Assembly: GCA_030685235.1 (NCBI GenBank) | Contig: MU839219.1 | Location: forward strand, 50,551-114,550 | DNA length: 64,000 nucleotides | Direction of reading: 5' to 3' | DNA from: Copromyces sp. CBS 386.78 | Lineage: Eukaryota; Ascomycota; Sordariomycetes; Sordariales; Sordariaceae | In this document: positions 1 through 64,000 of the stretch, in pieces | Position numbering within the stretch: position 1 is the stretch's first letter | Layout: the number at the start of each line of letters is the position of its first letter | The notes under the pieces: model-generated | What the model saw: only the letters and a program-made list of their open reading frames with translations | Databases searched by the model: none | Told to the model about the DNA's origin: nothing | Position numbers and translations under genes: made by a program

Positions 1-3000
1 CAACTTCTTACCCTCCTTACTTAAATACAACTAATTACCTAAATTATAATCCTTCGGACGAACCCTATTTAATTCGTATAAGCGAGCCTTTCTTCGAAGG
101 CTTTAACCCGTTTATTAAAATAGAAGTCAAATAATAAATAAAAAATTTCCATCTTTAAATTCCTTATTAATATAATTTTATACGCCCTAACGACAATTTT
201 CAAATATTTAATTTAATATTTAACTAACCTAATCGCTATCCTTCGTAATTTACCGTAGACTTTAATCGGCTAATAGAAAATTAATACTCTATATATAATT
301 ATATTTTAAATATATTTAATATAAATCTCCTTCGTTCGTACAAAAGAATAACCCTAAATCTTCGCCGCTAATTATATTAATATATTCATCTACGTAACTA
401 TCTTCTTTTTTATTACCTTTACGTATATTCGGTAATTAAATTTCTAATTTAATTAAACCCTAAAGAATTTAATTAATTCCATTAATTTAAATACAATTCC
501 CCTAATTTAAAGAATTTCCGTTCTTAATTCCCTCGTCTATATAAAATATATAAATTCTATTTTACTTACTTCGAACTCTATCCCTCTTTTAATTACCTAA
601 CCCGAATAAATATTTTATATTGTTTAGAACGTCTAATAATTTTCTTTAATAATTTTAACTACTATAATAATATTAGTATCGTCGGCGAAACCGACGGTAA
701 TCGCGTTTTAAATAGTAACTAACTTACGGTATAATAGGGTAATAAAAAGAATAAAAAAGATTAATAAAAGGAGGGAACTTTATAGTACGCCTATTATAAT
801 ATTATAAAATTAAAAAGTTTTATTATTAAAAAAAAGAAAACCTTTTCTTCTAATAATAAAATTATTAACCTATTAAAAGATCTATTTCGGGAATTATATT
901 TCCTATAGCGTATATAAAAACTACCTATAATTAATTCTATCGAATACGCCCTTTAAATTAAAAAGTATAAAAAATATTATAGCCTTAAATTTCTATACTA
1001 TATAAACCGTATTAATAATTATTTGGACGGCGAATTTAATTAAACGGCCTACCTAATTACCTATCTAACCTTCTAGGAAGAAATTATACTCTTCCGCTAC
1101 CTATATTAACCTTTTAACTATAAAAGCTTCGAAGATTTTTCCGACGTTATTTAGAAACGATATAGGCTATTATACCCCGGCTAATTTTTACTATTTAACG
1201 CTTTTTCTAAATTTTTTAAAAATAATTACTTTTATATTTTTAAACTATTAGGGGAAATATCTAAACCGGAAACTTACTACGGCAAAAGCTATTATCGTTT
1301 ATTTAAATAATTCCCCGTATATTTTTAAAAATTTATTTAAAAATTAATCGATACTTAATACTTTATTAAACGTTATCTTCAAAAGGACTTCCCAAATATC
1401 CTCCTCGGTAATTAAATTATTAATAAGTATTAGGGTATTATTATTTAATAATTAAATCCATTTTAGTAAATAGTTTATTAGAATTTTTATTTTCGAAAAA
1501 AAACGGTTGGTAAAAATATTTACCTTACCGTTGTAATCTTCAACTTTATTCGCCTACTTATTTTATTTAAAGGGTAATAATTTTAGCGGATTTATTAAGT
1601 AATAGTTTCGTATTTTAGCTTACCTCTTTAATAACTAAAATTTATTCGAATTTTTTAATGCGTTTATAATATAATTGTACTACTTCGCTCTCTAAATTTT
1701 CGTAATAAATTTCTTCTTTTTTATCGCCGCCTCTACAAATTCTTTCTAATTTAAAGGCGTCTAATTCTTAAATTAAATTTACTATTTCTACTATATTTCC
1801 TTTATTATTATTTTATATTTTAAATTCTATTAGTCCGCTTATTTTCCCCGACTTTTTTTTTAATATAGGACGAATTCTTCTATAATATTAACGAATTCGC
1901 TATCGAACCTATTAAATTTTAATTCGAATTCCTCTACCGTTTTAATCCCCTTTAAAATTAATATTCTTTTTTCCGCCGCTTCTTATACTTTTTCCGCGTT
2001 TATTAAATTCTAATTAAACCCTTCCTCTACTTCTACTTTCCTATTTCTTTTTCCTATTTAAATTTAAATTTCTTAGGGGTAATAATCTGAACTTATTTAC
2101 CCGTACCGTTATATTCCTTAATATTCGGCTTCGATACCCTATAAAACTTATATATAATTAATTATCCCGTTTTTCTCTCCTTTAATTGTATTTTTAAATT
2201 TCGTTAATTCCTTATAAAGGGTAACGAAATTAAATTTCTATTGCTATACCTACGTAAATAATTTTATAGTACCCGGGTTAATCCTATTTTCTAAATCCTA
2301 ATCGGGGTAATAAAGGTTATAATCCCCTATAATTATATATTAGCCGGCCGAAGGTCTCTCTTCGAAGAATTCGAAGAAGGGAAACCCTTATTAATATTCC
2401 GACGTACTTTAAAAGAAAATAAAGGAATAAATAAAATAAATAATTATTAATTTTTGTAAATTCTTTAATATTGCCGCAGCCCAATTTTTCCTAACTTAAA
2501 AATCTAAATCCTTTAAATTCTATTTTTTATTTATATAAATTACTATTCTACCCTTCTCTAAATAATTAATATTATAATATCTATTACCTTTTAACCGGTA
2601 AATATCCTTATTCAAATTCTTATCCAACTTTTAAATTACTATAATATTATAAGTCTCCTCCTATTCGAATAACGTTTTCCCTCTTTCGTACGATTTCCCT
2701 ATATTTTAATAGAGTATTTTTAATTAAATTATTAATTACCCTATAAGAGGCTTCTTTTTAATTTAATAACGGGCTAAGGGAGTATCGTTTCTTTAGAAGT
2801 AATAATAGCGGCCAAAAGCGTAATAATAATAAAATTAATATAGGTATAATTATTTACACTTTAAGAGCGGGTATAAATATCTATCGGGCTTATACCTATA
2901 GGTTTCGGCCGAAAACTACTTCTAATCTTCTTAGGGCAGCCTCTTTTTCCTCTTTTTATAAATAATTTTTCTAAAATTATAATTAAATGGGAATTAAGGG

Positions 3001-3150
3001 GAGCGTTGAAAATTATAATATCCTTTTCCGGTTCTATTGTCGGCTTTAATACTAGTTTAATTAGTTCTTTATAAATAGTAAAACTATAAAGTTTTTTAGT
3101 ATAATCAATAAATATTTTTACGTAAACCGTTTTTATAAATAGGTACTTCT
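1..3150 (-). pseudogene. L1 ORF2 remnant: endonuclease plus reverse transcriptase
   Basis: This is a degraded LINE ORF2, which would make and integrate cDNA by target-primed reverse transcription. The AP-type endonuclease lies around 2100-3100; its counterpart in L2 keeps the Gly-Asp-x-Asn box. The RT palm box (GFADD) is at 678-692. It survives because both Asp codons follow a C and so are not in the RIP-sensitive TpG context. Stops are TAA/TAG throughout and there is no usable frame. The leftmost 200 bases match the region just after the RT in L3, so the 3' end lies beyond the window. Confidence 0.75.
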
Positions 3151-3199
3151 TTTTATTGAAGGCGAAATACCCCGATTTCCTATATAATTTATAAAAAAT

Positions 3200-4378
3200 T
3201 AAAGAACTATCCTTATTCGAAGGGTAATTTTCTTCTTTTATACGCGGCCCTTTATACTTAATTTTATTATAACGGTTATAAACGTCTTCCTAACGATAAA
3301 ATTTCGCCGTATATCCGAAATACTAATATTTAAAGTATTATTAAGTAGAGGCTATAATTTAGAACGGTTCGTATACGTATACGCTACTATCCTAAAGGAA
3401 AAAGTTCTTTTAAAGGAAGATTGCGGCCTTCGTAGTTACAACTTCTACTAAGAATATTCCTCTCTCCTCCCCTTCGTATCTCTTTTAAAATTTAGCCCGG
3501 ATAATTTCCGCCTCCTTATTCCTCGCCCTTATTTCTTATATAATTAATTTAAATTATTTTGTATCGATATTAGCCTATAGGATTCCTTTAATTAAAACGG
3601 CTATAGTATTTAAAAATATAACGATTTCTTTTCTAAAGACCGTTTTAGCCTAAATTTAATACTTTTAATACTAATCCTTAATTAATTCGTTGAAAATAAT
3701 TATATAATTTCCGTTCGTTACTATTTTAATAGTTACGCAAATTACTTTATACGGGCTCTCCTTTAAAGCGCCTTCGACGGCCTATTTTATATTATCGTTC
3801 GAACGTATAATAAACTTAGCGGTAATTTAGGCCCCCTTAATAGTAAATTAATATTCGTAATTAGAAGGGATAAATTTTTTAGTAGTAATAATAAATGAAT
3901 AATAGAAAATAGCGTTAACCCTATCCGGCGACTTCCGAATAATATTAACCTATTTTTTCGGCGCTTCTTAAACGTCTTTTTTTATTTCTTTCGAAATAAA
4001 TTTCTTTAAATCGTCGATATCCTTCCTAATAATAAATTAGGCTTCGGCGGCCTTATTTACCTTAAGTATTTTAAACCTACTTTTCTTCGCAAAAATTTTT
4101 GTAAATTCGAAAAGGAATTTTCGAACCTAATAATAATTATTAGTCGATATAGTAATATAATTTATAATTTTATTCGTTATAGTAATAAATTTCTTTATAA
4201 TTTCATTATCTTCCTCTGTCTTCTCCGAAGTCTTTATAATAAATACGGTATCGAAGTCGTTATATCTTAAAATACCTCCGAAGGGGTTGTAAATACTATT
4301 TTCGAACCTATTCGCACTTCTATTAATCGTTATCGGCAGCGACGGCTTAATGCTATCGCTACGGTCGTCGCAGGACAT
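3200..4378 (-). pseudogene. L1 ORF1 remnant (nucleic-acid-binding protein)
   Basis: An ATG at 4378 (minus) opens a frame of 83 codons before the first stop. The same protein start recurs in L2 from 24511 on the plus strand; both share the core motifs KPSLPI, RFENS and TEEDN. Downstream the frame is broken by RIP stops. LINE ORF1 proteins bind the element RNA. A Cys-containing segment near the end of the L2 copy hints at a zinc-knuckle region but is too eroded to define. The start codon choice rests on the conserved N-terminus in both copies. Confidence 0.6.
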
Positions 4379-4475
4379 CGCGGAGGGGGTAAATAACCCT
4401 CCTAAGTCGATTACTGTTGTCGGTTTTCGTTTTGGAGCACTTCCTAACCAGAAATCGGCGTTTCCGGTTTTATTA

Positions 4476-7400
4476 AATATTATTAATTATCGCAATAGAA
4501 GTAATAATAGTAATTATAATAAATCCGCTATAAGTTAGTCCGGCTATAATAATAATAACGGCGCCCGTATTAACATTATTGCTACCGGTAAGCCCGCTAC
4601 CGCTATAACTGTTACTATAGCCCTAATTCCTGCCTAATTTGCAGAATATAGTACGGGAAATATATTACTTCTCTAATAAATCGCTTAGAAAGGCGGTTAT
4701 CTATAACGATTATAATAGGAGAGGGGGAGGATAATCTAGTAAATTGAAAAGTAATTTAATTTAAAAATTCAAATTTAAATAACTATAATAATAATTCTAT
4801 CCTCCTCTCTATTCAAATTATTTATAGACCGCGCAATTAATATAATAAGTATACCGCTCTAATTAATAACGGATATTCCGCTTTCGCATTTATTAATTAC
4901 AACTTTACTATTCGTTATATTATTCTACTATTAAAACTCCCTAAGCTAAAGGCTTTATATTTGGTAAATAATATACCTAAGGATCTTATTACCTATTATT
5001 ATAAAATTTAATTACGGATTGGATACTATATAGAAACGATCGCTATATTAGCCTACAATTTAGCCGACGACTATTCCGTAATTTTAAACATGCCGTAACT
5101 TAAGCATTATAATCCTATAATATTATAACTAAATAGTACTATCGTTTTTACCGACTATTACGTAAATTGCTACCTTTCCGCAGATTTCTTATTTTTTTTA
5201 CAATACGCCCTAAAGGTTTAGAAGTACGCCTATACGCATTACTACGAGATTGCTTAAAGTATAGCCGTACTCTTTAGTACCCTAATTACGAACCTTATTC
5301 CCAACGCCGTTAAAAATACTCTCCCTAATACTTCGGTCGTAGATTCCAATACCCTAATCGCAGATCTTAAACGGATTAAGCCCGCTATTTATTATACTAT
5401 AGCTGGCTAATAGAAATCCGATCCTTATTATTATATTATAGTACGCCGAATATATTCCTCGAACGATTTTATTAACCCCGCGGATATTAAGGATATAACG
5501 GCCGCTAATTTTAATTGGTTATACGAAAAATATTATTTATAAATATTCTATACTTTATATTTAGAATTTTATAAAATTTTAGAGGAGGCTAGGGCGAAGG
5601 AGAAAACCTGGGCTAAAGAGGTAGAAGGGGGCGCCCTAGAGCCTAAGGAGTAAAAAAACAATAAAAGTATCGTTAATAAAAGAATAAGGATAGGAATTAA
5701 ATACGATTATAATATACCTAGTAATTTAGCGAACTTTACCCTAGAAATAGAGTAAAAAATTTAGGATAGTAATAGCACTAAATATAAGAAATTATTAGGT
5801 AAGTATTATTATTTATAAATTAATATTTGTATTAGCAAGGGCTCTAAGGTAATTATCCGGGTAATAAAGATTATTAAATACATTTAGTTTAACAATAATA
5901 TAAATAAAGACTTCGAATGATATAAAACTATTAAATTCGCTATTAGTATTATAAAGGAAGATATAGCTAAATTTTATAAAAAAACTAATAAACCGCCTAA
6001 AACCGACGCCTAAATTAAAAAAAAGCTTCCTGAATAATATTAGAAGTATTTTAACGTTTTTAGACCTTATAACGCTACAATCTTACCCCCCTACCGTTTT
6101 TACAATTTTAAGATCGAACTCCGCCCGGGAGTATAGGCGCCCTATACGAAATTAAGGACATTTAATTCCGACAAATCAAATATAATTAAGAAATAATATT
6201 ACCGCCGCTTTTAATTATATTTACGTCGTAGAAAAATATAAATAGTTAACGGTATTTATTACCCGCTTTAGCCTATTTAAATTACTTATTTGCTTATTCG
6301 GCTTATAAAGAACGCTTAGTATATTCTAGAATTACGTTAATAATATTTTATACGATATCCTAAATATTTATACAATTATTTATTTAAATAATATCTTTAT
6401 TTTTTCGAATAATAAGGAAGAATACTAGAAATACGTAAACAATATTCTTACCCGCCTAGAAAAAGTTAGTTTATAGGTTAATATCAATAAGTACGAATTT
6501 TATATTAAGAAGACCAAATACCTTAAGCTAATTATTATACCCGGCGGTATAAAAATAGACTTAGAGAAAATTAAGGCTATTACAGATTGGAAGTCCCTAA
6601 TATTTAAAAAAAAATTTATAAAGTTTCTTAGGATTTATTAACTTTTATTATCGTTTTATTAAAGGTTTTTTGATAATAGTAACACTATTATACGATTTTA
6701 CAAAGAAAGACGTAGAGTAGGTATAGATTATAATATAATAGTCCGCTTTTAAAGCTTTAAAAATTACATTTACGAACGGACTAATTCTATATATTTACAA
6801 TTAGTTTAAAAAAATAATCATTAAAATTAATACTTCGAATTAGGCTTCTAGAGGCACCCTTTCCTAATACGAAGATAACAGCGTATTTTACTTAGTTACA
6901 TACTTCTTAATACGGTATTTAATAGCAGAATATAATTATAATATTTATAATAAAGAATTCTTCACTATCGTTAAAGCCTTAAAAGAGTAGCGCCTAAAAT
7001 TAGAAGGCGCCTAATAACCCTTCAATATTATTACGGATTATAAAAATTTAAAGATTTTTACAACGAATATATAATTTATACCCCGCTATATATAATAGTC
7101 GTAGTTTCTATCGCATTTTAACTCCTTAATCCGCTATATACCGGGTTTACGAAATTTTTACCCCGACGCGCTAAATAGGAAATTAGAAGATATACCGCTA
7201 AATATAGATAATTATCAGTTAAAGGCTAAAAATAGAAAGTTTATTAACTCCGCCTACTTTAAAGAGGGTTGCCTCTCCTTGTTAATTATAGCTATTAGCG
7301 ACTTCGATTTTAACAAAGAAATATTCTTACTATTATTAAATATTTTAGAAGAGCCGGATAAATTAACCAACAATATTATTAATAAAAATTACGATCGGTC

Positions 7401-7689
7401 AACTTTAATATAGGAAATTATTAGCTACTTGAGGGACTTAAATTATATTAAATAGCGCCCCTATATTAAAAAGAAATTTAAAGTCGTTTTCGTTAAATAT
7501 TCTACGGCGGGAGGTAAGGCTTACTATAGAAGGAGGGTATTTATCGACCCTAATAATACTATTACCTATTTACTATTAATCTACTACATTTATTCGTTAT
7601 TAACGGCCGGCTATCTAGGTAAGGACAAAATATAAATATAGATAAACGAATATTAATATTAGTTAAATATAGCGGAGGCCGTTAAGGCC
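4476..7689 (+). pseudogene. A' gag C-terminus, protease, RT, RNase H, start of integrase
   Basis: This region aligns with A from the post-knuckle tail of gag to the integrase HHCC zinc region. The protease core is still visible near 4860, as Asn-Asn-Gly where the family has Asp-Ser/Thr-Gly. The RT region follows at about 6230-6640; its Tyr-Leu-Asp-Asp box has become Asn-Asn near 6380. RNase H is at roughly 6770-7090. Many TAA/TAG stops interrupt it. The A element cuts the integrase at 7694 and the frame resumes at 14998. Confidence 0.8.
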
Positions 7690-7694
7690 TATTA

Positions 7695-7923
7695 TATCAC
7701 AGGATTACCTGTGATGGCACATAGTACTGGGCACTATATAGTCGAGTCCATTGGCCATTGGCCAATAGGATCGCATGCACGCACCAGTGGGCCTCGGTCT
7801 GGATCTAGGTACGGCATAGCCTGCCCTATATCTAGACTGCACTCCTCCCTCCTCTCCTTCTTTCCTTCCTCGTACAACTACATTTATTCTACTTCACGCC
7901 TAATAGTATCCTACCCCGTAATA
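7695..7923 (+). repeat. 5' LTR of A (229 bp)
   Basis: It starts TATCACAGG and ends CCCCGTAATA. The outer (left) edge keeps CpA/TpG pairs while the inner edge has lost them, the mirror image of the 3' LTR. The short ORF across it has no counterpart in pol and is not a gene. Confidence 0.92.
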
Positions 7924-8163
7924 GTTAATTGTACTTTTCTATTATACTACGCGTATATACTTTAAGATAAGTTCATCGCCGCCGCCGTCGTAAGTATTTC
8001 TGACGAGCCCGCGATTTCGTCGTATAACGACTATACCTCTCTTTTGTCGCATCGCGATTACACCTCTTTTTCGTCGTATCGCGACCAATTATAAAGTAGC
8101 TAATAGATTCCGTTTACGCTATAAGGTAGTAAATAAGTACGTTAATTGAATTAATTACTATAA

Positions 8164-9780
8164 ATGTCGGCCCCCGTTATTAACTTCGACGTCGCTATTT
8201 CCGCAATTAACGCTATTGTTAGTTCTAAGTACGAATAATTCTTCGAAAATATTACCGAGTCTTTTAACGGTACCGTTCTTTAGAGCTTAAATAACCTAAT
8301 TGCGGAGGAGATCCTCGGTACTACTACCGAATTCGCCTAGTATACTATTTTCCCCTATATTATTATTATTCTTATATAATTAATCTATACGGACCTAATT
8401 TAAGTTAATACGTTCGTTAATACCGTTTAAAATTCCTTAGAAGCCGCTTATTAATAGATTACAATTTAAAATAATATTATTATTACCTTCTAATAGGAGG
8501 TTTTTTAGTTAAAATATAATTTTGTTACTTCTAACGAAATTAATACTAAATTTAAGAAGACTACCGAAACTTAAATTAGGGCCCTTAAGAAAGCCGTTTA
8601 CAATAAAATTACCCCGCTCGCTTCTATCCCCGTCCTTAATTCTAACAATAAAATTATAATTACCCCGAAGACCTATATAAATAAAGATCCCGCTATTTAT
8701 ATAAGTGAGGATACTTCTATTATTAAAAGGGCCGAAGCTTTTTAAAATTAGCGTAATAAAATTTAATTATATTAGTTCTAAGATACTTAATAATTCGATT
8801 AGGATAAACGTTATAAATTTATATAAATCCTTTTGTACTTTAGAAGTAATGCCTTTAAAATTCTATCGCCGTATATTATACTTATTATTAAAGAGGAGGA
8901 TTTAATTAAATAGAAATAAAAGAATGCGGAAACCTTCCTTATTTATTTTAATATAAAATATAATTGTATAGACTTTACTTTCAAAATACGCCGCAATTTC
9001 GAATTTTTAAAAATATTTAAAAGTATAAAATAATTCGATTTCGAAGATAAATTTACTACTGTTATTAATAAATATAATTTCAACAATACTATAAAAATTT
9101 TTTATTTAAAAATGAAAGTTATAAATAAAATTTATAATATTATTACATATTAGTAAAATACCCTAGCCTATAACGATTTTAATAGCTAATTTACCCTCTA
9201 TCGGAAATTCGCTACTAACTTAGAGGAGCGTAATTAATATAATAAAACTAACGTCTATTATAAAACTAGTACTAAAGGAATTAGTAATAATATTACTACC
9301 CCCGAGCGTACTATTAACCAAAGTAGTACCGCTATAGATTTCAACGCTATAAACGCTATTAACGTTCAATTATCCCGTATAATTAATAAAATAATCATCG
9401 ACTACTATATAAAGAATAGATTTTGTAAACGCTATATATTAATTAGTTACTACGCTTACGAATATTATAATAGTATTAATATTAGTATCCCTAAGGAATA
9501 GAGGGAGCGTAACTTCTATAACTATCGCAGTAGAAGCGGAAATAATAACCGTAGTAAATCTGCTATAGGTTAGACCGGCTACGGTAATAATAGTAATAAT
9601 AACGTTCGCGTTAACATTATTACTACTAGTAAGCCCGCTATTCCCGCTATACTCCCTACTCTAATTCTAGTCTAGCCTACAAAATATAATACGGGAAATA
9701 CGCCGCCTCTCTACTAAATCGCTTAGAAAGGCTATCGTTTATAGTAATAATAGAAGAGGAGGTAAATAATTTAATAGATT
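8164..9780 (+). pseudogene. A gag remnant with zinc knuckle
   Basis: The frame opens with an ATG at 8164, and the zinc knuckle at 9424-9465 lies exactly 420 codons later in the same phase. So there is no net frameshift, only RIP stops, all TAA/TAG. Gag forms the retrotransposon particle and the knuckle binds RNA. The knuckle has the spacing C-x2-C-x4-H-x4-C, but Cys2, the His and Cys3 all now read Tyr, as expected from TGY to TAY and CAY to TAY changes. The boundary between gag and pol was not resolved. Confidence 0.75.
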
Positions 9781-12700
9781 TAGAAGTAGTTTAATTTAAG
9801 AATTCAAATTTAGATAATTATAATAATAATTCTATTTTTCTCTCTATTTAAATTATTTACGGACCGTATAATTAACGAAGTAAATATACCGCTTTAGTTA
9901 ATAATAAATACTTTACTTTCGTTTTTATCGATTATAATTTTGCTATTCGCTATATTATTCTACTATTAAAACTCCCTAAATTAAAGGCTTTATATTTAAT
10001 AGACAGTATACTTAAGGATTTTATTATTTATTATTATAAAGTCTAATTACGGATTAGTTATTATATAAAAACGATTATTATATTAACCTACGACTTAATT
10101 AAAGATTATCCTATTATTTTAGGTATACCGTAGTTTAAACTTTATAACTCTACAATATTATAGCTAGATAGTACTATTACCTTTATTAATTAATACGTAG
10201 ACCGCTACCTTCCTATTGACATTCCGCCTTCTTTATAGTATGCGCCTAAGGTTTAGAAATATACTTATATATATTATTACAAAATTATACAAGGTATAAT
10301 TAAAATAAATTATTTTAACGCCCTAGTCGCGGACCCCGTTCCCGACGCCGTTAAAGACGAACCCTTTAATACCCCGGCTATAAACCCTAATACCCTAGAT
10401 CCTGCCCTAGTCGCGGATACTATTACTAAAACCCTTAAGCGGACTAAGCCTACTATTTGCTATATTATAGCCGGCTAGCGAAGATCCGACCCCTATTACC
10501 GTATTATAATACGTAAAACGTATTTTTCGAACGAATTAATTAACCCGTAAATATTAAAGATATAACGGCCGCTAATTTTAATTAACTATACGAAAAGTAT
10601 TATTTATAAATATTCTATACTTCGTACACGGAATTCTATAAAATTTTAGAAGAAGCTAGAGCGGAAGAGGAGGCTTAGGTTAAAGAAGTAGAAGGGGGCG
10701 CCTTAGAACCTAAAGAATATAGAAACGATAAAGGCGTCGTTAATAGAGGAATAGGGATAGGAATTAAATACAATAAATACAATTACAATTACAATATACT
10801 TAACGGATTGGCGAACTTTACCCTGGAAATGGAATAAGAGATTTAGGACGGTAATAGCGCTAAATATAAGAAACTACTAGGTAAATATTATTATTTATAA
10901 ATTAATACATACGCTAATAAAGGCTCTAAAGTAGTTATCCGGGTAATAAAGATTGCTAAATATATTTATTTTAGCGGTAATGTAGACGAAAATTTTAAAT
11001 AATACAAGGCTATTAAATTCGCTACTAATATTATAGAGGAAGATATAGCCAAATTTTACGAAAAAGCCGATAAGCCGCCTAAGACTGACGCCCAAATTAA
11101 AGAAAATTTTTTAAACAATATTAGAATTACTTTAACGTTTTTAAATTTCGTAACGCTACAGTCTTACCCTTCTATTACTTTTATAATTTTAAAATCGAAT
11201 TCTGTCCGGGAAAATAGGCGCCCCATATAAAATTAAGGGTATTTAACTCTAACGAATTGAATATAATTAAAAAGTAGATTAACGAAAACTTCTATAATAA
11301 ATTTATTTATCCTTCGCAATTAGAAGCCGCTTCCTAAATCTTATTAGTATAGAAATTAAGCGGAAGTATTAAAATTTATATAAATTATAAGGGGATTAAT
11401 AATATTATTTTTCAAAGCCGTTACCCGTTCCCTTTAATTAAAGAAACCCTTAACATTATTTATAAGGCAAAGATTTTTATTAAATTAAATATTATCGCCG
11501 GTTTTAATTATATTTATATTACGGAAGGATATAAATAGTTAACGGCATTTATTACCCGCTTTAGCCTATTTAAATTATTTATTTATTTATTCGGCCTATA
11601 GGGAACGCTGGGTATATTTTAGAATTACGTTAACGATATTTTGTATAATATTTTAAATATTTATATAATCGCTTATTTAAATAATATCTTTATTTTTTCG
11701 GATAATAAGGAAGAGTATTAGAAGTATATAAATCATATTTTTACTTACTTAGAAAAAGCCGGCCTATAGGTTAATATCGATAAGTACGAATTTTATATTA
11801 AGAAAATTAAATATTTTAGATTAATTATTATATTCGGCGGTATTGAAATAGATTTAATAAATGTTAAAGTTATTATAAATTAGTAATCCCTAATATTAAA
11901 GAAATTTTTATAGAGTTTTTTAGGATTTGCTAATTTCTATTGTCGTTTTATTAAGGGTTTTTTAATAATAGCGGTACTATTGTACGACTTTACGAAAAAA
12001 GACGTAAAATAAGTATAAATTACGGTATAATAATCCGCTTTCGAAACCCTAAAAGCCGTATTTACTAGCGGACTAACCCTACGAATTTATAACTAATTTA
12101 AAAAAATAGTTGTAAAGACCGATATTTCGAATTAGGTTTCTAGAGGTACCCTTTCCTAATATAGGGATAATAGCGAGCTCTACCCAATTACGTACTTTTT
12201 AATACGGTATTTAATAGTAGAATATAATTACGATATTTATAATAAAGAATTCTTCGCTATTGTTAAGGTATTAGAGGAGTAGCGCCTAGAATTGGAGGGT
12301 GCTTAGTAACCTTTTAATATTATTATAGATTATAAGAATTTAAAGACTTTTACGACGAATAAGTAGTTTATACCCTGTTATATACGGTAATTATAATTCT
12401 TATTATAATTTAATTTTTTAATCCTCTATATACTAGGATTATAAAATTTCCGCCCTAATATATTAAGTAGGAAGTTAGAGGATATATTTTTAAATATGAA
12501 TAATTATTGTTTAAAGGTAAGAAATTGTAAGTTTATTGACCCCGCCCGCTTTAAGGAGGGTTGCCTCTCCTTATCGGCTATAACAATTAGCGACGATTTC
12601 GATTTCGACGAAGTATTCCTATTAGCCTTAAATACCTTAAAAGAATTAAATAAGTTAATTAACAATATTATTAATAAGAGTTACAACCGGTTAACCTTAA

Positions 12701-14735
12701 TACAGGAGGTCGTTAATTATTTAAAGGATTTAAACCGTATAGAATGGCGCCCCTATATTAAAAAGAAATTAAAGGTTGTTTTCGTTGAATATTCTATAGT
12801 AGGAGGTAAAATATATTATAAGGGGAGGGTGTTAATTAATCCTAATAATACCGCTACCTATTTATTATTAATTTATTACGCCTACGTATTATTAACGGCC
12901 GGATATCCGGGTAAGGATAAAATATAGGTATAGATAAACGAATATTAATATTAATTAGGTATAGCGGAGGCTATTAAGGCCTATTATAAGGGTTGCCTAG
13001 TATATTCGAAGACGAAGGCATTACAACGAGTTAAGTTATTTTAAACTTATGCTTATAGCCTACGTACTATAGACGGATATTTCGGTTAATTATATCTTTT
13101 TATTATTAGAAAATTTATATTTAGGCTAGAAATTTAAATATATTATTATCGTTGTAGACCGTTTAATAAAAATACATTACTATATCCTAACCGTTATTAT
13201 AGAAGCGGAACAATTAGCGGACCGTTTTATCGACTACATTTATACCCTTTATAACCTACCCGATATCGTCGTTTCCGACCGCGGCTTGTAGTTTATTTTT
13301 CTTTTTTAATTTATTATTTATAAGTGCTTAGCTATTAAGAAACTATTGAATTCCGCTTTCTACCTTTAGATTAACACCTAAACGGAATATATTAATATAG
13401 AAATAAAATAATATTTATATATTTTCGTTAATTGGGTATAAACGGACTAAGTACGATAGTTACTATTAGCGGAGTTCGTAGGCAATAACATAGTATCCGA
13501 AATTATAAATATAACTTCCTTTTTTACCAACTACGGTTTCTACCCCCGTATAGGCATCGAACCCGTAGCGGTCGTACTATTAAAAGGTTTTTTACCGGTA
13601 TAGTAGAAGGAGTACTTAAAGGTTAGCGAATTATTCGTTCGTTTCGAAGCTATTTAGGACTATATATATACTTCTACGAAGAAAGTATAAGACCAATACA
13701 AGGCTAACGCTAACGAGAATTATTCTAATATACTAAAATACTACGTAGGTAATTTCGTTTTACTTAATACAATTAATTTTAATAACGGTAAGCTATACAA
13801 TAAATTATACCTTCGATAGGAAGGCCCTTTTAAAGTAGATTAGGCGCGATACTATAATATTAAATTAATCCTGCCCACTAATATAAAGTGCTTACCGGTT
13901 TTCTACGTTTCTATAATAAAACTTTATTGCAAAGGCCTTCCTAACTAAACAAATTTGTAAGGCGACGTACGAATTAACGAAGGTAGAATTATAGTTAGAA
14001 TAGATAATTGTAAAGAGGTGGCGGAATGGGAGCTTAATAAATTTTTGAATTGCTTCTAGCGAGGAGGTAACTATTATTAATTCTATATTATAAAGTAGAA
14101 GTACTATAATCCTACCGACGAACCTTTCGATAACGTTAAAGGAGTAAGGGATTCCGTTATTATATTTTACTACGATTACTTAAATACCCCTATCCTACTA
14201 GCGGTTTAGAGTTGGTTAGAGATTAAGGCTATACTTTAAGAACGGACTCCAGCTACTAAGTGGAAGGCCCTAGTACTGGCCTAGGTACCTTAAATACGCT
14301 ATATAGCGTTGCCCGCACCCTAAATACGCTATACGGCGTCGCCCCTAGCCCCGCTCCCGAGACGCTCTAGACGCATTGCCGATTTGAAAGAGTAAATTAA
14401 TACTACCGTAGCGGATATCGTAATAGGCCGTAAGGTACGGGAGGCTACAATCGAATTAGTAAGCCGGGAGTTCGAGCCTTTATCCGAAGAGGATTTAAGG
14501 AAGATGGACGAATTCTTCTACAAAGTATTTAGGAGGTTAGCGGAGGTCTAATAAGGAAAGCGGTCTCCGATAAGGAATATAGAAGTACGATTGGAAGCTG
14601 GGACTTATTAGTAGGGTAATAATAATAACGCGGCCGCCTATTCGCGGATTATAAGCGTTTAATTACGGATCGAGGAATTGGAATAAGGGATAATCTATTA
14701 TTTTATATATATATACTAGATAGATCGTTTGAAAT
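9780..14735 (+). pseudogene. A pol remnant: protease, RT, RNase H, integrase, chromodomain
   Basis: In order: a protease region near 9890-10000 with its catalytic Asp-Ser/Thr-Gly mutated; an RT with Tyr-Leu-Asn-Asn in place of YLDD at 11674-11685; RNase H near 12000-12360; an integrase with a His/Cys zinc region near 12860-13040 (His now Tyr) and a DDE core near 13140-13420; and a chromodomain-like segment near 14020-14140 beginning Glu-Trp-Glu. About 150 further residues follow, a tail also conserved in A' (core SREFEPLSEED). One stretch, 12496-12927, is open for 143 codons. The frame shifts at least once between protease and RT. Catalytic losses make it inactive. Confidence 0.82.
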
Positions 14736-14751
14736 TCTATAACCTTCTTTT

Positions 14752-14763
14752 ATAGGGAAGTAA
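14752..14763 (+). other. Polypurine tract of A
   Basis: A purine run (TAGGGAAGTAA) lies immediately before the 3' LTR, where plus-strand DNA priming occurs in LTR retrotransposons. A' has the less mutated form GGGAGGTAG at the same place. Confidence 0.7.
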
Positions 14764-14992
14764 TATTATAGGATTACTTATAATGGCATATAGCACTAAG
14801 CACTATATAGTCGAGTCCATTGGCTATTGGCTAATAGGATCGCATGTACGCACTAGTGGGCCTCGGTCTGGATCTAGGTACGGCATAGCCTGCCCTATAT
14901 CCAAACCGTACTCCTCCCTCCTCTCCTTCTTCCCTTCCTCATACAACTACGTTTATCCTACCTCACCCCCAACGGTGTCCTACCCCGTGATA
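14764..14992 (+). repeat. 3' LTR of A (229 bp)
   Basis: Same length as the 5' LTR. The inner (left) edge is heavily RIPed (TATTATAGG) while the outer edge keeps CCCCGTGATA. It is followed by the TATTA duplication. Confidence 0.92.
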
Positions 14993-14997
14993 TATTA

Positions 14998-16286
14998 TAA
15001 AGGTTGCTTAATATATTTTAAAATAAAAGTATTACAACGAGCTAAAGTAAGCTACCTTAAGCCTATACTAGTAATTTACATACTATAGACTAATATATTA
15101 GTCGATTACGTTTCCCCCTTACCGGAAAGCTTTTATTTAGGCTAGAAATTTAAATATATCGCTATCGTCGTAGACCGTTTAATAAAAATACGTTACTATA
15201 TCCCGATTATTATTATAAAAGCGGAAGGATTAGCGGACCGTTTTATTAATTATATTTATACCCTTTACAGCCTATGCAATATTATCATTTCCAATTATAA
15301 TTCCTAATTTATATCCTTATTCTAATCTACAATTTATAAACGTTTAATTATTAAGAAATTATTAAATTCCGTTTTCTATTTATAAACTAACATTTAAATA
15401 AAGAGAAACTCTATTCGCACGGGGATAAAACTCTATTCGCACGGGGATCCACTTTGGTTTTCCAAGTATAACTCAAGGAACGCTTGGTATATAAGACTGA
15501 AAATGGTACCAAACTACTCGTTGATTTTTGACGGATTTTTTGACGTAAGTACCGACCTTATAGCCCTACGCGTCATTGAGATATCAATTTTTTGGACTTT
15601 TGAGCTTTGAATTTACTTAATTATTTATTTAGAATAATTTTCTTTCACTCAGGTTTCTTGGGCCACTGAGTATATACGTACTTCAAAGAAGGGCCTATTA
15701 AGTAGAGAAAATAATAATAAAAAATATCATCTAGTTTTTACCTCCGTATGAAATTTTGTAGTATTTTAAAAAGGACTTTGAAGTTGTCTTTTTCCTTCCC
15801 CGTGCGAATAGAGTTTTATCCCCGTGCGAATAGAGTTTCTCTAAATAAAATATATTAACGTAGAAATAGAATAATATTTACGTATTTTCGTGAACTAAGT
15901 ATAGATAAACTAAGTATAATGGTTATTATTAGCGGAATTCGTAGGAAATAATATAATATTATTAATTACAGGCGTAACCCCCTTCTTTAATAATTATAGT
16001 TTTTACCCCCGTATAAATATCGAATCTATAACGGTTATACTATTTGAAAGTTTTTTACCAGTATAGTAAAAAGAATATTTAAAGGCTAGCGAATTATTCG
16101 TTCGCTTTAAAGCTATTTAGGAATATATACGTACTTCTATAAAGAAGATATAGTATAAATACAAGGCCAACATTAATAACAATCGGTCTAATATATTAAA
16201 ATATTATATTAGTAATTTCGTTTTATTTAATACAATTAATTTTAATAATAGTAAGCCGTACGATAAGTTTTACTTACAATAGGAGG
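14998..16286 (+). pseudogene. A' integrase core, interrupted by MITE B1
   Basis: Continuation of A' after element A. The integrase zinc region ends, and the DDE core follows with the same order of residues as A 12990-13830. MITE B1 (15403-15841, TSD to 15849) splits it. The frame then runs to 16286, where element C enters. TAA/TAG stops occur throughout. Confidence 0.8.
15403..15841. mobile_element. MITE B1, hAT-like (439 bp, 45-bp perfect TIRs)
   Basis: The terminal inverted repeats are 45 bp and identical. Each contains the word CTCTATTCGCACGGGGA twice in tandem. An 8-bp TSD, TAAATAAA, lies at 15395-15402 and 15842-15849; removing it restores the A' sequence. Eight-base duplications and lack of coding capacity fit non-autonomous hAT elements. 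B1 keeps CpA/TpG and looks young. B2 (53793-54221) is a relative. Confidence 0.88.
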
Positions 16287-16594
16287 TATCACGGTGCAAA
16301 GGCACAAGGTAGGTAAGAATATACGTAATTGTACGAAGGAGTAAGAGGAAAGGTTCAAGGGTGCGATCCTAGATTGGTCTTTATAGAGGCCAGTCTAGGA
16401 GATCAGTTCTATAGCAATCTTATAAATACTATAAAGCTAGCACGACCTATGTAGCGATAGCGATGATAAGGCTATCGTAGCCTTCTACGAAGGCCGTAAT
16501 GGCCTTATACTATACTCGGAGCCATAGCTTAATCCCTAGCTCCGATAACTGCTAACCATATATTTTAAACTATTATAAAGCTAACCCTATAATA
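16287..16594 (-). repeat. 3' LTR of C (308 bp)
   Basis: It starts TATCACGG and ends CCCTATAATA in plus-strand reading. The outer edge is nearly free of RIP and the inner edge is mutated. The adjacent CTACCCCAGA (minus: TCTGGGGTAG) is the polypurine tract. Confidence 0.92.
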
Positions 16595-16599
16595 CTACC

Positions 16600-19500
16600 C
16601 CAGATTAAAAGAAGCCGTATAGCTGACTAATAATATATAAAACGATTAAAATACTTATTAATCGTTTAGTCTACCCTATAAAAGCCTCTATAACTACTAT
16701 TACTTTACGTAGCAACTTCTTTAATCCTTTATACCCCGTATTTCCCGCTAATATTAACTAATCCGCTCCTACCTCCGCTAATAGCAGTTAGTCCGCTTTT
16801 GGCTACCGGTCTATTATTATTCTACGCCGCTTCTCTATAGCAATTTAGTCTAGCGGCGCCAACTCATTTAAATAGCTTTCGTAGAACTTCCGCACTGCCT
16901 CCGGGTATATTATAACGTTAGCCCATTTTTATTAATTTAGTACGTATAATAGTATTTATAGGACGTAATATTCTTATCGTTTATTCTTTAAATTCTATTT
17001 ATAACCGCCTATACTATTAAAATCCTATTTAATAGAATTTTTTCCGTTATCCGTCCGCTTTATAATCCTCCTTTAGTTTACCTTTACGTCCCCTTCGGTA
17101 TATCCTTCTTAAAATTTTATTTTATTAATATAAAATATAGGACTATACTTTATATTAATTGGGAATTAAAGAATAATTATATAATTACTAGCCTTTAAAA
17201 TTTCGAATAGCCCTTCTCAGAACGGAATTAATTTAGCGTATAGTCTTCCAATTTTAAAATTCTTTATATTTAATAAGACCTTATCCCCAATTTTATATTA
17301 CGGAACGTCCGATCTCTTCCCGTTAGTATTATCCTCGTACTACTTTTATACTTCCTTTATTTTAGTCGTTATATAGTTTAAAACCGTTTTAAACCGGTTA
17401 GCAATTTTAATAGCCTTAAAATATTTATTCTATTAAATTTTTAATATTTTTAGAAGGTATAGCGTAGCGGGCTCGACCCCTATCCAGGGATAGAATTTAT
17501 AATTAGTAAAAAATAGCGAAATTCCCATTATTTTTAAAACTAAATTATTAATAACAAATTCCGTTATTAATAATTAATCGACTTAATTATTTTATACCTA
17601 ATTAATAAAAGTTCGCAAATATCTTTCTATTTCTATATTAATATATTCCGTTTACCTATTCGTAATTAAGTAAAAAATAGAAGAGGGTATAAAATTAATT
17701 TTTAATTTCGTTAATAACGTTTTTTAAAATTGCAAAATAAATTAGGAACCCCAATTAAATATAATAATATTAAATAAATTATAAATACTATAGACCCGCT
17801 CTATAAAGTAGTCTACTAATTCTTCTACGGTTAACCCTACTATAGGGATAAAATATTATATTTTTATTAATTTATTAATAATTACTACAACGTATTAAAA
17901 TACTTATCCGCAGCGTTCGTAAGGCGTTAATAATATAATATAATTAATAGAAATATCTTTTTATAAAGCGAAAAGTATTAATAATAATTTTAGAAACCTA
18001 TATAGCACGTACTATAATAACTTTATTTTTATATATATTAAATAGGTTTTATAATAGGTTTTTACTACGTTATATATTCTTAACTAAAAGAAAAATTAGA
18101 AGAGAAAGCTATATATCTTCTCCCTCCCTAGGTACCCCGCTCCTAGTATATCGTAAGTACGGCGGATTAATTAGTAGTAAACTTTAACGTTTCTAGGGTT
18201 AAGGAGAACCGAACCGTAGTAATAAATCCGGCCTTATATAATATAATATTCTACGAACGAAAGTTTTTTAAAATTCCTTTTAACCTTTCTTAACTACGTT
18301 CTCTTTATTAAGTCTATTAAATAGGCGAATACGTCCTAAAAAAAAGTTAATTTTTTATAAGTCTCCGTTACTAAGTCGTTTATTAACGTTTTATTTATAA
18401 TTTTTAAATTGTAAAGGTAAATTATTCCGACGAAAATATCCGGATCCCCTTTATTTTTTAAAATATAAAAATTATTAATAAAAATATCCTTCTTTAATAA
18501 GACCTTATTCCTTACTAGGAGGCATTTATCGCCTTCGTATTTTAGGATATCCTCCGGTTTACGGTTTAATATATTAGGACGGACTTATAGCGAGCCCGGT
18601 CGGTCTTAGATAATGAAATTAAAGCGGGAGAAAAATTATACTTATTTTATATATTATAATATTAATTATTTATTAATTGTAAACAATTTTAATCCTTTAT
18701 AGTTTATTAAAACTTCGAACGGCTGTTATATTCCTTCTAATTTTAGCTTCTACTCTTTTAGTGCTTTGATAATAACGAATAATTTTTTATTATAAATGTT
18801 ATAATTATACTCCGTTAATGAGTATTATTAATTAAAATAAATTACCGGCTATAATACCCCGTTTTCGTCGTATTAAGAGAAAATGCCGCTATAGGCCTAA
18901 TTTAAAGTATCCGTCTCTACGACTATTTACTTAAATTAATTATAAATACGTAATATTGGTCTGCTAATAAAAATTCGTTTAAACGCGTTGAAAGAGTGTT
19001 AATATTAGTCTTCCTATTTCTAATCCTTAATATTTTTTTTTATTAATTCGTATAATAGTCCTGCTAAGATAGAGAAATATTTAATAAACCGCTAATAGAA
19101 ATTAGCGAATCTTAAGAAATACTAGAGCGCCCTCTTAATATTTAGAACCTTTTACGAAGTAATTACTATTACCTTTTCTAAATTTATTTTAATACTTTTA
19201 AGGATAATAATAAGCTTTAAATATTTAGTCCGTTTTATATAGAAGTCGTATTTATTAATATCGATTTATAGGCTTACGTTTATTATTTTCCGTAGGACTT
19301 CGCTAACGTACCTTATATAATCTTCTTCGTTCTCTAAATAAACGAAGATATTATTAAAGTAAATAGTAGTGTATATATCGAAGATATTATATAAAACGTC
19401 GTTAATATAATTCTAGAACGTCCCTAGTACTCCTTATAAATTAAATAAGTATATTAAGGATTCGAAAAGCTTAAAGCGGATAATAAATATAATAAATTAT

Positions 19501-21250
19501 TTGTAGCCCTCTTTTACCCGTATCCTATTAAATGTACTAATAATATCGAATTTAATAAAGATCTTCGCTTTATAAATAATATTAAAGGTTTTTTTAATTA
19601 ATGGAATTAGATATTATATTTTTAAAGTAATGTTATTAATATTACGGTAATTAATATAAATACGGATTCCCCCGCCTAGCTTCTATATTAATAGGATAGG
19701 CGAAATAGTAACGGATTAGGAAGGACGGATGAATTTCTTTTTAAAATTCTCGTTAATTTATTTCTTAATAACGGTAATTTCGATAAATAATATTAATTTA
19801 AGCCTAGCATATAGTAATTGCTCTCCTAGTTTAAATTCGATTTTATGATTGTATAAATAGTATAGGGGCATTTTATCGACTAACGTAAGAAGAAAAGCGT
19901 CGATATATAATTAATAATAATTTATTAATATCCTTTTTATTTCTTCCTTAGTCTTCTAAAGCTTATTTATTTTATTAAAGAATTTTTAAACGTTTTCTTC
20001 TATTACTTTTACTAAGTAAATGTAACGGATAATTTTTTTATAGAACGGTATATCTTTAATTAAATCCCTTATTAAAATAATAAATTTAGCGATTATTATT
20101 ACCTCTTTTTCTGTTTTAAATCCGTATTTACTAACTATATTATTAATAAAGGAATGGAGGGAACGTAGAAAATCGTCCTTATATTTTTCCCTTCGCCCTT
20201 CGATAATATTTTCTACAATTTCGTATATAAGATCTATTTCCCGGAATTTTAAAACGGTAATTAGCCTCTCTAATTAAGTATAATTAATAATATATAGTTA
20301 AAATCAGTCTTTTTCGTAAATAAAGTTAAAGGTGGCGGCGTTGAATTCTTTAATATTAGTAAGGTTTATACTATTTTTAATATATTTACTTATCCGAATA
20401 TTAGTATAGTACCTACTTATTAATATACGTTTGCTATTAAATTTAATATATAATTCGTATAATATATTCTATTTAATTAGTACGAAGACGGTAGCAGTAC
20501 TTATAATACCTTATACTTTTGTACTTACGTAATATATAATAAGAATTTACAATAAAACTATTAATAGTATTTTAATAAGAGAATTGGAAGTCCGCTCTTC
20601 AAATCCTTCGTCCATAAATTAAGAAGCTTTAATGAATTAATCTTCGATTTCTTCGTATTAAACTGCCTCTTTACGGAAATAGTTTTTAAAAACGTAAGGA
20701 GGAGAGGAAGGGAATTTAGAATTATTTTAGGGAAATGCCTTCTTATAAATGTAAGTAGTTATAATAGAAACGGAGTTAAAAAAAGTTCGGAATACTTCTA
20801 TTTAATTATTAAAGAACCCTATTAATAAATAACAGTTCTTATAACCTAAGTAATTAAAACGTATACTACCTTTCTTATAATTAATATATAATTTATAGAA
20901 TTTTATTTAAGGGAACCCTAAAATAATTGAATATTTATTAGAAAAGTCGTAAATTAAAAAAGTAATAACCTTTTTATAATAACCTATCTGCAACCTTCTT
21001 ATTATTCTTTCGTTAATTATACCTTTAATATTTCTATTTATAAATACGAATTTTTTAGAACGAAGAAAGTAAAAACGGGGAAAATTATACTTCGTAATAA
21101 AAGAACGGTTAATAAATATAAACGTAGAATATCTATTATTAATAAGGGAAATATAATAGTCTTTACGTATATTAATAATTACGTACGTAGATAATAAAAT
21201 TAAATTTAGAGTAATATTATTTAGTAATTAAATTTGTACTTTTTCTAAAT
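16600..21250 (-). pseudogene. C pol remnant
   Basis: Read on the minus strand, the RT box Tyr-Phe-Asn-Asn (family YxDD) is at 19350-19361, within a recognisable palm. RNase H lies to its left, and the integrase region lies at about 17000-18300. The protease should lie right of 20000 but I could not fix its catalytic triad. Stops are TAA/TAG. The same domain order is seen in F over 53530-55286, which aligns with 16600-17935 here. Confidence 0.7.
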
Positions 21251-22950
21251 CTATTGAAAGATCCTGTTATTTTTATAATATAATTACCCGGCTCGGTTTC
21301 TACGCGCGATTAAGCGTAGAGGCTAAGTATTTTCTAATTTATTATAATATTTACCGCCCGCGGCCAGTTTAATTACGGGGATTATAATTATATTAGCGGC
21401 TCTTATTGAACGGACTTCGGTAGGTTCTTATCCGGTACTACTATTACTATACCTACCCTTACCCTTCTTCTTTTTACCGGTCGATTTACTATTAATATAA
21501 AATTTATTATTTTAATTAATAAATCCGAAGTAATTATAGGCGATATAACCTTACTAATTATAATAGTAATAAAAACCCTTCTCCTTTCGTTCTTTAAAAA
21601 CCTCAGGGTTAAATATAATAGAGAAATTTATATAATTAATATCTATTTAATTTCTTCTCTAATTTACAGGTTTATCAGTTATAATAGGAGGGGCCGCTAT
21701 AGCGTTTTTAGAAGAGGAGTTTAAATCTTTAAAAATACCCGCGACTATTTTATTATAATAATTAGCGTCCTTTAATTTCCGGTTAACCTTCTTTACGAAC
21801 TTTAATTATATAATATAATTATTATCTTCGGGGAAATCCCAAATAATTAAAATATTTCGAAACCGTTTATTAAATTTATTACGAAGGTAATAAACCTTTA
21901 TTACGTCGTTAAACCCGTATTTATTTATAAACTTAGTAAATTCGATTTTAAAATATAGGAAAGGAATATTACTTTAATAGAAATTAATAAGGCGTCTATT
22001 AATATTTAATTTAATATTAATATTATTATATTAATTTATAAAGTACGTAAAGAAAGTTTTACCAATCGTTTATAATTATTTTTTAAATTCTTTAAAGAAT
22101 TTTATAAATTTCTTTAAGCTATTGTTTAATATTAAACGTAGGTTTAGTCTTAGCCGGAATATTATATATACAATTTTAACCTATTCCGTAGGGAAATAGA
22201 AGGAGTCGAATTCCTATATAGTCTTAATTTAATTCTGCTATAATTAAAAAACGTCATAGTATTTAATATTATTTTTATCCTCCTTAATAAAGATTGGAGG
22301 GTCTTCGATAATATATTTAAGGGGTTGGGAAATGGTTATTATAGTTTCTTCGGGAGCGTTAGAAATTTCTAATATATTAAAGGGGGCCGTAGCGGATATA
22401 ATTGTAATCCGCTATTATAGAATTATAATTATATATTATATTACGTTTCGTTATTCTATTATAGTATTATAATTTATAATAACCGTTATAAACGCCCTTC
22501 TTAATAGTTCGATAATAGATTTGAAAGCTAGTTATCGGGCGATAGTTCTAATAAAGATTTCGTAATTTCGAAAAATTAAATATAGCTGAATATCTTTTAT
22601 AAGGCTATTTATAAAATCCCGGATACTACGAATAATATTAATGAATTGAAGAAGGGTTATCCAATAAACTTTAATATTAGGAATTAAATCTTCGGTAAAA
22701 ACGTTAAAAAGTTCTTTAAAATCGAATAAGTCGGGGGAACCGTTTATTAATAAGTTAATTCTTTATCCCGTTTCCTAAGGACTTAGAGCGATGTAATCCG
22801 GTAGCGAAATATTATTGCTATTATCGTTATTATCGCTAGAGTAATAATCGTAATTATTATTATTTTCCGCGAGGAAATTAATGTATAATATAAAGGGGAT
22901 TATTGCAATAGAAAGGCGTAATTAAAGGGGATTACCGCAATATAAAAGTA
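21250..22950 (-). pseudogene. C gag remnant
   Basis: This stretch lies between the right LTR and pol on the minus strand and has RIP stops. It is placed as gag by position. A knuckle-like cluster near 21490-21560 has too many Cys-to-Tyr changes to define. Confidence 0.5.
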
Positions 22951-23152
22951 TAATTGTAATAATTAGACTACTACTTTTAGGGTCCGGTCCTAACGAGTCT
23001 ACAGTTTAACGAGGCGATTCTATATATTAGGGTCCGCGACTCCTACGAGGCGATTCCGGTATAATTCTAAACTGCGCAACTTTTCGCTACGCAATTCTAG
23101 GGGTCGAAAAGAGATATACGTATAAATGCGATAATTTAAAGGTGCAATTAAC

Positions 23153-23460
23153 TATTATAGTATAAAGGTATAAAGTAAGTAAGAATATATGTAATTATAC
23201 GAAGGAGTAAGAGGAAAGGTTTAAGGGTACGATTTTAGATTGGTCTTTATAGAGGCTAGTTTGGGAGATTAGTTTTGTAGTAATCTCATAAGTGCTATAG
23301 AGCTAGCATGACCTATGTAGCGATAGCGATAATGAGGCTATTGTAACCTTCTATAAAGGCCGTAATGGCCTTATGCTATACTCGGAGCTATGGCCTGATC
23401 CCTGGCTCCGATAGCTGCCAACCATATGCTTTGAACTATTACAAGGCTAACCCTGTGATA
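23153..23460 (-). repeat. 5' LTR of C (308 bp)
   Basis: Same length as the left LTR. The inner (left) edge TATTATAG is RIPed and the outer edge CCCTGTGATA is spared. It is followed by GGAGG. Confidence 0.92.
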
Positions 23461-23465
23461 GGAGG

Positions 23466-24350
23466 GCCCTTTTAAAGTAGATTAGGTATAATTTTATAAT
23501 ATTAAATTAATTTTACCTGCTAATATAAAATATTCGCTAATATTCTACGTCTTTATAATTAAATTTTATTATAAGGGTTTCTTTAGTTAAGTAAAATTTT
23601 AAAGCAACCTACGGGCTAACGAAGGTAGAATTATAATTAAAATAAATAATTATAAAGAGGTAGCAGAGTAGGAATTTAATAAGTTATTAAATTATTTTTA
23701 GCGAGGGGGTAATTATTATTAATTTATACCGTAAAATAGAAATATTACAACCTTACCGACGAACCCTTCGATAACGTTAAAGGAATAAAGGATTTTATTA
23801 TTATATTTTACGGTAATTATTTAAACGCCCCTATCCTACTAGTAATTTAAAATTAATTAAAAATTAAAACTATACTTTACAAACGGACTCTAAAGTAGAA
23901 AGCCCTAATACCCTAAATACGCTATACGGCGCCCCCCGCCCTGCCCCCGAAACGTTCTAAGCGTATTACCGATTTAAAGGAGTAAATTAATACCGCTGTA
24001 ACGGATATTACAGCTAGCCGGGAAGTACGAAAGTCTACGATCGAAATTGTAAGCCGGGAGTTCGACCCTTTATCCGAAGAGGATATAAAAAAGATAGACG
24101 AATTCTTTTATAAGGTATTTGGGAGATTAGCGGAGGTTTAGTAGGGCAAACGGCCGTTAATTAGGAACGTAGAAGTATAATTAGAAGTTAGGACTTATTA
24201 GTAAGGTAATAATAATAACGTAGCCGCCTAATTGCAAATTAGTATTTATTTACGGATTAAGGAATTAAAAGACGGGGATTAAAGTAAGATTCTATTATTT
24301 TATATATATATATATTAAATAGATCGTTTGAAGTTTTGTAAGCTTCTTTT
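23466..24350 (+). pseudogene. A' pol C-terminus: integrase tail, chromodomain, conserved C-terminal extension
   Basis: This aligns with A 13815-14735. The integrase tail (ending about 23640), the chromodomain-like segment and the C-terminal extension are all present. The extension keeps the core SREFDPLSEED and KRP as in A, so that tail is a genuine part of this family's Pol. The polypurine tract GGGAGGTAG sits at 24354-24362, beside the LTR. Confidence 0.78.
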
Positions 24351-24362
24351 GTAGGGAGGTAG

Positions 24363-24488
24363 TATTATAGGATTACTTATAATAGTACTAAGTATTGCGT
24401 ATACGACTAGGTATAGCTAGTCGAATCTATTGGCCATTGGCTAATAGGGTTGTACGCACGTATTAGTAGGCCTCGGTTTGGATTTAGG
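24363..24488 (+). repeat. Truncated 3' LTR of A'
   Basis: It matches the first part of the A LTR, with some local rearrangement near 24390-24420, up to GGATTTAGG. From there the LTR sequence is replaced by TTAGGG repeats. Confidence 0.8.
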
Positions 24489-24510
24489 GTTAGGGTTATG
24501 GTTAGGGTTA
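24484..24510 (+). repeat. Interstitial telomere-type repeat
   Basis: Two TTAGGG units, one TTATGG variant, one more TTAGGG and a final TTA lie exactly at the junction of the broken A' LTR and the LINE L2. TTAGGG is the usual telomere unit of filamentous ascomycetes. The tract is internal here. Confidence 0.85.
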
Positions 24511-25690
24511 ACGACAACCGCAGCGATAACGTTAAGCCGTCGCTACCGATAATAATCAACGGAAGTGCGAGTAGGTTCGAAAATAGCGTTTACAACCCCC
24601 TCGGAGGTATTTCAAAATATAATAACCCTAATACTATATTTACTATAAAGACTTCGGAAGAAACGGAGGAAGATAATAAAATTATAAAGAAATTTATTGC
24701 TATCGCGAATAAAACTATAGACTACGCTGTTGTAACGACCGACAACCGTCGCTAGATTTAAAAATTCCTTTTTAAATTCGCAAAAACTTTTATAAAGAAA
24801 AGTAAGTTTATGATATTTGAGGTAAATAAGGCCGGCGAAACCTAATTTATTATTCGGAAGGATTTTAATAATTTAAAGAAATATATTTTAAAGGAATTAA
24901 AGAAGGATTTTTAAAAAGCGCCGAAAAAATAGGCTAATATTATCCGGAAGTCGCCGAATAAAATCAACGCTACTTTCAATTATTTATTTATTATTATTAT
25001 TAAGAAATTTATCCTTTCTAATTACGACTACTAATTTATTATTAAAGGGGTTTAAATTACTATTAAGTTTATTATATATTCGAATAATAATATAAAATAG
25101 GCCGTCGAAAATATTTTAAAGGAAAGTTTGTATAGAGTAATCCGTATGGCTATTAGGATAGTAACGAACGGAGATCATATAATTATTTTTAATAAATTAA
25201 TTAAAGATTAATATTAGAAATATTAAATTTAAATTAAAAAGGTTTTTAAATAAGAGGCTGTTATATTTTTAAGTACTATAGCCGTTTTGGTTAAGGGAAT
25301 CCTATAGGTTAGTATTAATAAGAAATAACCCGAATTGATTATATAGGAAATAAAGGGGAGGAATAAGGAGGTAGAGATTATTAGGGCTAAATTTTAAAAA
25401 AGATGTAAAGGGGAGGAGAGAGGAATACGTTTAGTAAAAATTGCGATTGCGAGGGCTGTAAATTTTTTTTAAGAAAACTTTTTTTTTTAGGATGGCGGCG
25501 TATATATATACGAATTGTTTTAAACTACGGCCTCCGCCTAATAATATTTTAAATATTAGTATTTTAAATATATAGCGAAGTTCTATCGTTAGGAGGACGC
25601 TTATAGCCGTTGTAGTAAGGTTAAATATAATAGGTTATATATAAGAGAAGTAAATTGCCTTTCGAATAAAGATAATTCCTTAATTCTTTA
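24511..25690 (+). pseudogene. L2 ORF1 remnant
   Basis: The reading frame from 24511 matches L1 ORF1 from codon 3 onward and stays open to 24755; the ATG at 24450 is in the LTR and incidental. Shared cores include KPSLPI and RFENS. Near 25600-25650 a Cys-x2-Cys motif and a later Cys suggest an eroded zinc-knuckle segment. ORF1 would coat the LINE RNA. Confidence 0.6.
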
Positions 25691-25729
25691 TAAATTGTAT
25701 AGGAAGTTAGGGTATTTTACTTTCGATAA

Positions 25730-26346
25730 GAGAATCCCTCGGCGGGCAGTGCCACTTTCTTATACGGGCAGTGCTATACTAATCCCTAACCTTATAAAAT
25801 AATAGTTCCTTAGCGGTTATAACGTTGAACTTGGCGATTTGCAACTATTGTATAATTAGCGATTTGTAGCCATCGTGAGATTGCGCGATTTCTTTACAGC
25901 AACCGTTAACTATTAAGTATAATAAAACTTCATAACTCTAGCAAAACGCATTATATCAATACGATTTTAATATTATCTAGTTAGTATTATTAGCGCGGGG
26001 GGGGTCTTAGCTAGGGGATAGGAAATATAGGTACGCCGTAAAACGTACTATCTTTCGGTCGCTATTAACGGATATTCTATTACTATAGTTAGGTATTTAG
26101 AAAGGGATTCGATTAAAGTACGCAGAATAAGCCGTATTAAATTCCTTTTTTTAGTATTTTATTTATTAAGGTAAAAAGCAACGGCGATAGCGACGTTATC
26201 TTAATACTACGGTAAATAACCATCACTTTATAGGGTTAAGGATTAGTATAGCACAGCCCGTGTAGGGATCCCTATATAAGGTTCCCTATACGGGCTGTTA
26301 GGCACTGCCCGCATAGGAAAGTGGCACTGCCCGCCGAGGAAGTCTC
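25730..26346. mobile_element. hAT-like MITE in L2 (617 bp)
   Basis: The terminal inverted repeats run about 45 bp and differ only at a few, mostly transitional, positions. They start GAGA and contain two copies of the word CGGGCAGTGC. The 8-bp TSD TTCGATAA (25722-25729 and 26347-26354) restores the LINE when one copy is removed. There is no coding frame. The interior shares a 230-bp segment with 56010-56240 in element G. Confidence 0.82.
26254..26297. repeat. Hairpin near the right end of the hAT-like MITE
   Basis: CAGCCCGTGTAGGGA and its reverse complement (one G/A difference) flank a 14-base loop. It may be a transposase-binding subterminal structure; this is inferred only from the palindrome. 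Confidence 0.7.
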
Positions 26347-26379
26347 TTCGATAAAAAGCGATGTCCGTTCGTAAAAATA

Positions 26380-27570
26380 ATTTGTACGAAAGTATTAATC
26401 GATTATATTAAAAAGTTTTATAATTTTGCTATTTGTAAAGGATTAATTAAATTAATATTAAAACTGATAATAGAAATAGAGGAGGATATTATAATTTTTA
26501 ACGCCCCCTTTAGTTCTTATTTAATTATAATTTTAGAAAAATTATTTATAGGAGGAAGAAAAAGAGGCCGCTTTAAGAAAATTAGTAGTGGCTTTCGGTT
26601 GAAATTTATAGGTATAAGCCCGATAGACGTTTATACCCGCTTTTAAAATATAAGTAATTATATTTATATTAATTTTATTATTATTATATTTATAATTGCC
26701 ATTATTATTTTATATTATGGTGTCGATTGTTTGGAGAAGGGCAGGGCAGTAATTTATGTGAATAAGAGGTGGAATTTGAAGGACCTAGACTTCCGGGTTA
26801 GGAAGGATTGGGCCGCGGTAATACTAAAGAACCTACGAGAACTAATAACCGTCTACTCTATTTACTCTCCTATCTTCTTTTAAGGTACGCCGGAATACTA
26901 GTGGGGGTCTCCCCTCTTCGAATTCCTCGAAGAGAGACCCCCGGCCGGCTAATATATAGCCGTAGGGGACTACAACCTTTATTACCCCAATTAGGACTTG
27001 GAGAACAGGATTAGCCCGGGCGCTATAAAGTTATTTATATAGGTACGATATTAGAAGCTTAGCCTTATTACCCCCGTAAGGAATTAACGAAGTTTAGAAA
27101 TACGATAAAAAGAGAGAAAGACGGAATAATCGACTACATATAGGTTTTATAAAGTATTAAGGCCGAATATTAAGGAATATAATAGTACGAATAAATAGGC
27201 TTAGATTATTACCCTTAAAAAGTCTAAGTCTAAGTAAGAAAATAGAATAGAAAAACGGAAATAGAAGAAAATTTTAATTAGAATTTAATAAACGTAGAAA
27301 AAGTATAAGAAGTAGTAGAAAAACGGATATCGATCCTAAAAGGGATTAAAACGGTAAAGGAATTTAAGCTAGGATTTAATAGGTTCGACGGCGAATTTAT
27401 TAATATTACGGAAGAATTCGTCCTATACCGAAAGAAAAGTCGGAGAAAGTAAGCGGACTAGTAGAATTTAAAATATAAAATGGTAACGAAAAAAATATAA
27501 TAAAAATAGTAAATATAATTTAAAAATTGGACGCCTTTAAATTAAAAAGAATTTATAAATGTAGTAATAA
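26380..27570 (+). pseudogene. L2 ORF2, endonuclease half
   Basis: The AP-type endonuclease shows Gly-Asp-Tyr-Asn-Leu-Tyr-Tyr at 26965-26985, the RIP form of the family GDFNxHH box, with an Asn-Arg-Ile-Ser segment after it. The 68-codon ORF at 26808-27014 is another frame over this domain. The frame runs towards the RT, but H1 begins at 27571 and the RT continues at 52117. Confidence 0.75.
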
Positions 27571-27575
27571 CATCG

Positions 27576-27598
27576 TCTTCCGGCGCGAGGCGGGAAGA
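27576..27598 (-). repeat. H1 3'-terminal hairpin
   Basis: TCTTCC and GGAAGA pair across an 11-base GC-rich loop, 5 bases from the left terminus. H2 has the same structure at 63483-63505, also 5 bases from its end. Helitrons use such a hairpin as the 3' termination signal. Confidence 0.7.
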
Positions 27599-27605
27599 AT
27601 TTACT

Positions 27606-27622
27606 GAAGCGTAGTTATTATA
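27606..27622 (-). repeat. H1 subterminal inverted repeat, 3' side
   Basis: GAAGCGTAGTTATTATA is inverted relative to 52100-52116 and differs only by two transitions. The offset from the terminus is 35 bases in both H1 and H2. Confidence 0.8.
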
Positions 27623-27639
27623 GGTCTAGAGATAGATTA

Positions 27640-27936
27640 TATTTATTGTAAATGCCAAGCTATATTCTACCTACTGTAAATAATTAAATTTTGACGGTCT
27701 ATTACAAATGCTAAGCTGTATTTTACCTACTTTAATAATTAAATTTTAACGGTCTACTATAAATACTAAGCTATATTTTACTTATTATAAATAATTAAAT
27801 TTTAACGGTCTACTGTAAATGCTAAGCTATATTCTACCTAATATAAATAATTAAATTTTAACGGTCTACTTTAAATATTAAATTGTATTCTACCTACTAT
27901 AAATAATTAGATTTTAACGGTCTACTACAAATATAT
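27640..27936. repeat. 56-bp minisatellite near the H1 3' end, about 5 units
   Basis: Units of 55-56 bp end in ACGGTCTAC and contain ATAAATAATTAAATTTT. A diverged version of the same 56-bp unit follows the H2 terminus (63540-63877), so the array belongs to the Helitron rather than to the LINE. Confidence 0.85.
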
Positions 27937-27954
27937 ATTTTAATTTTAAATTTT

Positions 27955-28205
27955 TAATATTTATAAATTTATTATACTTCTAAATTATTCTTAAAATATT
28001 TTAACTCTATTTTTTTTACAATTCTAAATGTTTTATAAATTTTTCATACCTTTAAATTTATTATACCTCTAAATTATTCTTAAAATATTTTAACTCTACG
28101 TTTTTTTATACCTTTAAATTTTTTATACAATTAAGTTTATTATATTTCTAAATTATTCTTAAGATATCTTAACTCTAAGTTTTTTATATTTCTAAGTTTT
28201 ATTCA
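27955..28205. repeat. 80-90-bp AT-rich tandem repeat, three copies
   Basis: The word TAAATTATTCTTAA begins at 27981, 28070 and 28149, each followed by TTTTAACTCTA or a close form. Almost pure A+T. No gene seen between it and 28278. Confidence 0.75.
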
Positions 28206-28278
28206 ATTTAAAAATATTTATTTTTTTATTGTTTAATAAAAAAAGGAGTTTAGGACTTATAGTGCAAACCCCACCCTA

Positions 28279-28925
28279 ATGCCTCTAGAAGCCGAACTTA
28301 AGGCTTTCCGTCTACAATACCCGAGGGATAGCCCGTCTAACGTATGCTTTAATCTTACGCCCGTTTATAGCTTATAAGTATTTTATAGTTTAGAGCCGTG
28401 CTATATACTAACCTACTAGATTTTGTAGGTAATTTATCCCTAATACGATTTATAATTTTTATTCTCCGCTTACTTTATTATCGGTTTAATTTTAAGGTAC
28501 GGTTAACGTTTATCTTTATTTTAAAGTACGGTTTAATTTTATTTAGGGTTTAGTATTAATTCGATTTTATATTACAATTAATCGGTCGGTCGGTATCTAT
28601 ATTATATTAACGTAAAGTATTTATAGTAAATATTTAAATTAATAGTTAAATAATTCTTTTAATAATTTTTTATTTCAATTATAAAGGTAAGTCTAAAGGG
28701 TCGAAGAGCGGTCCAAAGGGTCGAAGGTCGTATTTATAGAATCGCCGATTTTTAAAAATAGTAGCCGAATCCGGATTAGTCCCGTAAATAGAGGATAGCC
28801 CCCCCTATTTAAGCTATAGGACTATTATAGTTAGTCGTTACTTAGGATTAATAATAGAGGTTACGGGAGTATAGCTTATAAAGGCCAATTTACGTCGATA
28901 TAGTAATAATAAGGGTATTAATACT
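28279..28925 (+). pseudogene. Unidentified gene remnant in H1, plus strand
   Basis: An ATG at 28279 opens 32 good codons with ordinary amino-acid use (start MPLEAELKAF). The same frame then runs about 215 codons in which every stop is TAA or TAG and none is TGA, the pattern of a RIPed coding frame. I do not recognise the protein. It lies in the 3' part of the Helitron, opposite in strand to Rep/helicase, and could be captured cargo. In such AT-rich DNA a chance frame cannot be excluded beyond the first 32 codons. Confidence 0.35.
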
Positions 28926-28929
28926 AGGG

Positions 28930-29310
28930 ATAGTATTAAAAATAGTATTAAAGCTAATAATATTAAAAATAGTATTAAAGTTCAAAATAGTATTGAAGTT
29001 TAAGATAATAAAATTAAAAATAGGGTAGAAGTTGAAAATAGTATTAAAGTTTAAAATAGTATTAAAATTAGATAGTAATATTCAAAATAGTATTAAAGTT
29101 GAAAATAGTAAAGTTAAAAATAGTATTAAAATTAAAAATAGTATTAAAGTTCAAAATAGTATTAAAATTGGATAGTAATATTCAAGATGGTATTGAAATT
29201 AAAAATAGCAATATTAAAGATAGTATTAAAGTTGAAGATAGTAATATTAAAGATAGTATTGAAATTCAAAATAGTATTGAAGTTGGCTAATAATATTAAA
29301 AATAGTATTG
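28930..29310. repeat. Imperfect short tandem repeat (AATAGTATTAAAGTT-type)
   Basis: Degenerate units of about 12-18 bp built on AATAGTATTAAAGTT with variants (GAAATT, AAAATT). On the plus strand it reads as a Lys/Ile/Val/Asp-rich repetitive peptide in two frames, and it may be the repetitive tail of the preceding remnant. Short ORFs within it reflect the repeat alone. Confidence 0.75.
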
Positions 29311-29479
29311 AAATTTATAATATAATTTATATATTTTTATATAAGATATTTACGTATTATATATATTAAGATTCGGAAATGGCGGTAGAGTAAGAAAGTA
29401 AATAATAGTTAATAAGTAATAATGCCCGAAGGCGAAGTAAAGTAAATTAAATACGGGGTATTATCGATATGCTAATTTT

Positions 29480-30830
29480 TAAATTAAAGTTATTATTATT
29501 ATTCCTATTATTCTTATTATATTCGTCCTCCTCAATTCTTATTAGTCTATAGTAAAAACGAATAGGTACCGAACGCTTTCGGCTTAGGCTTAGGCTTAGG
29601 GACCTTTAAACTACTATTAATAATAATATTTAATTCTTTCTTCTTCTACTCCTTCTTCTTCCTATAATTATTTTTATTTTGGAGGCTCTTTACCGCCCCC
29701 TCCAACTTAATAAAACGGGCCTCGACGATATCTTAATTAGGGTAGCTAGCCGGGGTAGCGATAGGGAAGGCCGGGGTAGCGATAGGGCGGGCCGGGGGGA
29801 TAGAATAGCCGGTAAAAGGAGGAGGGAAGGATTAGGGGGGTAGGGGCTGGAGGACCGAAGGGGGGACTATAGGGGTAGGGTTAAAATTAGGGTTAGGACT
29901 ACCTTCGAAGGTTTCGAGGGGTAGTAAGGTAGGGCGTTTAATAGCGTAATGTAGGGGCGTTGGGCTAGGGGCTTCAAAAGTTTCGAAGGCCGGGGGAAGG
30001 GGGCCGGGGATTGGGGAAGTATAGCAGCGAACCTTACCGTTGCGAACGCGGAGGACGATTTCGAATTTAAGCCCGAAGGTAAAATTAATAGAGCTACTAA
30101 ATTATAATATTAGCGAATATTTAAAAAAGAAAAAGGTAAGATATTTATTTAGGGATAATTCTTACTTTCTTAAAGCGATTTATAGGGCCGATAGTATTGA
30201 ATATATTATTATATAGTTTCCGTATAGGATAAATATTGTTAATATCTTTTAAATTTTAAAGTTACCGATAAATGGTATATATTTTAGGACGTTTAAAATC
30301 GTAAACGACCTTCTACTTTATATAAATAAAGTATTTCTTACTTTTACCTATTTTAATTTTAATATAATAGTATATATTTTTTATATAATATTAATACGGA
30401 ACAGTATAAGAATAATTATACGGAAGGCTATTATTGCCGCTATCTTTTTCGTTCTCTTTATTATCGTTATTATTAGTATTATCCTAGTAAATAGAAATAT
30501 TAAATAGGAAAAAATTTAGGTATAAATAATAATAATAAATAAAATAAGGAAATTAAGTAAGAAATAGGTATAAAATTTATAATTTTTCTTTTCTTTATTG
30601 AGGGGGGGATACTTTCTTCTACTTTTTTTAAAAATTTAGTACGGCAGGGGAGGAATTTGCCGGCTGGATTACGAGGCAACTAAAATAGACGACCGGGGGT
30701 GGTAGCGGCGGTTGGGGTGCCCGGAGAAGTAATAATACGGCGGCGGCGGCTAGGAGGCGCGGCGGACTAATTACGAAGGCGGGTGGGAGTTTTGGGGACG
30801 AGCGGTTGGGCCGAATTGGGTATATAGCTA
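29480..30830 (-). pseudogene. Unidentified Pro-rich gene remnant in H1
   Basis: A GC-richer island (29700-30080, and again 30640-30840) stands out from the AT-rich surroundings. On the minus strand, from about 30107 to 29737, one frame reads as a Pro-rich protein with a single stop (cores RVRNGKVRCY, AFETFEAP, RPIATPAFPIATP). It continues into a Lys/Glu-rich segment near 29700-29500. A second open, Pro/Arg-rich stretch at 30823-30570 is in another phase, so there was an intron or an indel. I do not recognise the family. It may be host-derived Helitron cargo. Confidence 0.4.
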
Positions 30831-30839
30831 GTAGTAGTA

Positions 30840-31945
30840 ATAATAAAGACGGAAAGGTCGTTAGAAAATATTATATTTATATAATAATTATTAAATAAGT
30901 TAACTATACGTATACAATTAAATTAATCCTAAACGAATAATAAATATAATTTATATTATTTATACAGTATAATAAATTAGTTTATAAAAGGAAAAGGAAG
31001 AGGAGAGGAAATATTTTTGAATAATAAGTAAAACTTAAGGGTAGCGAGGGTACGGTAACGAAGGTACGGTAATAAAGGTACACCAATAAGGGTATACGTA
31101 AGTAAGTACGCAAACGGCATTCACTATAGGTTAATATAATAACTAAAATTAAACGATAAATACGTTAATTACCTATTATTAATATATAAATTTATATATA
31201 TATAATCGAATCGAATATAAATAATCGAAGGTATTTAATTCCCCCCTCTAAATCGAACCTACCCTCCCATCTATTTATATAAAATCTATAAATAACTTTT
31301 ATAATATATTAGAAATAATAATTTCCTCGTACTAAATTACTATATTAAGGGCTGACTAATATCCGTAGCCTTAAACTTAATTGCGTTAATAATAATTCCC
31401 TTATACTAAATTATTCTATTGAATACTAGTTAGACCTTTCCAAATACGTAGTTAAATAAGTCGAAGTTTATTTGATTATTTAAGTAGGCTATATAACCGA
31501 ATAACGAAGTAAGGAGTAGGCCTAACCTTTTCGAATATATAATTAAATGAATCGAAGTTTATTCTATTATTTAAGTTGGCCGTAGCCTTAAACTTAATTA
31601 TATTAAGAATAATTCCTTTATATTAAATTATTCTATTGAATATTAGCTAAACTTCTTCGAATACGTAGTTAAATAATTCGAAATCTATTTTAGTATTTAA
31701 GTAGGATATGAAATAAATTTATAATAAGTATAATTTCTAATTAAAGTCGAAGAAAGTAGAACTATATTAACTCTATAATATATTTACGTTTTTTATTTAA
31801 ATACATTTTTAATCGTCGCCTCGTAAAGTATAGAGCGATTTATCCTTTATTTAAATTATATTTATAAATTACTTTAGTATTTTATAAATCTAAAGTATTT
31901 TATAAATAGATTAATATATTGTAACCTTTATTTTGAAACTTCCTA
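30840..31945. other. AT-rich spacer in H1 with repeats, no gene seen
   Basis: It holds a 14-bp tandem repeat at 31046-31101 (four units of GAGGGTACGGTAAC type). It also holds a duplicated segment at 31320-31720, where GTAGCCTTAAACTT begins at 31365 and 31582 (217 bp apart), each copy followed by CGAAGTTTATT-type words. No coding frame is supported. Confidence 0.6.
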
Positions 31946-31947
31946 TA

Positions 31948-32398
31948 TATATTGTTAGGATGGAATTCTACTTAGCTAGGGGTATATAAGGATGCTTTTA
32001 TAGTTGTACAATAGTTGTACAACGGTTTCTAGCATCTATAGCCGTAGTGCAACGGTAAAGAAAATTTGCAACCGTGCTGCAACTGTGCTGCAACGGTAAA
32101 AAAACCTGCAACCGTCCTGCAACCGTTGCAACATCTGCAACCATAGGATTTTTGCACATATGACGTAATTGTCAAAAAATTTCTTACGGCATAGAAATTT
32201 TATGGAAGTTTCGAGGGTCATTGAAGTGAAAACGACCAAGTTTTTTTTCTTCAACAATAAACCTAACCCTAAAAATAAAAAGGGTACTAAAATGAGCGCC
32301 ATTTCTTGGCGTTTATTTTGGACCCGGCTAGAGGTCCGTGCCCTCTCTATTTAACGAGAAATCTTAGTTTAAAAAAATTTTACCGAACGGGTCTTTAG

Positions 32399-32431
<33 letters not shown>

Positions 32432-32890
32432 TAACTTCCCCTTTATAAATAAGAAAAACCAGCCCTTTCTTTAAGAAATTTGGCCTAGTGGCCAAGTGGT
32501 TAATAAAGTAGTTCTTTATCTTCAGATTCTTGTTCGATTCCTTGCTGTGGTAAAAATTTTTGTTCTTTTCAAATTAAAAAGAAAAAAAAAAAAAAAAAAA
32601 AAAATTGGATAAAAAAAAAAAGAAAAAAAAAAGGAAAAATATTAGCCTAGATTCGCGATGTCCCTTTGTAACCCTCGCGATTTCCCCTTGTGAAAGAATT
32701 TTTTTGGCAATTACGTCATATGTGCAAAAATCCTATGGTTGCAGATGTTGCAACGGTTGTAGAACGGTTGCAACACGGTTGCAGCTCATTAAACCGTTGC
32801 ACCACCCTATCCAAATCTGCAATGGTAGTAGATCTCTATACCGTTGTATAACTATTATACTATAGTAATTTGAACCCTTATATTGTTAGG
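31948..32890. mobile_element. Long-TIR DNA transposon remnant (MULE-like), non-coding
   Basis: Two arms of roughly 200 bp are inverted copies of each other. The best part is 32102-32186 against 32690-32775, sharing GTTGCAACATCTGCAACC and ACATATGACGTAATTG. The arms are built of repeated TGCAACCGT words. The 12-base word TATATTGTTAGG at 31948-31959 and 32879-32890 may be the TSD (9-12 bp), although about 17 left-hand bases before the matching arms are unexplained. Long TIRs and TSDs near 9 bp suggest a Mutator-like MITE. It is little affected by RIP, so young. The short ORFs in the arms are not genes. Confidence 0.65.
32482..32604 (+). mobile_element. tRNA-like SINE with poly(A) tail inside the long-TIR element
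   Basis: A Pol III box A (TGGCCAAGTGG, 32489-32499) and box B (GTTCGATTC, 32532-32540) are 32 bases apart, as in tRNA-derived SINEs. A 5-bp stem with a 7-base loop lies between them (32503-32519). Acceptor and T stems do not pair, so it is not a working tRNA. A 23-base A-run ends it (32582-32604). Another A-run of 32 bases (32399-32430) lies just upstream and may be the tail of a second copy. Confidence 0.45.
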
Positions 32891-33384
32891 TAAGTAGTAG
32901 TAATAAATTCGTTAATAGCTTCCCTAATACGAGAGTTAAAAAAATTATCCGTTATAATACGGATAGAATCCTAGTAGTAATAGGCTTGTTAACGGTAGCT
33001 CCCGGTCGGCCTTCTGCTTGGCCGTTAAATATTTATAATAAACCGATTTTCGAAGGTATTTCGGGAATTATATCGCCGAAAAATATATTACCCAAAATTG
33101 TACCGGGGGTAAGTATTATAGCTTTATTAGGAGGTTAGACTTCGTCTTAATTAGTATTAATTTTAATAGTTAAATTCTATAAAATAGCGTACGATTTAAA
33201 ATTCCTTCGAAGCGATAATTTAATTATTAATAGTAAGGTTAAATGTTTTTCGGTTGGCTAGCCGTATTTATAATATTTATATATTTTAACCGGGCACTTC
33301 TATAGTTTAGAATATATTTTTTCGTATTTAATAATAGGGGGCGGAGGTTATCTTCCTTTAAAACTACTAATTTATTTTCCCGTA
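32891..33384. other. H1 spacer left of D, no gene seen
   Basis: This contains segments that recur right of D: AACCGGGCACTTCTATAG with its flanks (33250-33336 against 41005-41092) and GCGTACGATTTAAAATTC (from 33186, against 41148). The order of the two segments differs on the two sides, so the original H1 sequence already held tandem or shuffled copies before D arrived. Confidence 0.6.
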
Positions 33385-33389
33385 GGAGT

Positions 33390-33641
33390 TATCACAGGGT
33401 TAGACCTGTGATGTGCTGTGCTGCACTGACTGCACATGTGCTGTGCCGACCAGAGCCCAGAGCTCTGGCCACGCACATATCATCGTCACGTGCAGCCTCA
33501 CGTGCCCGCGCACGGTCTGGTCTGTAGGGCTCTCGCCCATATACAGCCAGACCTCCGCGCACACTTCCTTCTCTCCTCCTTTCTCCTTATATAATAATGT
33601 ATATTTCACTATATCCTATACGGTGCCTTTGCCCCGTGATA
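33390..33641 (+). repeat. 5' LTR of D (252 bp)
   Basis: It begins TATCACAGGGTTAGACCTG and ends GCCCCGTGATA. It is rich in CpA/TpG and clearly spared by RIP. The overlapping ORFs on both strands are shadows of this GC-richer LTR. Confidence 0.93.
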
Positions 33642-34519
33642 GTTTGTTGCATTTAACTATTGTACTGCGCGCCCCTATGTTAATAAAAGAGGAAGATTGC
33701 CTATATTTCAATCGCGGTAATTAGTAATTAAGATTCGACCCTACGTATTCCCGACTTAAGTTGTAAACCTAGCCGTTAAATTAAGTAAAATACTAAGACG
33801 AATATTATTAAAATCGTTCGTACTCTCTTTATTTCCTTTATACTTAAAAATATATTAAATTTAATAATTAATATCTAATTCTAATTCTATTGCTCTTAGA
33901 GCTTAGTTTGTAACTGATAATTTTATTGCTATTATAGTTATTAGTGCTATCGCAATAGTTGCTAGCTTAGAATATTAAGACGATTTAATAGTTCTCGTTT
34001 AAACGCTCGAAGGCTTCTATTATTAAGTGATTAAAGTCTTAATCCCTATTTTTAGGCGTATAATTTCGCTAACTTTTCTATTTTTTAAGCCTTCTTCTCC
34101 GCTTTCTATCGCTTATTCTACGACGATGTAATTATAATTAGAGCCGACGTTCGCGACTTCGAGGAAGATTTTATTATAGTTAGAGAGGAAGTTGTTTATT
34201 TATATATTTGTATTAGAAATTTTAATTACGAAATTGCCTATAAGGAAAGTAATATTATAATTATTTGTACTTAATATTTATTTGCCGATTAGGCTAGCGT
34301 AAAAGATTATTAAGATTAAATTAAATTATTTTACGAGTAAATCGCTGCTTTTAAGAAAAAGTTTAACGATTTCCGCACGGTATTTGCGGCCGCTTTCTAA
34401 TCTTAGAAGGATTATTATTAAAAAATCTTTTTCGACCTTTATACCCGGTTCTTAAAGAATAGTCCGGCTCCCCTATCCCCTAGTTTAACCCTTTTGCTTC
34501 CTAGCGTATTTAGTAATTT

Positions 34520-35790
34520 TAGTAATAATGACGATATAATGAGTGCCGGTAAGAACGGTAGTGGCTATAGGTCGGTGTTGTGTATTATGGTTACCCCTGC
34601 TTTTGATAGTAAAGGATTATTAATTGAACGTACTACTAAATATCGCGCTTAATGTATGTGTATAAAATTTATTTAGGTAAATAAGTTTAAAATTTTTACC
34701 GACGAACGCCCTAAAAATTTTTTATTTATTTATTTTATTGAGGGCGTCCTATTTGAAGTTATTAAGACCGAATTAAATAAGGGTATTTTCGGTGAATTTT
34801 GTAAGTGGGCTATAGTTTTCGAATTAGTTAACGAATTAAATAAGAAGTACGATAATATTAATATTGTTATAGAGTCTTGCTATATTTTCGAAGACTTTAA
34901 AATATTTAAAAATATAAAATAGATTAACTTTAAGGAAAAGTTTATTATATTTGTTAATAAGTATAAGTTCGATAATAGTATAAAGATCTATTGTTTTTAT
35001 TAAAAGATTAGCGACTGTATTTATTTCGCTTTTTCTTATTAATATTCTTAGTTTATTAATAATAAATTTAACGAATAGTTTAAAACCGTTCGTAATTTCG
35101 CTAAAGTATTAGAGGATAAGGATTAGCGTGAAAAATAGACTAATTTATTTTATAAGGCTAATATAATTAATATTTTTACTTTTGCTGGACGTTTTAATAC
35201 TTCTGCGACTAAGGCGACTATTAATTAAGGTGGCGATGCAATAGATTTTAACGTTATAATTGAAATAGATATTTAAATATTTTATATAATTGAAATTAGT
35301 ATTTTTAAATATTATATAAAGATAGGTATTTATATTCGTTGCGGAAGGCCCGGCTATTATTCTATTAATTATTGCGTTCGGGTTAATTTTAAAAAGGAAG
35401 TTAAGCTTTGTAATAATTATAATAAAGGTTGTGGTGGTAATATTAGCAATATTAATAATAGTGGTAATAATTGTAATAATAGCGGTAATAATAGTATTTC
35501 TAATAATGGAGGTAATAGTAACTATAATAATAATAGCGGTAATAATAATAGCGGCGGTAATAATAATAGTAGTAATTAGTAGTAGTCCGTTTAGGGCTAG
35601 TATAATTATAGATAGTCGTGCTCTAATTATAGCGGCGGATGTTATATTAATATTATAAACTTTAATATAAGTATAGGAGCTCTAGCCCCCGGTATTCCGG
35701 TTCCTAGCTATTATAACTCCGTTCCCGCTTATTAGTCCGGTTTTATTGGCCCGGTTATAGGTGATGAAACTAATTCTATTTTAGGCTAGG
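34520..35790 (+). pseudogene. D gag remnant with zinc knuckle and Asn-rich tail
   Basis: A continuous frame broken only by TAA/TAG leads to a C-x2-C-x4-H-x4-C knuckle at 35331-35372, in which Cys1, the His and Cys3 now read Tyr. A strongly Asn/Gly/Ser-rich tail (about 35400-35580, AAT and GGT codons) and a Gln-rich end follow. The hydrophobic frame at 35431-35658 is a shadow of this tail. Gag would start upstream, in the 33700-34520 region, but I could not choose an ATG. Confidence 0.72.
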
Positions 35791-35929
35791 GAAATATATA
35801 ATTTCTTAATTAAATTGTATTTGGAAGTATGAATTTAACGGATATAGAGGAAATAATAGGACCGTCCCTATATAGTTAAATATTATTAAAATAAATAGAT
35901 TTTTAGTAAATAGCCGTTATAAATATTTA

Positions 35930-38900
35930 AATTTATTATATTTTTCTATTTATTTATTTTATAGACCGCGTAAATTGTATTGTATTATTTTCGTTAATAG
36001 TGGATATATTGCCCTTATTTTTATTAATTATTATTTCGTTTATTATTACCGTTTCCCTTTTTTTCCGCTCGCCGTTCCCAAACTATTATACCTTACGGAT
36101 AGCTAGGCTAAAGGTAGTATTACGTATTTTTCTAAATGTACAATATAGGTAGGAATTTATTATAAAGTTATTAATTTATTAATCTATAATTTAATTGAGG
36201 ATAACCCTATTATTTTAAATTACTTATAATTCGTTTATTACGCCCTAAATATTAATTAGCCTAATAATTCTCTTTAATTTAGTTCCGCTTATAAATAATA
36301 TAGCTATTTCCCGTCTAGGAATTTAAATCGTATTGCTCCGCTCTCGAGCCGCTACTTTATAATTCTGCGACCGCTAGTTTAACGTTTATATTAGAGTCTA
36401 ACGGTAGAGGATATAAATAATAAAGGCGAGCCTAATTAGTACGACGAAATAGTAATTATTAAGCGGCTATCTATTTCCGCTATAATTAGGCGTACTATTT
36501 GTTAATAATTTTATTATTTTAAATATAGGGTTGCTAACCGGACAGGTATTACCCCGTTCGGGAAAATAAAAGGCGGTAATATAATTATACTATTAGTTCT
36601 GCTCCCGGCGCTTTTTTTAGTACTTCGCCCGGCGTCCTACTATTAAGCTAGCGGCGTAAAGACTTTTACGGTAGATTACCGAATCCCGGTCTAATTTTAT
36701 AGTATTCCGGCTAGTCCTATTAACCCTAATAATATTAAGGAGTTCTTAGCCGCTATTTTTAATTAATTAGCGGAAACTTATAAATTTTAAATTATTTATA
36801 TAATTCGGGTTAATTTGGACCAAGATATTTGTAGGTTAATTAAGGAAAATAAGAAATTAGAAAAGGAAGGGCGGATTTTAGATTTTTAGAGTATAAACGA
36901 TAATTTTATATTAAATATAGTAGTAGAAGTATTATTAGGTAAAGGTTAGCGTTTTAAATACTTTTTCGGTAATAAGTATTATTGTTGGATTAATGCCCTA
37001 GTAGGGAAGGGAGACGAAGCTGCTTTAAGGGTTGTAAAAGTTTTTAATTTTGTTAAAATTAATGGTATTAATGACAATTTTCCTTATTGCGAGGAGGTAA
37101 TTAACGAATATTTTATAATAAATAGTATCGCTATTAATAGAATTACGTTTAAAAATGCGGTTAAATTTTATAAAAAAGTTAATAAATTTCTTAAGACGGT
37201 TGTAGAAATTTAAGCCAAATTCTTGCGATAATATTAGTATTATATGTAAATCTTTTTATAAGAGGGAGTAGATATTCTTCCTCCCTATAGGGTATATAAT
37301 TTAAAGATTGAATTCCGTTTAGGAGTAATCTTTCCCGCTTTTTATAGGCGTACGTTTAATTTTAATAAATTTAATATTATTAAAAAATAGGTCGATAATA
37401 TATTTTAAAAAAAGTTTATTAGGTTTTTATAATTAGAAGCCTTTATACTTTCATTCTTTATTAAGAAATTAGGAGGCGGAGTCTACGTTTATATTAATTA
37501 TTGTAGCGTTAATAATGTTACCCTTAAGTCCCGTTATTCCCTCTTATTTATTAAAGAAACTTTTAACGCGATTTACTATATTAAGATTTTTATAAAGTTT
37601 AATGTAATTACTACTTTTAATTATATCCGTATTAAGTAAGGATACGAATAGTTTACTATTTTTATAACCCGGTTTGGCTTATTTAAATTTTTAATTATTC
37701 TTTTTAGTTTATAAGGCGCCCTAAGTACGTTTTAGAATTATATTAATAATATCCTATATAATATTTTCGACGTTTATGCGATTATTTATTTTAATAATAT
37801 CTTTATTTATTCGGATAATATTAAAGATTATGAGTAGTACGTTAATAATGTTTTTAATAAGTTAGTAAAAATAGGTTTTAACGTTAATATTAATAAGTGC
37901 GAATTCTATACAATAAGAATAAAATATTTGGGTTTATTTATTACGTTTAGAAGTATTGAAATAGATTTAAAAAAGGTTAAAGCTATTATAAATTAATAAA
38001 TACCGGAGTTAAAGAAGTCCTTACAATTTTTTTTAGGCTTTGCGAATTTTTATTAAGGGTTTATAAAAGATTTTTTAATAATGGCCGTTCTATTTTACGA
38101 ATTTACGAAGAAAGATACTGGATAGTTTTAGGATGACCGTTATTAAATTGCTTTTAAAGTTTTTAAGCGGGTATTTATTAACGGACTTGTATTTAAAATT
38201 TATAATTGGATTAAGAAAACTGTAGTCGAGATAGACGCTTCTAATTGGGCTGCGGGTAGTACCCTTTCCTAGTACGGAGACGATAGTGTTCTCTATTTTA
38301 TTGCTTATTTTTTGGCTAAATATAATTCTTAGGAATATAATTATAATGTATATGATAAGGAGTTGTTTGTGATTATTAAGGTATTAGAGGAGTAGAGGCC
38401 GGAATTCGAAGGAATTTAATAATTATTCGATATTTTAATAGATTATAAGAATTTTTAGATATTTACGACTAATAAATAGCTTACTTAGCGGTATATATGC
38501 TGGTCTTAATTCTTATCCCGGTTTAATTTCCTTATTAAGTATATGCCGGATTCGAAAAACTTTCGTTTAAATACTTTAAATTATAAGCCTAATAATTGTT
38601 CGGATAACGAGGAGGATAATTATTTAGTCGCCCGTAAGAGGGTTTTGCTAGACCTATTTTAATTCGAAGAAGGCTATTTTCAATTTAATAACCCGGCGGT
38701 AGGGTTCTCTCTATATTTACTAGGCCTAAATGATTTGGATATTTAGTTAATTGATGATTTTATTTGTACGAATTATAAGATTTCCGTTTTTTTATAAAAA
38801 TTGGTTTCCTCCCTTATTAGCGGAGCCTGTTAATGGTTTATTATTATTAAGAAGGTTTTTTATAGGGCTTTTTTAGAATATTATATCGTTAACCGTATTA

Positions 38901-40330
38901 TGAAATGGCGCGACCGAATTATTATTAATCTTTACGATAAAAATCTTTAATTTTAGCTTATTAGTCGTTAGTATAATTCTTTGGGCGCCGGTTATTTAGG
39001 TTGTGACGTTACGTACGAGCTCTTGTAATACGATTTTTATTAGGAGGGGATATATAACGATATATGCTTTTTCTATAAAGGTTACTTATTTTATATAAAG
39101 ATTAAATTTTTAAAAAGAGGTTTAGCCGGTTATTTTAAATTAGTTGTAATCGTTTTCGCGTTATAGACTAATATTTTAATTGATTATATTATATTATTAC
39201 CGCTAAGTACTTATTTAGGCCAGACTTTTAAATACGTTACTATTGTTATTGATCGATTTATTAAAATATAGTACTATATCTTAATAATAATTTTAGAGGC
39301 GGAAGAATTAGCGGACCGGTTTATTGATTATATTTATTCGATTTATAGCCTTTTAGATAGTATATTTTCTAATAGAGGTATTTAATTCGTTTTACGGTTC
39401 TAGTCTATCCTTTGTAAGCGGTTGTTTGTGATTCGTAAATTTATTTCTATTTTTTACCTTTAGATAAACGTTTAAACCGAGTGTATTAACGCGGAAATAG
39501 AGTAGTTTTTGAGGATTTATATTAATTGGGTATAGACGGATTAGGTAAAGTGGCTGCTATTCGCGGAGTTCGCTAGCAATAATACCGTTTTATCGTTAAT
39601 AGGGATTTTGCCGTTCTTTGCTAATTATGGCTATTACCCGCGTATGGGTATAGAACCTCGTACCCTGCCGCTACTAGATTTCTCCCCGGCCTAGTTTAAG
39701 GAATATTATAAGGCTAACGAATTAGCGGACCGCTTTTAGCGGATTTAGGATTTCGCTATCTAGTAATTTCGTTATATATAGGAATGGTACGAGGATAACG
39801 CCAATAAAAAACGAATCGACTTTATTAAATATTGTACTAGTAATATAGTTTTCTTTAATATAGTTAACTTTACTAACGGACGACTGTACGCGAAATTGTA
39901 TCCTTACTGGGAAGGACCCTTTAAAGTTGTTTACGTCGAATTGTATACGGTTTATTTTGCCCTACCCTCTAATATGAAGTGCTTATTAGTTTTCTACGTT
40001 TTTATAGTATAATTATAGTTTAGTTAAGGCTTTTTAGGCTAGCTTACTACGATAGATGTTTAAGTTAACGAAGGTAGGGTTATAATATGGACCGACGGTT
40101 AGGAGGAGTACGAAGAGTGGGTATTCGAACGTTTTATAGATTGTTAGTAGATGGGTAATGGAAATACGAGGTTAAATAGAAGATTAGTAACCCTATTTAG
40201 GAACCTATTAGTAATATTATCGACTGTAAATATTATTTTTAATAGTTCTACTACGAGTATTCGGATAAATTAGTTCCCCTAAAGGTTTAGAGGGTTTTTG
40301 AGCGATTCGCCGCCGATATTCTAATATTAA
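35930..40330 (+). pseudogene. D pol remnant: protease, RT, RNase H, integrase, chromodomain
   Basis: The protease active site reads Asn-Ser-Gly (family Asp-Ser/Thr-Gly) at 35996-36004. The RT box reads Tyr-Phe-Asn-Asn at 37787-37798. RNase H spans about 38080-38480, keeping DASNWAAGSTLSQYG-type sequence. The integrase core is at about 39180-39560, followed by its tail and, near 40100-40240, a chromodomain-like segment that changes frame once. Frame integrity elsewhere is good and inactivation is by RIP substitutions. It would have been the autonomous partner for GGAGT-type insertions. Confidence 0.85.
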
Positions 40331-40570
40331 CGACGATGTTAATACCGGTAGTCTCCGAGCTATTACGGCGCTACTCTAGCTATTTAGTACGGTAAGAGAC
40401 GGCCGCTACTATAAAAGATAGGATGTAGAAGGATATAGAGGAGGGTTTATACTTCGCGTTTAGGAAGATATTTTAGAAGTTGATAGATGTTTACGAAGAT
40501 AAGAGGTTATAGGAGGGGTTTTAAGTCTATTATTTAACATATATATAGATTTTCAGTTTTTCAAGCTTTT

Positions 40571-40585
40571 TTTGAGGGGGGATAG
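40571..40585 (+). other. Polypurine tract of D
   Basis: TTTGAGGGGGGATAG directly before the 3' LTR. Confidence 0.75.
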
Positions 40586-40837
40586 TATTATAGGGTTAGA
40601 CTTGTAATGTACTATATTGCATTAATTGTATATATATTGTGCCGACTAGAGCCCAGAGCTTTGGCCACGTATATGTCATCGTTACGTGTAGCCTTACGTG
40701 CCCGCGTACGGTCTGGTCTGTAGGGCTCTCGCCCATATACAGCCAGACCTCTGCGCATATTTCCTTCTCTCCTCCTTTCTCCTTATACAACAACGCATAT
40801 CTCACCATATCCCATACGGTGCCTTCGCCCCGTGATA
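40586..40837 (+). repeat. 3' LTR of D (252 bp)
   Basis: Same length as the 5' LTR. The inner edge reads TATTATAGGG and the first 80 bases have lost most CpA/TpG, while the outer edge (CCATACGGTGCC to CCCCGTGATA) is spared. Confidence 0.93.
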
Positions 40838-40842
40838 GGAGT

Positions 40843-43290
40843 AGTCTATCCTTTAAACGGAAGGGGGAACCGTTTTGTATTTTAATTTAATGAATTGAAA
40901 GCGAATATATAGTACGATTGGCTTTAATTAATTAGTTTACGAAATTATATTCGATATAGAATTCGGCGAAGAGAGCTATATCCTTTAAATTGGAATCGGT
41001 AGGCTCGGTTAGCTAGCTATACTTATAATACTTATATATTTTAACCGGGTATTTTTATAGTTTAGAATACGTTTTTTCGTATTTAGTAACGGAAGTAATC
41101 CTAATTAACGTTAATCCTAATAATTAAATTTTAAAGGATAGCGTACGACTTAGAACTTATTCGAAGCAATAATTTAGCTATTAATAATAGGGCTAAAAGT
41201 AGCGTTAAGGGTAAATATTATAGTTTTCTTAAGAGGTCTTCTATAGCTACGCTTAGGCGTAAAGTACCTTATAATTTATATAGCGGGATATTAATTAATT
41301 AAGTACTTTAACGGGTATTAAACAGTAATATACTTAAAGTAACGAATAAGTAGCCGATTAATTCGCGTTGAAGTAGTAATATTAATTAGGAATATTATTA
41401 GATATTTTTATATAAGCGCTTATTGGAAGTAGCGGCCTTAGGAGGTTATTAAGGGCGGTATTAATATATTTGAATATAGGCGAAGTAGGCAGAAGTGATT
41501 TACGTTTTAGGGTTTACTGCGTTAGCTATAATTAATAGTAATTTTAATCTTATTTTTAAAATGAACCGGTATTCTGCACTACTAAACGTATTAAATTCGA
41601 TATTAAGGATATTATTTATTTTTAATTAGGATTAAAGAAATAGGGTAATATTAAGGATAAAAAAGCGGCCGTCTATTAGAAATGAATAAACGTCCGTGCA
41701 GGAACGTATATCGATTATACGTAGGCGAGGGCGATTAGATATAATTAAAGTATTTAAATTTAATATTAGATTTGTATTAAGACCGCTTGAGACGAATTAG
41801 GAAAGGGAGGGAAAAGTCCGGAAGGGGAATTTACCGGTAAATATACAACGATTTTATAATATTAATAGGGGTAGGGTTAAATTAATAACTATTTAAAATT
41901 TTATAGTATAAATTTAGGGCGCTAGCGATAATAACGAGGGTAGTATTAATCTATTTACCGTTTTTGATTATACGGCGCTTAACGGCTAGTTCGAATATTT
42001 TCCGGACGGCTTCTTCAATTATATTACTTTTAAAAATAATATTCGAATCGTAGAATTGGGTAGTAAAGAAGTTATTAATTTTAGGAATGGCGGGTATAAC
42101 GATAGTATTAATAGTTAACGGTTAATAAACGATAAAGGAGAAATGGGGAATATATATTTAAATAATAGAATTACTATAGTATATTACTTTAAACTGTTAT
42201 TTATTACCTAATCCTTCTATTTACTACTTAATCCTTCCCTTTATTACTTGCTCCTTCCCTTTACTATCTACTCCTTTTATTTATTATTCGGTCTTTCCCT
42301 TTACTATCCGGTCCTTCTATTTACTACTTACTCCTTCCCTTTATTGCCCGCTCCTTTAACGTTCTTACGGTTATATTTTAGCGGTTATATGATAAATTAA
42401 TTTATATAATTAAATTTTATAAATGAATTAATTTGTATAATTAGATTTTGTAGGTAAATTGATATATTATAACTTTTATTCTAAAGTTTTCTATATATTT
42501 CGCTAAGAATTTTAGCCGATAATTGGGAATACGTAAGGCGCCTTATATATAACGTACGCTAGAGTAAAAGTAGTATTTTCTAATATATTGTATTTCGGAA
42601 TGATTTTTAGCGCTTTAAAGGTTTTAATTGGAAATTACTAGTATAGATTTTTAAAATGGCCGTAGTAATACGAAATTCGGCGGGAGTAAATTGAATTTAG
42701 GCTCTTAAAGTTGGCTAGTTAGTTAGTTAGATATAGTACAGTAATATAATAGGGTATTTTAATAAGTATATTTTACAGGCGGAGCCGGGAATAATACGCC
42801 TCAATTCCTTTGCGTTAAGGTAATAATAGTAGTTAGCCGATAAGACGGTTAGATATTTTTATATAGGCGCCTATTAGAATTTGTAGCTTCGAAGAAACGT
42901 TGGTAAAAATGGTATTAGTATTGTAGAGATTATTATAATTATTATAATTAGTAATATTGTAAGGGATAATATAAAATGTATTATTCGGTATTAATATTAT
43001 TTATTTTAAAGAGAATTTAAAGAATAAAGTAATATTAAAAATAAAAAGGCGGTCGTTTGTAGGATAAAGGTAAATAGTAATTATTAAAAGGCGGTCGTCT
43101 ATATAAGAACGTATATCGATTATATACGGGCGAAGTTGATTAGATAGGGTTGAAGTGCCCGATTTTAATAGTAGGATTATAAATTAGTTATATTACCGGA
43201 ATTAAATTAGGTAATATTTCCTAAGGCCGCCGTTTAATTATATTGGTATAGCGTTTAAATTAGGCTTTATTACTCTTTATCCCTATGGTA
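40843..43290. other. H1 region with duplicated segments between D and the Rep/helicase gene
   Basis: Segments at 41370-41770 recur in diverged form at 42800-43170, including ATCGATTATACG-type words, GCGGCCGTCTAT and TATTTTTATATAGGCGC. A third, weaker relative lies at 51380-51620 near the other end of H1. No coding frame is supported. The interval also holds the 20-bp minisatellite at 42201-42358. Confidence 0.55.
42201..42358. repeat. 20-bp pyrimidine-rich minisatellite, 8 units in register
   Basis: Eight units of exactly 20 bp (form TTTACTACTTACTCCTTCCC) follow one another without spacers; units differ mainly by C/T. The unit length is not a multiple of three, so it does not encode a repeat peptide. 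Confidence 0.88.
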
Positions 43291-46200
43291 TTAATATTAA
43301 AAGGGTAGTCGAATATAATGCCCTATAGAGTTTTAATTTTCGAGACGGCTATATATATTAAATTAAATGTAAAATTATTTTTAGAGATATTGAGGATAGC
43401 GGTATTAATAATTGCCCCCTATAATTTATATATTGTAATAGTATATACAATAGTAATAGGGAATTGCTTTCTCGTATAATAAATAAACCCTTTTATATAA
43501 TTTCGGGTAAACCGGAAAATAAATACAATTTGGGTATCGAAACCTTCCCGTTCAAAATAGGGGGGACTAATATATTTAAGGAAATTTATTAATAAAGTAT
43601 AAGGCGCAATTTTTCGAAGTTCGACGTTGTAATGCTATATAATATTGTAAATAATATTAATAGTACTATTTACTAAGCCCTTTTCCGTTTATACATTCTT
43701 AGTCAATATAATTGTAGCCTTAATTATTAAGGGTAATTATTTATAAAAGTTATTTACTATATTAGAATCTACTTCGCTAGCCCTGCTACTAGTATAATTA
43801 ATATATATTTATATATATAGGGACCCTAACCTTTTAAAATAATTTTAATTATATTCTTTAATTTAAGCGTTGGTTAAATAAATATGTAAGGTATTATTAA
43901 ATTTGCCGAGATTGTAGTATTCTTTTTTTAATATAATCTTTATTCGTATAAATAGGAATTCTTAATATTATTATATTAATTGAAAATATTATAGACCTTT
44001 AAATATATTTCGAAATACTATTTACTTATTATTAACCTAGCGAATAATTTATTATAGTTAAATAATTTAGTTAAATAATTTATATATTAACTTTCCGGTA
44101 ATTTCTTTATTATTAAGGTTCTTATCTACTATTATATCTACTATAGCCTTCCCTATAATAGGAGGCAATTAATAGAAATCCCTAATTAATAGAATACTTA
44201 TACTACTAAAAAACTAATTATTTTGGCTTAGAAAAGCTTATTTAAATTTTTTATTTAAATAATATATTATCCTAAGGCCGATTATAGACTTTTTATCTAT
44301 AATAAAATATTGTAAATAATAGAGTCGTAATTATAAATTTACTCGATTATTCGGGGTAAAGTCCGGTAGTATAGTAATATTATTCGTAATTGGAAGTTGG
44401 AGTAGCGAGTATAGGGTAGATTCGTTAATATTATTAGCTGCTACTTTTATAGGAGTGGCGCGTATAATAATAGGATCTTTCTAATCGTTAGGATACCGAC
44501 GGTTATTAAAGGTTAATTCTTGAAGCCGGGTAGAAAGTAGGCGAATAATATACAATTTACCAATATTACTTTTACTATTAAATTGTACTTTAAGGGGTAG
44601 CCGATGTAGATTGTTATTGCGAAGGAAGGTTTAGTAATATTCGACGAATGTATTATAAATAAGGAGTTATTGGGTATTAAAATTATTTATAGCCGTACTA
44701 GTAACCTCTTCGGCTTTAAAATATTGGGGTTATTAACCTTTATACTTTTCTAAAAGTTTTGGGCATTAGAAATAAATCTATTATATTTATTATAATAGTA
44801 AATTCTTTAATTATATTCTAAATTAATAGGACGACGGTTAAATATATTAATATCCTTATTAGCGCTTATAGGCCGATCCGGAATTTTTTAAGCTATACGT
44901 ATTTAATTATCCTACTATATATTTTCCTTTAGCGGTATAATTTTAATATTATCTTTAGGAAGCGGTTCGAATAAATTACTATAGTAGTCGTAGTTATAAT
45001 TATATATTTTTTAATAGTAGTTATATACTTTAAATTATATAGTATATCCTATTTTATTAATTATTTTAAAATTTATATTGAAACGATAAAGGTAGTAAAG
45101 GGTTATTTTCACTCGATAGAAATCTTTATACTAATCCGAAGTAACGCCGCCTTTATATTTAAATATATATTTAAATATATAAGGTTCTTTATAAAAGCGT
45201 TAGGGCCGTTTATTCTAATTAATATAAATATAAAATTGGAAGTATATTAATTTATTTAGTTAAAGGCTTCGTTAAAAATATTTATTATATTAGGCAATAT
45301 AGTTATAAACTTTATTATCGATATTAATAGTAAAGTAATTATATACGTCCTTAAGTTAATAATTTATAAATTAGACTATTTACGTACCTTTATATAGAAG
45401 TAAATTAAATAAATAATAATAAATTTTTTAGGTAAATTAGTCCCGTTTAAATACTAATTTATTTATTAATTGAAATGCGAACAATATTAATAGTATATAG
45501 TTAGAAATACGAAAAAGAATTTGAGTGGCGAATTATTAGTAAGAGAGAGATTTAATTTCGGCCTTAGAATAATATTTAATAATATAGTAAAGTACGGCTT
45601 TAATACTAATATATAAAGAAATATCCGTATTCACTAACTAATTTAAGGATATAGTAGGGTTCTAATTATTAATATAGGTATCGTTACATATAGTATCGAA
45701 TATATTGTAAAGGGGGTTAAATCCCCGTATAATATACAGGCGGTTATATATATTTCGGGGGAAGTTAAAATAGTATACGGCTTCTTCGCTTATTGAACCG
45801 TCCGGAAGTTTGTAGCGCTGTAGATAGTACGTTATACTATATTAATACCGGTTTATATAATTAATAATACGGGATAACGTAGCGAAGGTTAATTATTTAT
45901 ATTCCCTTATACGAATAGTAAATATATTACCTTCGGCCGTATTAAGAGTTTTATAGGGCTCTAAATTAATACTTATAATATAAATACTCTAAAAAATAAT
46001 AAATATATTTTTACTTTTAGCCGTTTCAAATTAGGCTTTAAATATACCTTTATATTAATAAATATTATAATTATAAGGACTATTATAAGCCTATTATTTA
46101 TACCGGTCCTAATAATTAATAATATAGAATTTCGATTTAAGGATATATTCTTGAAATATATTATATTTCTTTTAGAAATACTATATATTAATTATTAAGT

Positions 46201-46897
46201 TATTACGAAAATTCTCCTATACAATTTTACCCCACTAGCGTTCGTTATTATCTAGCTATTTATTATATTGAAGTATAAGTTTAATTAACGATTACTAATG
46301 TAAATTAGTAGGGGTAAAGGTTATAAAGAGAAATGGCATACTTAGCCTATAGATAAATACTTCTAGATTTTGTCTTTTAGTTCCTTAATAAGGCCGGGTA
46401 TTATATAAAGTATTAGTATATTTTATAATAGAGTAGAAAATACGTTCGCCTTAGTCCGTCCGGCCTTTAAATACGGCTTTAAATTCCTCTGTTTAAAGGT
46501 TACCCTCCCTTAAATTATAATAGATATAGAAGGAATTCTTTTAATTAATTTAGTTCTTTATTAGGGTATTAAAAGTAATAAAGTAGAAATAAGGATAGTA
46601 AGTATATTAATTATCCTTCTACTTTATACTATATTTAATATAATTGGTATAAGAAATATTATATAGCCGTTAAATTATAAAATTAGTTTTGCCTTAGGGA
46701 TAAAGGGTAGGGAATATTTAGGATAATAATAGTTATAATTAGTTAAATTCGCTAATAGTGGTAGGCCTAGCGAACGGTAGTATTTATATAAAACCGCGGA
46801 TTCGGCCTTGCTTATCGGGACTTAGTAAGTATAATAATTAATTTAGCTCCGGTTCTACTTCTACTTCTAGCGTTAGCGGAGAAAATAAGATGGGAGT

Positions 46898-47117
46898 TGT
46901 CATGGGGCTAGAGCCCTGGGGTTAGACCTGGCTGATGCCAGGTCTGTAAAGCCATCTGCGAGGGCTCTGGTCCGGATACTCCGGCCTTGGCACCACGGTG
47001 CACAAAACCCTTTTCCGACTGCACCCTTCTGGTGCAGTCTCCTTTCCTCTTTGTTAAATATAGCATTTCAACCTTATACGACTGCTCGCTGTGCCTTACT
47101 CTTGTAGACCCGTTATA
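46898..47117 (+). repeat. 5' LTR of E (220 bp) with perfect hairpin
   Basis: AGACCTGGC and GCCAGGTCT form a 9-bp stem with loop TGAT at 46924-46945; GGGCTAGAGCCC is a second palindrome. The LTR differs from its partner at only a few positions, all transitions in what I compared. Confidence 0.93.
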
Positions 47118-47235
47118 TTATATTTGACCCTCTTTTCAACGACCTCGTGCTATCGCCTGTACGCCCAAAGAGTCTCCCTTCGTTGCAACCGTTTCCTCTC
47201 TGTAACGAAATCCCTCATCTTCCCCCGCCATTACG

Positions 47236-48300
47236 ATGTCTTAGCAATAGCTTCCGCAAGTGCCCTGGGCGAACACCTCGCCAGAGCGATACCGACAATT
47301 CGCTTCGTCTATCGAATAGTTCATCGCTGAGGTCGCTGCTTTTAAGACTTCCCCCCTGCTCGATTCGCCTTCGAGGAAGCTAGTCCTTCCCTATTTCGAG
47401 AAATTTTCTGGGGAGAAAGTAGACTTTGAGACATGGGTGCTTAGTGCCCAAGCTAAGCTCCACGTTGATGGCTTCGCTATCGGCGACTCTGAAGCGTAGT
47501 TTTACTACCTGCTCGCCAGCCTGTCGCCCCCCGTTAAGCGCCCCTTCGTTTCGTTCGCCTCCTCCCTTCGTTCGCCGTAGGAACTCCTCGATAAGCTACG
47601 GCTTACCTACGGCGATCCGAACCCTAAGAAGTGCGCCGGCCAAGAACTCGCTTCCATCCGTCAAAAGAGCAAAGAAGGGATCGCATCCTTCTTAATCAAA
47701 TACGAGGAAATTCTTCACCGCGCTCAGGCAAACGCCTGGTCTAACGCCGCGAAAATCAACTCGCTAACGTACGCGCTCAACGACTACTAGAAACAGCGAC
47801 TCGACGATTGTATTAACGTACTAGAATAATACCTAGATTTACTCACGTACTTACGCAAGTTTAACGGTAATATTTTTTTTATCTCTTCGAAATAATAATA
47901 ACCGGTTAAAGATAACGGAAATATGCTAATAAGTATCTCTACGACGAAAATAAAAAATAGCAACAGGATTCCCTCTAAGTTATAATAATAATAGAAGGAG
48001 GAGGGCAAATATACGAACTACGGTAGCGGTTCCCACTAGTCTAAGAAATATAAGGCTAGTAAAGGTACGAAAATAAATAACGTTACGGTCTGTAGTCCGG
48101 TTAGGGGTGTAAGTAGTTACAATAGCAATAATTAAGAGGAGGAATTTACAGATTGAATAGTACTAGGATAGCAGCCCTAAGAAGACTATAATAGAGAGAA
48201 GTCTATACGTCCGCAAAGGAGGGATCTCTACAGCTATTGAAGTACGGCATTTACTAATTAAATAGCTAGTCAACCTTCTTCCACCTCTCTATACGTAACC
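47236..48300 (+). pseudogene. E gag with RIP stops and mutated zinc knuckle
   Basis: The ATG at 47236 is followed almost at once by TAG codons in Gln positions. The frame then runs without indel for 255 codons to a knuckle at 48010-48051. Readable cores include YFEKFSGEKVDFETWV, LASLSPPVKRPF and LTYGDPNPKKCAGQ, typical of Ty3/gypsy-type Gag. The knuckle spacing is C-x2-C-x4-H-x4-C with all three Cys now Tyr and the His kept. Beyond it the frame holds TAA/TAG and a few TGA (a CGA origin is possible) and its true end is unclear. ORFs at 47091-47695 in other frames are shadows. Confidence 0.8.
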
Positions 48301-48820
48301 GAAAGGTACCTGCTATAAAACGTAACCGTAGGAAGGTAGCAAGCGTAATATTTTGTAAGTATAAGGATTACTAGGCCCGCCCCTAGCGAAGGGTGTATAT
48401 TGAACTGAGGCTCTATAGTCACGGTGGTAATAAGGGCTCTTACTAGTTGGAGAAGTAGAGCGATACGAAATATAGAAGTAATAATTCTAATCTAACTACC
48501 TACAGGGTATAGATTTGCTACTTAGTAGAAGAAGTTCCCGGATAGGCAATTTCTAAATACCCTGTAAGTCTTAGTGCCTAGGCCATTAGGTACAACTCTA
48601 TAAGGGTAGGTGCCAGAGGGTACTACCAATTCGGGTAGGAGCAAGTAGTCGTATAGCGTTTATTTAGGGGCTTAAATGGTAATGATTTTTGCTTGGTGTC
48701 GTTGATTTTCTTCCCCATTCTGTGCGTTAGGTCGGGTGTGGCTGTCGGGCTGGATCGTTGGTCGTTCTTTCGTATACCTTAGCTTTTCTGCGTCTTGTGC
48801 GGTAGGCCTGCGTCTCTTTA
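48301..48820 (+). other. E 3' non-coding region
   Basis: No gene seen. An inverted pair, ACAGGGTAT and ATACCCTGT, lies near 48502 and 48568 and could form a stem across a 60-base loop. Confidence 0.5.
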
Positions 48821-48837
48821 GGGGAGCAGGGGGGTAA
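48821..48837 (+). other. Polypurine tract of E
   Basis: GGGGAGCAGGGGGGTAA directly before the 3' LTR. Confidence 0.8.
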
Positions 48838-49057
48838 TGTCATAGGGCTAGAGCCCTGGGGTTAGACCTGGCTGATGCCAGGTCTGTAAAGCTATCTGCG
48901 AGGGCTCTGGTCCGGATACTCCGGCCTTGGCACCACGGTGTACAAAACCCTTTTCCGACTGCACCCTTCTGGTGCAGTCTCCTTTCCTCTTTGTCAAATA
49001 TAGCATTTCAACCTTACACGACTGCTCGCTGTGCCTTACTCTTGCAGACCCGTTACA
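48838..49057 (+). repeat. 3' LTR of E (220 bp)
   Basis: It starts TGTCATAGGG and ends CGTTACA. Same length as the 5' LTR and nearly identical. GGAGT follows. Confidence 0.93.
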
Positions 49058-51766
49058 GGAGTAGAGGATAGAAGGTTGGGACTAGAAGCTGGAGCTTGGG
49101 TTAGAGTAAAATACGGAGGAGGTTTAGAATTATAAATAGGATTGAAATTAATATATTAAAGAAGTAATTATTCGGTTTATTATTATTTATATCCCTAATT
49201 ATTTAATTAATTAATAAATTAATTTAATTACGCTTAGTTAATTATAAGATTCGGTATAGCGGTAATTTCTTTATTATCTTTATTATTTTTATTAATTTTA
49301 TTATTTTCGTTAATTTTAATATTTTTTTTTAAGAATTTGGGTAGGGATGCGATTAAAGATATTACCGTCCTTTAGGAATTGAAAAAGGCGGGAGTTATTA
49401 ATAATAATATTATAATAACCCGGATAATTATTTTTTAAATAGTTTAATTAAATTTAAATATTCTACTTATTAATATAATAATTTCGATAAAATTATTATT
49501 ATATTTATTTTTAATTATTTGTATTCTAGGGGTAGAGTATAATAATATTTAATTCTTCTAGTAAAAGGGGTAGACGGGTATAAATTATATTAATATTTGG
49601 AAAAAAATTAATAATATAGTTATAGTATTAGTATTAAACTTTATAAATAAAGTAAACGTCGATATATATATAGACCCGAATAATTAATTACTCTTTAATT
49701 AGTATAAGGGTAAGTAAATCTATATTAATATTATTGAAGTCTATAAAATTCTTAGCGGAGTAAAAGGGTATATCGTTAGGCCTTTCCTTTTTTTTTTATA
49801 GGCGTAATGTTTATATATATTGCGCTTGATCCGCAAATTTAATTAACATTTATAGTATTGATTATATACTTCTTATTTAATATTGAATATAATATTATTA
49901 AATATATTTATATAGACCTCGTTTCATTTAAAGATTACTTTATTTCTAAAATATAAATTATAGTTAGGAGTAAAGGGTAGATACTATTACTAAAAAGGGG
50001 GATTAAAATAAAATATATATTTTCGGTCTATTAAATCTTTTAATTTTAATTAAAGGATAATAAATTAGGGCTACGTTATATCCGGGTTAGGCGTAGCGGG
50101 CGTAGGCGTTTTAGGAACGCCGGTAGGAGGATTGCGAGGATATAATAATATTAACGATAATAAGGAAGAAAAAAGAAACGTTAATAGGATATAAGGAAAT
50201 AAGAGACTATATTGATTATAATTATTATTATTATTATTTTTATCCTAAAGATACTTTAAATACCGAACTATTTTATAATTATTAATGTTTATAAATTCGC
50301 TATAATATTATCTTCTTTCGTACTACCTATAAAACGCCTATTCTATAAATTATTAATATATTTTTATAATAATAATCGGGAAAGGGGCCGGATAACCTAC
50401 TAGAATTTTTATCGGGTTTAAAATTAGGATTTATATAATAAATATAAAACTGAATAAAGTTTGGGTTTTAATAACGAATATCCTTTAGCCGAATAATATT
50501 ATATTCGTTATATTTGAATTAAGCTAAATTAGAATTAAAATTATAATTTTAATTATTTTAATTAATTTTAGCTAGGCTATTTAATATTAATATATTAAAG
50601 GATAATTAGGCCGGGTTATATAATATACGTAGAAATAGTATAAGTGAAATTTCTTTATTATAACGCCGGTGAATATAATAGTCCCTAATGATAAATTTAT
50701 AGGTTCGTCGAACTTCTACCGTAAGGGGTAAATCTTATAAATTTATACCTCTTTTAAAATACGAAGGCTTTAGTATTCGTATACCCGTTGTACGCTATAC
50801 TATTATACGTATATGACTATTAATAATAGTATTCTATATTAGCCGCTAAGGTGGAGTAAAGGATGTAGGGGTTAAAGATTATAAATAGTATATTGTAAGC
50901 GCTATAAGTAACGCTATAAGAATTCTTTAAAAGGGATCGGGAACTGGCGCCGGCGTAATAAGTATACCGGGTATAGAAGCGGCTAAATTTACTATAGCCT
51001 TATAATTACGAATAAAGTTTATAACTTTAGGTAAATTAACTTTATTCTTCGCTTAAATATTGTAATATTGAAAGTACTATTAGACTATCTTATTTAGATT
51101 CCGCTTACTAATAAATTTAGTTAAGGGTAAATATTTTTTATAAGCCTTATACTATTTTATAGCCTCTTTTTTATTATCGTTTTAAAAACCCTATCCGGAA
51201 AAAGGAAGTTATATTAATAGAGGAAGTTCAAAATTAAATAGAGTAATAGAAGCTATATCCTATAATATATATAGTATATAAAGTTTATTTAAGGAAGAAT
51301 TAGTATAATTATAGCGTTAAATATAACGAAGAGAAGAAGAACGAATAATAAGGCTAAATTAGTTAAAAGTACTAAAGTAGGCTAGTATTAATTATTTTAA
51401 AAGTAGGCTAATTATTAAAAGTAATATCGATTAGGGGTAGTCGCTTATATATAAACGAAGGCGGGTATATATAGTCGATTGTCGCGAATAGGCTAGTATT
51501 ATTTACTCTAAAAATATATTAAATAATAAAAGTAATTAATTAATTATTATGTAAATAGCCGATATAAAGGCTATTAAAATCTAATCCGTATATAGCGGCT
51601 ATACGATTAATTGTAATAATTATTTAGTTTAATTAATAAATATTATTAAAAAAGGTAGTATTTAATAGTATAGAGTCGAAATTAATTATATAGAAGCGAA
51701 AGCGGGTAATTATAATCGCAATATACAATTTTGTAAATTATAGTAGGAATAAAGTAAAGTTTTAAG

Positions 51767-51897
51767 GACCTAGGGGATACCCCCGGGGACCCCCGTATAT
51801 AAAAGGGGTTATAAGAGACCCGGGGGACACCCTTAGGGACCCCTATATATAAAGGGGGTTATAAGAGACTTGGGGGATACCCCCGGGGACCCCCGCG
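51767..51897. repeat. 50-bp GC-rich tandem repeat near the H1 5' end
   Basis: Three units start at 51767, 51817 and 51867, exactly 50 bp apart; the last is partial. Each contains GGGG(A/G)(C/T)ACCCC-type self-complementary sequence that could fold. It lies about 470 bp upstream of the start of the Rep frame and 220 bp from the 5' terminus. Confidence 0.88.
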
Positions 51898-51924
51898 CAT
51901 CTACCGACGTGAGTATAAGCTATA

Positions 51925-52020
51925 ACTAATAATAGGAACGGATTGCGTGTACGGGCTGAAAAAGTTTTGACTAATAATAGGAACGGATTGTTTAGTTTAT
52001 GGACTAATAATAGTACGAAG
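51925..52020. repeat. Short direct repeats ACTAATAATAGGAACGGATTG
   Basis: Two near-identical copies begin near 51926 and 51970 and a third, diverged copy near 52003. They lie between the 50-bp array and the H1 terminus. No gene seen from 51300 to 52100 apart from these arrays. Confidence 0.7.
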
Positions 52021-52099
52021 AATTTATAGGGGTATGGGCCCATTATAGAGAAGCTACGCTATGTTCGCTCACTTCGTATAAATACTTTATTCTCTAAAT

Positions 52100-52116
52100 T
52101 ATAATAGCTGCGCTTC
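52100..52116 (-). repeat. H1 5'-terminal inverted repeat
   Basis: TATAATAGCTGCGCTTC (minus: GAAGCGCAGCTATTATA) is the last Helitron sequence before the LINE A-run resumes at 52117. Confidence 0.8.
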
Positions 52117-53290
52117 AAAAAAAGAAAAAACTTATTACAAAGACTTAAAGAATAAAATAATGTAATTATATTATAAGTATATTAAAAAACCCAAATAAAT
52201 TTTAGTTATTAGAAAAGTAGGCTAAAATATAAAATTATTACTTAATAAATTTACTAAAGTTACTACCTTTCAAATAAAATGAACGGGCGAACGAAGTCGA
52301 AGACTATAGCGGTAAAATAAACATTTTTACTAACCGTTTCTTCCCGAAAATAGAAATCATAATAAATTAATTATTAAATTAGATTGAATTACTAAATAGC
52401 GATACCTTAACACCTATTAATAATTTAATTACCGAAGAGAATATTTAAGAAGTCCTTTCGAAGATAGTGCTAAATAAAGTACTAGGTATCGATTAATTTT
52501 CAAATAAATTTCTAAAAATCTATAAGGAATTATTTAAATAAATAATAATAATTTTCGCTATAACGAACCTCTAATTCGGATATTTCCCCTAATAATTTAA
52601 AAATATAAAAATAATTATTGTTAAAAAATCTAGAAAAAGTATTGAATAATAAAAATTAATTAAAGTATAAAAGCTTATATTATTTTTAAATAATGTTAGA
52701 AAAATCTTTATAGCCTTTGTAATAAAAAAATTAATATAAGTAACGGAAAAGTATAATCTCTTTCCGGAGGGCCAAATAAATAACTGGATAAACTGTTCAA
52801 TTAAATTCGCCGTCCGAATAATTATTAATACGGTCTATACAATATAAAAGTTTAAAGCTATAATATTTTTTATACTCTTCGATTTAAAAAGTATATTTAA
52901 TAGAATTAATTATAGGTAACTTGTATATATACTATAGGAAATATAATTCCCGAAATAAATCTTCTAATAAATTAATAATTTTGTTACTAAAAAAAAAAGT
53001 TCTCTTTTCTTCGACGATAAAACTTCTTAACTTTATAAAATCGTAGTAAGCGTACTATAAAGTTCCCCCTTCTTACTAATCCTTTTTATTTCCTTTATCA
53101 CCTTATTATACTATAAATTAATTACTATCTAAAATACAATTACTATCGGCTTCGCCAATAATACTAATATTATTGCAATAATAAAAATTACCGAAGGGAA
53201 TTATCGGACGCTCTAAACAATATAGGATATTTATTCGGGTTAGGTAATTAAAAGAAGAATAGAATTCGAAACAAATAAAACGGAATGTAT
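52117..53290 (+). pseudogene. L4: RT half of the split LINE ORF2
   Basis: This continues the L2 ORF2. RT fingers and palm are readable in one frame with TAA/TAG stops: cores VLSKIVLNKVLGIDQFSNKF, NLFPEGQ and FDLKSIFNRINYRQLV, then the palm box at 53148-53162. There the Asp-Asp has become Asn-Asn (Gly-Phe-Ala-Asn-Asn), unlike L1 and L3. It is cut at 53290 by the LTR of F. Confidence 0.8.
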
Positions 53291-53525
53291 TATCACGGGT
53301 AGAGGGCGAGAGGTTGGGTGTAGATGTAAGATATGCGTAATTGTACGAGGAGAAGAAAGGAAGAGAAGTATAGAAGTACGCTCGGGAGATGGGCTTTTAT
53401 AGGATTCGAGCTATAAACCCTAATAGGTCTATAGTAAGAGGCCGTAGCCAATTAATTAAAATAGTAATAATAGTTTTAGAGAGCTACTATTACTAATATA
53501 TATAATATAAGCTAACCTTATAATT
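53291..53525 (-). repeat. 3' LTR of F (about 235 bp)
   Basis: It starts TATCACGG and ends near CTTATAATT, aligned to the C LTR end. No partner LTR is in the window, so no TSD can be checked. Confidence 0.75.
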
Positions 53526-53529
53526 TTTC

Positions 53530-55286
53530 CTCGGACTAAAAGAAGCTATATAACTAACTAAGATTATATAAAATAATAAATAACCTTATTAAACGTTTAA
53601 TCTAACCGTAAAAAACTTTTATGGCCGCTAATTGTAGCGACCTCTTTTCGTACTTTATTCGCGGAGCTTCCACTTCTATAGCCGGCTCCTCCGTTTCCTC
53701 CAACGTCTTCCTTCGCTTCCGCTCCGCCGTTAATTAATTTAAGTGTATTAGAACCTCCGAATATACTTTATAAAACTACCGTATTATATTAAGAGAAACT
53801 CTATTTGTACGTGGTGAAAACTCTATTTGTACGTGGTGCCACTTTTGCTTTTATAACTATAACTTTGGTATATAAAACCGAAAGTGGTACTAAATTACTC
53901 GTTGATTTTTAACGGATTTTTCAAGGTAAGTACCAACCTTATAGCCCTAAAAGTCGTCTAAATCTTACTTTCTTAGCCCTTTAGACTTTTAATCTTCCAA
54001 ATTATTCATTTACAACAGCTTTTTTTCCTTAAAGTTTTTTAGAGCTACCAGGTATATGGGATCTTCAAAAGGGTGTTGTTAGGTAGAGAAAAAAATGAGA
54101 AAAAATATGATATACTTTTTGCCTCCTTATTGATTTTTTTAGTATTCTAAAAAAGATATTGACATTCACTTTTTTCACCAGGTACAAATAGAGTTTTCAC
54201 CACGTACAAATAGAGTTTCTCTATATTAAAGGATATAACTATATTAGTACGCGGGTACTATAAAGGGTAATAAAGTAATACCTAAACGACGAAATATTCT
54301 TAACGACCGTTGGCTACTTTATAATAACTATCAATTTTAATAAAATTTTATTCTATTAAATCCTCTTCATTATTAATCCTCCTTATATTATAGCTGTAAT
54401 TTGTACGAACGTCCCTTTTCTATATTTCTAATTATCCCGGGATACCTACCTCAATTTATAATTTAACTTTATTAACGTAAAAGGTTAAGTTATACTTTAT
54501 ATTAATAAGGAATTTAAATGTAATTTTATAATTATCCGCCTTAATAATTTCGAATAAGCCCTCAAAAAGGGGGGTAAACTTTACGTACGGACGGCCAGTA
54601 TTAAAATTTTCTATATTAAATAGAATTTTATTTCCCGCTTTATATTTTAAAGTATTTATTCGTCGAATATTAGTGTTAACTTTATACTATTATTAAATTT
54701 ACTTTATTTAATTTATAACGAATTCTAATACCTTTTTAAAATAGTCGGCTACTTTATTAACTTTAAAATATTCCGTTTATTACTAAACTAATAAATCCGG
54801 CGGATATAATTTCGCAAGTTCAATATTTATACGAAAGTAAAAATTATAATTAGTAAAGAAAGGGGATACTCTTATTATCTCCGAAATTAGGTTATTACTA
54901 GCGAATTCTGTAATTAGGAGCTAATTTACCTAATTGTCTTATATTTAATTAATATAAAGACGAAAGTATTTTTTTATTTCTATATTAATATATTCCGTTT
55001 AACTGTTAATAATTAAATAGAATATAGAGGAAGGTTTAAAAACTACTTTTAAACGGAAGGATAAAATTTTTTAAAATTGTAAAATAAATTAGGAATTACG
55101 ATTTAATATAATAGAATCCGGTAGGCTATAAATATTGTAAATCCTTTTAATAAACCGGTTTACTAGTTCTTCGGCCGTAAAACTAATAATAGGAATAAAA
55201 TATTATATTTTTATTAAATAATTAATAACGACGGCTATATATTTAAATTCCTATCCCCAACGTACGTAGGACGTTAAAGGGGTAAT
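53530..55286 (-). pseudogene. F pol, integrase end
   Basis: Minus-strand remnant of the integrase and C-terminal region, placed by alignment with C 16600-17935. MITE B2 (53793-54221) interrupts it. Heavily RIPed. Confidence 0.6.
53793..54221. mobile_element. MITE B2, hAT-like (429 bp)
   Basis: The terminal inverted repeats start GAGAAACTCTATTTGTACG and contain the word CTCTATTTGTACGTGGTG twice. The 8-bp TSD TATATTAA is at 53785-53792 and 54222-54229. The interior is partly alike B1 (GGTACTAAATTACTCGTTGA type), so the two are sister families with different terminal words. Confidence 0.87.
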
Positions 55287-55509
55287 TATCACGGGGCAAG
55301 GGCACCGTTAGGTCTGTAGTACGATATATATTATTATACGAAGAGAGCAAGGAAGAGGTGTACGCCAGCCAGGGCATAATATAGGGCTCGTTAAACCTCT
55401 ATACCAAGGCTAGACCCAATACTATAACAATAGCTATACATAGCTATATATAATAGCGCATTGGCTAATGGCACGCAAAGTATAGGGTATATAATCTAGC
55501 CCTATAATA
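55287..55509 (-). repeat. 3' LTR of G (223 bp)
   Basis: It starts TATCACGGGG and ends CCCTATAATA. The next bases (minus: AAGGGGAGGTAG) are its polypurine tract. Confidence 0.85.
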
Positions 55510-55529
55510 CTACCTCCCCTTAAAAAAAG

Positions 55530-56315
55530 CTCCCGGTTATAAAAGTGCTATCTAAGTCTAAATATATTATTTTACCCAAAGTAAGTCAAAAGTTTTGCTA
55601 AAACGGCTGGCTGCTTAGCGCTAAAACTCCTACTCAAGGGCGGCCGCCGGCTAAAATATTACTAAATATACCCTTTATTTAAAAATATCCCTCCGCTTCG
55701 ATTATTATCGTAAATAATCCCAAATAAATTTAAAATCGTGCCCAATAATTTTATAAACTTCCTATCTAGACCTTACTATTACCAACCCCCGACGGGGGGT
55801 ACTATAAGGACGTTCGTAGTATAGTAGTATATAAGAACGCTTACAACCCTACTAGTACTATAAATTATAAAGACCCTCTATTTGAATTTTATTTATAATT
55901 ATTATAATTATCTTTTCTCTATATTTCGTAATTATATCCCTTATCCCTATTAACCGCAATAAAATTTTTGATTATAAGTTCTAACTATTAATTCTAATTG
56001 TTAATTAGGGGGTGAGGTGCTAGGGGTAGGAAATATAGGACCGCTATAAAATATATTATCTCCCGGTCGCTATTAATAGTGCCTAACTATTACAATTAGG
56101 TATTTATAAAGCGATTCGGCTAGGATACGTAAAATAAGTTATATTCTAAATTCTTTTATTTTTACTATTTTCAATCGTTTTATTAGTATTACTAAATAAT
56201 TTTAATACTACGTCGAAGTAATTACTAATAAGGTTCTAAGTTAAAGGTAAAAAATAGCTTATATAAAGATAACCTTTTTCTAAGCTTCCCCTTACCCTTT
56301 CTTTTCTTAATTTAA
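55530..56315. other. G region between LTR and integrase, with a segment shared with the L2 MITE
   Basis: At 56010-56240 it resembles 25995-26225 of the hAT-like MITE (shared word GGATAGGAAATATAGG or GGGTAGGAAATATAGG, then ATTAGGTATTTA types). I cannot see matching terminal repeats here, so it may be an eroded MITE copy. No gene seen in 55530-56000. Confidence 0.5.
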
Positions 56316-56319
56316 GTTA

Positions 56320-56874
56320 GGGGTATTATAATATTTAGGTTAGCGTTATAAAACTTCTAAATCGTATCGTTATAACCCTCTAAATCCTTAATTAATTATT
56401 AATTAGGTTTATTAATACCTTTTTATTTAATATAATATATTTAACGGCTATTATTTACTTTACTATATCTTATAATATCTTTGAATTCCTATTCTTACTA
56501 TTTATTATTATTATATTCGTCGGTCCTACTTATAATACGGCCTTTATTAATTAGGATGTCCTATTCTATTTTATACTAACCGCGCAATTTTACCGAATCC
56601 TAAAGTCGAACTATAGAAATATAAAAAATAGGGTTAATTTTTATATTCTTAGGGAGTTTAAGTTTAACTTTATAAGAGTCGTATTCGAATACTTAGAAAG
56701 GGCCTTCGAATTTAAGAACTAGCTTAGCCTACAATCTTCCTATAGCGAAATTTTTAATATTAAATAAGACTTAATTACCAGCTCAATACTTCGGCGTATT
56801 ACTATAGTATTCGTTAATATTTACCTTATATCGGTCTTATATTTATTTTAATAAGGCTACTATACTATTTAGAA
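56320..56874 (-). pseudogene. G integrase C-terminus and chromodomain-like tail
   Basis: The minus frame from 56874 reads the typical post-DDE segment (DRYKVN, AKLVLKFEGPF, LKLPKNIKINPIF), followed by a diverged chromodomain-like tail. It joins in frame with 59912 onward when L3 and one TSD copy are removed, which supports the insertion model. Confidence 0.8.
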
Positions 56875-58285
56875 AAGTTGGCCACTATCTAAAACGCGAT
56901 CACCGTCGGCTTCGCCGACGATACTAATATTGTCGCGGTAATTAAGACTACCGAAGAAAACTGTCGGACGTTTCAAGCAGTATAGGATATTTACTCGGGT
57001 TAGGCAACTAAGAGAGGGATAGAATTCGAAGCAAGTAAAACGGAGCTTATATATTTTATACGGACGAGGGAATTAAGAACGGAAACTCTCTAAATCGGGG
57101 GAATCGTACTTAAATTAACGGAGTCGACTAGATTCCTTAGGGTTTAGCTAAATCGGAAATTCAATTATTAAATATACGCGGAGGTAGTAAAAAAGAAGAT
57201 AACTACGTAAACGAACGTACTAATATAATTAGCGGCGAAAATTTAAAATTACTTTTTTACATAAGCGAAGGAAATTTATATTAAGTATATTCAAAACGCA
57301 ATCGTATATAGAGTATTAGCCTTCTATTAGCCGACCGAAGTTTATAGCAAACTACGAAGGATAGCGATTAGGTTAGCTAAATATTAAATTAAATGTTTGA
57401 AAATTATTATTAAAGTATATAAAGCTACGCTAATAAGGAATTTAGAAATAAAAACCTTTTATCTGCTATTTAACTTCTATTTTAATAAACGGGTTAAAGC
57501 CTTCGAAAAAAGGTTTACCTATACGAATTAAATAAAGTTTATTTAAGGGACTATAACTTAAGTAGTTAACCGTATTTAAGTAAGGAGAATACGAAGTCGG
57601 CTACCCGCTAATAAATTAGAAAATAGTGTTGTTAAAGTTAAGTAGGCTAAAAAATAGGTACCGATAGAGAAATTTCTAACGATCGTAGTAAATCCGCCCC
57701 TAATAATAGAAGTACCGCCGCCCCTATTATAAATATTAGAACTAACCGCTATAGATTATAAAAGGTAATTAGAAGAGGTAATAATAAGAGAATAAATATT
57801 GTACTATAATTACTAATTAGCGGCGGCGGTAATTAAATTAGGCCGATAATATAAATTTATTATCGCCGACCTTAACCCGAAATTTAATAATAATATTATA
57901 AAATAGCATATAATTAATATAAAATAAAAAAAGAAGAAGGCCTAATAACCGGAAAATAATAATAAATAATATTTATTATTTAAAATAAAGAATTCCCTTC
58001 TTACCTAAGTAAGGACGGAAATTATAAATTTCTAATCTTTCCTCTTTTAGAGGAAAATTCCGGATATTATAACGCTAATTTATTCTTATAGTACGGGTAA
58101 AGAAACTTTTACGTATATTATCCTAAATTATTTACGGATAGCCAATTTTTAAATAATAGTAATTAATTAGCTATAAACGAAAAAAGAATTCTAAATTTAT
58201 TTAAATAACAGAACCCGAATTAAGAAAATGCTTTCGTAAGTATTATAATTTAATAAGTTAAATAAATACCGTTTAATAATTAAAT
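56875..58285 (+). pseudogene. L3 ORF2 C-terminal part
   Basis: It begins with the RT palm box Gly-Phe-Ala-Asp-Asp at 56908-56922, intact because its Asp codons are not in TpG context. The thumb and connection follow. Near 58000-58110 is a typical LINE C-terminal region in which the expected Cys residues now read Tyr (ending YSTGKETFTYIILNY). From about 58290 to 59897 I see a long 3' region without a recognisable gene. Confidence 0.75.
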
Positions 58286-59897
58286 TAGAAGGAGAATAAT
58301 ATAATAAATTTGTATAGTATTCGTAAATATATTTAATTATAATATTAAAATAAGAGAATATAGGAGAAATAAGAGGAGGAGGAATTAAATTACGTTAATT
58401 ATAGTAGTAATTTAATTACGAAAGCGGTACCGAAGCAATTAATTAATATTTTTCGTAGGCGAAGAATTTGTAAAATATATTAAATATTAATTCCTAATTC
58501 TTAATAACCTCGTAACGCTATTAAACTTAATTTTCGTTAGCCGGAAGGGGACTAATAAAATTATTAATTATTATTAGGGAATTAATATTAATATTTCTTC
58601 TATTAAAACCGAAAATAAGAGTAGTAGGATAATCGGCTAAAAATATTTTATAATATCCCTTATACTAATAATTTTTAACCTTTATATTTTAATAGCGAAG
58701 AAGGATATTAAGGTTATATAGAAGGCCGTCCGCAATTAAATATTTACGTACGTCCTTAAAGAAATCGATATAAGCGTTATAGAAATAATGAATTAAAGGA
58801 CCAATATTATTTTAAGAGTGGGATAAAATAATAATTACAATTTAAACGGCGTTATATTTATTGTAATAATTTAACGGAATATTTAATATATATTTTATAT
58901 TAATAATAAGATAAATAGCGCTTTATTTACCGGTATTTCGAAGAACGTTAAAAAAGAAAATAAAAAGAAAATTATAGGAGGAAACTTATTCTTAATATTA
59001 ATATAATAAATATATTCCGCGAAAAGCGTATAGAATATAATTATATTAAAGGACGGGGTATTATAAACGTAATTAGCAAATTTTAAATTATAATAGAAGT
59101 AAGGAACGCGATAGATAATACTAATTAATATAATTAGTAAAGAGAAGGGGAAGTAAATATAAGGATAAAAAGGACTTACCGGCCGGAAGGAAAGTTAAAG
59201 GCGGGGTTAGAAATTAATATTTAAATAAGGGTTTAAAATTCGGGCGTTAAGGAAGAAGGGGGCGTAAGGGAGCGGGCGAATTTAGGGGATAAGGAATCTA
59301 TTATATAAACGAAATTAATACTGTATTTAATAGTATTATAATTAATACGAATTACGAAGTTTAAAAGGTTAAATATATAGTTGGGAGGACGGTCGGGAGT
59401 ACGGCCAATAAAAGAGGACGTTATTTTAAAAATTGGTTAAATAGGGAAGAAAGGAAAATTCGAAAAATAGTAGTAGAAAGGAATTTTTATATAGAGGGAA
59501 AGGAAGGGCCTTTACGCTTATATAAATTTTAATAGAATTATAGGAATTTAGGAAATAATAATAAAGTAGGAATAAGGGTAAATAATAAGGAAGGGATAAT
59601 TATTATAGGCGGTTTAGGAAGAAAGAACGGCGTACGAAAGCGGTATCTCGATTATTCTAATATTAAATCGAAAGTGGTAGAAAGGAAGTAATTTATTTAC
59701 TAAAGCGGTAGGTAAGTACCGTTACAAATAGAATTGAAATAGAGTAAGCGTAATTTATTTACGACCGAAAGGAGCTAGCGGTTTTTATCCGACGGCGCTT
59801 ATTACTGTACGGTTTCCTCTAGAGAACTAGGAAAAGTACCCCATACTAATAAGGCGCTATAGATAAATAGTATAGGGAATAAGACTATTATTATTAT
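56875..59897 (+). mobile_element. L3: 5'-truncated Tad1-like LINE with 14-bp TSD
   Basis: L3 starts abruptly within the RT palm (AAGTTGGCCAC, matching L1) and ends in a short (ATT)n tail. The 14-base duplication TATACTATTTAGAA is at 56861-56874 and 59898-59911. 5' truncation, an end-repeat tail and a long TSD are the marks of target-primed reverse transcription. Confidence 0.9.
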
Positions 59898-59911
59898 TAT
59901 ACTATTTAGAA

Positions 59912-62900
59912 TAATTTAAAAATAATTAGCTACCTCTAAAGTTTTAAAGAATTCTTTTTTCTAAGCTTCCGAAAAGTTAGGAGGGTATAGTTTAGCCGGT
60001 TTTATATTTATACGTAAATAAAAGTTGTAATTAGCGTAAAACGGGCTAATTCCTATAATTTTAAAGATTATATTATTATAGGCGAATTTAATTAAAGGTA
60101 ATTAATCTATTTAATCGTCTTACGCCTAATTAATATAAAATCGAAAGTATTATTCTATTTCAACGTTAATCTTTTTTATTTAATTATTAGTTTAAAAATA
60201 GAAAATTAAAGATAGTTTTACCGTAACCCCTAGCCGTTTATAAAAGGTTTTTTAAAATACTAAAATAAATTGTAAACCTCTATTTAAAATAATATTATTT
60301 AATAAATTGTAAATACTTTAAATTCTTTTAATAAACTGTTCAACTAATTTATTAATTTTTAAAGTTTCTATTAATATATAGTACTATATTTTCATAAGTC
60401 GGTTAACGACTACTATAATATACTTATAAGTTCTTCCTCTCCTAATATAAAGTATTATAAATATAATATAATTAATTAAAATTTATAATTATAATTTAAA
60501 AGGTATTAAGAATAGTTTTAAAATTCCCGCTAGTAAATACCTAGAAGACTTCGTCTTTATATAAATTAAATAAACCTTATAGAATTCTTTAATTAATTAA
60601 TATATTTTAAATTAATAGTAAAAGTGTTTAAAAATTTCGTACGTCCTTTCTTTACCCGAGTAACCTTTTAATTTAATTATATATATTTTATAAATTAATT
60701 AAAATTAAGTTTCCTTATTATTAAAATTGATAAGTATACGTTTTTCTGTATCTTTCTTTTAATAAATTCGGCCTATTTATATTAAATACTTTACGAAAGC
60801 GATTTTAAAATACTTTATTACTTTTAAAGTTTATTTTTATTATCCGTCCTTTTATAAATACAAAATTATTTCCTATATTAAATTTAATTTAATATAATTA
60901 TTATTAATAAAGTCGTCGGTAAATTTAATAATATTAAATTTACAAAAATTAAAATTATTAAAATTTAAATTTTAATTATAGAGGTTTATATTATAATTTA
61001 TATAGTAGACCTCCTCTATCTTACTTAAGTATAAGTAAGTTATATTTATAGGTTTATCGTTAAAAAATACCGGGTTAAAAAAATTTAAAATAATTAATAA
61101 TTTCTTTCGTATTATTAACCTTTCGTCGTTACTAAATTATAATTTATTTTCTAGCTTCCTACTTAACGTATTTAACTATATATTTGCCGTTCCTTACTTA
61201 TATATAATACGAAAATTAAAGTAGTTAAGAAATTCGGACTATTTTATATATTTAAGGGTAAATTGCTTTAATAATATAAAAATCTTAAGGTTTTTATAGT
61301 CGGTAATAATATCGATTTATTTTTATATTCCTTCTAATTTAAGGCTCTATTCTTTAAACACTTTAACGATAATTAGTAATTCTTTATTATAAATATTATA
61401 ATTATATTTTTAAACGCTATATTTAGTTAAAAAGTACGCTATTAGGTAAAAGACGCTGTTATCGCCCTATTATAATAATGTACCCCTTAATATTTAATTA
61501 GACGCGTCGGTCTTAATAATGGTCCGCTTATTCTAATTAAAGATTTTTAAGACTAATATTAATATAAAGGCTATTTTAAATTCGTCGAATACTTTTTAAT
61601 ATTTAATATTTTATTATTAATCTTTTATTACTATTTTCTTAGTAAGTTCGTAGAAGGATTTAATTATTTTAAAGAAGTTTTTAATAAAATAATAGTAAAA
61701 GTTAGCGAAATTTAAGAAAGACTATAAAGCCTTTTTGGATTTTAATATTTTTTAAACTATTATTACTTTAATTTTATTTATATTTATTTCGATATTTCCC
61801 GGTATAATAATAAAGTTTAAATATTTAATATATTTAATATAAAATTCGTATTTATTAATATTAATTTAAAGACCGGCCTTTTTTAAACGGGCTAAAATAT
61901 TAATAACGTATTTAATATATTCTTCTTCGTTTTCCGAATAAATTAGGATATTATTGAAATAAGTGATTATAAATTTATTTAATATATTATAAAGGATATT
62001 ATTTATAAAGTATTAGAAGGTTATTAATACGCTTTATAAACCGAATCAATATATTAGTAATTCGTAAAGTCCGAATTATATTATAAATATTGTAAAGTAT
62101 TTGTAACCTTTATATATACGGATACGGTTAAATATTATAATAATATTAAATTTAATAAAGATTTTTATTTTATAAATAATATTTAATATCTTTTTAATAA
62201 GCGGTAATAAGTATTGTATTTTTAAAGTAGTATTATTAATACTTTTATAATTTACGTAAATATAAATACTATTATTTAGCTTCTTTATTAGTATAATTAG
62301 TGATAATATTAGTAATTAGGAAGGCTGGATAAAGTCCTACTTTAAATTATTATCCAACTATTTTTTAATAATATTTGATTTTATTAATAAGAAAGGTCTA
62401 GATTTTAAATACGGTAGTTCCGTATTAGGGATTACTTCGATTTTATAATTATATAAATAGTATTAGGGAAGTTGGCGGGTATCCGCCGGGTTTATTACCT
62501 TCTAATATTTATAATACTAATAGGGTATTTTCGCTTTAATTTACTATTCGGTAATTATAAACTAGTTATACTTTTTTGTAAAATATTCTATTATTTTCTT
62601 TGGAAATTCTATATATATTTATAGGTTTTTCTATAATATTAATTATTATTTCCCTAATATCCCCTTTTAAAATACGTAAGAAGTAATTGAAAATTTATTC
62701 TTTATACTTTATATTATTATTAGTATAAATATTTTTATATATTTAATTTATAATTTAGAACTTCCTAGGGCCCGGTTTATTATTACTAATTGCAATTTCC
62801 GCTTCTATTTATTTTAACGCCTCGTCGATCTCTCTTCTAATTATAATAATAACCTTTAGATTTTCTATTTTAACCGCAAAATTGAAATTAATAGTATTAA

Positions 62901-63195
62901 ATTCAATAATATCGTTTATATTAATAGGAATATTACTAATATTAATTGGCCTTATAAAAAAAAGTATAAAGAATTTCCTTATAGGGTTAACGGTAGGAAT
63001 TTACTATTTACCTATAATTTTATATAGTACGGGTTTAATTGTAGTTTCTAGTTTAAATATAAATTATAAATTATAAATTATTATTATTATTTAATTTCCT
63101 TCTAGTAAATTAATTAATTAGAGGGTTTTAGGATAAAAACCTATAATTTTAATAATCTTTTTAATAAATTTTAATTTTTAATATTAAATAATTTT
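59912..63195 (-). pseudogene. G integrase core, RNase H, RT, protease, gag end
   Basis: On the minus strand the RT box Tyr-Phe-Asn-Asn is at 61950-61961, with the palm continuing to about 62300. RNase H lies about 61100-61500 and the integrase core about 59912-60700, including INVEIEQYFRFYIN-type sequence. The plus-strand hydrophobic ORF at 62882-63076 is the antisense of this element. The RIP load is heavy. Confidence 0.75.
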
Positions 63196-63199
63196 ATAA

Positions 63200-63477
63200 A
63201 TTTAAAATAGCGGATAATTAATTTTATATTCTTCTACTTCTACTTTAGTAATTAATTCTTCCGCTTTTACTTTAACGACTAATTCTTCTACTTTTAGTTT
63301 AATAATTTATCCCTCCGCTTCTGCTTTAATAGTTTATTCTTCTACTTTTATTTTAATAATTTACTCTTTTATATCCGCTTTAATAATTTATATTTCTATT
63401 TTAATCGTTTATTTCTACTCTTCCTTTACTTTAATAGTTTATTCTTCCGGACCCGCTTTAACGGTTTTCTCTTCTAA
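63200..63477 (-). repeat. 30-bp repeats encoding a Lys/Glu/Ala-rich gag segment of G
   Basis: Nine or so units of about 30 bp read on the minus strand as a 10-residue repeat around Val-Lys-Ala-Glu-x-Glu-Glu-Gln, with Gln codons turned to stops. It is probably the charged N-terminal region of G Gag. Confidence 0.65.
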
Positions 63478-64000
63478 TATTGTCTTCCGGCGCGAAATGG
63501 GAAGAATTTATTAAAGCGTAGCTATTATAGGTTTAGAATTAGATTCTACTTATTATAAACGTTAAGATTTTGACGGTCTACTATAAATAATAAACTAGAT
63601 TCTACTTATTATAAACATTAAAATTTTAACGGTCTACTATAAATAATAAGCTGGATTCTACTTATTATAAACGTTAAGATTTTAACGGTCTACTATAAAT
63701 TATAAGCTGGATTCTACTTACTATAAATATTAAAATTTTAATAGTCTATTATAAATAATAAATTGGATTCTATTTACTATAAATATTAAAATTTTAACGG
63801 TCTACTATAAATAATAAATTGGATTCTACTTACTATAAATATTAAGATTTTAATAGTCTACTATAAATAATAAACTGGATTTATTTTTATTTTTATTTTT
63901 ATTTATATTTTTATTTTTATTTTTATTTTTATTTTTATTTTTATTTTTATTTTTATTTTTATTTTTATTTTTATTTTTATTTTTATTTTTATTTTTATTT
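63478..64000 (-). mobile_element. H2: 3' end of a second Helitron, running off the window
   Basis: The first 52 bases match the left end of H1: a 5-base tip, the TCTTCC/GGAAGA hairpin (63483-63505) and the inner repeat AAAGCGTAGCTATTATA at 63513-63529, again 35 bases from the tip. It is inserted after AA in the G gag repeats. The 56-bp tandem repeat follows at about 63540-63877 (six units). The body is outside the window. Confidence 0.78.
63881..64000. repeat. (ATTTTT)n simple repeat
   Basis: A hexanucleotide run with one irregular unit near 63905, continuing to the window edge. Confidence 0.95.

Follow-up and report, generated by a model that had tools for sequence, protein, structure and literature searches.

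A large RIP-inactivated insertion in a LINE of Copromyces sp. CBS 386.78, very probably a Helitron2-like rolling-circle transposon

In the 64,000-nucleotide stretch of contig MU839219.1 of Copromyces sp. CBS 386.78 analysed here (hereafter the window), a LINE is split by 24.5 kb of foreign DNA, which raises the questions of whether this insert is a single mobile element, to which kind it belongs and what it carries. The original prediction, made from the window alone, described it as a Helitron with Helitron2-like ends. There is now little doubt that the insert is a Helitron2-like transposon of the rolling-circle type, inactivated by RIP, with a unit of about 13.8-14.6 kb, inserted in an A-rich site of the LINE and later enlarged by three nested insertions (Table 1). 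The element represents a new family of a kind already known in fungi.

Table 1. Positions of the element, its parts, the nested inserts and the interrupted LINE in the window.
Feature	Coordinates	Strand	Remarks
Whole Helitron2-like element with nested inserts	27571..52116	minus (gene strand)	shared tips, empty sites
5' terminus with 5' asymmetric inverted repeat TGAAGCGCAGCTATTATA	52100..52117	minus (gene strand)	
3' terminus: hairpin TCTTCCCGCCTCGCGCCGGAAGA, then CGATG	27571..27604	minus (gene strand)	
3' asymmetric inverted repeat	27605..27622	minus	some 35 bases in from the 3' tip, directly before the hairpin
56-bp tandem repeats	27649..27933		adjoin the 3' end
Second gene-like block	29549..30799	minus	three exon-like pieces and two intron-like gaps; edges approximate, set by eye
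Exon-like pieces of the second block	30572-30799, 30152-30483, 29549-30095	minus	
Nested TIR element	31968..32897		arms about 218 bp, 72% alike
Nested LTR retrotransposon	33390..40837	plus	LTRs about 250 bp, 86% alike; GGAGT flanks both sides
RepHel gene (DUF6570, Rep, PIF1 region)	43284..49795	minus	split by insert 46898-49057; many stops
Helitron_like_N (Rep), PF14214	46127..46642	minus	Pfam; 32.1 bits (cut-off 28.9)
Nested short LTR element	46898..49057		LTRs about 218 bp, 97% alike; GGAGT flanks both sides
Interrupted LINE, left part	24571..27570		
Interrupted LINE, right part	52117..55116		first ~1.2 kb matches window 1722-550

The boundaries of the insertion can be read from empty sites. 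The left LINE part matches the minus strand of the window in three pieces, the last of which ends at 1721, and from 52118 onward the match resumes at 1722; the two halves are consecutive, as had been claimed, with a two-base overlap. When LINE copies were used as empty sites, 40 rows were scored among 140 candidates, and all 40 run through the junction with no target duplication. Among the 30 rows spanning query positions 1-300, the length is 297 bases in 22, 298 in one, 296 in six and 295 in one; these lengths, mostly 297 against 300, indicate three extra A's in the filled site. The same three additional bases and the same lack of a target duplication were found when the C4 copy was compared with its empty counterpart at window 18540, and again when a nested copy on C151 was compared with the window copy, a comparison in which the C4 row, as a second empty site, gave no useful alignment. 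Since each of the three empty sites differs by three A's, the tips are fixed to within those A's, which adjoin 27571..52116 and also belong to the element, the side of assignment being ambiguous. Both the absence of a target duplication and the position in an A-run had been correctly noted. The strict T/T insertion proposed with them was not borne out: T's flank both ends on the gene strand, and according to the empty sites three of the four are owned by the element and one by the target. The insertion site has the form T-N-(A/T)-T|(A/T), which approaches TNAT|A. On the gene strand, T occupies position -4 in 30/30 and A position -2 in 21/30 right ends, and A follows the site in 21/30 left ends, values that depend on the choice among equivalent A placements.

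A genome-wide search with both tips located the left end at 34 places and the right end at 37, of which 30 each were read, and a single common boundary was found in 30/30 on either side, in agreement with the predicted tips. AA precedes the left tip in all 30 cases, and the opening bases are CATCG (25), TATCG (4) or TATTG (1). The right ends close with CGCTTC (20), CGCTTT (9) or CGCTAC (1), and the flank beyond them has A at +1 in 30/30, at +2 in 29/30 and at +5 in 30/30. Other copies sharing both ends do exist: for 17 of the 34 left ends a right end follows at most 2.5 kb downstream on the same strand, against a wrongly oriented one for two. These short copies, which carry both tips and have the 56-bp tandem-repeat region in common, are likely non-autonomous passengers of the Helitron2-like element. 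Eight long left-right pairs were listed and seven kept, the pair C151:2726 with 37049 being discarded because its right end is shared by another left end; in four of the seven (C153, C172, C114 and C48) only the order and strand of the ends connect left with right, and no Rep match was obtained in C153 and C48. A link to telomeres, suggested by CCCTAACCCTAA lying between a head-to-head pair of copies on C151, was rejected, as none of the family ends found falls on the telomeric contigs among those listed (C31, C61, C64, C97 and C107).

The copy on C4 measures 13,816 bp and is collinear with the window copy, which upholds the earlier estimate of a unit of about 14 kb before other elements landed in it. 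One TIR and two LTR elements have enlarged the window copy to 24.5 kb; having repeats of their own, all three count towards later enlargement. In the LTR retrotransposon, reverse transcriptase scores below the cut-off and RNase H above it, and the short LTR element gave no domain match in two frames scanned. The description of the unit as large for a fungal Helitron is mildly true, with the qualification that growth of fungal Helitrons to 14 kb is already in print, in the available part of PMC6431247.

The minus-strand gene predicted to have Rep and Pif1-like helicase motifs does encode DUF6570, Rep and PIF1 and has been ruined by RIP. In the frames of the window copy that were scanned, PF14214 alone was found and PIF1 was not; PIF1 exceeds the Pfam cut-off in the C4 and C151 copies. 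In C4, PF14214 and PF05970 are above cut-off in one frame, and DUF6570, Rep and PIF1 share a frame (frame identity by arithmetic); one tblastn match covers the whole Rep-helicase stretch. Between-copy transversion columns in RepHel favour third codon positions (178/60/92, p 2e-15), an excess seen in no other large stretch of the element in the five-copy table. The best named protein relatives are Fusarium oxysporum helicases, and a PDB search with the helicase returned PIF1-type helicases and ATPases only. RepHel groups among fungal relatives in a tree that has no Helitron1 outgroup and in which long branches and the odd make-up of RIP'd rows are flagged.

The room for cargo that had been anticipated does exist: 7 kb lie beyond RepHel, belong to the family and hold a block that recurs in all seven long copies found. 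A 1.3-kb stretch of these 7 kb looks like a second, spliced gene with at least three exons. Indels in the exon-like pieces are multiples of three in 5/5 cases, against 2/12 in introns and upstream sequence (Fisher p 0.003, with exon edges set after the alignment had been seen and the count ending at the last exon-like piece). Very few transversions occur in positions 2001-3600 of the element. Without exon borders, indels in the two halves of the block 2001-3600 number 7/4/1 and 7/11/7, with no clear pattern. It may tentatively be proposed, at somewhat less than even chances, that the autonomous unit encodes, downstream of RepHel and in the same orientation, a further multi-exon gene that occurs in each of the seven long copies found and that selection kept in frame while the family was active; it would then be an accessory gene in a RIP-exposed lineage, perhaps captured from the host. 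C28, C41 and C43 hold pieces of the block in other contexts.

Those pieces also speak for a neutral captured fragment without a working second gene, a reading that has about an even chance of being correct. Transversions in the exons are distributed 3/7/12 by phase (p 0.06). Comparison of the block with the C28 relic reveals no excess at third positions (16/26/16, p 0.18), and the intron evolves no faster than the exons (transversions 7/274 vs 58/1753). None of 834 candidate protein homologues reached E <= 1. Pfam returned nothing for the left stretch of the window copy and the exon-like pieces, including no TET/JBP; for the C28 piece it gave one zf-HYPF match that was disregarded (13.5 bits, cut-off 23), and PDB and NCBIfam gave nothing. 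Against neutrality stand the in-frame exon indels and the scarcity of transversions described above. Other approaches to the left stretch were less informative. Uneven transversion phases at C4 piece positions 3358-3957 and 5758-6357 in a three-copy alignment (p 0.018 and 0.039) were not repeated in the five-copy table, and element positions 4801-5700, considered as a gene, showed no gene sign (indels 7/8/6 by remainder of three). A universal-stop scan for open frames failed to show even RepHel and is unusable, since identical stops arise through RIP in several copies.

With regard to classification, Rep (HUH) and a PIF1-type helicase in one protein (C4) and the lack of a target duplication place the element in the Helitron superfamily, and its ends point to Helitron2, as first proposed. 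On the gene strand the termini are (T)TGAAG and CGATG(TT). The inverted repeats reported at the right tip and about 35 bases inside the left tip, TGAAGCGTAGTTATTATA from 27605 and TGAAGCGCAGCTATTATA from 52117 on the other strand, are equal at 16 of 18 positions (counted by eye); the 5' repeat, with 16-19 of its 19 bases matching, is recognisable at the tip in 30/30 of the right ends that were read and the 3' subterminal repeat in 30/30 left ends read (15-18 of 18 bases). The hairpin noted at the left tip is present (-5.7 kcal/mol), although modest when taken alone (z -1.5 in the window copy, -1.0 in C4); its 21 bases are identical in 19/30 left ends read, with substitutions in the other 11. 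At the 5' end, a weak GAAGC/GCTTC fold scores like shuffled sequence (z -0.01 and -0.11 in two right ends). The 5' repeat lies no more than 2 bp from the 5' end and the 3' repeat just upstream of the 3' hairpin, the arrangement described for Helitron2 of Chlamydomonas and others in the accessible part of PMC3627910, and this agreement, also with the sections available of PMC5148889, supports the Helitron2 reading. In the former source nearly all copies likewise lack a target duplication; the 3' repeat stands about 20-30 bp away from the end there, compared with about 35 here, and the Chlamydomonas elements insert between TTTT and T or C, unlike the present one.

Rep and PIF1 domains also occur in canonical Helitrons (Helitron1), and one 3' hairpin is present here; a Helitron1 whose ends carry an inverted repeat by chance is nevertheless most improbable given termini other than the 5' TC and 3' CTRR of that group, repeats conserved at all the ends read, and closest named relatives among Fusarium RepHel proteins, which PMC5148889, in the part available, puts with Helitron2. 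A Helentron proper, a Helitron2 relative with an endonuclease, is just as improbable. Helentrons and HINE/DINE-1, as far as the available part of PMC4067079 describes them, resemble this family in having two or more T's at either end (partly element-owned), subterminal inverted repeats and abundant short partners. However, they carry endonuclease and often OTU domains, neither of which was found in the frames scanned, a subset of those of the element in which RIP lowers sensitivity, and the nested empty site on C151 has no TT dinucleotide target; the Helentron label attached earlier is not supported. A fusion of a short Helitron on the right with an unrelated 7-kb element supplying the left tip would suit the missing coding periodicity of the left 7 kb in a pooled analysis, but is also most improbable, as the same left block recurs in the seven long copies found and the short copies hold both tips too.

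The Helitron2-like transposon can be compared with fungal systems, in each case within the part of the source available. FoHeli1 and FoHeli2 of Fusarium oxysporum (PMC5148889) share with it a single protein with Rep and PIF1 domains, asymmetric inverted repeats, a 3' hairpin, short non-autonomous derivatives and, depending on the choice among equivalent A placements, the TNAT|A target (so given in the text of that paper; a legend there says TNAT and T). RIP'd copies, as here, are reported in F. solani. In contrast, FoHeli1/2 have termini TCAG...ATTTT, units of 5-6 kb rather than about 14 kb, and no counterpart of the additional 7 kb that hold the second gene-like block here; a clear 5' hairpin, not apparent here, is also missing from C. 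globosum relatives (PMC5148889). FoHeli3-5 are likewise large (9-11 kb), with different termini (TGCCT and CTCCTGT), and FoHeli3 has an extra ORF with no known domain, upstream of and opposite to RepHel, whereas the block here lies downstream on the same strand (PMC5148889). Among fungal transposons with TET/JBP genes, some are Helitron1 and Helitron2 (PMC12730594); they provide a parallel for an accessory gene on a fungal Helitron as proposed here, although the second block has no TET/JBP or other Pfam match.

By analogy with Helitrons in general, RepHel would nick at the 5' end (the right tip in the window), the helicase would peel one strand away, the process would be stopped at the left tip by the 3' hairpin together with the subterminal repeat, and the strand would enter a T-N-A-T|A-like site without target duplication.

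The locus is a fully bounded representative, with empty sites and short derivatives, of a large family of Helitron2 type in a RIP-active fungus, and the ends of this family differ from the ones described in Fusarium. Should the second gene prove genuine, it would add to the accessory genes of fungal Helitrons and would be a candidate for a role in transposition, or in escape from RIP or silencing.

Searches of the genome with both ends of the Helitron2-like element (27571-52116, gene on the minus strand, left tip the 3' end) located 34 left-end and 37 right-end places, so the predicted tips recur. Among the 30 left ends and 30 right ends read, on which the boundary counts rest, AA precedes the tip in every left end and A directly follows it in every right end; beyond these adjoining A's, the flanks appear unrelated. 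The left ends begin with CATCG (25), TATCG (4) or TATTG (1), and the right ends finish with CGCTTC (20), CGCTTT (9) or CGCTAC (1). A right end lies within 2.5 kb in the correct orientation for 17 of the 34 left ends, and in the wrong orientation for 2. Thirteen short copies (823-1413 bp) carry both tips in one locus, and matches to the long copy on contig C4 cover 59-99% of each. They match the region near the element's 3' end that holds 56-bp tandem repeats (27649-27933). A further left end of the family at 63475-64000 (C141:114025) continues past the contig end, and two copies on contig C151 (L013 and L014, 85431-85463) stand head to head, separated by about 36 bp with CCCTAACCCTAA in the spacer. 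None of the family ends found lies on the telomeric contigs listed.

When joined, the LINE flanks of the element match 40 other LINE copies uninterrupted across the junction (40 of 140 candidates scored), as expected if the Helitron split a LINE; 30 rows span the full 300-base query, 22 being 297 bases long and the others 295, 296 or 298. For the C4 copy, the window supplies the empty site, at about 18540, where the flanks of this 13.8-kb copy run on unbroken (18317-18896). The empty site of a relative nested in the C151 copy is the window Helitron at about 50402-50418, in a fair, RIP'd alignment; a C4 row tried as another empty site for it gave no alignment. In each of these three insertions, the filled site equals the empty site plus three A's, so three of the four border A's belong to the element and the target gives one. 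Nothing is duplicated, in agreement with the original observation. The predicted T/T insertion has to be revised, since the gene-strand target, T-N-(A/T)-T|(A/T), differs from a TT dinucleotide: T occupies -4 in 30/30 and A occupies -2 in 21/30 right ends read, and A follows the site in 21/30 left ends. This target resembles the TNAT|A of FoHeli1/2 from Fusarium oxysporum, as given in the available text of PMC5148889.

At 13,816 bp, the C4 copy, which is collinear with the window copy, fits the proposed transposition unit of about 14 kb. The C151 copy measures 15,436 bp, or 14,579 after subtraction of the 854-bp nested relative and three A's. Three inserts interrupt the window copy (see table), and the two LTR elements share the same flanking motif. 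The short LTR element is perhaps the youngest insertion, because it is less RIP'd (46.7% G+C) and its LTRs are 97% alike. The window has 28.7% G+C, and its dinucleotide ratios (TA/AT = 1.33; (CA+TG)/(AC+GT) = 0.33) are the pattern left by RIP; no ORFs of 150 aa are listed in it.

Coordinates of the window, nested inserts and block pieces
Feature	Position	Remarks
Window	G000:C141:50551-114550	Within 49.8-Mb genome, fungal judging from its relatives
TIR element	31968-32897	Nested in window copy
LTR retrotransposon	33390-40837	Nested in window copy; GGAGT at both flanks
Short LTR element	46898-49057	Nested in window copy; GGAGT at both flanks
Block piece	L087:649-1205 = C28:143548-144104	G+C-rich, intron-like gap
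Block piece	C41:171139-171387	
Block piece	C43:279764-279861	

DUF6570, Rep and PIF1 share one minus-strand frame in the C4 copy (RepHel); the Rep search gave no match in C153 and C48, two of the seven long copies. Helicases of Fusarium oxysporum and an unnamed protein lead the 21 protein matches, with roughly 30% of residues identical to the RIP'd translation. When three to five copies are compared, RepHel transversion columns divide by phase as 178/60/92 (p 2e-15), the top class being third codon positions; the other stretches tested gave p 0.08 to 0.97. In a 39-row tree built without Helitron1 rows, in which the make-up of RIP'd rows is odd, the family falls inside fungal RepHel proteins, with P0099 as its neighbour and proteins from Neonectria and Fusarium (two) close by. 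A second Helitron gene set in the same genome (L003, L005, L006 and L008, on C191, C8, C97 and C91) groups beside it, on branches flagged as long.

Element positions 2001-3600 and 4801-5600 show 7-17 transversion columns per 400, versus 27-166 in neighbours; in a three-copy comparison the low-transversion stretch starts about 0.8 kb closer to the tip. The second stretch has no in-frame bias. Among the matches listed, the first, a gene-like block (about 29549-30799), occurs in the seven long copies (window, C153, C172, C151, C48, C4 and C114), with further pieces on C28, C41 and C43. In five aligned copies, 5/5 indels in exon-like parts are multiples of three, against 1/6 in the two intron-like gaps and 1/6 upstream (Fisher p 0.003; p 0.015 against introns alone), with exon borders drawn after viewing the alignment and the stretch past the last exon excluded. 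Exon transversions by phase (3/7/12, p 0.06) count against a second gene. The C28 locus (55% G+C, RIP signs absent) holds an intron-like gap bounded by GT...AG as well as an open frame of 209 aa; since 7-base insertions, as the alignment reads, shift its frame relative to the element, the locus is probably a relic. Also counting against a second gene, codon positions are unbiased in the comparison with C28 (16/26/16, p 0.18), and neither the homologue search nor the Pfam search with the block returned a match or domain. A real second gene of the family is a tentative reading that we place somewhat short of even, its odds slightly lowered because the intron changes no faster than the exons against C28 (7/274 versus 58/1753 transversions).

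The available text of PMC5148889, PMC3627910, PMC4067079, PMC4289320, PMC6431247 and PMC12730594 already describes fungal elements of Helitron2-like type that show RIP, have short partners and target TNAT|A (PMC5148889), fungal Helitrons of up to 14 kb (PMC6431247) and accessory genes (PMC12730594). Neither this family's ends nor a downstream spliced second gene was met in the literature searched, which was covered by topic rather than end sequence, with Repbase and most subscription papers outside its scope.

The family inserts without duplicating its target, has fixed asymmetric ends, shows a bias to third positions in RepHel and includes short derivatives with both ends. By analogy with Helitrons in general, transposition would involve a nick at the 5' end, displacement of one strand and termination at the 3' hairpin, and RepHel may act as a helper that moves the short copies.
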